The notes beneath the pieces were generated by a model that was not told the DNA's origin, did no database searches, and was given only the letters and a program-made list of their open reading frames with translations. From NCBI RefSeq assembly GCF_001642955.1, contig NZ_LWSK01000052.1, positions 1 through 40,405 of the forward strand: 40,405 nt of DNA, read 5' to 3'. A program made the position numbers and the translations under genes. Origin of the DNA: Rubripirellula obstinata (GTDB taxonomy: Bacteria > Planctomycetota > Planctomycetia > Pirellulales > Pirellulaceae). Shown one piece after another: positions 1 to 40,405 of this stretch (position 1 is the first letter of the stretch; each line of letters opens with the position of its first letter).

Positions 1-150
1 AAACGAACTAACACGTTTTTTCCGGGACCAAATCTCTTCACGGCGTTGGGCATCGCCCCGCGCGTAGTGCTAGCCCGAACGCGCGGGGCGATGCCCACGC
101 GGCTAAACGAACTAACACGTTTTTTCCGGGACCAAATCTCTTCACGGCCT
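1..150. repeat. Direct repeat flanking a GC-rich hairpin
   Basis: A 44-base sequence at 1-44 recurs without mismatch at 105-148. Between the copies lies an inverted repeat with 18-base arms, 47-64 (TGGGCATCGCCCCGCGCG) and 80-97. The same GGGCATCGCCCCGCGCG hairpin recurs near 29322, 36882 and, degenerate, 40073, so this is one member of a dispersed intergenic family. The window edge cuts off what lies to the left. No gene was seen in 1-176. Confidence 0.85.
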
Positions 151-176
151 ACGTCATGGCAATCATAACGCCCCTT

Positions 177-1586
177 TTAATCGTCCGTTTTGGCGACTGA
201 CAACTGTTTGAAATACGCGTCTGTTTCCGGGTCATGGCCTTGAATCATCAGCGTGCCTGATTCGACTTTCGATCCCTTTCTAGGGTTCTCGTTTGGCGGT
301 CGATCATCGTAAAAGTTACTGACCTGAATCCCCTGGACCCAGGCTGCCATGGTGGGCCCGTCGGCAACCAACAGCAGCGTCGACCAATCATCGATCAGCC
401 CTGCAACCAAGCGGGCGTTTTGCCGTTTGAAGAAACCGCCGGTTCCGTAGTCGGCTGGGACAAGAGGGTTTCCGCCTTCGGCTTGGTTACTGAGTTGGCA
501 TTCGTAGCCCATCATTTCCGAGCCCTCGATGCATCGGAAAAAGATGCCTGAATTCATTTCAGGTTTGGGCATTTTGAACTCGGCCAACAGCACAAAGTTG
601 CCATACGATTGCTTGGATTCTAATTGGTTCCGCCCGCCCTTGGCGTGTAACCAACCTTGGTCGTTGACCGAAAACTCGCCGGGCATTTTGGGATACTTCG
701 TCCACTGCGAAAGCTTTTTGTCGAGCGTGTTTTCCAGCCCAAGCGGTCGCAACCGAATCTCACGAAATTCAATGCTGCCCTTTTTGTGTTGCAAGCCAAT
801 TCGCCCTGCCGGGAAACCGATTTCGTCGGTGTACTCACAGACTCCTTCGCCTTCGATCGAAACCGTGATGTCATTTTCATTGACAACAATTTCCAGTGAT
901 CGCCAATCGTCGGTTGGCACTGTTTTCGATTGCGATTTCTGTTTGCCGACGACGCTGCCGGTTGGAAAGGCAGGGGCATTGTCGGCAAGATTGATTTCAA
1001 AACAGTCAACGCCGGAACCGTCGGGTTCCAGAGGCGTTCGCAGAAACACACCGCTATCGGTGTCTTTGCCGCAACGATATTGAAGTCGCAGTTCAAAATT
1101 CAACCAAGGCATCGACGTACACAACAACGACTCTTCTCCCCCGGTGACGGCAATCGTTTGATCTTTGACGGACCAATTCGCCGGGCCAGCGATCTCCCAA
1201 CCGTAAAGCGTGTGGCCGTCAAAAAGTCGGATCCAACCCTCGGCCGCAACTTCGGCTGGTAATCGGGCGGCCAACAATTGCTCGGCACTGGCTTCGTAGG
1301 ACTGCGGTGCCACGATCACTGGCGGTTTGGCAGTCGGGTTTTCGGTGATGGTTTGTTGTTTACAGCCGGTGGCTAGAATGATGACAAACAGGACCAGACA
1401 CGCAGCGAGCGGTTCCCTGTGCCGAAGCGGCGACAGCAACGCGGTCGCAGCCGATTCGCTGTCGGCCCTTCGGGGCTTCGCGTCGGAATGAACTTGTATC
1501 CTGGGGCTGACGCCCCAGGCTAAGTGCTGCCGCCACTTCGTGGCTGAGGTGCGGCTGACCAGCGGCGATCGCTTATTGCGTTTCAT
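177..1586 (-). CDS. DUF1080 (3-keto-disaccharide hydrolase-like) lipoprotein
   Basis: Predicted envelope lipoprotein of the DUF1080 / concanavalin-like fold family, which is abundant in planctomycetes and linked to polysaccharide breakdown. A hydrophobic stretch ending in LATGC is a good lipobox, so the mature protein probably starts at that Cys. Two DUF1080-type units follow: the first carries GWIRLFDGHTLYGWE and DSGVFLRTP, the second NSGIFFRCIEGSEMMGYECQ and GTGGFF. The ATG at 1586 overlaps the last codons of the upstream sulfotransferase gene, suggesting coupling. The roughly 55 residues before the lipobox are odd: they are Arg-rich and their DNA includes a GGGGCTGACGCCCCAGG palindrome resembling dispersed intergenic repeats. 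The real start may therefore be a later TTG near 1436, or the leader was altered by repeat insertion. The family call is firm; enzymatic activity is inferred. Confidence 0.82.
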   Translation of the reverse strand: MKRNKRSPLVSRTSATKWRQHLAWGVSPRIQVHSDAKPRRADSESAATALLSPLRHREPLAACLVLFVIILATGCKQQTITENPTAKPPVIVAPQSYEASAEQLLAARLPAEVAAEGWIRLFDGHTLYGWEIAGPANWSVKDQTIAVTGGEESLLCTSMPWLNFELRLQYRCGKDTDSGVFLRTPLEPDGSGVDCFEINLADNAPAFPTGSVVGKQKSQSKTVPTDDWRSLEIVVNENDITVSIEGEGVCEYTDEIGFPAGRIGLQHKKGSIEFREIRLRPLGLENTLDKKLSQWTKYPKMPGEFSVNDQGWLHAKGGRNQLESKQSYGNFVLLAEFKMPKPEMNSGIFFRCIEGSEMMGYECQLSNQAEGGNPLVPADYGTGGFFKRQNARLVAGLIDDWSTLLLVADGPTMAAWVQGIQVSNFYDDRPPNENPRKGSKVESGTLMIQGHDPETDAYFKQLSVAKTDD

Positions 1587-2763
1587 CGTATCCATACCTT
1601 TGAAAGTATTCTTGCCATGCTTGTTTAATCTTTGTCTCGTCTGCTTCGCTAAGGCTGTGCTTGTTGACTTCGTAGCCGCGATGTTCAGTATCAACCCAGG
1701 ACTGAAACGTCGGGCGAACAGACTCGAAGTCTGCGAGATGAAGCTTGTCGTAGATCCGCTGCAGAGTGCCGACGGGATCCTTGGTTAGTTCTTCGTAACT
1801 GATATCGATCATACGCCTGCTAGACATCTTGTCACGATCACGATGAAAAGCGTTATACATTCGCGAGAAGCATTCGATCACGTACTCGGGCAAATCATCC
1901 TCGCAAGGTTTCTGCATTGCTTGAACTTCGTCCAGGCTATTCCACAATCGACAAGTCGATGGATACAGCGCTCTTGGATCGCGAGTGATGTGAATGAACT
2001 TTGCATCGGGGAACGCCTCGGCCAGTTGAGCGATTCGGCCCGTGTGAGTTGGGCTCTTGATGATCAACGGTCGGCCCGTCGAGACGCTGACGGCAGCAAA
2101 AAAATGTCGCAGTTTTGTTAGCCAACGAAGGCGACTTTTCTGATCAATGCTGCTGAGGTCCAAGTAGTCAAGATCGACCGCTCCTTCATTCGGAAAAGCA
2201 ATCCGACGATAGGGTGACGGCAGCCCCAAATTCATCAGCGCAAACTCGTCTTCTTGCGGCCGGTCCCAACCGGCGGCCATGTTGTCCATCGGTCGCTTGC
2301 CCGGCAACAACCATGTCGCAAACCGCCGAAAGAACCACTGTGAAATGAGGAAATGGTGCGGTGCAAAACATTGGTAGGTGGACGGACTGCTGTAACGTTC
2401 GTCGCGGACCATCAATTCATGCAGCATCGTGGTGCCGCTTCGCCAATGCCCAACGATGAAGACGGGCGGCCCGTGCAGAACGGCTTGGGCGAGCCGTCGG
2501 CCAAAAAACAGTCGCTGAATCCCAGCCATGACGGTATTGAAGGGAGTCGCAATCGAAATGCTGATCAGCAACCCGAAACGGCTTGGATGAATTCTGAAAC
2601 GACCAGATTTCAGCAACGAAAACCACGCAACCGGTCGCATCCCGTGCCAAAACCGGGGCGAATAGAATGGATATCGATGGAACTGGGATGTCTCAGCCAA
2701 AAAACTGATCAGGGTAGCAGAGTTAGAAATCAAAAAACGAAGGAACCAAATCGGCTCACCCAC
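1573..2763 (-). CDS. Sulfotransferase (Sulfotransfer_3-type)
   Basis: Predicted PAPS-dependent sulfotransferase, transferring sulfate to a glycan or small-molecule hydroxyl. The 5'-phosphosulfate loop is FIVGHWRSGTTMLHELM, about residues 102-118, and the 3'-phosphate region is FIHITRDPRALYPS near the middle. The RYPFYSPRFWHGM segment (about residues 30-42) is, from memory, typical of planctomycete homologues and argues for the upstream GTG start at 2763 rather than the ATG at 2640 that would remove it. The hydrophobic segment GLLISISIATPF could associate with the membrane. The 3' end overlaps the DUF1080 gene start, so the two are probably cotranscribed. Sulfated-polysaccharide metabolism is a hallmark of this bacterial group, but the substrate is unknown. 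Confidence 0.88.
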   Translation of the reverse strand: MGEPIWFLRFLISNSATLISFLAETSQFHRYPFYSPRFWHGMRPVAWFSLLKSGRFRIHPSRFGLLISISIATPFNTVMAGIQRLFFGRRLAQAVLHGPPVFIVGHWRSGTTMLHELMVRDERYSSPSTYQCFAPHHFLISQWFFRRFATWLLPGKRPMDNMAAGWDRPQEDEFALMNLGLPSPYRRIAFPNEGAVDLDYLDLSSIDQKSRLRWLTKLRHFFAAVSVSTGRPLIIKSPTHTGRIAQLAEAFPDAKFIHITRDPRALYPSTCRLWNSLDEVQAMQKPCEDDLPEYVIECFSRMYNAFHRDRDKMSSRRMIDISYEELTKDPVGTLQRIYDKLHLADFESVRPTFQSWVDTEHRGYEVNKHSLSEADETKIKQAWQEYFQRYGYDETQ

Positions 2764-2849
2764 TGTAGTTGACTACCGGATGACCGTGCAGCGGGATAGA
2801 TTACTCGACACACCGATTGCCCGTTCGAACCCATGTTTTCCGAATCAAA

Positions 2850-3209
2850 ATGCCCCCGATCCCCATTCACAATTCAACTGACGATTCCGATTCCCCGGAA
2901 GCCCGCGAATTATCGATGGTGGATTTGCAGCGACATATCCGGGAAATGTACTTTGAAAAAGACGCCGCACGTGGCGTGGACGGTACTTTTATGTGGTTAA
3001 TGGAAGAAGTGGGCGAGCTAGCGTCGGCGCTGCGGGGCGACGATCAAGAAAACTTGGCCGAAGAGTTCGCTGACGTGATCGCTTGGTTGGCCACAATCGC
3101 CAACGTCGCCGGCGTTGACCTCAATGCGGCATTGGTCGCCAAGTACGGAAGCGGTTGCCCTGGCTGTTCTCGGTTGGTTTGCCAATGCCCCAACAGCGAG
3201 AAACCTTAG
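2850..3209 (+). CDS. MazG-like nucleotide pyrophosphohydrolase
   Basis: All-alpha NTP pyrophosphohydrolase of the MazG superfamily, expected to hydrolyse non-canonical or surplus nucleoside triphosphates in the cytoplasm. The metal-binding helices are visible: WLMEEVGELASAL gives the EExxE motif and EEFADVIAWLATIA supplies the second acidic motif. At 119 residues it is a single-domain member. After the helical core the tail carries a Cys cluster, GCPGCSRLVCQC, that could bind zinc. The ATG at 2850 was chosen; a TTG at 2817 gives a longer form and an ATG at 2916 begins at the conserved region. It ends 2 bases before the GTG of the next gene, so the two are probably coupled, although no functional link is obvious. 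Confidence 0.85.
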   Translation: MPPIPIHNSTDDSDSPEARELSMVDLQRHIREMYFEKDAARGVDGTFMWLMEEVGELASALRGDDQENLAEEFADVIAWLATIANVAGVDLNAALVAKYGSGCPGCSRLVCQCPNSEKP

Positions 3210-3211
3210 CC

Positions 3212-5416
3212 GTGAATCGTAGCCAAATTTGGATCTTTGCGGTTCTGTTGGCCGGATGGAATGGAGCTGCGCTGACCGCAATTGTGGCCGCTGCGGAAGA
3301 TCAGGCGGCTGCTAAATCCGCCAACGTGATCGCATCGGCTGGCCTCGATGGGCACTACCGCGTCGGACGCTGGACAGGCATTCGTTTGGCAGAAATCAAT
3401 TCGGCCGATACCGTGATCCAGACTCGTGATGGCGACGGCGTTCGAGTCGACTTCAAAAGCCGGATGACTGCGGATGGTCCGTCGGATTGGGTTTACGTTC
3501 TTCCTGGCAGCGAAGCCGCGCCGTTGTCGGTCGTTCGCGATGGTGAAACGATCTTGAAAGATCGATTGCCGACAGTGGGTTCGCCCAGCCGCGGACCCGC
3601 AATGCTTCCCGTCGACATGCCCTGGACCGTGGTCTTTGGCGACCCATTGGGGCTGGACAAAATCGGCAAAAATGAACTCCTTCGCCGCGCCGCAACCGTG
3701 GCGGTCACTGTCCCCGAATCGGCCAGCGACTTACCCGATGCAGCGATCGGATATGACGCGATCGACGTGATGCTGGTCACCGGCAGCGGCGCAGACGTCT
3801 TGTCACAACTGGATCAGACGCAAGCCGACGCGGTCGTGGGTTGGGTGAAGTCCGGCGGACGCATGGTAATGACGCTTGGACAATCAGCACCCGACTTACT
3901 CGCCGCAGCACCCTGGCTAAGTGAACTGCTGCCCTTTGATCCTTCACAAATCGTTTCGATCAATCCCTCGGCAATCGAGACCTACACCGCGACCCAAACC
4001 CAGCTTGATTCGTTCGATGGAATCAAGCTTCCGCGTGAGAGCGGCAAAGTGTTGGTGATGGGCCGAACCAATCGGCGAACAATCACACCGATTGCATCTC
4101 AGTTCAATGTTGGTTTCGGAACCGTCGTGGTCGTCGCAGCCGATTTGGACGCGGAACCTTTTCTTGACTGGCCCCAGCGGTTTGATTTCGTCACCGCGAT
4201 GACGGGCGACAGTGTTTTGCCGCCCGATGCAGCCGACAAAGTTCAATCACGGCGAACCGCCTACGACGATTTGGCCGGTCAACTTCGCATGACGCTGGAC
4301 CAATTTCCGATTCGCCGCGGCGCGGGTTTTTCAGTCATCGCACTGATCTTGCTGGGACTGATCGCGCTCATCGGGCCGCTTGATTATTTGCTGATCAACC
4401 GAGTTTTGGGCCGACCACTGCTCGGTTGGATCAGTTTCCCGGTGACCGCCATCGCGATCTCGGGCTTGCTGGTGTGGCAATCGCTTCCCGACGCCAAGCG
4501 AGTCTCGTCGAATGAAGATCAGCCCAAAGGAATCCAGTGCAATCGAGTCGAGTTTATCGACATCGACGCCGTCAGCGATCCCGTCATCGGACGCGGGGAA
4601 TCCATTAACTTCTTTTACACGCATGACGCGGGCAGCTATGACGTCAACATCGCGATGGATGACGACATGCAAGCGATGGCGACCAACATCTCGTCCTCCG
4701 CGGCAGCCTTTGGTTATCCCGGCCAGTCCTTTGGTGGGATTCAAATTGGACTCGAAGACACTCGCTTGCCCGCGTATGACGCAACCAGTGATCTGGATCA
4801 CGATCCTAGTCTGCCGTTGTTAACTGGGCTGCCGTTGGCACCGCGCAGCAGCAAGGGTTTCTTTCACCGTTTTAGTTTTCGCGGCGAGTTGTCGTCACAA
4901 GTTGAATTGCGTCGCCGCCGTGGCAGCGAATTACTGCAGGGCGAACTGGTCAATCCGCTGCCGGTCGATTTGCTCGATGGAATGTTGATCTTTCGCAATT
5001 GGGTTTACCTATTGCCCACACGTTTCAAGGCCGGCGGACGCGTCGGTTCACTGAAGGAACTGCGTCAAAAGAATTTCAGGTGGTTGTTGTCGCGGCAGCA
5101 AGCGATTGAAAGTTCATCGCAAACCGAAGCTTGGGACCCGGGGCAAACCAATGACCTGCGACGGCTAGCCGAAGTGTTGATGTTCCACCAAGCCGTCGGC
5201 GGAACCACCTACACACAACTGAAACATGAACCGCTATCGCATCTCGATCTAAGTGACGCCCTAACCAGCGATCGATGCATCCTGATGGGGCGGCTGGAAA
5301 CTTCGCTGACCAATGTGAACGTCAAGTCAACGATGATTGATGAACCGATTCAACCGGGCGGAGAAACACTATCACTGTTACGAGTCGTGTTGCCGGTGGT
5401 CACAGCCAAGCGATAG
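3212..5416 (+). CDS. Large membrane-anchored protein, unknown function
   Basis: Secreted or envelope protein of 734 residues that I do not assign to a named family. It starts with a signal-like segment (IWIFAVLLAGWNGAALTAIV), followed by a large extracytoplasmic region. A stretch around DAIDVMLVTGSGADVL to VVGWVKSGGRMVMTLG resembles the Rossmann-like, amidotransferase-type core found in DUF4350 and GldG-like ABC accessory proteins; that comparison is inference. Two adjacent membrane helices lie at about residues 371-395 and 403-424, followed by a long C-terminal region. The GTG at 3212 lies 2 bases after the mazG-like stop. The next plus-strand gene, 245 bases on, is an ABC ATPase, so it may act with that transporter. 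No permease is visible in the window. Confidence 0.7.
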   Translation: MNRSQIWIFAVLLAGWNGAALTAIVAAAEDQAAAKSANVIASAGLDGHYRVGRWTGIRLAEINSADTVIQTRDGDGVRVDFKSRMTADGPSDWVYVLPGSEAAPLSVVRDGETILKDRLPTVGSPSRGPAMLPVDMPWTVVFGDPLGLDKIGKNELLRRAATVAVTVPESASDLPDAAIGYDAIDVMLVTGSGADVLSQLDQTQADAVVGWVKSGGRMVMTLGQSAPDLLAAAPWLSELLPFDPSQIVSINPSAIETYTATQTQLDSFDGIKLPRESGKVLVMGRTNRRTITPIASQFNVGFGTVVVVAADLDAEPFLDWPQRFDFVTAMTGDSVLPPDAADKVQSRRTAYDDLAGQLRMTLDQFPIRRGAGFSVIALILLGLIALIGPLDYLLINRVLGRPLLGWISFPVTAIAISGLLVWQSLPDAKRVSSNEDQPKGIQCNRVEFIDIDAVSDPVIGRGESINFFYTHDAGSYDVNIAMDDDMQAMATNISSSAAAFGYPGQSFGGIQIGLEDTRLPAYDATSDLDHDPSLPLLTGLPLAPRSSKGFFHRFSFRGELSSQVELRRRRGSELLQGELVNPLPVDLLDGMLIFRNWVYLLPTRFKAGGRVGSLKELRQKNFRWLLSRQQAIESSSQTEAWDPGQTNDLRRLAEVLMFHQAVGGTTYTQLKHEPLSHLDLSDALTSDRCILMGRLETSLTNVNVKSTMIDEPIQPGGETLSLLRVVLPVVTAKR

Positions 5417-5453
5417 GTCGAACGCATTTTGAGAATTGATGCGATGGCGAGGA

Positions 5454-5513
5454 TAACCACGAATGTTGTGACCGCCTGTTATCCGTGGTCCCGCGAAAGC
5501 CATCCGTGGTTAA
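5454..5513. repeat. CCACGGAT palindromic repeat, copy A (one arm lost)
   Basis: One complete arm, 5483-5509, reads CCGTGGTCCCGCGAAAGCCA and continues ATCCGTGG. The opposite arm is reduced to a short TAACCACGA remnant at about 5454-5463. The centre (ATGTTGTGACCGC) is the reverse complement of the GCAGTCACAACAT centre in copies B, C and D, so this copy is inserted in the opposite orientation. It lies 38 bases after a stop codon. Confidence 0.8.
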
Positions 5514-5524
5514 CTCTTCGTTGT

Positions 5525-5565
5525 AGCCGGTTTTTTGCTGGCCACAAAAGGCACAGAAGACACAA
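5525..5565. repeat. CCACAAAAGGCACAGAAGACAC-type intergenic repeat
   Basis: The stretch around 5540-5565 reads CCACAAAAGGCACAGAAGAC and is a single arm of a repeat type that I recall as widespread in environmental bacterial genomes. No matching arm was found nearby. It sits between copy A of the CCACGGAT repeat and the ABC ATPase gene. Confidence 0.4.
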
Positions 5566-5661
5566 TGAACCCGCTTCGAGGAAACTTGGTGATCCATTAA
5601 CATGATTCCGACGTAGAAATTCCGCCGAGATCACTTTTCCAAACGCATCTGAAACTCCACC

Positions 5662-6600
5662 ATGATCAAAACCGTTGACCTGACCAAGAAATACGGCGAC
5701 GCGTTCGCGATCAAGAGCATTGATTTGAACTTGGATCCGGGTGATTTGTTTGGGTTCATTGGGCCAAACGGGGCAGGGAAGACGACGACGATGCGGATCA
5801 TCGCAACGTTGTTGGAACCCAGTTGGGGTGAAGCCTACGTGTGTGATTACAGCGTTCACACATCGCCCAAGGAAATTCGCCGCTTGGTCGGTTATATGCC
5901 CGACTTCTTTGGCGTTTACGACGACATGACGGTGGTCGAGTATCTGGAATTCTTTGCGGCTTCGTATCGCATCGGCGGTGAGACGCGCCGCAAGCGTGTC
6001 AACGAAATGCTGGACATTGTTGACTTGGATTTCAAGCGAGACGCGTACGCCAATACGTTGTCTCGCGGACAAACACAGCGACTTGGACTCGCACGCACGT
6101 TGCTGCATGACCCGCAAGTGCTGCTGCTTGACGAACCTTTGTCAGGCTTGGATCCGCGGGCTCGGATTGAGATGCGAAACCTGCTTCGCAAACTTGGTGA
6201 GATGGGGAAGACGGTGATCGTTAGCAGTCACATTCTGCCCGAGCTTGCCGATGTGTGTAACAAGATCGGCATCATCGATAAGGGCGAACTGAAACAGAAC
6301 GCCACCAAGCAGGAAGTCATCCGAATGGTTCGGCAGCACACCGTGTTGGTGATCGAACCAGCGTTACCTGAAAAGATGGATGAAATTTCAGGACTACTTT
6401 CCGATCACGCACTGGTCCAAGGATGCGAGACCGGTGACGGAGCGGTGCGAGTGGTGCTAAAGAGCGACGCGCAGGACTACAGCGAGCTGCCACGATTACT
6501 GATCCACAACGGAATCGACTTAAAGAGTTTCCGCGAAGAAGAGCTGGATCTCGAATCAGCCTTCATGGCGCTGACCAAGGGCACCAGCACACGAATGTAG
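5662..6600 (+). CDS. ABC transporter ATP-binding protein (ABC-2 / GldA-like)
   Basis: Cytoplasmic ATPase of an ABC exporter, 312 residues. Walker A is GPNGAGKTTT (about residues 34-43), Walker B is VLLLDEPLSGLD and the H-loop is SSH. The signature reads LSRGQTQRL instead of the usual LSGGQ, as in some ABC-2 type ATPases. The C-terminal extension after the H-loop (about residues 200-312), ending EEELDLESAFMALTKG, is typical of drug, antibiotic or gliding-motility-type exporters. No permease gene is adjacent; the only membrane partner candidate is the gene at 3212-5416. The ATG at 5662 is well placed for Walker A. A short sequence matching the 3' end of this gene recurs at 20511-20541 beside another copy of the repeat that follows this gene. 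Confidence 0.92.
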   Translation: MIKTVDLTKKYGDAFAIKSIDLNLDPGDLFGFIGPNGAGKTTTMRIIATLLEPSWGEAYVCDYSVHTSPKEIRRLVGYMPDFFGVYDDMTVVEYLEFFAASYRIGGETRRKRVNEMLDIVDLDFKRDAYANTLSRGQTQRLGLARTLLHDPQVLLLDEPLSGLDPRARIEMRNLLRKLGEMGKTVIVSSHILPELADVCNKIGIIDKGELKQNATKQEVIRMVRQHTVLVIEPALPEKMDEISGLLSDHALVQGCETGDGAVRVVLKSDAQDYSELPRLLIHNGIDLKSFREEELDLESAFMALTKGTSTRM

Positions 6601-6620
6601 ATGTCGAGGATAGGCGAGGA

Positions 6621-6702
6621 TAACCACGGATGGCTTTCGCGGGACCACGAATTATTGGGCAGTCACAACATCCGTGGTTCCGCGAAAGCCATCCGTGGTT
6701 AA
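6621..6702. repeat. CCACGGAT palindromic repeat, copy B
   Basis: Arms at 6624-6650 and 6672-6698 pair over 25 of 27 positions, one exception being a G opposite T that can wobble-pair. The loop contains GCAGTCACAACAT, shared with copies C and D. It starts 21 bases after the ABC ATPase stop codon and could act as an mRNA 3'-end hairpin. Confidence 0.9.
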
Positions 6703-6884
6703 TTTTTCTCCGATGTTGCCCGATCTAATTCCGCAGCCGCTAAAACCCGCAGGGTGCGATTAGTAAACCGAAAGTGCCGAAAGTTTCGCGAACACTCGAA
6801 CCACTGACGTGCCGAAAGGTAGAAGCACCGGCAATACGCTGAATGTCATCCTTTACGCTGCGTTTCCGAGACGATACTCAATTC

Positions 6885-7598
6885 ATGCACCGATCAAGCT
6901 ACGTAACGTTTGTCGTCTGCATGCTACTGAGCATCACGTTGTCTGCGACGCAAGCCTCTGCCCAGACGCTCGACGACAACGGGCTTTGGTTCGCTGCGTT
7001 TGGGAACGGGACGATCGAGTCGACGTCTGATCGTTCAACACCGCTTCTGTGGTGGTTTGACGCTCACTACCGACTACGTGATGACAGCGACGGATTCAAC
7101 CAAAGTATCCTTAGGCCAGGACTGGGCATATCTTTGGTCCAGGATCAAGCCTTGTGGGCGGGATATGCGTGGATTCGCACATCGCCAACTAGCGGTTCAG
7201 CAGACTTTGATGAGAATCGATTCTGGCAGCAATGGACGGCGACTCCGTCCGCGGGCGATTATCGATTTCTGCACCGAAGTCGGTTTGAACAACGCTGGGT
7301 CGAGACCGGTGATGACGTCGGTCTGCGTTGGCGTCAATTGCATCGTGCGCAGAAGATCATCACGAACTGCCCGCAATGGTCGCTGATTGCGTGGGATGAA
7401 GTTTTCTTCAACTTAAACGACACTGACTGGGGAGCCGATGCGGGTCTCGATCAAAACCGCGCTTTCCTCGGGTTCGGGTACAAGTCTTGCCCGCACGCCC
7501 CAGTCCGCACCGAGATCGGTTACCTCAATCAATTCATCAACAACCAGGGCGGAAACGACGGAATGAACCACATTCTGTCGATCAACTTCTTTTTCTAA
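6885..7598 (+). CDS. DUF2490-type outer-membrane beta-barrel protein
   Basis: Predicted exported protein of 237 residues. A signal peptide (hydrophobic VTFVVCMLLSITLSAT, then ASAQT) favours the ATG at 6885 over the in-frame ATG at 6843, which would add 14 polar residues. The mature part has alternating aromatic and polar strands (WFDAHYRLRDD, ALWAGYAWIRT, NRFWQQWTA, YRFLHRSRFEQRW) and ends HILSINFFF, the terminal-Phe pattern of outer-membrane barrels. RFEQRW and GYAWIRT recall the DUF2490 family, whose function is unknown. It stands alone between repeat copies B and C. The fold class is well supported; substrate or role cannot be stated. Confidence 0.75.
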   Translation: MHRSSYVTFVVCMLLSITLSATQASAQTLDDNGLWFAAFGNGTIESTSDRSTPLLWWFDAHYRLRDDSDGFNQSILRPGLGISLVQDQALWAGYAWIRTSPTSGSADFDENRFWQQWTATPSAGDYRFLHRSRFEQRWVETGDDVGLRWRQLHRAQKIITNCPQWSLIAWDEVFFNLNDTDWGADAGLDQNRAFLGFGYKSCPHAPVRTEIGYLNQFINNQGGNDGMNHILSINFFF

Positions 7599-7604
7599 AA
7601 TCGC

Positions 7605-7663
7605 AACCACGGATACTTCGCAGTCACAACATCCGTGGTTCTGCGAAAGCCATCCGTGGTTAA
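7605..7663. repeat. CCACGGAT palindromic repeat, copy C (one arm shortened)
   Basis: The full arm 7633-7659 reads CCGTGGTTCTGCGAAAGCCA and continues ATCCGTGG. The other arm is cut down to AACCACGGATACTTCG. The centre GCAGTCACAACAT is shared with copies B and D. It starts 7 bases after the preceding stop codon. Confidence 0.85.
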
Positions 7664-7749
7664 CTTTCCTTCGTTACAGAATCGAATGTTCGCCCCCGAT
7701 TCGACTGGACACGATCGCCACACCAAGAGACGCGTTCTTACCGACGCTA

Positions 7750-7929
7750 TCAAGCTTCGTCCCATCCCCAATCAGCGGTTTCCAAATTCGCTACATCACC
7801 CCTTCCGATCGTCCCGTTACTCTCGGCACGAACGGTCGCCGCGGCGATCAAAATCGAAAGCATCCAAACTACAATTGCCAATCGCTTTACAACTACTAAT
7901 CGCTGCGTGATCATCTGACTGTTCCCCAT
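7750..7929 (-). pseudogene. Truncated copy of the 5' end of the Hint-protein gene
   Basis: Reading minus from the ATG at 7929 gives 59 residues starting MGNSQMITQRLVVVKRLAIV and ending ETADWGWDEA before a TGA. This matches the first 59 residues of the 665-residue Hint-domain protein at 18250-20247. At DNA level 7754-7929 aligns with 20072-20247 without gaps, with 8 differences in 176 bases. Similarity continues upstream of the start codon to about 7992 / 20312, so the copied block includes the leader. It keeps the complete signal peptide and then stops exactly where similarity ends. It is either a dead fragment or a short secreted peptide; the abrupt end favours a fragment. Confidence 0.85.
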
Positions 7930-8001
7930 GCTCCAGACTAGGCCACCTCAACCCTTGGGTCTAACGCACTTTAGGCTTGGCGGCAACAAAAATCTTGCTG
8001 A

Positions 8002-8286
8002 TTGTTCAAAGGTGTTCACGCACGCTCCTGGACGCAAAGGGTTGTGAAGTGGGCAATCCTTCAAAGGCAGGCTACCGACAACCTTGGTGGCACACGGCTT
8101 TTTGGTGATCAATGCATCATTGGGTTAGCCAAAACTCCGTCCGAGCTTCTTTGTCCATGTTGCACCGAAACCGAATCCTGTCCCACCGCCCTGACCGATG
8201 GCGAACAGGTGGTCGAACTCAGCGAGTCTTTCGAGAAGATGTCTTATCGCTGTAGAAACGAAATCGTGCGGGAAATGAATAGGTGA
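8002..8286 (+). other. Orphan reading frame, coding status doubtful
   Basis: A 94-codon frame with a non-ATG start and no ribosome-binding site that I can see. The translation contains a Cys-rich ELLCPCCTETESCP and a C-terminal half that looks somewhat protein-like, but no family is recognised. Its stop codon lies within the first bases of a palindromic repeat (8284-8359). It could be the eroded remainder of a gene. The rest of 7664-8392 holds only the Hint-gene fragment and the repeat. Confidence 0.2.
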
Positions 8287-8359
8287 ACCACAGAGACACA
8301 GAGCTTTTGGATTTGATTCCTTTCAACAACTCTGTGCCCCTCTGTGTCTCAGTGGTTTC
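8285..8359. repeat. ACCACAGAGACACAGAG palindromic repeat
   Basis: Left arm GAACCACAGAGACACAGAG at 8285-8303 and right arm CTCTGTGTCTCAGTGGTTTC at 8340-8359 form an imperfect hairpin. A related copy lies at 21884-21979. It sits 34 bases from the 3' end of the giant minus-strand gene, where it could serve as a transcript-end structure. Confidence 0.8.
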
Positions 8360-8392
8360 AGCTCACCAATAGGAGACTATGCAAGATCCTTG

Positions 8393-11300
8393 TCAATTCC
8401 CAAACCCGCTACGGAAGGCGGCGAAGTCGGTCAGGCCGATGTTGCCGTCGCGGTCGGCGTCCAAGCCGCTGTTGAAACCATTGTTCAGATCCTGAGCGTC
8501 AAAATCGAGCCCAAACGTTGCGCGGAACGCTGCGAAGTCTGCTAGGCCGACTTGGTCGCTGGCGTCGTCGTCGCCGTACTTGCGGAAGAAACTGTCGATA
8601 AGCGTCTCGCTTTTGGCGCGGTAACGCAATTCATAGTTGCCATTAGCCAACGTCGGCAAGACACTGGGATTGGTTCCCGAGATCACGGAAGGCCCACCGG
8701 TAAACGTCAACGTTGCAAGCGTTGAACCGTCGCTAACGACTTGCGACACCGCGATGCCAGTGACCAGTTGATTGGTGGTCGTGTTACGCAATTCAAAGTC
8801 AGTGGGCAGAACCTCAGCGATCCCTTCAAACAGAACTTCGATCGATGTCAGTTCTGACCGGCTAGATCGAGTATCGTTGATCGTAACGGAGTCATTGCCA
8901 ATCGATGCGCCAATCGTGACCGCATAGTCTTCCACCTCACCATCAGCGGCTAAGCCAGTTGGGCTTAGCCCACCAGCACTGCTGACGCGTACCCGAGCGA
9001 ACGTGGCACCGGTCGTCGCGTCCGGGGGAGCGTTGTAGTTGAGTGTCTGTAGTCCGCTGCTAACCGAAACGCTATCAAGAATCTGTTCGTCCTCGTCCCA
9101 CATCCCGTCTTGATCGAAATCAATCCAAGCATCGACCAAGGCGTCATCTGCATTTTGCAGTTCAATATTGATTCCGGCTTGTTCGCCCGGCACAATACCG
9201 CCAAAAAACACCCCGTCTTCATCACTGCCGTCGCCATCGGCGTTCGGGCTGGGTTGCCCGTCAATTTCGGCATCACGGGTGTTGCCAAGACGTGGGCCAA
9301 CGGCAATGTGCCGCGCGCCGTCCTGAGCAACCAATGTCGGGAACCCTTCCAACGTCGCTGTTTGGAATACGATATCGCTGTCGGTCCCCAGACGTTCACC
9401 GGCCACGAATCGATCGCTTGCTCCGAACGCTGAAACCCAGCGTCCAGAGCTACTCGCAGCAATGCTAAAGCCATCGTGGACTTGTGTGCTTAGGCTCAGC
9501 GGTGCGGGAATCGACCAAGACTGCCCATTGTCGCTGGAAATAGCAAACCAAACGCGGTCGCCAGCAGCGAAGCCAAGCACGTCATTGGATGTCCATGTCG
9601 CGATCCAATTGCCTAAGCCATCGGCAGTCACTAATCCGGTCCTTTCGTCGGATTGGTCATTGACTGTTCGATATTGCGGCGTGCCGGAACCGTCATTTAG
9701 GAACGTGAAATTGTAGGAGTCAAAAGAATGCGGATCGGACCAAGTGAGGCCACCATCGGCCGATGACGAAGCCATGATCGATGCATCAGACGAAGAAAAA
9801 TCATACGCCGACCATGCGACGATTGCGTTTCCTTGTTCGTCCAACGTGAGCCGGACGCCCTGATCGTCTACGTTGGTATCGCTTAAAGCTAGGTCGCTGA
9901 GCGGTTGTGGTGCCGACCAAGTTTGGCCATTATCCACCGAACGAGAAATGATGACATCTTGGTCGGTGCCAATCGTGCCGCCGAGATCATTGTTGGTGGA
10001 ACCGACCAAGATCCAATCGCCACCAGGGTGAATCTCGAGCATGTAATCGCCCGCAACTAGCCCATAAGTATATGCCTGGTCCACGTTGAGAATTTCAGGC
10101 GCACCCCAAGTCTGACCATTGTCTGAAGAACGCGAAATCACAGCTTGCGTGTAAGGTGGAACAATAGTGGAAGACCGCGAATCCCAAAGAGCAACCCAGT
10201 TGTTTTCGCCATTGGGCAATATCTGATAAAGAGAGTCATCGCGAGTGTAACCATCTTCCTGCGAGTTGATTGGCGTAGGTGAAGACCAAGTTTGTCCTCC
10301 GTCGACCGAGCGAGCAGACATTACATCGACATCGTAAGCACCGCCGCCACTCTCGACCTTGACGGAAGTCCAAGTCGCCATCCACTGATCCCGGCCGAGG
10401 TAATTGACTCGGACATCGCCGTCAGCGCTTACGCGCGAAGTAGCACTGGCATCAAGCAGTTGCGGCGTAGACCATGTCTGTCCATCATCACTTGACCGAG
10501 CAAAGTAGATGTCCCAGTCGAAATAATCTGGGCCGACGGGGGTGTCGTTGGATGACGACCAAGTTGCCACCCAATTACCCTGATCGTCGGTCGCCACTGA
10601 AGGATATCCTTCATCGTTCGAATCATAAGGTGAAGTTGGACTCAGAGCCTTAGCATTGGACCAAAACATAGGTGTCGAAACCGGAGCGTCTCCGAAATCA
10701 AGAACCAAGTCGTCCGACGATTCAATCTCGATTGCGTTGGAGAACTCAGAAGTGTTGCCAGCCGAATCTGTGATAGTGGCTGAAAGATACGCGGCTTGAT
10801 CAGGCAGGGCGGCAAAACTTCGCACATGGACGGACTTGCCCGCATTCGCTTGACCGATCGTAACTGCACCTAGGAAGCCCTGACCTTCACCACGGCCCGA
10901 AGGATCTTGCTGTTCGCTCCAGAAGAATTCAACACGAAAACCGTTGCCAGCAGCGGTGTCCAGTTCAAAAACGACATCCGTCGTTGAACTAGTGACGACT
11001 GCCCGCTGAATCGTTGGATGATTCTGTAATCCGTTTGGTCCCGTATCACTATCGCCAAGATCATTGACATTCGCGCCAGCCGGACTGAGGTCAATTCCAA
11101 GCGAACCGTTTTGAAAAATGGCGTTACCAAGAATCGAGTTACCCATTCCAGAGACAACGCCGACACCCGCAGCCCCGTTGAAGGCGATGATGTTACCTGT
11201 GCCAGGTTCAATGGAGCCAACAAAGTTATCGGACGCTCCTGCAGTAAGAAGAACCCCTGTGATTCCGTTGGGAATGGCGCTGGTTCCCACTGCATCCGTT

Positions 11301-13804
11301 CCAACTTTATTTCCAGCGATGACGTTGAAGTCTGTTTGGACAAAAATCCCAAATCCCCCATGTCCACTGATGAGGTTTCCTTCCACTTCATCGGCAATGC
11401 CGTCGCCGTTAGTCCCAATGCGATTGCCGTTGGAACCGGGTTGAATAAAAATTCCCGTCGATGCTGGCGTAGCCGCAGCGTCGCCAGCAAGATTCGTCCC
11501 GATGTAGTTCGATTCGATAACATTGTTGCCTTGAGCCAACCCAATGCCCAATCCAGGCATTCGATTGATTGCAAAACCACGGATGACCGAATCAGTTGCG
11601 TACACAAAGAAACCATCACCTTGGTCAAGGCTTGCGCCACTGATTTCGATCATCGGTGTGCCATTCCATCCAGTTTGCGTGGTGGCATCTAAAGAAACTG
11701 AATCGGTAATCATCGGTAGTTGCCATTGCAGCGGTATCGAATGAGGTCCACTGCCTGGAATGTCGAAGCGAATTCGATCGCGTCCGACCGTCTCATTTGC
11801 GTCAAGCATTGCTTGGCGAAGAGATCCAGCGCCATCGTCCAACGAGTTGGTGACAACGAACTGCGAGACCGTCGACAGCGCTTCGACCGCATCGATGTCC
11901 GCGCCCACCGTGGTTCCGCCAGTGCCTCCATTGTTCGGATCGTCCACTAACTGAATGGCATCGAATTGCAGTATTCCTTCGGCGAAACCGGGAAAGACTT
12001 GATCAATGTCAAGCTCGGCGATCCCGCCCGCGGCGATGCCCAGTTCAAAAAAGCCATCGCCATTGGTGTCCAGTGCTGGATCCAACAGCGTCAACGTGTC
12101 ACCAGTGGGACGAACCGCGACGAATGTCCGTTCGACAAATTGACCGATTTCGTGAATCCTCAAATCAGGGTCGCTTTGACCCGAGTTGGTCAGCAGGTTG
12201 TCATCGAATTGCAGTTCGACCAATCCACCACTGCCCAGTGCCAGTGTTCCCGGATCCGAAACGCCGCCACCTACCGGGAAATCAGGGGCACCGAGTGCCG
12301 CCGTATCGATGATCGCATTGGGTTCCGTTGGCGCGGGGCCGCCGCCAAACAGCGGGTCGTACCGGATGACAGAGTCGGCGAACGGTCGGGACACTTCTGT
12401 CTTGATCGAATCAAGCAGTCCGCTAAGTTCCAAAGTCGCCCGTCCGCCAGTGGCCTCGTAGAAGTTGAACGAAGAAATCCCATTGTCGCCGTTGACTTCA
12501 AACTCGTACGCTTGGCGGTCAAAGTCGACCCATTCATTTGGTGACAGCGGATCGGGTGTGATAACAATGTACGCAGCTTTAAAGTTCTTCTGCGAATTCA
12601 AATGGTTTGGCACTCGTTCGCCATCGATCGCAATGATGTCTTCGATCGACATGTTTGTGATCGCATCGGCAGTGAACGTTGTCGTGCCGTTTGAGTAGGT
12701 GCTGTTGGAAACGCCAGTGGCAATTTGAAGATCGGGAACTTCGGCGGCCGGTATCAGCCCCATCAGATAGAGTTCGATGGGACTGTAAGGAAGGGAATTC
12801 CCACCGTTGGCAATCGTGCCGAAGCCGTCCGCCTGATAAGTTCCGTCGCCCAAATCCACGAGCGTCGAACTGTCCCAGCCGCCGAGTTGTCCATTGGCGC
12901 TTGAGTATCCCCAATGTCTGCTTACGGCAGTGGGTACTGAATCAAGGAACATTCCCCATCGGTGCGCAATCTCGTGTAAGCTTGGACCACCACGTAGCGT
13001 GGTTGGGGACGATAAGTGAATGGCGCTTTGTAAGTTGCCGTTCGACCCAAAGCTGTTCGTGTAGTCGTACAGACTGGTTCCAGTTCCCGTCACATCGTTT
13101 TGCACGCCAAAATTGATCCCGCTATAGCTGGCGGACGAAGATTGGTCGTTTGTAAAGATCAGGAAGTCAAAGTCGTCTTGCACCTGTTCATAAAACTGCC
13201 CCGTCAATTCCTGCATTTGATTCCATGTCATTCCGTCCGAAACTTGGTCGTAGAGTTCTTGGCTTACTTGAAGTGAAGCAACCCGCTGCGAACCAAGAAC
13301 AGTGAGGGTGGAGTCAGCCCCAGGGAAGACGGATTGCGCGTCCTGAACGGATGGGTTTGGATCAATCAGGTCGTCGATGCCGTCGCTATCAAAGTCGGTG
13401 TTGTAGACATACTGTCCACTAAAAAAATATAGACCAGAATCCGTTTCGGTCCCTAACTGAACGTAAAACCTCTCGTTTGTTGGAATGCCGGAAACGGTAA
13501 CCGAAGTACTGGTCAAACCACTGTTGTTGTAGATGTCGTAAACGCCAGGGGTGGAGCCGATTCGCAGCCAGTATTCACCTGCCCCCTCTTGGGTCCATTG
13601 GAACGTTGTCGTGGTGTCAGTGACGTATGTCTCCGGCGGTGGAGAAGTCAAAATCGCGGCGGCCAATAAATTCCTGGCCTCTTGTCGCTCAAACGTCAGT
13701 TTTCGCCGTTGGCTGCGCTGGTGATTGCGTTTGCGAGAAACTACCGTTTTACGGTTTCGTCGATCGGTCAACCGTTTGAAAATGTCGATTCGTCGCGTTG
13801 GCAT
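8393..13804 (-). CDS. Giant multidomain secreted protein (HEXXH, beta-helix, BNR, GEVED, dockerin-like)
   Basis: An 1803-residue protein expected outside the cytoplasm. The N-terminus is basic and ends FERQEARNLLAAA (about 38-50), the planctomycete LLAA-type export region. Next come a fibronectin-like segment (about 51-130) and a region with SLHEIAHRWG, an HEXXH zinc-protease motif at 277-281. From about 653 the sequence VVTNSLDDGAGSLRQAM is CSLREA-like and leads into parallel beta-helix repeats (about 690-880). Six sialidase-type Asp-box repeats of the form SxDxGxTWS follow (about 1070-1450). A GEVEDYAVTI motif lies near 1621, and two dockerin-like calcium loops end the protein (DDDASDQVGLADFAAF and DADRDGNIGLTDFAAF). 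It is read divergently from the sigma-kinase pair. An adhesin, a surface hydrolase or both are possible; protease activity is inferred from one motif only. Confidence 0.88.
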   Translation of the reverse strand: MPTRRIDIFKRLTDRRNRKTVVSRKRNHQRSQRRKLTFERQEARNLLAAAILTSPPPETYVTDTTTTFQWTQEGAGEYWLRIGSTPGVYDIYNNSGLTSTSVTVSGIPTNERFYVQLGTETDSGLYFFSGQYVYNTDFDSDGIDDLIDPNPSVQDAQSVFPGADSTLTVLGSQRVASLQVSQELYDQVSDGMTWNQMQELTGQFYEQVQDDFDFLIFTNDQSSSASYSGINFGVQNDVTGTGTSLYDYTNSFGSNGNLQSAIHLSSPTTLRGGPSLHEIAHRWGMFLDSVPTAVSRHWGYSSANGQLGGWDSSTLVDLGDGTYQADGFGTIANGGNSLPYSPIELYLMGLIPAAEVPDLQIATGVSNSTYSNGTTTFTADAITNMSIEDIIAIDGERVPNHLNSQKNFKAAYIVITPDPLSPNEWVDFDRQAYEFEVNGDNGISSFNFYEATGGRATLELSGLLDSIKTEVSRPFADSVIRYDPLFGGGPAPTEPNAIIDTAALGAPDFPVGGGVSDPGTLALGSGGLVELQFDDNLLTNSGQSDPDLRIHEIGQFVERTFVAVRPTGDTLTLLDPALDTNGDGFFELGIAAGGIAELDIDQVFPGFAEGILQFDAIQLVDDPNNGGTGGTTVGADIDAVEALSTVSQFVVTNSLDDGAGSLRQAMLDANETVGRDRIRFDIPGSGPHSIPLQWQLPMITDSVSLDATTQTGWNGTPMIEISGASLDQGDGFFVYATDSVIRGFAINRMPGLGIGLAQGNNVIESNYIGTNLAGDAAATPASTGIFIQPGSNGNRIGTNGDGIADEVEGNLISGHGGFGIFVQTDFNVIAGNKVGTDAVGTSAIPNGITGVLLTAGASDNFVGSIEPGTGNIIAFNGAAGVGVVSGMGNSILGNAIFQNGSLGIDLSPAGANVNDLGDSDTGPNGLQNHPTIQRAVVTSSTTDVVFELDTAAGNGFRVEFFWSEQQDPSGRGEGQGFLGAVTIGQANAGKSVHVRSFAALPDQAAYLSATITDSAGNTSEFSNAIEIESSDDLVLDFGDAPVSTPMFWSNAKALSPTSPYDSNDEGYPSVATDDQGNWVATWSSSNDTPVGPDYFDWDIYFARSSDDGQTWSTPQLLDASATSRVSADGDVRVNYLGRDQWMATWTSVKVESGGGAYDVDVMSARSVDGGQTWSSPTPINSQEDGYTRDDSLYQILPNGENNWVALWDSRSSTIVPPYTQAVISRSSDNGQTWGAPEILNVDQAYTYGLVAGDYMLEIHPGGDWILVGSTNNDLGGTIGTDQDVIISRSVDNGQTWSAPQPLSDLALSDTNVDDQGVRLTLDEQGNAIVAWSAYDFSSSDASIMASSSADGGLTWSDPHSFDSYNFTFLNDGSGTPQYRTVNDQSDERTGLVTADGLGNWIATWTSNDVLGFAAGDRVWFAISSDNGQSWSIPAPLSLSTQVHDGFSIAASSSGRWVSAFGASDRFVAGERLGTDSDIVFQTATLEGFPTLVAQDGARHIAVGPRLGNTRDAEIDGQPSPNADGDGSDEDGVFFGGIVPGEQAGINIELQNADDALVDAWIDFDQDGMWDEDEQILDSVSVSSGLQTLNYNAPPDATTGATFARVRVSSAGGLSPTGLAADGEVEDYAVTIGASIGNDSVTINDTRSSRSELTSIEVLFEGIAEVLPTDFELRNTTTNQLVTGIAVSQVVSDGSTLATLTFTGGPSVISGTNPSVLPTLANGNYELRYRAKSETLIDSFFRKYGDDDASDQVGLADFAAFRATFGLDFDAQDLNNGFNSGLDADRDGNIGLTDFAAFRSGFGN

Positions 13805-14164
13805 GGATAGGCTTTTCTTTGAGGTTATCTACTGAATCGGCTTCGCAGAGGCGAGCCGCATCTTGACCCTCTGAGCAATCACATGCAACACTTTGGAGAC
13901 ATTCTAAATAGCGTTTTTTAACGAAACATTTTCTTTGTGATTTTCGAAAGAATCTTTCCTGATTCGTTCGGCGTTTGGTGTTTTACTCGTAGACCGCGAG
14001 TCGCTCATTTCGTTTCGGCGTGACAGTACACGCGTTTGTGCCAGGGTGACGCACCGGAGCCTGGATGAGTTTGCTTTGCTGTGGTCGCTGACCCAATGCC
14101 ATGGCGTTTCCACTAGAATGACAATCGTGTCTCGATTTCCTCTTGTGCTAGCTTCTATGTCGCT
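13805..14164. promoter_or_regulatory. Divergent intergenic region, giant protein / sigma factor
   Basis: These 360 bases separate two divergent genes and must contain both promoters unless transcription starts further away. The part near 13900-13970 is AT-rich (CGTTTTTTAACG, then GATTTTCGAAAGAATC), which is a plausible promoter zone for the minus-strand gene. No -35/-10 pair could be chosen with confidence. No repeat family member and no further gene were seen. Confidence 0.4.
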
Positions 14165-14758
14165 ATGGATACAAATACGCCTGTGAATCAATCGCCACGA
14201 TCGATAACTTTATTGCTCCACGAAATGGCAACGGGGCAGGGTGATGTGGAGAAACTGTATGAGCGGGTTCGCTTTCAGTTTCATCGAATCGCCGAGAACT
14301 TGATGCGGGGTCGGCCTCCGCATGAGGCTCCGCCAAGTACCGCGATCGCGGACGACATTTTCTTAGACATGATCGATCTTGGTGAGTTTCATTGGGAAAA
14401 CCGTCGGGCGTTTTTTGCCTATGCCGCTACTGCGATGCGGCGACGGATTGCTAACCACTTCCGCGATGCCAACCGAATCAAACGAGGTGGCGACTTCCAA
14501 CAGCAACCGTTGACCGGGAACATTCTTGTCGACGCTCGTTCCGACATCCCCGAGCAAATGGTTGAAGTAAGCGACCTGCTTGATTCGCTACACGAAAAAC
14601 ACCCGCTTGCAATCGAGGCGCTGGACCACTGGGCGTTCGGCAATTGGACCTTCGAGGAAATCGCGGGGATGATGGACAAGACCGAGCATCAAGTCGAATA
14701 CTTGGTGCGAATCGGAAAGAAGATTGCGGAAAGGGCGATTCGTGAAGCAAACCACTAG
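14165..14758 (+). CDS. ECF-type RNA polymerase sigma factor (planctomycete kinase-linked group)
   Basis: Sigma-70 family factor of 197 residues with regions 2 and 4. Region 2 includes ADDIFLDMIDLGEFHWENRRAFFAYAATAMRRRIANHFRD, with the AYAATAMRRRIANHFRD helix typical of the planctomycete TIGR02999-like group. Region 4 is the helix-turn-helix NWTFEEIAGMMDKTEHQVEYLVRIGKK. No anti-sigma gene is adjacent. Instead the 3' end overlaps by 17 bases the start of a membrane Ser/Thr kinase gene, so the kinase is the likely controller or signalling partner. Start is the ATG at 14165. Divergent transcription of the giant secreted protein makes that gene an obvious possible target, but this is inference. 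Confidence 0.9.
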   Translation: MDTNTPVNQSPRSITLLLHEMATGQGDVEKLYERVRFQFHRIAENLMRGRPPHEAPPSTAIADDIFLDMIDLGEFHWENRRAFFAYAATAMRRRIANHFRDANRIKRGGDFQQQPLTGNILVDARSDIPEQMVEVSDLLDSLHEKHPLAIEALDHWAFGNWTFEEIAGMMDKTEHQVEYLVRIGKKIAERAIREANH

Positions 14759-17700
14759 CAACGAAAAGCGTGACTTGCAGATCGCTGAATTCTTAGAGCG
14801 TGCCGAAGGAGTTCCGAAAGTCGAGCAAATTAGACTCGCTAACGAAGTGTTCCCCCAGGATTCGGATGCCCGGTCGTTGGTGTTGGATGTTCTGAACACG
14901 CATTCGGGAAACCAATCCCTGATCGAAGTCTGGGACGTCGTTCGATCGAAGTCCGGTTCCAGCAAGGTCGTCGACAAAACGACGGTTGCAAGCTTTTCCA
15001 CCGACAAAGACACAACACGAATTCGCACTGGATCACTGCCAACGATCCCCGGTCACAGACTCGGCAAGGTCATTGGTCGCGGCGGGATGGGGATCGTGGT
15101 CGAGGCATTTGATGAAGGTTTGCAAATCGATGTCGCGATCAAGCTGATTCGTGACAAGCTGATGGAAACCGATTCGGCTCGCCTGCGTTTCTTGAATGAA
15201 GCTCGCGCGGTCGCGAAACTAAGGCACACCAACATTGTCGGAGTGGTGCGTGAAGGTGAAACGGCTGATGGGACACTGTGGTTCTCGATGGAACGCATCA
15301 TCGGCACGCCGCTCAACGAAATCATTGCCGGTGGCGTGCTTCCGATCAAACAAGCAGTATCGATAGCGCGCGGGATCTCGGCAGGGCTAGCATTTGCGCA
15401 CGAGAAAAACATCCTGCATCGTGACATCAAGCCCAGCAACATCATCGTCGATCGTGAAGGTCTCGCGAAAGTGGTTGACTTTGGTTTAGCAAAGGATATT
15501 CAGGCCAACCACCAATACACGCTTGAGGGCAGCGCCGTCGGCACGCCCGCCTACATGTCGCCCGAGCAAATTTCGAAGGAATTCGGCGAGGTGTCTGCGG
15601 CGACGGACGTTTACGCAATTGGTGGCGTGCTTTACGCGATGCTGACAGGCGGTCCACCGTTTGAATTTGACGAGGATCTAAAGCTGCTTGATGCGGTAGT
15701 CAAAAAGCCCCCGGAACCTGTCAACGCGATTCGTCGATCCGTCCCCAAAGACCTTAACAGCATTTGCCTAAAGTGCTTGGAAAAGAACCCCAGCCAGCGA
15801 TATCAGAGTGCCGAAGCCTTGGTCGCCGATCTTGATCGGTTCGCCAGCGGGATCCCCGTGACTGCCCATCCGATTGGTCCAGCAACTCGCAGTTACCGAT
15901 GGGCCAAACGGAATCCGATCGCCGTGGCCGTGCTCGGTGCGCTATCGATACTGCTGTTTGCGGCCGCGTATTTCTGGAATCAGTCGAACCAAAATGCTGA
16001 GATTGCCGGTGCTCGTGCAGCGACGCTTCAGGAGCAAAAGCAAGAGATCAACAACAAGGCTGCTGCACTGGTAGAAGCCAACGAGTTGATGCAGCAGCAG
16101 CTCTACGGAGCCGACGTCCGCGACGCAGCAAGTTATCTAGAAGATGGTCGTTTCAAGGTCGCCTTTGAAAAGACGATGGAACTGATTCCCGAGCCGGGTG
16201 AAAAAGACCGTCGCGGGATTGAATGGAGAATGCTGTGGAACCGCATCGTCGGCCCCTATCGGATGCACTACGCCTGTGGTTCTTGGTTTGGAGATCCTTT
16301 TCAACACTTTTCACTTTCTCATGACAATCAAACGCTGGTGTTCGCAGACACGGACGTCGCATTTTTCTGGGACTATTCCATTGGGGAATTGAAGCGGACC
16401 GTTCGCGACATCAGGACCCCTCGCTACCTTGCAGACGGGAAAACGATTGCCTTTGCTCGATCCGGGGAGCTTTGGCTGGGCGATGCTGAAACACTGGAAC
16501 CAAGGCTCAAAGTGAAGATTGGCGGAAATGTCAACGAGATCATCTCGGATCACGACGGGAAACACTTTGTTGTGCTCTTTGAGGACGATGAGAACTTCCA
16601 TCACTTTGAAGTTCGCTCATCCGAAGATGGATCACTTCTCTATTCGGGAGCCAAGTCAGAGGCGAGACATCGAAAAGCCAAGTTCTCACCCGATGGAAAT
16701 CTGCTAGCGATCGCATGCAATGATCGCTTCGTTCGAGTCATTGATTTGAAAACTGAAGAAGTCAAGGAGCTAAAGAACGGCTACATTCCAATCGGCCTCG
16801 ATTTTTCGCCCAACGGAAAATACCTTATTGCCTGTCCGCTGGGCTACGTTGCCAAGATTTGGCGGACCGATAGCTGGGAAATCGAGTCTGAACTGAAGGG
16901 AAACGATAAAGCATGGAGGATGGCAAGGTTCACACCCAGTGGCGACAAGCTCATCTTGGCTGGTTTCGACGGTCGGATTTGGGAGTATCGCGTGAGCGAC
17001 TGGAGATTGCTTGGTAAGCACTCCGCAGGATTGACCGTATGGTGGGGCGACATTTCACCATCAGGCAATCATCTGGTTCTTGGTGGGGCTACTGGAAAAC
17101 GGAATTCGCAAGAAGGCTATTCCAGTGGCGGTGGAAACGGAATTCGCGTCTTTCATTTGGACAGAGACTTCGAGCAAGGGCTTCGTTGGGAAGACTGGGG
17201 AACGAACCTTGCGATGGGATCCCCGGACGACTGGACGCCGGCCCATTCGACTGAACACCTTGGCAATAAGATCGCCAGCGTCGCGGGGGACTCAAAATCA
17301 TTGCTACTCTTCGATACCAATCTCGGTGAATCGAACGACCCGCGAACGTTCGATTTTAAGGATATCGTTGTCGAGCAATTGCAGACCTTTGGCAGTGGAC
17401 GCTACTCTGCCGTTGTGCCAACCCATGGTGGACTTGGTTACGTGGATTGGACTGACCAGAGCCTGCACTGGATCGATGAAGTCCAGCGAGTGTTGTTGCT
17501 CTATCGTGACAACCAAAGCCCTCAAGAACTGTGGATTGTTGCGGATCAGGGGCTGGCTAAGTTCACACCGGGGCAGTCATCTGGGTTGCTTTGGTTCGAC
17601 CTGCCCTTTGCCCCGACGGTGTTGCGTCGTTTCAACGGCATCACCTATCTGGCGGGTGGATCGCAACTTGCGGTGCTCGACGAATCAATGAAATTGAAAT

Positions 17701-18176
17701 GGCAGTTGCAACTTTCCGAGGGGAACATCACGCAAATGGAAGTGATCGATCCGCTTCATGTGGTCTATTCAATTGGTGGTGACGAGGTTTTCAAGCAGAG
17801 TGTTGACCCATTGCGGAAGCCTAACCCTGATCCTCAACCCTGGATGGTCCTGCCCGGTGTTCCTAGCGTGATGCGGGTGTTCAACGATGGCAAGAGAATG
17901 ATCGTCCAGTGCCGCCCAAACATCATCGAAGTTATCGACACCCAAACGCGGCGCACGCTTTTGGAGGCTCCCACGAACGTATTGGACGACATTCAAGTGT
18001 CCCCATGGAGCGATTGGCTGACATGTTCCGGTTACCATATCAAGCAGTTCCGTGCGAAAACGGATGCCGATGTTCTGGAGTCATTGAGGCAGATGGCGGA
18101 AGCCGATCCAGGCAGTCAATGGCTTGTCAGCATGGCAACGGACCGGCTGGTCGCTTTGATTGAGGCGGATGATTAG
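14742..18176 (+). CDS. Transmembrane Ser/Thr protein kinase with propeller-like C-terminal domain
   Basis: Hanks-type kinase of 1144 residues. Kinase motifs: glycine loop GRGGMG (about 112-117), catalytic lysine VAIK (134), catalytic loop HRDIKPSN (about 226-233), DFG (246-248) and MSPEQ in place of APE. A single membrane helix, NPIAVAVLGALSILLFAAAY, lies at about 392-412, followed by a coiled-coil-like stretch (ATLQEQKQEINNKAAALVEA) and a long region with WD40-like or propeller repeats (SPDGNLLAIACNDRFVRVID, SPNGKYLIACPL, SPSGNHLVLGG). The propeller would face outside the cytoplasmic membrane if the kinase is inside. The GTG start at 14742 lies inside the sigma gene and has GGAAAGGG 6 bases upstream; a TTG at 14724 is the alternative. 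Overlap with the sigma gene implies coupled synthesis. Confidence 0.93.
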   Translation: MKQTTSNEKRDLQIAEFLERAEGVPKVEQIRLANEVFPQDSDARSLVLDVLNTHSGNQSLIEVWDVVRSKSGSSKVVDKTTVASFSTDKDTTRIRTGSLPTIPGHRLGKVIGRGGMGIVVEAFDEGLQIDVAIKLIRDKLMETDSARLRFLNEARAVAKLRHTNIVGVVREGETADGTLWFSMERIIGTPLNEIIAGGVLPIKQAVSIARGISAGLAFAHEKNILHRDIKPSNIIVDREGLAKVVDFGLAKDIQANHQYTLEGSAVGTPAYMSPEQISKEFGEVSAATDVYAIGGVLYAMLTGGPPFEFDEDLKLLDAVVKKPPEPVNAIRRSVPKDLNSICLKCLEKNPSQRYQSAEALVADLDRFASGIPVTAHPIGPATRSYRWAKRNPIAVAVLGALSILLFAAAYFWNQSNQNAEIAGARAATLQEQKQEINNKAAALVEANELMQQQLYGADVRDAASYLEDGRFKVAFEKTMELIPEPGEKDRRGIEWRMLWNRIVGPYRMHYACGSWFGDPFQHFSLSHDNQTLVFADTDVAFFWDYSIGELKRTVRDIRTPRYLADGKTIAFARSGELWLGDAETLEPRLKVKIGGNVNEIISDHDGKHFVVLFEDDENFHHFEVRSSEDGSLLYSGAKSEARHRKAKFSPDGNLLAIACNDRFVRVIDLKTEEVKELKNGYIPIGLDFSPNGKYLIACPLGYVAKIWRTDSWEIESELKGNDKAWRMARFTPSGDKLILAGFDGRIWEYRVSDWRLLGKHSAGLTVWWGDISPSGNHLVLGGATGKRNSQEGYSSGGGNGIRVFHLDRDFEQGLRWEDWGTNLAMGSPDDWTPAHSTEHLGNKIASVAGDSKSLLLFDTNLGESNDPRTFDFKDIVVEQLQTFGSGRYSAVVPTHGGLGYVDWTDQSLHWIDEVQRVLLLYRDNQSPQELWIVADQGLAKFTPGQSSGLLWFDLPFAPTVLRRFNGITYLAGGSQLAVLDESMKLKWQLQLSEGNITQMEVIDPLHVVYSIGGDEVFKQSVDPLRKPNPDPQPWMVLPGVPSVMRVFNDGKRMIVQCRPNIIEVIDTQTRRTLLEAPTNVLDDIQVSPWSDWLTCSGYHIKQFRAKTDADVLESLRQMAEADPGSQWLVSMATDRLVALIEADD

Positions 18177-18249
18177 TCACCAAGTGGGTAACTTTCCCTC
18201 CGGGAGAGTCGGACGCGGTTGCGGCCGCAGAGGGTTTCTTCTGAGGAGG

Positions 18250-20247
18250 CTATTCCTTTAGGCTGACCGCGAGATCGTAGCCAGGGATCGGTTGTCGATT
18301 GGGTTTGCGCATCGTGACATCATGGGTCAGGATTCTTTGTTGGCCGACAAAATAGTTGGCGTTGTCGGCGACCTTTAAGTTATGGGTTTGCCGCCTGCCA
18401 CCATCTTGAATTTCGACGACAGCTTGTGGTTCTGCTGCACCGTGCAGGAGATCCCCCTTCTTAAGCTCACTGGCTTTTTTCCAACCACTTCCTGAGACCC
18501 AGAAAAGATGTCCGCGAGTGCATTGCAGACTTTCTTTACCAGCCGAAACGATAAGCGTGTCGGCGGGCGGACGATGGGTGGCCTGGAAGACCGGCTTCCA
18601 ATCCAGGGTCCCAGTTTGAAGACTTTGGGTCAGAACAAAATCACCAGGCACGATGGATTCGATGGGCCGGGGACCACGCTGGGTGACGACGGGTGTTCCA
18701 GAAACAAAGCACTCGCACGATCGCGGAGGTGGGGCTTGAAAAGAAACTGCGGGACTATTTCGCTCGACCAGTGATGTTCGTAAGTACTTACTCTCTTGTA
18801 ATTCGACTTCATTAACATCATCCCACCACCGCCACATGGAACCCGAATCCCCGGCAAAATTGATGCCGGCAATGTGGCTAAGCAGGTTTGAAATTTTCTC
18901 ATTACGACGCTGCTGAACGCGGTTCTGTTGAGCCACGCTTTGAGCTGTCGCTTCCGCATCAATCCTCGCCTGAACATACGCCGCTTGCCCGAGGTCTCGA
19001 TTGAATGCATTGAAGAATGCATTCTCTAATTCAACCGGAAGACCTGCGGGTGCTATCTCAGTCTCAACCCCCACCTGATTTCGATTTTCAGTATTTCGGA
19101 TTTCAGTATTTCGGATTTCAGTATTTCGGATTTCACTGGGGCCGACCATCTGCTCATTCACCACAATGACTCGTTGCGTGTTGATGTTTTCCTGCGAGAA
19201 AATCTTGCGGACACCAATGAACAATCCATTGCGATCGAATATGGGAAGGATACTGGCGTCAACTTTGGACGCGATCATCCCCAGCAATTCGGGAACAAAT
19301 TCGTGTAGCGGACGCTCGGCGAGTGCATTGGTTGCCTGCTTGCGAATCTCGGGGCTGGGATGAAAAAGAGCAAACCTGCACAGTGTCCGTGAAGTTCCGA
19401 TCGTATCCACTTCGGTAAACCATCGCAGCGATAGCTGGGCAGTTTCGGGTGAACGATTTGCAAGAACCGATTCAATCGCCGGACCAGCCAACGGATCCTT
19501 GATTGATGTAAGTTTGTTGATTGCATTTTCAACGACTCGCGTAGAACTTGATTCCAATCGAGTCGCAATCTGATGAACTTCTCTGCCGTAACGTCGCATG
19601 GACCTGCGGGAAAAATCGGCATCGCTTTGGAACCGCCGGACTTCATCGGGTGCTACCCAGTCGCCGCCCATCGCGACATACCCGAGCGCCCGTCGCGCCG
19701 GAGTATGATCGGCGTTGAAAAACAAAACTCGTTCCAAGTGTGCGCGGGCGCGAGCGGGCAACTTGTTGTTCATGCACCACATGGCCATCGACCAATGGGC
19801 CGCAAGCGTATCCGGCCGTTCATTTCTTTGCTCGTAGTAAAGCCTGAGCCTGCGATCTTCCGACGCGGTTTGGATCGATTGTTCAATATCAATCCAAGTG
19901 CCAGGTTTGTCTTCGATGCGCCCGCTTAGCGAATGAAACAAATCCGTGTCGGCATCGATTGCGTCGAGCAATTGAGTTCGCTTATCGAGCTGACCTCTGG
20001 CTGCCTGTTTCATAGACGCCACAGTCACCTCGGCTGCTGCTGTGTCACTCGTAGCAGAGCTCTTGATTCGTGCTTCGTCCCATCCCCAATCAGCGGTTTC
20101 CAAATTCGCTACATCACCCCATCCGATCGTCCCGTTGCTTTCAGCACGAACGGTCGCCGCAGCGATCCAAATCGAAAGCATCCAAACTACAATTGCCAAT
20201 CGCTCTACAACTACTAATCGCTGCGTGATCATCTGATTGTTCCCCAT
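18250..20247 (-). CDS. Secreted HEAT-like protein with C-terminal Hint domain
   Basis: A 665-residue exported protein. A signal peptide is visible (LAIVVWMLSIWIAAATVRAES). The middle has TPR-like (AAHWSMAMWCMNNKLPARARAHLERVLFF) and HEAT-like helical repeats (about 140-320). A low-complexity EIRNT repeat lies at about 372-386. The C-terminus is a Hint (hedgehog/intein) fold: CECFVSGTPVVTQRGPRPIE from Cys511/Cys513, block B TRGHLFWVSG and the end NYFVGQQRILTHDV. The position normally Asn in HN-ending Hint domains is Asp643 after His642. Only 22 residues follow, so no toxin or cargo domain is attached. Bacterial Hint domains autoproteolyse secreted proteins; activity here is uncertain. The gene faces the kinase tail-to-tail. 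Its 5' end is duplicated at 7750-7929. Confidence 0.88.
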   Translation of the reverse strand: MGNNQMITQRLVVVERLAIVVWMLSIWIAAATVRAESNGTIGWGDVANLETADWGWDEARIKSSATSDTAAAEVTVASMKQAARGQLDKRTQLLDAIDADTDLFHSLSGRIEDKPGTWIDIEQSIQTASEDRRLRLYYEQRNERPDTLAAHWSMAMWCMNNKLPARARAHLERVLFFNADHTPARRALGYVAMGGDWVAPDEVRRFQSDADFSRRSMRRYGREVHQIATRLESSSTRVVENAINKLTSIKDPLAGPAIESVLANRSPETAQLSLRWFTEVDTIGTSRTLCRFALFHPSPEIRKQATNALAERPLHEFVPELLGMIASKVDASILPIFDRNGLFIGVRKIFSQENINTQRVIVVNEQMVGPSEIRNTEIRNTEIRNTENRNQVGVETEIAPAGLPVELENAFFNAFNRDLGQAAYVQARIDAEATAQSVAQQNRVQQRRNEKISNLLSHIAGINFAGDSGSMWRWWDDVNEVELQESKYLRTSLVERNSPAVSFQAPPPRSCECFVSGTPVVTQRGPRPIESIVPGDFVLTQSLQTGTLDWKPVFQATHRPPADTLIVSAGKESLQCTRGHLFWVSGSGWKKASELKKGDLLHGAAEPQAVVEIQDGGRRQTHNLKVADNANYFVGQQRILTHDVTMRKPNRQPIPGYDLAVSLKE
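19089..19133. repeat. 15-bp tandem repeat, three units
   Basis: The unit CAGTATTTCGGATTT occurs three times head to tail and partly beyond on each side. In the minus-strand gene it encodes the pentapeptide EIRNT three times. The length is a multiple of three, so changes in copy number keep the reading frame. It separates the helical repeats from the Hint half of the protein. Confidence 0.95.
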
Positions 20248-20711
20248 GCTCCAGACTCGGCCACCTCAACGCTCGGTTTTAACGAATCCATGACCTTGCG
20301 GCAACAAAAAATCGGATCATTCGACAAAAGCATGTGCCGCACGAACGTCAGTATCTCCCTGGGGTCTTCAGGCTTTCAGTGTTGGGGAAAAGGACGCTTG
20401 TCAGCGAACGCCAACAAGTGGTCGGATCGAAACGTACGATGTTAACCAACATTCGCTTGGTCCCGTGCCATTTGCAGGATGGCAAAAAATGGAGAGTCAA
20501 GGCAAAGACACGAAGAAGAACTGGACCTCGAATCGGCCTTCGTGACATCAACATCTGGATGTGATGGAGAAAATAACCACGGATGGCTTTCGCAGAACCA
20601 CGGATATCGCGCAGTCACAACATCCGTGGTTCTGCGAAAGCCATCCATGGTGATGACTCTTTGGTTTGGCGTCGATTCCGTCTGGAAACGGTCTTCACAC
20701 CTTGATGCGTT
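20248..20711. other. Gene-poor interval with repeat and gene remnants
   Basis: The first 65 bases belong to the leader block duplicated at 7930-7992. The bases 20511-20541 resemble the 3' end of the ABC ATPase gene (6534-6564; 28 of 31 identical), in a frame reading EEELDLESAF. Palindrome copy D follows at 20574-20652. No complete gene is evident; a 95-codon frame from 20479 runs through the palindrome and is not credible. Confidence 0.55.
20574..20652. repeat. CCACGGAT palindromic repeat, copy D
   Basis: Arms 20577-20603 and 20624-20650 pair at 26 of 27 positions; the variable bases are AGAACC on the left and GGTTCT on the right. The loop contains GCAGTCACAACAT as in copies B and C. It follows a short ABC-ATPase-like remnant in the same way that copy B follows the intact ABC gene. 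Confidence 0.9.
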
Positions 20712-21869
20712 CTACCGACGCAGTTCCGGTGGCACGTCGGCTAGGGCGGAATCGGGTAGCTCGTAGCTTGCGCCTAGCAGTTCGCGGTCTTCGTTGACCA
20801 GTTCGGGGTAGGTGGAGCCTTGTAGGACTTCGACAGCGAAGATTTCTTGAACGACGTCCTCGAACTTGACGAAGGCGACGATCTGGCCGGTTTCGATGTT
20901 GATCACCCAGACGCCGCAGGTGCGTTCTTTCAGTTCACGTTCGGCGATCGGTACGCCGCCGAACACGGCGGTCTCGCGAACCTGTGACAAGCCGATGAAC
21001 GCGAGCGGTCCGCAGAACGATAACCCTCGCGTGAACCCGGGCAGTTCGATGATTGATTCATACTTGCCGGTTGCCGGATCGATGACGCCAAAGCCGCCGG
21101 TGCCCGAATGCAGCAAGTAAAGCTTGCCGTTGTACCAACGCGGTGAATGAGGCATCGATAATCCGCTGGCGATGATTTCTTGCGAGGCGACATCAATCAG
21201 CACACCGCCATCTTTCTTGTTCGCTCGCCAACCACCGGGCTGGTCCGTTTGGCCAAGCGCGGTGACGCAGTCCACCTTTCCATCGCGAACGGCCATGCCG
21301 TTGAGGTGACAACAATCGCCGGGGATGTAGTTGGTGATGAAGGACGGTCGCCAAACGGGTTCAAAGTTGAACTTACCGCTGCGGCGAGCTAAGCAAGAAA
21401 ACCGAGTGTTGATGAAGACGACATCATCATCGATCCAGACCATCTCGTGAATGTCGATATCGCCGGTCCAGTGTGCGACTCGAGGTAAAAAGCAGGCGTC
21501 GTGTGGATGGGGGCTAGCTTCGCGGGCGGGCAGTTCGTCGGTGGCTTCGCGAGCGGTGTCTAATCGAGTGCAAACCGCCGGAATGTTGTGGAACTGCCAA
21601 ACCTGCATCGCGGTTCCAATCGCGATCCGGTTGGGCTGGACCGCCATCCCCATCGGCTTGTCGAACAAACGAAAGTGAGTATTGAGCACGCCGTTTTCTG
21701 GCCGCAACATCACCAGTTTTCCGGCTTGGTAGGTCGTTACCAGTAGCGTTATCCCAAGCTGGCTCAGGATCTCTGGCAGGTTACTGGTGTGGACCGAGCG
21801 GAGGGCATTGGATGTATCGCTGCCGGAAGGAACGTCAGTAGGAATGGGATCGTTCAAGCTATTTTCCAC
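20712..21869 (-). CDS. TIGR03032 family protein
   Basis: A 385-residue protein of the TIGR03032 family (related to DUF4915), for which I know of no established biochemical role. Family-like segments include TLLVTTYQAGKLVMLRP, FDKPMGMAVQPNRIAIGTA, CCHLNGMAVRDGKVDCVTAL and MPHSPRWYNGKLYLLHSGTG. The repeated hydrophobic strand pattern suggests a beta-propeller. Members elsewhere often occur beside TPR or sulfotransferase genes; no such neighbour exists here. The start is a GTG at 21869. No signal peptide is seen, so it is probably cytoplasmic. It is followed downstream by palindrome copy D and preceded by another repeat (21884-21979), and so forms a solitary unit between repeats. Confidence 0.85.
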   Translation of the reverse strand: MENSLNDPIPTDVPSGSDTSNALRSVHTSNLPEILSQLGITLLVTTYQAGKLVMLRPENGVLNTHFRLFDKPMGMAVQPNRIAIGTAMQVWQFHNIPAVCTRLDTAREATDELPAREASPHPHDACFLPRVAHWTGDIDIHEMVWIDDDVVFINTRFSCLARRSGKFNFEPVWRPSFITNYIPGDCCHLNGMAVRDGKVDCVTALGQTDQPGGWRANKKDGGVLIDVASQEIIASGLSMPHSPRWYNGKLYLLHSGTGGFGVIDPATGKYESIIELPGFTRGLSFCGPLAFIGLSQVRETAVFGGVPIAERELKERTCGVWVINIETGQIVAFVKFEDVVQEIFAVEVLQGSTYPELVNEDRELLGASYELPDSALADVPPELRR

Positions 21870-21883
21870 CAGACGAATTCATT

Positions 21884-21979
21884 GACCACCGAGACATAGG
21901 GTAACAGAGAGTCACTGAGTCGTTGCATTAGATTTAATATCCAAAGCCCTGTGTTCCTTCGTATCTCTGTGGTTTGATC
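21884..21979. repeat. ACCACAGAG-family palindromic repeat, second copy
   Basis: The left arm begins GACCACCGAGACATAGGG at 21884 and the right arm ends TCTCTGTGGTTTGATC at 21979. The ends pair imperfectly with a long loop. It fills the space between the 3' end of holA (21983) and the start of the TIGR03032 gene. Confidence 0.7.
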
Positions 21980-21982
21980 TTT

Positions 21983-23020
21983 TCAAGCACCCTTGGCCAG
22001 CTTCAAGACCAACTGTTCTAGCAGAAACCGGTCGCGGCCATCGGCGCTATGAGTCCCTTTGAGTCTTAGGTCTGCATCCAATAGCCAGGGCAATAGGTTC
22101 AATGCTCGGGCGCGAGTTAACCCTTTCAGTTGCGTCTTGGCACGTTGGATGTCCGACGGTCGGTTGATGCCGGCGGATGACAACGCGTCTTCGAGTTGCA
22201 TCTTGCGACCTTCGGCTTCGCGTTGTTGGAAGCAAGCGGTTGCCATACCCAGGCGGCGCAGTGACCACGCGATCTGCGGCAGCAGTGCGATCGGTTTCTG
22301 ACCGCCGCTCATCAATTTGTCTAATTGCCGAAGTGCTTCAGCGGCGTCACCCGCAGCGATCGCGTCGGTGATCTGCCAAACCGTTTTGCCTTGCCAGCCC
22401 GCAACCACCTCTCGCACTAATGCTTCGTCGATCTTGTCACCGGGATCACGATACAACGCCAGCTTTGCGATCTCGGTATCGAGCATACCGATCTCGTCGC
22501 CCATCATTTCAAACAGAGCATCGGCGGCGTTCTTTTCAAGCTTGGCGTTGTGACGGCCTGCGACATAACCGGACAAAAATTTCCGCCGCGTCGCAGCGGT
22601 CACGCCGACCTTTGAATCGGTCGCATTGCCGCAGGCGACCAGCAGGTGATCTTTGTTGATCGCTTTGTAGACGCGAGTGTTCGACGCCAGCGAATCGAGT
22701 TCGATGACAAACCGGCTGGCTCCGCCCGGTTTGGCAACATACTTTTCAACCTCGGGTCGATGGCTGCTCAGGAATTTGTCGGCTGAACGAATCACGATCG
22801 TCCGCTTGTCGCCCATGTCGAACAACGAAGCGGTCGCCAAATCGTCGCGAAGGTCTGACCACTTGGCGGTGTCGCCGTCGAATTCAGTCACGTCACCGGC
22901 CGATGATATCACCTGCATCACCCACGACCGCAGGGCCGCATCGTTGCCGTAAACGCCTACGACGTCTGGGAACGAATCGGGCGGTTTAGGCAGAAACTCA
23001 AAAGCGTGGATCAGTGTCAT
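21983..23020 (-). CDS. holA: DNA polymerase III subunit delta
   Basis: Clamp-loader subunit that opens the beta sliding clamp during replication; cytoplasmic, about 345 residues, normal for the family. The N-terminal ATPase-like fold is seen in VVGVYGNDAALRSWVMQVI and ASLFDMGDKRTIVIRSADKF (the delta subunit lacks a working P-loop). The middle contains LDTEIAKLALYR and the linker WQGKTVWQITDAIAAGD. The C-terminal collar has LDKLMSGGQKPIALLPQIAWSLRRL and ends RDRFLLEQLVLKLAKG. The ATG at 23020 is preferred: an upstream start at 23152 would translate the whole of palindrome copy E, which is not credible. That palindrome therefore lies in its leader region, 41 bases or more before the start codon. 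Confidence 0.9.
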   Translation of the reverse strand: MTLIHAFEFLPKPPDSFPDVVGVYGNDAALRSWVMQVISSAGDVTEFDGDTAKWSDLRDDLATASLFDMGDKRTIVIRSADKFLSSHRPEVEKYVAKPGGASRFVIELDSLASNTRVYKAINKDHLLVACGNATDSKVGVTAATRRKFLSGYVAGRHNAKLEKNAADALFEMMGDEIGMLDTEIAKLALYRDPGDKIDEALVREVVAGWQGKTVWQITDAIAAGDAAEALRQLDKLMSGGQKPIALLPQIAWSLRRLGMATACFQQREAEGRKMQLEDALSSAGINRPSDIQRAKTQLKGLTRARALNLLPWLLDADLRLKGTHSADGRDRFLLEQLVLKLAKGA

Positions 23021-23059
23021 GGGCGTGACTTTAGACGACGGATAGGAGGAAGAAAAAGG

Positions 23060-23149
23060 CCCACGGATGGCTTTCGCAGACCCACGGATTTTTATGCGAG
23101 ATTTTCTACCCACAAAATCCGTGGGTCTGCGAAAGCCATCCGTGGTTAA
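23060..23149. repeat. CCACGGAT palindromic repeat, copy E
   Basis: Arms 23061-23087 and 23119-23145 are perfectly complementary over 27 bases; the variable part is AGACCC with GGGTCT. The loop is TTTTATGCGAGATTTTCTAC followed by CCACAAAAT. Its reverse complement matches copy F over 85 bases without a gap, so E and F are inverted relative to each other. It lies between the divergent holA and 23204-23452 genes. Confidence 0.95.
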
Positions 23150-23203
23150 CATTTCTCGAATTCACCGTCGCCCTCGTCAACGAATCTGAGGCATAATGGT
23201 GAC

Positions 23204-23452
23204 ATGAACCAGCCTGACCCCCAAGCGAACGATGATCCGATGATCCGGCACCGCCGCCAGATTGCTCACGACCGTACGCCGCAGCAGCAAGCCGAGATTT
23301 CTGACCGTTTGCAGCAAACCGCGATGGAAGCGATCCGCAGCGATCCAGCAGCCTATCAAGCATTCATGGCTCGGAATCACCGAAAACGGCGAATCAGCGA
23401 AGTTCAAAAACTGGAAGCCCTGATGAGACAGCGGTGCCAAACGGATGAGTGA
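23204..23452 (+). CDS. Small uncharacterised protein, partner of the nucleotidyltransferase
   Basis: An 82-residue protein of no family known to me. It is highly charged and Gln/Arg-rich, apparently helical (RHRRQIAHDRTPQQQAEISD, then AYQAFMARNHRKRRISEVQK), without a signal peptide or membrane segment. The ATG at 23204 has only a weak GAGG upstream. Its 3' end overlaps the start of the next gene by 8 bases, so the two are translated together. Small charged proteins overlapping a minimal nucleotidyltransferase are common in toxin-antitoxin-like pairs, which is a hypothesis here. The unit is bracketed by palindromes E and F. Confidence 0.65.
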   Translation: MNQPDPQANDDPMIRHRRQIAHDRTPQQQAEISDRLQQTAMEAIRSDPAAYQAFMARNHRKRRISEVQKLEALMRQRCQTDE

Positions 23453-23933
23453 TTTGTCAGCGTTGGCGATCGTCGACCACTTGCTTGCTCACCAGATTCC
23501 ATTGGTGGTGATTGGCGGCCACGCCGTGAATGTGCATGGATTTGCCAGGGCAACTGAGGATGTTGATATCGTCTTCCTTCGCACTTCGGAATCCGAGAGC
23601 CGATTGGCTGATGCGCTAAGCGAAGTCAATTCCTATTGGATCGGCAACGAAATAGACCCAGCAACGGGGATTGAAAAAATCCACTCAGTCACGGCAGACT
23701 ACATTCGGAAAAGTCGCTTGATGATGCTGGGGACAGACCTGGGATTCCTCGATCTGTTCGACTTTATCCCGTCATTGCCCGATGAGCCGACTGATAACTT
23801 TTTTGCAACCGCGATTGAACGAAATGGACGACCGTTCGCGAGCCTGGGCTGGATTCGGCGGATGAAATCGGCCGCGAACCGACCGATCGATCGGATCGAC
23901 TTGGAGAATCTGCCTGCTGATCGGGACGGGTAG
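23445..23933 (+). CDS. Minimal nucleotidyltransferase (AbiEii / DUF6036-like)
   Basis: A 162-residue polymerase-beta-type nucleotidyltransferase. The catalytic signature is VVIGGHAVNVHGFARATEDVDIVF: Gly24-Gly25 start the GG motif and Asp39 and Asp41 form the DxD metal site. A hydrophobic LGFLDLFDFIPSLP strand follows where the third acidic residue is expected. The protein is shorter than AbiEii toxins (about 300 residues) and resembles stand-alone MNT or DUF6036 proteins. It overlaps the 82-residue gene by 8 bases. Relatives transfer nucleotides to proteins or tRNA, in toxin-antitoxin or defence settings; the substrate here is unknown. Start is the ATG at 23445. Palindrome F begins 13 bases after the stop. 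Confidence 0.82.
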   Translation: MSDLSALAIVDHLLAHQIPLVVIGGHAVNVHGFARATEDVDIVFLRTSESESRLADALSEVNSYWIGNEIDPATGIEKIHSVTADYIRKSRLMMLGTDLGFLDLFDFIPSLPDEPTDNFFATAIERNGRPFASLGWIRRMKSAANRPIDRIDLENLPADRDG

Positions 23934-23945
23934 TGGAGATGGAAT

Positions 23946-24037
23946 GAACCACGGATGGCTTTCGCGGGACCACGGATTTTGTGGGTAGAAAAATGCGCAT
24001 AGAAATCCGTGGTCCCGCGAAAGCCATCCGTGGTTAA
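23946..24037. repeat. CCACGGAT palindromic repeat, copy F
   Basis: Arms 23949-23975 and 24007-24033 are perfectly complementary over 27 bases; the variable part is GGGACC with GGTCCC. The loop TTTGTGGGTAGAAAAATGCG is the reverse complement of the copy E loop, with few differences. It lies 13 bases after the nucleotidyltransferase stop and about 125 bases before ffh. Confidence 0.95.
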
Positions 24038-24162
24038 AAAATCCCGCAATTCCCGCCAAACTCATCCGCGGACTCCATTTACAAAACCGGTCGTGTCCCT
24101 CTACACTCCGGGGCCAGAAATCCGCAATTTGTCCTTATTTCGCTCAGTTCTAGCGATCGCCC

Positions 24163-25635
24163 GTGTTTGAATCCCTGTCTGACGGTCTGCAATCCGCCTT
24201 CAAAAGCCTGTCCGGCAAGGGCAAGCTGACTGATGCGAATATGCGCGACGGGCTCGAGATCGTCCAGAAATCGATGCTGGAGGCTGACGTTAGCTACAGC
24301 GTTGTCCAGGATTTCATGGGCAAAGTGTCTGAGAAAGCACTGGGCAAACGAGTCCTGTTGTCGCTGCGGCCACACGAAGAACTGGTCAATATCGTCCACA
24401 GCGAATTGATCTCGATTCTGGGACCGGTCGATCCGTCGCTGCACCTGAAGAAAGACGGCCCCACGATCATCATGCTCTGCGGATTGCAGGGTAGCGGTAA
24501 AACGACCACCTGCGGCAAGCTCTCGCAGATGCTCAAAGAGGAAGGCATCAAGCCGGTCCTGGTCGCCGCCGACTTGCAGCGTCCTGCCGCGATCGAGCAA
24601 CTGCACGTGATCGGCCGCCAATTGGACGTGCCGGTCTACAGCGAACCCGACAACAAAGATCCGGTCAAAGTTTGCAAGAACGGCGTCAAAAAAGCGATCG
24701 CCGATGGTGCTCGGGTCGTGATCCTGGACACCGCCGGACGTTTGGCCATCGACGAAGAGTTGATGGGCGAGTTGAAACGCATCGACAAGAAGGTTTCGCC
24801 CGACCAGGTTTACTTGGTCGTTGACGGAATGACGGGGCAAGACGCGGTCAACAGTGCGGGTGCTTTCAACGAAGCACTGGAACTGGACGGCGTGATCATG
24901 ACCAAGCTGGACGGTGACGCTCGCGGCGGAGCGTTGCTGTCGGTCAAGCATGTCACTGGCGTGCCGATCAAGTTCATTGGTACCGGCGAACAATTCGATG
25001 CACTGGAGCCGTTTCGTCCCGAAGGCATGGCCGGACGAATTCTGCAGATGGGCGACATTGTTGCCGCCGCACGCGAAGCTCACCGCATTGTCGATGAAAG
25101 CGAACGCGAAGAAATGGAAGCCAAGATGGCTTCCGGCGATTTCACGCTCGACGATTTCAAGAACATGATGCTGAAGGTGGCCAAACCGGGGCTGATGGGC
25201 CGCATGATGGGTTTGATGCCTGGAATGGGTCAATTCAAAGACGTGATGGAAAGCGATGAAGCGGCCAAAGGGATCAGTCAAACGATCGGCGCGATCAACA
25301 GCATGACGATGGCCGAGCGGAAAAACCCAAAGGCCATCGACGCTCAGCGGCGTCATCGGATCGCCAAGGGTGCCGGAGTTCAAATGCCAGTGGTCACTCA
25401 GTTGATCAAACAGTTTGAAGTCATGAAGCCGATGATGCAGGGCATGGCCAGCGGCGGAGTGGGCGACCGCATGAAGATGATGCAGCAATTGCAATCCAGC
25501 GGCGCCATGAACGACCCAAGCATGTCGGGCATCAAAACAAAGAAGAGTACCGGCAAGCGTTTGTCCAACGCCGAACGAGCCAAGATGAAGAAAGAACGAG
25601 ATAAGTTGAAACGAAAGATGAAGAAGAGAAGATAG
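24163..25635 (+). CDS. ffh: Signal recognition particle protein Ffh (SRP54)
   Basis: GTPase of the signal recognition particle, which binds 4.5S RNA and signal sequences of nascent membrane proteins and docks with FtsY. It has 490 residues, close to the usual 450-500. The order is an N domain (about 1-95), a G domain with P-loop GLQGSGKTTT (107-116), DTAGR (G3) and TKLDGDARGG (G4 region), and a Met-rich M domain from about 330 (MMLKVAKPGLMGRMMGLMPG). The tail is very basic (KMKKERDKLKRKMKKRR). The start is GTG at 24163 without a visible Shine-Dalgarno sequence. The stop codon is the first triplet of the palindromic repeat that follows. It leads the rpsP-trmD-rplS group, a common arrangement. 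Confidence 0.97.
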   Translation: MFESLSDGLQSAFKSLSGKGKLTDANMRDGLEIVQKSMLEADVSYSVVQDFMGKVSEKALGKRVLLSLRPHEELVNIVHSELISILGPVDPSLHLKKDGPTIIMLCGLQGSGKTTTCGKLSQMLKEEGIKPVLVAADLQRPAAIEQLHVIGRQLDVPVYSEPDNKDPVKVCKNGVKKAIADGARVVILDTAGRLAIDEELMGELKRIDKKVSPDQVYLVVDGMTGQDAVNSAGAFNEALELDGVIMTKLDGDARGGALLSVKHVTGVPIKFIGTGEQFDALEPFRPEGMAGRILQMGDIVAAAREAHRIVDESEREEMEAKMASGDFTLDDFKNMMLKVAKPGLMGRMMGLMPGMGQFKDVMESDEAAKGISQTIGAINSMTMAERKNPKAIDAQRRHRIAKGAGVQMPVVTQLIKQFEVMKPMMQGMASGGVGDRMKMMQQLQSSGAMNDPSMSGIKTKKSTGKRLSNAERAKMKKERDKLKRKMKKRR

Positions 25636-25725
25636 CTTTTAGCGATTAGCTTTTAGCCGTTAGCTTTTTGAATGAAGCGGCTGATCCTAAAAAGCTAATC
25701 GCTAAGTGCTAATAGCTAACCGCTA
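25633..25725. repeat. TAGC-rich palindromic repeat between ffh and rpsP
   Basis: The left arm TAGCTTTTAGCGATTAGC starts at the ffh stop codon and continues with a second, similar unit; the right arm AAAAGCTAATCGCTAAGTGC runs to CGCTA at 25725. Each arm is built of short AGCTAA-type units, so several alternative foldings exist. It could be an attenuating or processing hairpin between the two genes. Confidence 0.8.
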
Positions 25726-25811
25726 CTCAGGCACCGACCCGGCATTGGTTCTGCTTGTCGCAGTTTCAGTCCCAGGAAGTCTAACGCTTGACAAATTTTT
25801 ACTCGCATCCG

Positions 25812-25819
25812 AAAGGGAG
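25812..25819 (+). promoter_or_regulatory. Ribosome-binding site of rpsP
   Basis: AAAGGGAG lies 12 bases before the ATG at 25832. It fixes the start of rpsP at that ATG and rules out the longer in-frame version from 25706, which would run through the palindrome. Confidence 0.55.
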
Positions 25820-25831
25820 CAACGAAACGAA

Positions 25832-26305
25832 ATGGCAGTCCGAATCCGAATGAAAAAAATGGGACGAGCTCACCGTCCTTTCTTCCGCATCTGTGCCATG
25901 GACAAACGAAGTCCACGGGATGGCCGCGTGATTGAAAACTTGGGCACCTACGACCCGATGTGCCCCGAAACTGACGCTCGCGTCACCCTGAAAACTGACC
26001 GCATCGCCTACTGGGTTGGCGTCGGTGCTCAGCCCAGCGACAAGGTTGCTGTCCTGATCAAAAAGTACGGTGCCGAAGGCACTCACCTGGAAGCCCAAGC
26101 GGCCGCGAAAGATCGTTTGTCAAAGCGTAAGGATTACACTCCAGCACCCTTCGTGCCGCCTAAGCCGAAAGAAGAACCCAAGGCTGAAGCACCCGCGGAA
26201 ACACCGGCTGAAGAAGCACCTGCGGCCGAAGCAAAACCTGAAGACGCCAAGCCCGAAGAAGCCGGCACCGAAGAGCCCAAAGCGGAAGAAACTGCTAGCG
26301 AGTAA
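25832..26305 (+). CDS. rpsP: 30S ribosomal protein S16 with long acidic tail
   Basis: Ribosomal protein S16, a small-subunit assembly protein. The conserved core is the first 90 or so residues: [36 protein letters not shown] and [21 protein letters not shown]16 is usually 80-100 residues, but here there are 157. The extra part, from about residue 105, is a low-complexity Ala/Pro/Glu/Lys tail ([20 protein letters not shown] and similar), probably disordered. Similar tails occur on S16 in several other phyla. The ATG at 25832 has AAAGGGAG upstream. The gene is followed 17 bases later by trmD; rimM, usually between them, is absent. Confidence 0.96.
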
Positions 26306-26322
26306 TTCCGCCTGCGGCGACC

Positions 26323-27006
26323 ATGCGATTTGACATTATCACCCTTTTCCCGGACCTGTTTGACGGATACTTGACGCAAGGACTGCTCGGCAAAGCGATC
26401 GAGCGAAACTTGACTCAAATCCATCGGCATGACCTACGCGAATTTGCTCCCAACACACCTCACCGACCGGTTGATGACAAACCATTCGGTGGCGGCCCCG
26501 GGATGCTGATTCAGGTCGAGCCGACGGTCAAATGCGTTGAAGCAGTTCGTGAAAAAGACACCACCCCCGCTCGAACGATTCTGTTGACGCCGCAAGGCAA
26601 ACGGTTCGATCAGCGGATGGCCGAAGACTTTGCCGTCAGCGAGCGATTGATTTTGCTGTGTGGACGTTACGAGGGATTCGACCAACGGGTGACTGAGATC
26701 CTGCAACCAGAGGAAATCAGCGTGGGTGATTTTGTGCTCAATGGTGGCGAGGTAGCAGCCATGCTGATCGTTGACGCGGTCGTGCGGCTGATTCCCGGCG
26801 TCCTGGGCGACGAACTAAGTAACATCGATGATTCCTTTAGCCGTGGAAATCGGATTCTGGAATTTCCTCAATACACACGACCTCGCGAATTTCGCGGACA
26901 CAAGGTTCCCGACATCTTGCTAAGCGGCGATCACCAAGCGATCGCCAAATGGCGAGACGAGCAGAGCCGGTTGCGAACCGAGCACAGGCGTAGCGATTTG
27001 CTGTGA
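26323..27006 (+). CDS. trmD: tRNA (guanine-N1)-methyltransferase TrmD
   Basis: SPOUT-class enzyme that uses S-adenosylmethionine to methylate G37 of tRNAs, preventing frameshifts. It has 227 residues. Family hallmarks are [20 protein letters not shown] at the N-terminus, [11 protein letters not shown], the trefoil-knot segments [11 protein letters not shown] and [26 protein letters not shown] and the C-terminal [17 protein letters not shown]. The C-terminal domain is slightly short. It sits between rpsP and rplS with 17 and 54 bases of spacing, the standard ribosomal operon order. Confidence 0.97.
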
Positions 27007-27060
27007 ACCAGTAAAATTCAACTCACCTTAAAAACACTTTAGATATCGAAGCGAGAAATC

Positions 27061-27417
27061 ATGTCCACTCAATCCATCATGGAACTGGTCGAAAAGACCG
27101 CCCTGAAAGAGAACCCACCCCAATTTGACATTGGCGATACGGTCGATGTTCACTTGAAGATTTTGGAAGGCAACAAAGAACGCATCCAAGTCTTCAGCGG
27201 CGTTGTGATCGCACGCAGCGGTACAGGCAGCAAAGAAATGTTCAGCGTTCGCCGAATCGTTGCTGGTGAAGGTGTGGAACGCAAGTTCCCCGTTCACAGC
27301 CCCAAGATCGAAAAGGTCGAAGTGACACGAAGCGCCATCGTGCGTCGTGCCAAGCTGTACTTCCTACGCGGCCGAGTCGGCAAGGCAGTCCGCCTGAAAG
27401 AACGTCGCCGAGTGTGA
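27061..27417 (+). CDS. rplS: 50S ribosomal protein L19
   Basis: Large-subunit protein at the 30S-50S interface. It has 118 residues, the usual length. Hallmarks are FDIGDTVDVHLKILEGNKER, QVFSGVVIARSGTGSKEMFS, VRRIVAGEGVERKFPVHSP and KVEVTRSAIVRRAKLYFLRG, ending VGKAVRLKERRRV. The ATG at 27061 is unambiguous. It is the last gene of the ribosomal group; the following 173 bases contain a repeat before yraN. Confidence 0.97.
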   Translation: MSTQSIMELVEKTALKENPPQFDIGDTVDVHLKILEGNKERIQVFSGVVIARSGTGSKEMFSVRRIVAGEGVERKFPVHSPKIEKVEVTRSAIVRRAKLYFLRGRVGKAVRLKERRRV

Positions 27418-27493
27418 GCCCAGTAGCACGTAGCGCCAGCTAACGGTTCTGGTCACCAGCCAGTGACCGGACGCCGACCGGCTGTAGATAAAA

Positions 27494-27560
27494 GTGAGCC
27501 GCGACGCGTAATCGGCCGGGCCTACATCGCCAGCCCGAGGCCTGACGGCCAGCGGCTCAC
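27494..27560. repeat. GTGAGCCG...CGGCTCAC inverted repeat
   Basis: The outer ends GTGAGCCG (27494-27501) and CGGCTCAC (27553-27560) are complementary, with GC-rich sequence between them (GCCGGGCC, GGCCTGACGGCC). It lies between rplS and yraN. From memory, similar GAGCCG...CGGCTC elements are common between genes in Rhodopirellula-type genomes. It might also end the ribosomal transcript. Confidence 0.6.
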
Positions 27561-27590
27561 AATTGCCGGCGGGATATCGGTCAAATCGCC

Positions 27591-28043
27591 ATGCCACGCT
27601 TCATCCACCGCATCCGCGCCGCCTACGTCGATTGGCGTTACGGCCGGATTGATCTGGATGCGAAAGTCGGCAAGAAAGGCGAACAAGCCGCAGCACGCTT
27701 GCTGCGGCGAAAGGGTCTGACCGTCATCGCCGAGAGCGAATCCGACCGAGGTGGCGAAATCGATCTGATCGCCATCGACGAGCGAAAAAAGATCATCATC
27801 TTTGTCGAAGTCAAAACGCACTCGACCACCAAACCCGGACACCCCGCCGAGCGAGTAGACGAAGCGAAGCAGGGCAGAGTATCCCGCGCCGCGATGCGGT
27901 ACCTAAAACGCAAAAAGCTACTAGGAACTCCGGTGCGTTTCGATGTTATCGCCGTCTGGTGGCACACCGACGCCCCAGAACCAAACAAGATCGAGCACTA
28001 CGAAGCAGCCTTTGAGTGCACTGGTGATTTCCAGATGTTTTAA
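27591..28043 (+). CDS. yraN: UPF0102 (YraN) family nuclease-like protein
   Basis: UPF0102 protein with a Holliday-junction-resolvase-like, restriction-type fold. The family core is GKKGEQAAARLLRRKGLTVI, GGEIDLIAIDERKKIIIFVE and VKTHSTTKPGHPAERVDEAK. It gives the catalytic pattern GEIDLI-x-FVEVK, with Asp and Glu-x-Lys positions intact. At 150 residues it is slightly longer than typical (about 120) because of an N-terminal extension. In many bacteria yraN lies near rplS or rnhB, as here. Its cellular role is still poorly defined. Confidence 0.93.
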   Translation: MPRFIHRIRAAYVDWRYGRIDLDAKVGKKGEQAAARLLRRKGLTVIAESESDRGGEIDLIAIDERKKIIIFVEVKTHSTTKPGHPAERVDEAKQGRVSRAAMRYLKRKKLLGTPVRFDVIAVWWHTDAPEPNKIEHYEAAFECTGDFQMF

Positions 28044-28051
28044 TCAGCCAG

Positions 28052-28330
28052 CTAAACCTCAGTCATACCATGTGCAGCGAAACCTTTGGCTCTCAACAAA
28101 CAGGCGTCGCAGTGACCGCAGGCTGCTTTTCCTTCGATCGGGTCGTAGCACGAGATTGTTTGGCTGTAGTCGATGCCTTGCTTGGTTGCCAAGTTTGCCA
28201 TGGTTTGGAATGCGGCGATGAATTCCGCGCGGCAATCGGGATAGCCGCTGTAGTCCAGTGCATTGACGTCGATGAAGATGTCGCGTGCATCTAAGACTTC
28301 CGGGATGGCTTGGCCGGAGCCATCCGCCAA
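28052..28330 (-). pseudogene. Decayed 3' fragment of queC
   Basis: The minus-strand reading matches the C-terminal half of the intact QueC at 29461-30144: [20 protein letters not shown], then [20 protein letters not shown] and [14 protein letters not shown]. An internal stretch corresponding to 87 bases (29 codons) is missing, with the junction at TCGA, a tetranucleotide present at both ends of the missing part in the intact gene (29579-29582 and 29666-29669). DNA similarity runs from 28077 to about 28306 and is nearly perfect in the first 100 bases. The N-terminal half with the ATP loop is absent, so no function is expected. The 15 or so residues at each end of the open frame are not queC. 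Confidence 0.93.
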
Positions 28331-28416
28331 TCTTGACGATTACTCAAAGTCGGGCTTCGCAGGGGCCAGCGGCGGCGGTTACAATGGACTGATACACCCA
28401 ACACGGAGATTGGCCG

Positions 28417-28641
28417 ATGGACACGACAGTTGACGCACCATTGCAATGGGTCGAGAGCATCACGACGCTCCGCTTGCCCGAGCAAGCCGACCAGCGATTG
28501 CAAGATTTAATGGATCGCAACAATGAAGGCCAACTCACCGAATCAGAACGTGCCGACCTGGCCGCATTGGCCGAGCTGAGCGAGCGTCTTTCACTTGTAC
28601 GCGCCGAAGCGCTGCATCTTCTCGGTCGCAAGCCTTCCTAG
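28417..28641 (+). CDS. Small conserved protein paired with the HNH endonuclease
   Basis: A 74-residue acidic, helical protein. The segment RLQDLMDRNNEGQLTESERA, followed by LAALAELSERLSLVRAEALH, matches from memory a small conserved family found immediately upstream of HNH endonuclease genes in cyanobacteria and other bacteria. GGAG at 28405-28408 is a good ribosome-binding site, 8 bases before the ATG. It ends 4 bases before the likely GTG of the HNH gene, so the pair is one translational unit. Such a constant partner could restrain or recruit the nuclease; this is inference. Confidence 0.8.
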   Translation: MDTTVDAPLQWVESITTLRLPEQADQRLQDLMDRNNEGQLTESERADLAALAELSERLSLVRAEALHLLGRKPS

Positions 28642-28645
28642 CGTC

Positions 28646-29056
28646 GTGGTTTCCACCGAGACACGACAAACCGTGATCGCCCGATCAGGCGGTCGATGTG
28701 AATACTGCCGAATGGACCACTCGTTGCAGGGTGCGACTTTTCACGTCGAGCATGTTTTCCCGCGTTCGGCAGGCGGTTCCGATGACGCCGAAAATTTGGC
28801 GTTGGCCTGCCCGAGCTGCAATCTGCACAAGTCCGATCGCGTGGCGGTCTCTCCATTGGGATCGTCGGAACCGATCACGTTGTTCAATCCGCGATCCGAT
28901 CTCTGGTCAGACCACTTCGAGTGGGACGAGTACGCAATCGCGGGTAAGACGCCGATCGGTATCGCAACGATCGACGCATTGCATTTGAACGACCAGAGGC
29001 GTCAGAAGATACGCCAAGCTGAACGTCTGTTCGACTTGTTCCCGCCAGAAGACTGA
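28646..29056 (+). CDS. HNH endonuclease
   Basis: Small HNH-family nuclease (McrA-like), about 136 residues from the GTG at 28646. The zinc and catalytic motif is complete: CEYCRMDHSLQGATFHVEHV supplies the first CxxC and the H of the ββα-metal fold, SAGGSDDAENLALACPSCNL the N and second CxxC, and NLHKSD the final His. The C-terminal part (LFNPRSDLWSDHFEWDE, DALHLNDQRRQKIRQAERL) is characteristic of this subgroup. A TTG at 28595 would overlap the upstream gene by 47 bases and is less likely. The module lies between a queC fragment and intact queC, all within 2.1 kb. Confidence 0.93.
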   Translation: MVSTETRQTVIARSGGRCEYCRMDHSLQGATFHVEHVFPRSAGGSDDAENLALACPSCNLHKSDRVAVSPLGSSEPITLFNPRSDLWSDHFEWDEYAIAGKTPIGIATIDALHLNDQRRQKIRQAERLFDLFPPED

Positions 29057-29460
29057 ATCCAACAGCGAAGATCGTTCTGCTCACTGAGATAATCGAACTT
29101 CTCTCAGGGTGCGAAGCTCGACGCCGTCGAGCTTCTCGCGGTGGAGGGCTTCGCCGGGGACAGTCTTGGGATTCGGGATTGAGTCACAGTCTTTTTTGAT
29201 ATTACCACAAGGAGATTGAATGAGCATGTCAACCTCCGTCCTTCGCAAAAGAGTTTGTTGTCAATCGCGAAACCCGAGTCTGACTCCACGCGAAGCGTTT
29301 TTCACCACTTTGTTCGTTAAGCCGCGTGGGCATCGCCCCGCGCGTTCGGGGCGATCGGGGCAGCACGACGCGCGGGGCGATGCCCACGCGGTTAAACAGT
29401 TTAGAAAACCTTCACGGCGTTGGTGGCTACTCCGCCGTGAGTCGCGGAACTCCACACGGC
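29057..29460. other. Gene-free interval with palindromes
   Basis: The interval contains a tight palindrome, GAAGCTCGAC / GTCGAGCTTC, at 29113-29135, and the GGGCATCGCCCCGCGCG hairpin at 29322-29391. An ATG at 29220 has AAGGAG in front (about 29209), but the frame that follows runs into the hairpin and looks unlike protein. It may be the remains of a gene start. Nothing else was seen. Confidence 0.5.
29322..29425. repeat. GGGCATCGCCCCGCGCG hairpin element
   Basis: Arms 29322-29345 and 29368-29391 are exact reverse complements over 24 bases around a 22-base loop. It is followed by GGTTAAACAGTTTAGAAAAC and CTTCACGGCGTTGG. The same hairpin-plus-linker order occurs, reversed, at 36853-36905 and, diverged, at 47-150, so the linker belongs to the element. 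Confidence 0.9.
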
Positions 29461-30144
29461 TTACGTTGGGTCGAGTCCAAGCTCGGCGAAACCTTTGGCT
29501 CTCAACAAACAGGCGTCGCAGTGACCGCAGGCTGCTTTTCCTTCGATCGGGTCGTAGCACGAGATTGTTTGGCTGTAGTCGATTCCTAGCGATAAACCTT
29601 TGGCGATGATCTGGGCTTTGGTTAGGTCGATCAGTGGGGTGTGGATTTTCAGTTGGTCGGTATCTTCGACGCCTTGCTTGGTTGCCAAGTTTGCCATGGT
29701 TTGGAATGCGGCGATGAATTCCGCGCGGCAATCGGGATAGCCGCTGTAATCGAGTGCATTGACGCCGATGAAGATGTCGCGTGCCCCTAAGACTTCCGCC
29801 ATCGCGAGGGAAAGCGACAAGAAAATCGTATTCCTGGCTGGCACGTAGGTCACTGGGATTTCGCCGCCGATATCTTCCACACGATCGCACTTCGGCACCG
29901 CGATGTCACCATCGGTCAATGCGGATCCACCAAACGCGGCCAAGTCGATGCCGACAATTCGGTGAGACGCGGCACCAAGTTTTTCGGCTAGGCCGGCGGC
30001 GCACTGAATTTCATGCTGATGACGTTGGCCGTATCGAAAGCTAATCGCGTGAACATCAAAGCCTTGGTCCTTGGCGATCGCAAAGCAGGTGGCACTGTCC
30101 AGGCCGCCCGAAAGCAACACGATCGCGGGTCTTGTATCAGTCAC
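29461..30144 (-). CDS. queC: 7-cyano-7-deazaguanine synthase QueC
   Basis: ATP-dependent enzyme that converts 7-carboxy-7-deazaguanine to preQ0 in queuosine biosynthesis. The PP-loop is [11 protein letters not shown] near the N-terminus; [20 protein letters not shown] and [18 protein letters not shown] are family signatures. The C-terminal zinc site is [20 protein letters not shown] with four Cys. The GTG at 30144, which overlaps the upstream HD gene stop by 8 bases, gives about 227 residues, the usual length. The ATG at 30198 would add 18 residues encoded inside the other gene and is less likely. A 3' fragment of this gene with an 87-base deletion lies 1.1 kb downstream at 28052-28330. Confidence 0.95.
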
Positions 30145-31108
30145 GTTTCTTCCAAAGCTTGCGGCCAATCGATGGGTTGTAGTTGGTCCAGTTTCCATCG
30201 GCGGAAACGTCGGCTTCGATCACCGAAGTGTAGGACGCCATCTTTGCATCCAGATTGTCGATGTGGTGAAGAGCGACAGCTTCCAGGGTGACGGGAATTT
30301 TTGGGCTGCCGTATTCGAGGACTCCGTGATGGCTGACGACCATGTGTTCTAGGTGCAAACGCAGTTCGGCCGGGAAGGGTTTCGATGACTCGGAGCCTTC
30401 GCTGATGGACGCAATTTTTTCGCCCAACGTTTGCACTCCGATCACGATATGCCCGACCATCTGTCCGCGATCGGTGTAAGAGATTTCACCATCGGCGGCC
30501 AGTTCATCAATCTTGCCCAAGTCATGCAGGAAAGCACCAAAGACCAGCAGATCGGAATCCAGTTGCGGATAACGAGTCGCAACCAAGCCGGCCAGTTCCA
30601 TCATGTCCACGGTGTGACGCAGCAGGCCACCTGGATAGGCGTGATGATTGTTGACGGCGGCGGCGGCTTTTGAAAACCGAGAAACAAATTTCTCGTCCTT
30701 CAAGTAGGCTTCACCCAGCCGAACCAAGTGCGGGTTGCTGAGCTGCGAAAACAGTTCGCCCAGGCGGCCGATCAATTGCTCGGATGCGGCTGCGTCAAAC
30801 CGCTCAAATTCGCTCAGTTCGACCTCGCTGGGATCCATGCGTTCCAAGCCGGTGACAATGATCTGCAGAGTGCCATTGTGGATTTGAGTTCGACCGTGGC
30901 AAAAAACGTAGTCGCCTCGATCAAAAGAATCGAAGAGCTTCTCGTCCGCGTTCCAGAACATTGCCGCAATCACGCCGGTCCGATCGGCCAGTCGCAGCAG
31001 GATGTACTTGCCACCCTGTCGATTGACGCGAAGCTGTTTGTCGGCGGCCCGGAACGCTTGTTCGAGCGGTTGTCCATCGGCCAATTCGGCTACAGGAGTT
31101 CGATTCAC
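30137..31108 (-). CDS. OB-fold / HD-domain protein, YhaM-like 3'-5' exoribonuclease
   Basis: A 323-residue cytoplasmic protein with the architecture of YhaM. The N-terminal OB-fold (about 20-100) includes [20 protein letters not shown] and [14 protein letters not shown]. The HD domain from about 150 includes [20 protein letters not shown] (first His), [14 protein letters not shown] (the HD pair, about residue 194) and [15 protein letters not shown] (later His residues). YhaM-type enzymes degrade RNA and ssDNA from the 3' end. The GTG start at 31108 gives a normal length. The gene overlaps queC by 8 bases, so the two are coupled; a functional link is not known. Confidence 0.87.
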
Positions 31109-31273
31109 GGTGTTTGCTCGCAGAAGAAGTTGATGAGGTTACGCTAGAATGTCGCGGTCTGGCCAAAATTGGCAAGCCCTGAAAGCATTGGCACCCATTT
31201 GAGTTGGGATATTTCTTCCAAGCAGCACCTCACCGGCGGTCCCACGGGTTGGATCAGTGGTTAAACTTAATGA

Positions 31274-31969
31274 ATGACCGACCTGACCTCTTCATCACAG
31301 CAAGGACGCAAGAGCACCATCAATTTGGTGCGTTCGAGCCATCCTTGGACCGAAGCCGATAGCGCGGCGGGATACGTATTGAAATATATCGTGCCCATGC
31401 GACGCATCTTGACCGACGTTGTCGGAAGCCAAGAAGTCGCAGACGGTGCGCTAAAGCTGTTGCTCGGGCATCTGGTCTCAGCAGGCTTTGGCGACCAAAA
31501 AAGTGGCAAGCTAAGAGATTTTTTGGTCAGAGGTGTGAGGTCGGCCGCAAAAACTGCGGTTGCTGATTTACCAGATGACAAACGACCCGACCTAAACTTG
31601 GACGTTGCAACGCTGGAGTCCAAGACCTGGCTAACGTACTGGCGGGAAGGACTGCTCGAACGAGCCTGGCGAGCACTGGAACGGTTGGAACATTCCAGCA
31701 CTGATAAGCCGTACTACACGGTCCTGTTTTCAGCCACCAGCGGTGAGGCCAAGACAACACCTGCGCTGGTCGAAAAGATCCACGGCGAAATTGGTCAGAA
31801 ACTTGATGAAGCAACCGTTCAACAATTCCTGACCGAGTCACGCACGATGTTTGCTCAGATGATTGCTGATGAAGTCGCTGAAACGATCAAAAGCCCAACC
31901 AGCGAAGACGTCAAACGAGAAATCGCTCTATTGGGATTAAGCAAAGCGTTTTCTGGAATCACGGTTTAA
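31274..31969 (+). CDS. Sigma-70-like protein of a planctomycete-specific type (tentative)
   Basis: A 231-residue soluble protein without signal peptide. The order of segments resembles an ECF-like group I recall from planctomycetes: an N-terminal helical part (AAGYVLKYIVPMRRILTDVV, then DGALKLLLGHLVSAGFGDQK), a basic helix (LRDFLVRGVRSAAKTAV), then WREGLLERAWRALERLEH and a C-terminal TVQQFLTESRTMFAQMIADE. The last part would be the region 4-like recognition helix, but the canonical sigma motifs are weak, so DNA binding is unproven. A segment of about 30 residues (PDDKRPDLNLDVATLESKTW) separates the halves. It stands alone between the divergent HD gene and the cytochrome gene. The coding call is firm; the family call is not. 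Confidence 0.6.
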   Translation: MTDLTSSSQQGRKSTINLVRSSHPWTEADSAAGYVLKYIVPMRRILTDVVGSQEVADGALKLLLGHLVSAGFGDQKSGKLRDFLVRGVRSAAKTAVADLPDDKRPDLNLDVATLESKTWLTYWREGLLERAWRALERLEHSSTDKPYYTVLFSATSGEAKTTPALVEKIHGEIGQKLDEATVQQFLTESRTMFAQMIADEVAETIKSPTSEDVKREIALLGLSKAFSGITV

Positions 31970-32025
31970 GAATGATACCGAAATAGCTTCATGAAATTCG
32001 ATTGCACCAAATCCCAACCCATTCA

Positions 32026-33093
32026 ATGAAACGAGTTCACGAAAACTTGGTTAAGAAATCACCGATCGCTCTAAGCCTGACCTGGTTTGGATTGATCCTC
32101 TGTTCAGCTTTATTACTTGGATCCACCATCGCGTCGGCGGAAGAAACTGAACCCGAGATGCCGTTCGCTCTTGATGATGATGGACGCTTGGTTCGATTCG
32201 ATCGCGACGTCGCGCCGATCCTGCGAACCCGTTGTTTGGAATGCCACAACGAAGAAGACGCACGAGGAGATTTCCGCGTCGATGATCGCGATACTTTGCT
32301 GGGATACGTTGAACCCGATGACGCGGAATCCAGCACCTTGTTCGCCGATTATCTAACCATCGATGACGAGGACATGTTGATGCCGCCACGAACCCATGGC
32401 GGTCCGCTTTCAGCATCGGAATTGTCGATCATTCGCGTTTGGATTAACGAAGGTGCGGGTTGGCCCGAAGACGTTCAACTTGTCTCGGCGGGTGCCGAAG
32501 ACAAACTTGCGGTTGCAGTCGCGCCGCCAACGACGTTGCTGGGCAGAGTTTGGGCGGCCCAGGGTTTCTTGCACCCGGCGACGGTACACTTTCCCGTTGC
32601 ACTGTTGTTGCTGGGAGCCGCCTTTGTGGTGCTAGGCTGGAAATGGCCCGCCGTGGGAACTCAGATTCCGTTGGCATGTTTGTTGATCGGCGCGGTTACC
32701 GCAATCGCATCGACGGCGATGGGGTTTTCGTTCGCGGTCGAACGAGGTTACGGATCGTGGGATCGATTCGACGCCGCGATCATGGAAAAAGAAGTTTTCT
32801 GGCACCGATGGTCAGGTGTCGTGGTTTCAGTCTTGGCCGCCGTTTTCGCGATCATCGCGTTGGTATCGTTACGAACCAAGAACGCTCGAATGACGACCGT
32901 TTGGAAGGCCGGGTTACTCGTTTGTGCAGCGATCGTTGGGTTGGTGGGACACCAAGGCGGCGAAATGAGTTACGGCGAAGACTTCTATCCGAAGATGTTC
33001 CGAACACTTTTGGGAACACCAGAAACAAATGCAGATGCGGTGACCGTATCCGCTGCCAGCGTGGTGCAAAAGTCCGAGCGTAATCTTGAATAG
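32026..33093 (+). CDS. Planctomycete cytochrome c domain fused to a membrane domain
   Basis: An exported membrane protein of 355 residues. A signal segment (LTWFGLILCSALLLGSTIAS) precedes a planctomycete-type cytochrome c domain (PSCyt1-like): VRFDRDVAPILRTRCLECHN, with the haem-binding CLECH and the family phrases MPPRTHGGPLS and LSIIRVWINEGA. The rest is four hydrophobic helices (about 190-320) starting FLHPATVHFPVALLLLGAAF, resembling the DUF2231 family. Two His (HPATVHFP) and a later HRWSG could bind a second cofactor. It is a likely electron-transfer protein at the cytoplasmic membrane. The ATG at 32026 is chosen over the TTG at 32002. The next gene begins 4 bases after the stop. Confidence 0.85.
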   Translation: MKRVHENLVKKSPIALSLTWFGLILCSALLLGSTIASAEETEPEMPFALDDDGRLVRFDRDVAPILRTRCLECHNEEDARGDFRVDDRDTLLGYVEPDDAESSTLFADYLTIDDEDMLMPPRTHGGPLSASELSIIRVWINEGAGWPEDVQLVSAGAEDKLAVAVAPPTTLLGRVWAAQGFLHPATVHFPVALLLLGAAFVVLGWKWPAVGTQIPLACLLIGAVTAIASTAMGFSFAVERGYGSWDRFDAAIMEKEVFWHRWSGVVVSVLAAVFAIIALVSLRTKNARMTTVWKAGLLVCAAIVGLVGHQGGEMSYGEDFYPKMFRTLLGTPETNADAVTVSAASVVQKSERNLE

Positions 33094-33097
33094 CCGG

Positions 33098-34549
33098 ATG
33101 TTGGGATTCTTTAAACATCCGCACTGCAATTCGATAGGGTTGGCCCATGCTGTTTTTCTGCTGATCGCTTTAAAGGTTGCGTTGTGGGCCAGTTTGGGAC
33201 CAGCGGCAATCGTTGGTGATGCCAATGGATACTGGAAGCTCAGCTCGTTGGTGATCGATGGCGACGTCATGATGATGGCCGAACCCATCGCCTACCGAAC
33301 ACCCATTTACCCTTGGTGCTTGGCTGCGTTCCGCATCGCTGCATCCACACTGACCTCTCCGTTGTTGGTGATCATCGTCGCTCAAGCGAGTTTGTATTTG
33401 GCAAGCGTTTACTTGGCGGGCGAACTCGCTGTCCAGATTTCGGGTCGGTCATCCGCCAGACTGTTCGCGATGCTGGCACTGCTGCCTGCGATTTCAGCGA
33501 TCACCTACGTCGGTTTCTTGGTCAGTGAAATCCTATTCGTGGCGTTGTTGATGCTGCACTTGTTGTCCGTGGTCCGATACACCCACGACAGCACCGCTGC
33601 GAGTGCGGCGTGGGTGGGGCTGACGCTGGGACTGACGCTGCTAACGCGGCCCATCGTGTTGTTGCTTTGGATTCCACATTTGATTTTTGTATTGATCAAA
33701 CATTTCTCGCGACTTGAAAAAGGAACCGATCCGGTCGCGATCAAGCATCGCTTCGGACACGTGATCTTGGCGTCCGTTGTTGTGGTCGCGTTGTGCATTC
33801 CTTGGCTGGCAAGAAATCAACGTCTTTTTGGTGAAGTCTTTTTAACCGAGTTCTTGGGACGCAACATTTGGATTGTTACTTTCCAAGATGGTTCGGGGGC
33901 AGGCTTGGCAATGCCCGAATCGGAATCAGCGGCCGAACTACAAAGTCGCGTTAATCAAGTCACTGGCAACGACTGGCGCGAATCAAATTGGCGTCACACT
34001 TGGACGGTGTCGAACCTGCTTACGGAATCAGGGCTGAACGATCCGGCGGCGGATCGATTGATGAAAACAGTTGCGGTCGAAGCGATGATGACGGATCCCA
34101 AAACCGTGGCTTACAAGACGGTCCGTCGCTGCGTCAATTTCTGGCGTTGTCCAGGGAACCAGCTACCCACCGCCGACCCGGACTACAACGGATTCCAGCC
34201 CTATCCAAAAACCTGGTTCAACAAAAATCAAACGGCAAATAGCCTGGCGAGCTTTGCGTTCCGTTTTCGTGTCAGTCAATCAGTGGCGGCCAACACCGTC
34301 TTGATGGTGTTGATCGGCGTGGCGACGTTGTACTTGGTTTACGATCAATCAACTCGCGTCTACGGACTTTGGATCGCGAGTATCCTGGTGTACTTCAGCG
34401 TGATTACTGGCGTCGTGGAAATCCCTGATTATCGATACCGAATGGTGGTTGAGCCGGTTTGTGCGTCGGTGGTGGGAAGTGCATTATCACTGCTTTGGCC
34501 GCTGAGCCAGAATCGGAACCTAGATCCTGCATCGGAGACCGCAGCGTGA
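33098..34549 (+). CDS. Multi-pass membrane glycosyltransferase (GT39/ArnT-like)
   Basis: An integral membrane protein of about 483 residues with some ten hydrophobic segments. It resembles polyprenyl-phosphate-sugar transferases (GT-C fold): an early acidic loop AIVGDANGYWKLSSLVIDGD supplies the Asp expected in the first extracytoplasmic loop, followed by AYRTPIYPWCLAAFRIAAST, then many helices and a soluble loop (about 260-370). A polar tail ends the protein. The ATG at 33098 is 4 bases after the previous stop; a TTG at 33086 is possible. The stop overlaps the GTG of the GT2 gene, so membrane transferase, GT2 and methyltransferase form one unit. Sugar and acceptor are unknown. Confidence 0.8.
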   Translation: MLGFFKHPHCNSIGLAHAVFLLIALKVALWASLGPAAIVGDANGYWKLSSLVIDGDVMMMAEPIAYRTPIYPWCLAAFRIAASTLTSPLLVIIVAQASLYLASVYLAGELAVQISGRSSARLFAMLALLPAISAITYVGFLVSEILFVALLMLHLLSVVRYTHDSTAASAAWVGLTLGLTLLTRPIVLLLWIPHLIFVLIKHFSRLEKGTDPVAIKHRFGHVILASVVVVALCIPWLARNQRLFGEVFLTEFLGRNIWIVTFQDGSGAGLAMPESESAAELQSRVNQVTGNDWRESNWRHTWTVSNLLTESGLNDPAADRLMKTVAVEAMMTDPKTVAYKTVRRCVNFWRCPGNQLPTADPDYNGFQPYPKTWFNKNQTANSLASFAFRFRVSQSVAANTVLMVLIGVATLYLVYDQSTRVYGLWIASILVYFSVITGVVEIPDYRYRMVVEPVCASVVGSALSLLWPLSQNRNLDPASETAA

Positions 34550-35751
34550 GTGAGACCATGCATCCTGAGCAGCAATCGCCTGATCCGAATTCAATCGAAC
34601 TATCCGTCGTCATGCCCTGCCTGAACGAAGCCGATACGGTTGGCGTTTGCGTCAACAAAGCGGTTCGTGCGATGAGTGACGCGGGCATCCGTGGCGAAGT
34701 CATTCTGGCGGACAACGGCAGCACCGACCAATCCAAAGCGATCGCCATCGAAAATGGTGCTCGCACGATTGACGTCCGACAACGCGGCTACGGTGCTGCA
34801 TTGATGCACGGTATCGAAGCGAGCCGAGGCAGGTTTGTTTTGATGGGCGATGCCGACGATAGTTACAACTTTTTAGAGATCCCCGCATTCGTCGATGAAC
34901 TTCGCAAAGACTACGACCTTGTCCAAGGTTGCCGTTTGCCACGCGGTGGTGGGACTGTACTGCCCGGCGCGATGCCGTTCCTGCATCGCTGGTTTGGCAA
35001 TCCGGTTTTGTCTTGGTTGGTTCGGTTGATGTTTCGAATCCCAATCAACGATGTCTATTGTGGAATGCGAGGCTTCAAGCGAACGCTTTATGATCGATTG
35101 GATTTGCGGTCACCAGGGATGGAATTCGCCACGGAGATGATCATCAAAAGCGGCTTGCATGGGGCATCAATGAGTCAGGTGCCGATCACGTTGCACCCGG
35201 ATGGTCGGCAACAGCATGGGCCACACCTCCGCACGTTTCGTGATGGCTGGCGGACGCTAAGGTTGTTCTTGGTGTTCAGTCCCAAGTGGACTTTCTTTCG
35301 CCCCGGTCTGCTGCTGATCATCATGGCAATCATTGGCTATGCACTCGCAATTCCGCAAATCCGCGTTTTCGGTGCTGCATTGGATGTGCATACGTTGTTG
35401 GTCGCAAGCTTGGCTGGTCTGCTTGGTTGGCAATGTGTTTTGTTGGCGACCTTGTCACGGATTTTTGCTGGACGCGAAGGCATGATGCCCAAACACGAAA
35501 AACTGGAGAACTTGACCGTTGAAAAAGGACTGATCTTTGGTTTGCTTGCCGCCGGGATAGGCGTTGTGATGATCAGCGTGATCGTCTTTCGTTGGTGGCA
35601 AGGTGAGTTTGGCGAATTGCAGTATCCCGTGACGATGCGATGGGTCGTTCCCGGCGTCACGCTGGTTGCGATTGGTTTTCAAACCGCGATGGCAAGCTTG
35701 ATGGCGGGAGTCTTGAAGATGCAGCGATCACGCGACGAGGATGCCGCTTGA
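34546..35751 (+). CDS. Family 2 glycosyltransferase with C-terminal membrane helices
   Basis: GT2 enzyme of the polyprenyl-phosphate mannose/glucose synthase type, 401 residues. The nucleotide-sugar site is visible: LSVVMPCLNEADTVGVCV, EVILADNGSTDQSKAIA and the DxD-type MGDADDSYNF, with QRGYGAALMHGIEASRGRF between. After the catalytic domain (to about residue 235) there are four membrane helices, in the order LLLIIMAIIGYALAIP, HTLLVASLAGLLGWQC, GLIFGLLAAGIGVVMISVIV and WVVPGVTLVAIGFQTAMASL. It probably makes a lipid-linked sugar donor for the membrane transferase just upstream. The GTG at 34546 overlaps the previous stop (GTGA); a second in-frame ATG is at 34558. The 3' end overlaps the methyltransferase start. 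Confidence 0.92.
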   Translation: MSETMHPEQQSPDPNSIELSVVMPCLNEADTVGVCVNKAVRAMSDAGIRGEVILADNGSTDQSKAIAIENGARTIDVRQRGYGAALMHGIEASRGRFVLMGDADDSYNFLEIPAFVDELRKDYDLVQGCRLPRGGGTVLPGAMPFLHRWFGNPVLSWLVRLMFRIPINDVYCGMRGFKRTLYDRLDLRSPGMEFATEMIIKSGLHGASMSQVPITLHPDGRQQHGPHLRTFRDGWRTLRLFLVFSPKWTFFRPGLLLIIMAIIGYALAIPQIRVFGAALDVHTLLVASLAGLLGWQCVLLATLSRIFAGREGMMPKHEKLENLTVEKGLIFGLLAAGIGVVMISVIVFRWWQGEFGELQYPVTMRWVVPGVTLVAIGFQTAMASLMAGVLKMQRSRDEDAA

Positions 35752-36455
35752 TGAATGAATCAAATCAAACGCCGAAGATTATTCAGCATGTCGCAAGCGG
35801 TCAGATGTGCTGTGATCCGGATTGGGAAGCAGCTTACAAACGGTTCGAGACCCCCGAAGAAGAGATTGCCAAATTTATTGGCCGATTGAAACGGTTCGGG
35901 TTCGAATCGCTTCCCAAAGACGCTCGCATCAATGAAATTTTCTGCGGACGCGGCGGCGGATTGGTCGCGTTGGAACGACTTGGATTCACCGATGTCGAGG
36001 GCACCGATTTATCGGATACCTTGCTTGCGGAATATCGAGGCGCAGCGACGCTACACTTGGCTGATTGCCTTTGCATGCCGTTCGATGATGACAGCTACGA
36101 CATTGTGATCGTCCAGGGTGGTCTGCATCATTTGCCGAAGATCCCTGATGATCTGGATCGATGTTTGGCCGAAGTCAAACGCATCTTAAAGCCCGATGGA
36201 ACCTTCTACGTCATCGAACCTTGGCGAACACCGTTTTTGAACTTTGTCCATTTCGTCACTGACCAACCGATCATGCGAAAGCTCTACGCGAAAGGCGACG
36301 CATTGGCTGCGATGACTGAGTGCGAACGCGTTACCTATGAAAACTGGCTCACGCATCCCAAGGAAATCATGGCCGTATTCGACTCGCACTTCAAAGCTCA
36401 AAAAGCGAATTCGTCTTGGGGGAAATTGGCCTACGCCGGGACGCCAATTTCATGA
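35751..36455 (+). CDS. Class I SAM-dependent methyltransferase
   Basis: A 234-residue cytoplasmic methyltransferase of the Methyltransf_11 type. The SAM motif I is INEIFCGRGGGLVALERLG (about 59-77), a variant in which FCGRGGG replaces the usual DxGxGxG. Then come VEGTDLSDTLLAEYRG, DCLCMPFDDDSYDIVIVQGG and LHHLPKIPDDLDRCLAEVKR, followed by the motif ILKPDGTFYVIEPWRTP. An N-terminal GQMCCDPDWEAAYKRFETPE precedes the fold. The ATG at 35751 overlaps the GT2 stop (TGATGA region). Context suggests it methylates a sugar or lipid made by the two glycosyltransferases; this is inference. Confidence 0.9.
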   Translation: MNESNQTPKIIQHVASGQMCCDPDWEAAYKRFETPEEEIAKFIGRLKRFGFESLPKDARINEIFCGRGGGLVALERLGFTDVEGTDLSDTLLAEYRGAATLHLADCLCMPFDDDSYDIVIVQGGLHHLPKIPDDLDRCLAEVKRILKPDGTFYVIEPWRTPFLNFVHFVTDQPIMRKLYAKGDALAAMTECERVTYENWLTHPKEIMAVFDSHFKAQKANSSWGKLAYAGTPIS

Positions 36456-37059
36456 CCTGACAACACTCGTCAAACCGCGTGAGCATCGCCCAACGGCACC
36501 TACCTTAGAATTTGAGCTGCCCAATTTGAACTGACCTGGGCGGACATCGATTTGATTGCTGCCGGATTAGTGTCGTTACTCCTACCGATGGAAGTCAATC
36601 AGATAAATGTAAACAGTCGTTGATCGCTCCGCGATCGGAACGTTCGCGAATAGTCCCGGAGGGTCGGAAGCCCTCTGCCGGGGATGTAAATCCCCGGATG
36701 GCAGCGTTTAATCTCCCTTTTTCTGTGGCTCGCTTTCGCCCCATCCAGGGCTTCGGTTTTTGCTGCGTTTGATTCCGTGGGTCAAGACCCACGGCACCAT
36801 GCTGACGCCCCATCCGGGGCTAAAGTAAGTGCCATTGGGGCATCGCCCAAGGCCGTGAAGGGTTTCTAAATTGTTTAACCGCGTGGGCATCGCCCCGCGC
36901 GTCGTGCGGCCCCACAGTGCACGGGGTGAGTCCACGGCGGGGGGCCGCCATGCTACTTTTCGCCCCGCACGTTCGGTTCCGCGTGGACGCGCGGAACGAA
37001 ACTCGCAGAACAAAACGCCTTGGGCGATGCCCAACGCGGCTTAACGAGCGAATGCCGTT
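36456..37059. other. Repeat-filled intergenic interval
   Basis: No gene was recognised in these 604 bases. They hold GATCGCTCCGCGATC (about 36623-36637), CCGGGGATGTAAATCCCCGG (36678-36697), an 87-base unit repeated at 40197, and a disordered cluster of the GGGCATCGCCCCGCGCG family from about 36838 to 37040. The open frames across it are repeat-encoded and not credible. It looks like a site where intergenic repeats have accumulated. Confidence 0.7.
36732..36818. repeat. 87-bp dispersed repeat, copy 1
   Basis: Matches 40197-40283 at 84 of 87 positions without gaps. Inside is a short palindrome, CCGTGGGTCAAGACCCACGG. Both copies lie next to members of other palindromic families, either side of the secreted-protein and ppk1 genes. 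Confidence 0.93.
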
Positions 37060-37533
37060 TTAGCGAATCGTGAAGGCTCGCTTTAGACGTCCGCGTTGGT
37101 TGCGAAGATTCAAAACCTGAATCACATGGTGACGGCAATCGTGAATCAGCGGCACGTTCAACTGAGAATGCGATCGCATGCGTTGCTCGACCACGGTGGC
37201 TGAGATGCCGGTAACCTTTTTAGCCGAGGCACCGATGCGTTTCTGGTCCAGTTTGAAACCTCGCTCCATCACCTGAGTGCCGTAGAGTTGGCACTCGCGA
37301 CAATTGCTCACCGGTACTCCGTTTTCGTAGACGATCGGCGAAACCCCGTTCGGGCAGATCGCAATTGACGCATGCCGCATCGGCCCTACTTTAGGTTTCG
37401 TGCCGTTGATCTTGCTGGTGACGATGTACACCTCACGATCATCCCAGCCTGACGCACTGACCGCATTCACGCCCGTCGCGGCGAACATGGTTGCCATCAG
37501 GATGGTCGTCAGGATAAACATCAAACGCTGCAT
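37060..37533 (-). CDS. Small secreted protein, possibly papain/LRAT-like fold
   Basis: A 157-residue protein with a clear signal peptide (RLMFILTTILMATMFAATGV, then NAVSAS). I do not recognise a named family with certainty. The mature part has RHASIAICPNG with His54 at a strand start, a Cys pair NCRECQLYG, and near the end PLIHDCRHHVIQVLNL with Cys133 and His135-His136. His in an early strand and a later NC/DC-x-H-x-V helix is the pattern of permuted NlpC/P60 proteins such as LRAT and DUF778 (NCEHFV-like). On that basis a secreted thiol hydrolase or acyltransferase is conceivable. It is transcribed divergently from ppk1, with repeats on its 3' side. Confidence 0.72.
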   Translation of the reverse strand: MQRLMFILTTILMATMFAATGVNAVSASGWDDREVYIVTSKINGTKPKVGPMRHASIAICPNGVSPIVYENGVPVSNCRECQLYGTQVMERGFKLDQKRIGASAKKVTGISATVVEQRMRSHSQLNVPLIHDCRHHVIQVLNLRNQRGRLKRAFTIR

Positions 37534-37802
37534 TGATCAGATTTCATTTGAATCGGTAAATCGGCTGTTGGAACGTCCTATTATAGCACGCGAAATTAGG
37601 CCAGGCGGTCCCTGCGATCAGCCGATTCTCCTTCATATTGTGCTGTCCAAAAGAGGAAAGTAGGCCGTTCACCGAGAAATGTCGCCTTCGCTCGTTTTTC
37701 TGACCCGACGACAGTTGCATCGCGTCGTGGTATTTTGGGTTATGCGGAAAAATCGACTTCCGACTCCTACCATTGCGACCAGAAACATTGGATTGATCTT
37801 TC
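37534..37802. promoter_or_regulatory. Divergent intergenic region, secreted protein / ppk1
   Basis: These 269 bases separate two divergent genes and should contain both promoters. TCCTATTATAGCAC at about 37577-37590 includes TATTAT/TATAG-like -10 candidates in either direction, but no convincing -35 could be paired with them. A phosphate-regulation box upstream of ppk1 was looked for by eye and not found. No repeat-family copy was noticed. Confidence 0.35.
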
Positions 37803-40022
37803 GTGCCATCTAAATCCACCAACGATAAAACGGTGCCCAACAAAAGGGTTTCTGAAAAAAAGAAGGCCAAGCAAGAACCGGCTCCATTGCCAGAGGATCG
37901 GTTTATCAACCGCGAATTGAGCTGGCTAGAATTCAATCGCCGAGTCCTGGACCAGGCTTGTGACTCGTCACTGCCGTTGTTGGAACGCGCCAAGTTTCTG
38001 GCGATCACCAGCTCGAATCTTGACGAGTTCGTCATGGTTCGGATCGGCAGTTTGAAGATGCAGTACCAGCAGAATTCGATGCAGCGTGATCCATCGGGCA
38101 TGACGGTGTCCGAGCAACTGGAAGCCGTCTCCAGCCGTTGCCAACTGGTGACGCAGTGGCAGTACGACTTGTTCCGCGAGTCGCTGGAACCGTTGATGGC
38201 CGAAGCTGGGATTGCTCGCGTTGATCTTGCCAATTGCAGCCAAGCCTGCATCGATGCAGCCGACCGTCACTTTCACAGCGATGTAATTTCGGTCCTGTCG
38301 CCGCAGGCAATTTTCTCTGAGCGACCCTTTCCGCTGCTGCAGGGATTGGGGATTCATGTCTGCGTGCGGTTGAAATCAGAGCCTGTTGCGAAAACGAATT
38401 CATCAAAAACCGGCGATGAAGCGTCAGAGAATCCTTGGGATTTTGTTGTCATCCCGCTGGGACGAACACTGCCGCGTTTCATTCCAATGCCGTCTGATCG
38501 AGGGCACGCCTATGTGTTGTTGGAAGACTTGGTAACGCATTACATCGAAGATTTTTTCCCTGGGCGAGAAGTCGCTGAGAGCATCGTGTTTCGGATCACT
38601 CGCAGCGCTGATGTGGAACTAAGAGAAGATGACGCTTTTGATTTGATGGTGGGCATGGAAGACGTGCTGGAAAGCCGTCGTCAATCGCCAGCAGTTCGGT
38701 TGGAGTATTCCGATGGCGCGAGCGACGCAATCCTTAGTTTTTTATCCGAGCGAATGGATCTGCGAAGCCAAGACTTGTATCCGATCAACGGTCCGATTGA
38801 TCTGACTTACCTGTTTGGGCTGTACGGAATCGAGGGTTTCGATGCGCTGCGTGACGAGGCCTGGCGACCCCAACACAACCCGCACATCGATCCCGCCGAA
38901 CCGATGTTCAACACGATCCAGCAAGGTGACCTGCTGTTGGTACATCCTTATGAACAATTCGATCCCGTCGTTCGCATGATCGAAGAAGCGTCGACCGATC
39001 CCGACGTGATGGCAATCAAACAGGTGCTGTACCGCACCAGTCGCGACAGCCCGATCGTCAACGCACTTAAACGAGCCGCAGAGCATGGTAAGTACGTTTC
39101 CGTGATCGTCGAATTAAAGGCACGTTTTGACGAAGCCCGAAACATTGAATGGGCACGCGAGATGGAGCAGTCGGGTGTCCAAGTGATCTACGGCATCCGC
39201 GGATTGAAGACACACGCCAAAGTTTGCATCATCGTCAGGCGAGAATCGACGGGCATTGTTCGGTACATGCACTTTGGAACCGGCAACTACAACGAAGCGA
39301 CCGCTAATCTTTACAGCGACATTTCGTTGTTCACCTGCAACGAAGAATTTGGCAACGACGCTACCTCGTTTTTCACCTGCGTCACCGGGGCCAGCCAACC
39401 CCAGATGATGCAGCATCTCTCCGCCGCGCCACTGACACTGCGACGGCGAATCACCGACTTGATCGACGGAGAAACTCAACGTTCTTTGCAGGGGCAAAAG
39501 GCTGAAATCACCGCAAAGCTGAACGCCTTGGTCGACATCAAAATCATCGACGCGTTGTATCGAGCCAGCATGGCGGGAGTCAAAATTCGGCTAAACATTC
39601 GCGGTATTTGTTGCTTGAAGCCGGGCGTCAAAGGACTGAGTGAAACGATCGAGGTGGTATCGATCATTGATCGCTATCTCGAACACGCAAGAGTGTTCGA
39701 GTTTCGTCATGGCGGCGACAACAAGATCTACATCAGCAGCGCCGATTGGATGCCTCGCAACTTGGATCGCCGAGTCGAGTTGCTGGTGCCGGTCGAGGAT
39801 GACAAGTGCCATCGAAAACTACGCGAGACGCTGCGGACCTACTTCAAGGACAACACCAACACTTGGGTGATGAAGTCCGATGGTTCTTATGATCGCGTGG
39901 TTGAGAAGAAGAACCCGTTTCGGGCGCAGAAAGTGTTGTTCGAGAAAGCAAAAAGCGAAAGGGAGGCAGTCAAACAGAATCGCCGTACACGCTTTGAGGC
40001 GCACACGCCCAAGAGTTCGTAG
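37803..40022 (+). CDS. ppk1: Polyphosphate kinase 1
   Basis: Enzyme that polymerises the gamma-phosphate of ATP into inorganic polyphosphate, reversibly. It has 739 residues, normal for PPK1. Domains in order: N domain (RFINRELSWLEFNRRVLDQA, about 33-52, then FLAITSSNLDEFVMVRIGSL), head domain (about 150-350, with DRGHAYVLLEDLVTHYIEDF), and C1/C2 with phospholipase-D-like sites. The autophosphorylated His is His471 in RGLKTHAKVCII; a second site includes RHGGDNKIYISSADWMPRNL near His636. GTGNYNEATANLYSD and DVMAIKQVLYRTS are strongly conserved. The N-terminus has a basic extension of about 30 residues. The start is GTG at 37803. Confidence 0.97.
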   Translation: MPSKSTNDKTVPNKRVSEKKKAKQEPAPLPEDRFINRELSWLEFNRRVLDQACDSSLPLLERAKFLAITSSNLDEFVMVRIGSLKMQYQQNSMQRDPSGMTVSEQLEAVSSRCQLVTQWQYDLFRESLEPLMAEAGIARVDLANCSQACIDAADRHFHSDVISVLSPQAIFSERPFPLLQGLGIHVCVRLKSEPVAKTNSSKTGDEASENPWDFVVIPLGRTLPRFIPMPSDRGHAYVLLEDLVTHYIEDFFPGREVAESIVFRITRSADVELREDDAFDLMVGMEDVLESRRQSPAVRLEYSDGASDAILSFLSERMDLRSQDLYPINGPIDLTYLFGLYGIEGFDALRDEAWRPQHNPHIDPAEPMFNTIQQGDLLLVHPYEQFDPVVRMIEEASTDPDVMAIKQVLYRTSRDSPIVNALKRAAEHGKYVSVIVELKARFDEARNIEWAREMEQSGVQVIYGIRGLKTHAKVCIIVRRESTGIVRYMHFGTGNYNEATANLYSDISLFTCNEEFGNDATSFFTCVTGASQPQMMQHLSAAPLTLRRRITDLIDGETQRSLQGQKAEITAKLNALVDIKIIDALYRASMAGVKIRLNIRGICCLKPGVKGLSETIEVVSIIDRYLEHARVFEFRHGGDNKIYISSADWMPRNLDRRVELLVPVEDDKCHRKLRETLRTYFKDNTNTWVMKSDGSYDRVVEKKNPFRAQKVLFEKAKSEREAVKQNRRTRFEAHTPKSS

Positions 40023-40105
40023 ATCGTTAAGCCGCGCGGCCGGATGAGCCGTAACCAAACCGTTTAACCGCATGGGCATCGCCTCGCGAGTTCGGGGCCA
40101 GAAGA

Positions 40106-40193
40106 GTAGGCCGGAACAAGCTTAGCGCAGTTCCGGCAATCCAACGTAGTACCATGCAATTGCCGGAACTGCGCTAAGCTTGTTCCGGCCTAC
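40106..40193. repeat. Perfect 35-bp inverted repeat (GCCGGAAC family)
   Basis: Arms 40106-40140 (starting GTAGGCCGGAACAAGCTTAG) and 40159-40193 are exact reverse complements over 35 bases, with an 18-base loop. Within an arm, CCGGAAC and GTTCCGG also pair with each other, so two smaller hairpins are an alternative to the long stem. Perfect identity implies recent origin or active correction. Confidence 0.97.
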
Positions 40194-40196
40194 ATT

Positions 40197-40283
40197 GCTT
40201 TCGCCCCATCCGGGGCTTCGGCTTTTGCTGCGTTTGATTCCGTGGGTCAAGACCCACGGCACCGTGCTGACGCCCCATCCGGG
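40197..40283. repeat. 87-bp dispersed repeat, copy 2
   Basis: Matches 36732-36818 with three differences. It follows the perfect 35-base inverted repeat by 3 bases and precedes the 3' end of the truncated minus-strand gene by 17 bases. Confidence 0.93.
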
Positions 40284-40300
40284 CAACGCTATGAAGCATT

Positions 40301-40405
40301 CTACGCTGCGTTTGCGAGCCGGTTTTCGTTGAGTTTTTGTTGTTCTTCGAGATCAGGTGCCCTCACCTTTGGATCGCCCAGCGGCTTCTTGTCTGGATTG
40401 TGTAA
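40301..40405 (-). CDS. C-terminal end of an unidentified protein (partial)
   Basis: Reading minus from the window edge, one frame stays open for 34 codons and ends in TAG at 40301-40303. The translation (LHNPDKKPLGDPKVRAPDLE, then EQQKLNENRLANAA) is charged and hydrophilic and looks like a genuine C-terminus with a helical end. The gene would begin outside the window. Too little is present for a family call, and a chance open frame is not excluded. Confidence 0.5.
   Translation of the reverse strand, partial: LHNPDKKPLGDPKVRAPDLEEQQKLNENRLANAA

Follow-up and report, generated by a model that had tools for sequence, protein, structure and literature searches.

The window, by which we mean the whole 40,405-nt stretch of Rubripirellula obstinata DNA that was analysed, carries a family of dispersed hairpins (Table 1). 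An earlier note on this DNA had reported six copies within 19 kb, and a hairpin element was found at all six sites; four are complete (B, D, E and F), and in the other two (A and C) the left arm is shortened. In the complete copies, an arm made up of CCACGGATGGCTTTCGC, five further nucleotides and CACGGAT is followed by a short loop and then by the reverse complement of the arm; in A and C the right arm is full and the left is reduced to its inner box. The box CCACGGAT stands at the two ends of each arm, as had been described, and each arm amounts to about 1.5 copies of a direct repeat of 20-21 nt. The arm differences between loci were likewise as reported (GGGACC in F, AGACCC in E and AGAACC in D), and in copy B GGGACC pairs with GGTTCC through the G-T wobble already noted, with one further mismatch as well. 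Copies E and F do pair perfectly, over 32 and 33 nt rather than the 27 first given. The outer ends of copy E are GGC on the left and GGTTA on the right.

Table 1. Hairpin copies in the window and the segment between copies E and F
Feature	Positions	Strand	Description
Copy A	5455..5512	.	truncated; left arm cut back to its inner box, right arm full, version GGGAC
Copy B	6621..6701	.	complete; mixed versions GGGAC/GGAAC, loop 17 nt
Copy C	7604..7662	.	truncated; left arm cut back to its inner box, right arm full, AGAAC
Copy D	20574..20653	.	complete; AGAAC/AGAAC, loop 16 nt
Copy E	23058..23148	.	complete; AGACC/AGACC, perfect 32-nt stem
E-F segment	23149..23945	+	small ORF and nucleotidyltransferase-like gene (23445-23933)
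Copy F	23946..24036	.	complete; GGGAC/GGGAC, perfect 33-nt stem, loop TTTGTGGGTAG...

Four copies lie within about 40 nt of a stop codon, in agreement with the note: A at 38 nt, B at 20, C at 5 and F at 12, behind open reading frames ending at 5416, 6600, 7598 and 23933. Copy B follows a gene for an ABC-transporter ATPase (5662-6600) and copy C a DUF2490 gene (6843-7598). In a relative, G142, the flanking homologies are 271 bp apart, compared with 1047 bp in the home genome; consequently, copies E and F and the segment between them are probably absent from G142. When folded as single-stranded DNA, copy F reached -47 kcal/mol (z = -14.9; 0/200 shuffles equalled it), and z-scores of -13.9, -11.05 and -10.4 were obtained for E, D and B. 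The four single arms that were folded were no more stable than their shuffles (z 0.1 to 1.6). An Rfam search gave no match on the hairpins.

Exact matches to the 10-mer CCATCCGTGG, together with a model, were used for a census of the home genome (G000). At least 38 two-armed copies were found, with loops of 15-94 nt, and the 10-mer itself occurs 93 times in the whole genome versus 15 times for the reversed control. Copy numbers throughout are lower bounds and absences are relative, the best 21 candidates per genome having been scored, the best 13 in a second scan and 150 of 2551 in another. The window copies had no match in 21 other genomes of the same genus among the matches listed for the best 21 or best 13 candidates scored per genome. 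For independent counts, 29 of the 38 hairpins were kept and nine segmental copies left out (eleven in the count of shared flanks). Viral contigs yielded 17 pattern matches, none of them a relative.

A GxxExxY gene between inverted arms

Outside the window, on contig C2 of the home genome, two identical GGGAC arms lie 885 bp apart around a single gene; this is the only gene-sized pair among the arms found in that genome. The gene product is a two-domain GxxExxY protein (TIGR04256/PF13366) with a PD-(D/E)XK fold, and it scores 83.4 bits against TIGR04256, for which the curated cut-off is 35. Its N-terminal PD-(D/E)XK domain is intact and its C-terminal one degenerate. Residues P68, D69, E79, K81, Q94 and Y98 are invariant across 13 aligned sequences, so that PD..ExK and Q...Y are conserved; we take the latter to be the QxxxY motif of the Cas4/lambda exonuclease group. 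Each of the 10 aligned proteins compared with Pfam matched PDDEXK_3 alone. Using an AF2 model (pLDDT 89.5), Foldseek returned Cas4-like and LHK/lambda exonuclease-like matches (4ic1, E 1.1e-3; 3syy, E 5.9e-3) with low TM-scores, and at E<=0.001 only three CinB chains, which superposed poorly (rmsd 18-20). By modelled fold and catalytic residues, the arm-enclosed protein fits a PD-(D/E)XK nuclease, and nuclease activity on the arms is predicted. PADLOC gave no match for three proteins. The long form measures roughly 0.75-1.15 kb from end to end. The hexamer TTGTGG marks the edges of the loop in 7 of 29 short hairpins (0.23 of 29 expected) and recurs close to the inner edge on both sides of the gene-bearing copy.

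This architecture recurs in other PVC bacteria. In a GTDB scan, inverted arms bracketed 22 of the 23 loci of the two-domain protein, which came from records of Planctomycetota, Verrucomicrobiota, Lentisphaerota and Kiritimatiellota. The bracketed loci scored 44-146, and 573 random placements in the same loci reached at most 30; a null made of mismatched pairs (95% at 57, maximum 121) is inflated by shared arm type, and random placements and shuffles were used instead. When the set was widened to 53 two-domain genes, which encode 49 different proteins, 43 were bracketed; several of the 53 had been assigned to this class from ORF length with one domain reported, and one (G179_809) is partial. 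The ten that missed the arm criterion include a g37 clade of five. Arms were also found at 6 of 11 genes with a single domain, so the link to arms is not confined to the two-domain form.

The arms at a locus resemble each other more than those of other loci, with 94.5% identity within and 74.0% between loci in the 14 of the 22 bracketed loci that have simple single arms. On the protein tree, arm type requires 12 changes, where the minimum is 9 and the shuffled mean 34, and none of 200 shuffles was as low; the arm classes are text patterns that we defined, and the label of the C2 locus was assigned by hand. The placement of a second home-genome gene, C98, beside its five g37 relatives depends on long branches.

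We then compared the presence of the gene with that of the repeat in 199 genomes of the family. The protein (E<=1e-40) was found in 11 genomes, all within the 18 that have CCAC or GCAC arms (hypergeometric 9e-14), and the genus-level co-occurrence was 6/6 (3e-7). The gene's own arms enter the 11/11 count; under stricter counts, 10 of the 11 have an arm elsewhere (1e-11) and 9 of the 11 are many-arm genomes (3e-11). The box type of the gene agreed with that of the genome's arms in 6/6 and 5/5 cases. A core is common to gene-bearing and dispersed copies in G000, G148, G172 and G185 (AGCGCGAA in the last three), as is ATGGCGGA in G024 (C306), and the gene stands at an orthologous place in G148, G172, G185 and TBK1r. 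A second box family, GGCAAAACGATG, gives 50-120 pattern matches per genome, with tandem arrays counted more than once, in the six genomes that have its gene group; G104 has one match and the other 192 genomes have none. The agreement has exceptions in genomes that carry the gene: dispersed copies are scarce in G123 (none) and G108 (one extra arm only), the gene core AAAGCGTA of G179 is unlike that of the dispersed hairpins found there, and the core ACCCAGGA at C54 of G024 has no matching hairpin among those found.

Spread of the hairpins and origin of arm covariation

Probably, a mobile element with hairpin arms exists in two forms, the hairpins being the short, non-coding one and the long one enclosing the GxxExxY gene, and the two make up a REPIN-like two-part system. 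We infer that the nuclease is the mover of the hairpins; all links between the protein and movement are correlative. The GxxExxY protein would recognise CCACGGAT-type boxes and cut the hairpin in its extruded state, in single-stranded DNA or a cruciform; the hairpin would be copied into a new site, often behind a stop codon and with no target duplication. A new arm version would originate in a source copy and be passed on in the two arms jointly, which would produce covariation, and dispersed copies would afterwards decay without compensation. The pair would thus consist of one gene, usually in single copy, and a cloud of hairpins, built on an enzyme unrelated to RAYT. Among 29 hairpins there was no clear excess of 3-9 nt direct repeats at offsets 0-7; matches of 2 nt are slightly over-represented at offsets 0 and 1, within the palindromic ends. 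No clean empty site was found, the intergenic DNA of the same genus being too diverged, and one G172/G148 pair has different inserts on both sides.

An unlikely but serious alternative is that the GxxExxY gene is a passenger or an autoregulated gene that only uses the arms or lies between them by chance, and that an unrelated transposase spreads the hairpins in trans, as for a MITE. Seven of the 18 repeat-bearing genomes indeed lack the protein at E<=1e-40, and four of these have many arms: G084 (72% complete), G009 (95%), G163 (99%, 100 arms) and G191 (100%). In G148, moreover, 18 of 21 hairpins have an outer flank common to at least three others, inside a longer repeat block, and may be carried by another element. 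In the home genome, however, most hairpins have outer flanks of their own: of 27 hairpins, 11 have a flank in common with one other or more, and 3 with three others or more. A mere passenger also sits poorly with an arm sequence that tracks the protein clade and with the bracketing of the gene at 22 of 23 loci.

The earlier note had named REP elements mobilised by RAYT transposases as the nearest parallel and had proposed a search for a Y1/RAYT partner. The parallel is apt as an analogy, but that the hairpins are REP/REPIN elements moved by a RAYT (Y1 HUH transposase) is very improbable. The genome has 11 PF01797 matches, one RAYT-like ORF (C239) ends about 40 nt from a copy, a second, REP_Tyr_transpos-like ORF (C301) lies near three copies, and GTAG (or CTAC) occurs inside 12 of 29 loops versus 5.35 expected; dispersal, position behind stops and the arm-loop-arm form are REPIN-like as well. 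Yet these genes do not track the repeat. Of the 199 genomes, 32 have the C239 type (E<=1e-30) and 24 the C301 type (E<=1e-15), each type being present in only 2 of the 8 CCAC-rich ones, and association with all 18 repeat genomes gave p values of 0.048 and 0.15, respectively, compared with 9e-14 for GxxExxY. Relatives of the RAYT-like gene occur without the repeat in 26 of 32 family genomes, and 12 of the 18 repeat genomes lack it. In addition, the hairpin foot has no fixed GTAG, single arms do not fold, and C1 carries an almost identical twin, flanks included, of the copy next to the C239 gene, with no Y1 among the matches listed there. RAYT was therefore rejected as the partner for want of co-occurrence with the repeat.

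The covariation of the arms is real, yet it derives from few source versions. The home genome has four arm versions, mostly occurring as matched pairs, and arms matched in 18 of 23 independent hairpins versus 8.9 expected. The note's observation of covariation thus stands. Its reading, that compensating changes preserve the folded form, does not: among 41 private arm changes in the 29 independent hairpins (nine of them from one element shifted by an indel) none was compensated, which comes close to the independent, non-compensatory changes that the note itself had named as counter-evidence. Selection on an RNA fold was rejected on the same ground, and that the hairpins are terminators or 3' end stabilisers maintained by compensatory change is scarcely credible, despite the very stable fold, the cross-genome covariation and a gene 3' end within 45 nt of 19 of 27 hairpins (simple ORF calls, a count without a null), given also the 45 double-change versus 5 one-side cells in the cross-genome set, the gene-bracketing arms, which covary likewise at about 900 bp apart, and the lack of matches in other same-genus genomes among the best candidates scored. 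Covariation that looks compensatory can thus come from turnover of source copies without selection for a fold.

If the nuclease does move the hairpins, they represent a class of mobile element with a PD-(D/E)XK nuclease (Cas4/lambda exonuclease-like) as its sole enzyme, and the REPIN strategy arose twice. We give roughly even credence to a broader proposal, in which GxxExxY, a large family without known function, is the coding half of a bacterial superfamily of hairpin elements. Each clade would own a direct-repeat arm, cut it as hairpin DNA and sustain gene-less hairpins, a second and independent REPIN/RAYT-like invention with several box systems per genome (here C2, C98 and probably C279). 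The element suggests what an uncharacterised protein family may do and gives the hairpin repeats of planctomycete and related genomes a candidate partner, and the match of arm version to protein clade makes recognition directly testable. Among the matches listed for open-access PMC (titles and the beginnings of abstracts), no report was found that ties GxxExxY, TIGR04256, PF13366 or PDDEXK_3 to repeats.

Comparison with known systems

MITEs of DDE insertion sequences are short non-coding derivatives of longer coding elements, whose inverted ends they retain. Here, in contrast, the enclosed gene does not encode a DDE transposase, no target-site duplication was found, and the inverted repeat makes up nearly the whole of the short element. 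With the Cas4/lambda exonuclease group the protein shares the PD..ExK and Q...Y residues and the Foldseek matches 4ic1 and 3syy; it differs in its tandem domains, one of them degenerate, in being bracketed by its own hairpin arms, and in the low TM-scores.

Three further systems use HUH enzymes. Class 3 TnpA-Y1 genes of Planctomycetes are flanked by high-copy hairpins with atypical secondary structures and, as far as the available part of the source describes them, are of the tyrosine HUH type, their motif being Y----Q and their foot CnGA (PMC6006769); our protein is PDDEXK_3, its Pfam matches giving no sign of HUH and Y motifs, and no such foot was noted. TIRYTs or TIRtrons, in the portion of text available, are RAYT-like genes with long terminal inverted repeats, and R. 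baltica is rich in repeat-flanked tyrosine transposase genes (PMC3733652). They too have one gene between inverted repeats that can form a dispersed family; on that description they are set apart by their HUH tyrosine transposases, the protein here being PF13366/TIGR04256 and not a tyrosine transposase.

The nearest counterpart is REPIN/RAYT, in which a REP doublet forms a hairpin and is served by a REP-associated tyrosine transposase. In the excerpted account of PMC8049555, it has in common with our element two inverted arms, a short variable spacer, dispersal in one genome, solitary arms that are apparent remnants and a usually single-copy gene. Paired inverted units with a short, diverse spacer forming a long hairpin are also what the 38 two-armed copies display. 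Nevertheless, the family is not REP/REPIN by membership: it has no RAYT link, and its arms, about 1.5 direct-repeat copies each, do not fold alone and lack a fixed GTAG foot. Here the gene itself lies between arms of the same kind, and it encodes a PD-(D/E)XK protein in place of an HUH Y1 transposase.

Hairpin copies in the window and their dispersal

The best explanation of the hairpins is an element family with a GxxExxY nuclease as its enzyme. All six copies claimed for the window by the earlier note are present. Their arms run from CCACGGATGGCTTTCGC through a five-base block, the version (GGGAC, AGACC, AGAAC or GGAAC), to CACGGAT. The whole element folds very stably (for copy F in DNA form, -47 kcal/mol with z -14.9); single arms fold no better than shuffles.

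Features of the window
Feature	Position	Strand	Remarks
Acido-Lenti-1 RNA (RF01687)	1500-1545	+	Rfam 54.4 bits, cut-off 37
Copy A	5455-5512		outer portion of left arm missing
Copy B	6621-6701		complete hairpin
Copy C	7604-7662		outer portion of left arm missing
Copy D	20574-20653		complete hairpin
Copy E	23058-23148		complete hairpin
Small ORF and nucleotidyltransferase-like gene	23149-23945		between E and F; weak DUF6036/AbiEii matches below cut-off
Copy F	23946-24036		complete hairpin
Perfect 35-nt hairpin	40106-40193		begins GTAGGCCGG

The spacing from an ABC gene to holA is about 1.2 kb in the relative G142 versus about 15 kb in the window, so much of 6600-21990 looks inserted. By eye, part of the ABC gene's end seems to be repeated ahead of copy D, and 7754-7992 recurs at 20072-20310. 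The segment between E and F seems to be missing from the corresponding position in G142 and is possibly a cassette flanked by hairpins. Rfam at gathering scores gave no match in the window besides the Acido-Lenti-1 RNA. The arm of the 35-nt hairpin, which looks like a classic GTAG REP, recurs beside a solitary arm on contig C92.

The draft home genome (G000; 6.58 Mb, 307 contigs) contains 93 exact CCATCCGTGG boxes, versus 15 for the reversed control. The loci retrieved around these boxes contain 38 hairpins with two arms, decayed in some cases, of which 29 remain after removal of segmental copies; 77 strand matches came from a covariance model. Among 199 family genomes, the best 21 candidates of each being scored, the model matched at E ≤ 0.001 in 12: strongly in eight (G000, G024, G084, G148, G172, G179, G185, G191) and weakly, with a looser kind of hairpin, in four (examples at loci L095-L098). 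The scan included 12 further genomes of the genus, in none of which the model found a match (best 21 candidates per genome); when the window's hairpin segments were searched as DNA against 22 genus genomes, they matched G000 only (best 13 candidates per genome).

By simple ORF calling, the 3' end of a gene lies no more than 45 nt from 19 of the 27 G000 hairpins outside ORFs (a raw count without a null), and divergent gene pairs flank five. Target duplications of 3 nt or longer were not clearly seen at the hairpins. Flanks in G000 are mostly unshared (with at least one other hairpin in 11/27, with three or more in 3/27). In G148, 18 of 21 hairpins have an outer flank common to at least three others, and most (L361-L379) sit inside a longer repeat block, a nested or carrier element; one G172 copy of it (L092) has its own outer inverted ends, AGAGGTCGTGCGGTT. 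Amplification in G148 may thus be second-hand.

A nuclease gene between the arms

On contig C2 of G000, left and right GGGAC-type arms start 885 bp apart and enclose a single gene of 268 codons. Its product belongs to the GxxExxY family (TIGR04256, 83.4 bits versus a cut-off of 35) within the PD-(D/E)XK superfamily (PF13366) and comprises two domains in tandem. Invariant P68-D69, E79-x-K81 and Q94...Y98 are present in the N-terminal domain; no equivalent set was seen in the C-terminal domain. The AF2 prediction is of good quality (pLDDT 89.5), and its top Foldseek matches were three CinB chains (E about 2e-4, superposition poor), followed by the Cas4 protein SSO0001 (E 1.1e-3) and by the LHK and lambda exonucleases; overall TM-scores are low for all of them.

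The arrangement recurs widely. Ten aligned relatives, used to scan GTDB, gave 23 loci, several from genomes already in the family set, titled Planctomycetota, Verrucomicrobiota, Lentisphaerae, Kiritimatiellae and other PVC bacteria. Inverted arms of the same design closely bracket the gene in 22, scoring 44-146 where 573 random placements reach at most 30; only L298 (31% identical) lacks them. In a wider set, 43/53 two-domain genes are bracketed, as are 6/11 single-domain genes; around the single-domain genes the arms are of types such as TTTAACCACGAAGGACACGAAGAGCACGAAG. Arm class changes 12 times on the protein tree (least 9, shuffled mean 34, 0/200 as low). We hold the gene-between-arms architecture to be secure, with high confidence.

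A second gene group, C98 of G000 and five g37 genes, has arms GGCAAAACGATG, with C98 joining the others in the tree only through long branches; its G148, G185 and G191 copies fall below the arm criterion of the wider set. The GGCAAAACGATG double-box pattern, with tandem arrays counted repeatedly, has 62 matches in G000, 120 in G148, 73 in G172, 50 in G179, 83 in G185 and 52 in G191, one in G104 and none in the other 192 genomes. Among 14 genomes scanned for TIGR04256, the group occurs in exactly the six with 50-120 matches. At L229:2387-2515 and L282:4755-4960, arms beside the gene have grown to about seven or more tandem 20-nt units.

The C2-type protein was found at E ≤ 1e-40 in 11 of the 199 genomes (partial in G179), six with CCAC and five with GCAC arms. 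Repeats of the matching box type occur genome-wide in all 11; because this includes the gene's own arms, stricter counts are also given: an arm elsewhere in the genome in 10/11 (just one in G108; none in G123) and many arms in 9/11. The core also agrees between gene-bearing and dispersed copies in G000, G148, G172, G185 and G024 (contig C306); among the hairpins examined, no such agreement was seen for G179 or G024 C54. Seven genomes have repeats without the protein: G084 (72% complete) and G009, G068, G125, G136, G163 and G191 (each 95% or more). Since G009, G163 and G191 have many arms at this completeness, missing assembly is no easy excuse; possibly the source gene was lost after spread.

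The same neighbours flank the gene-bearing copy in G148, G172, G185 and TBK1r, which suggests long vertical residence of one source gene. TTGTGG stands at the loop edges of 7/29 short, gene-less hairpins (0.23 expected) and also close to the inner edges of the copy that bears the gene, as expected if the long form gave rise to the short.

Source of the arm covariation

Both arms carry the same version in 18 of the 23 independent G000 hairpins whose arms could both be classified, versus 8.9 expected (0/20,000 permutations). Covariation is also strong between genera (14 hairpins; G000, G024, G084, G104, G148, G191): both sides change in 11/30 pairs, with 45 double-change cells versus 15.5 in shuffles (0/500) and only 5 one-side cells. 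The boxes CCACGGATGGC and CCACGGAT are mostly constant, and the core varies by genome (TTTCGC..., ATGGCGG, AGCGCGAA, AAAGCCGG). The earlier note was thus right that the arms covary. Its reading, that the fold is preserved or the arms corrected against each other, is too strong, since private arm changes in the 29 G000 hairpins are matched in the opposite arm at 0/41 positions (nine of them from one indel-shifted copy). On C301 the element lies in three paralogous segments, each behind a copy of the same gene end, one GGGAC and two AGACC; the two types differ jointly in both arms and in the outer ends. Such a pattern is what results when source copies renew the inverted ends, and not when each copy is maintained in its fold. 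Mixed-version hairpins occur (C242, C247, C263, copy B). At L053:2206-2881, four hairpins form a tandem array of 195-bp period, and three of them have mixed versions; such an array may be a place for arm exchange.

Comparison with REP elements

A RAYT-like protein adjoins one hairpin copy (L050:1005-1994); a stretch at its C-terminal end is similar to DnaA's DNA-binding region (TIGR00362, E 8e-6, well under the cut-off). The two RAYT-like types show no comparable link with the repeats. A Y1/RAYT transposase is therefore the wrong partner, the GxxExxY protein being the one linked to them. That this protein mobilises the hairpins is likely on balance, if unproved.

In the literature searched, which included the text of PMC3733652, no published description of such an element was found. 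That text treats tyrosine transposases together with the repeats on either side of them and mentions R. baltica (PMC3733652). The proposed parallel with REP elements and their RAYT transposases is fitting as an analogy. The novelty rests on the enzyme, a PD-(D/E)XK nuclease as the element's only protein, and to our knowledge no mobile-element class is so equipped.
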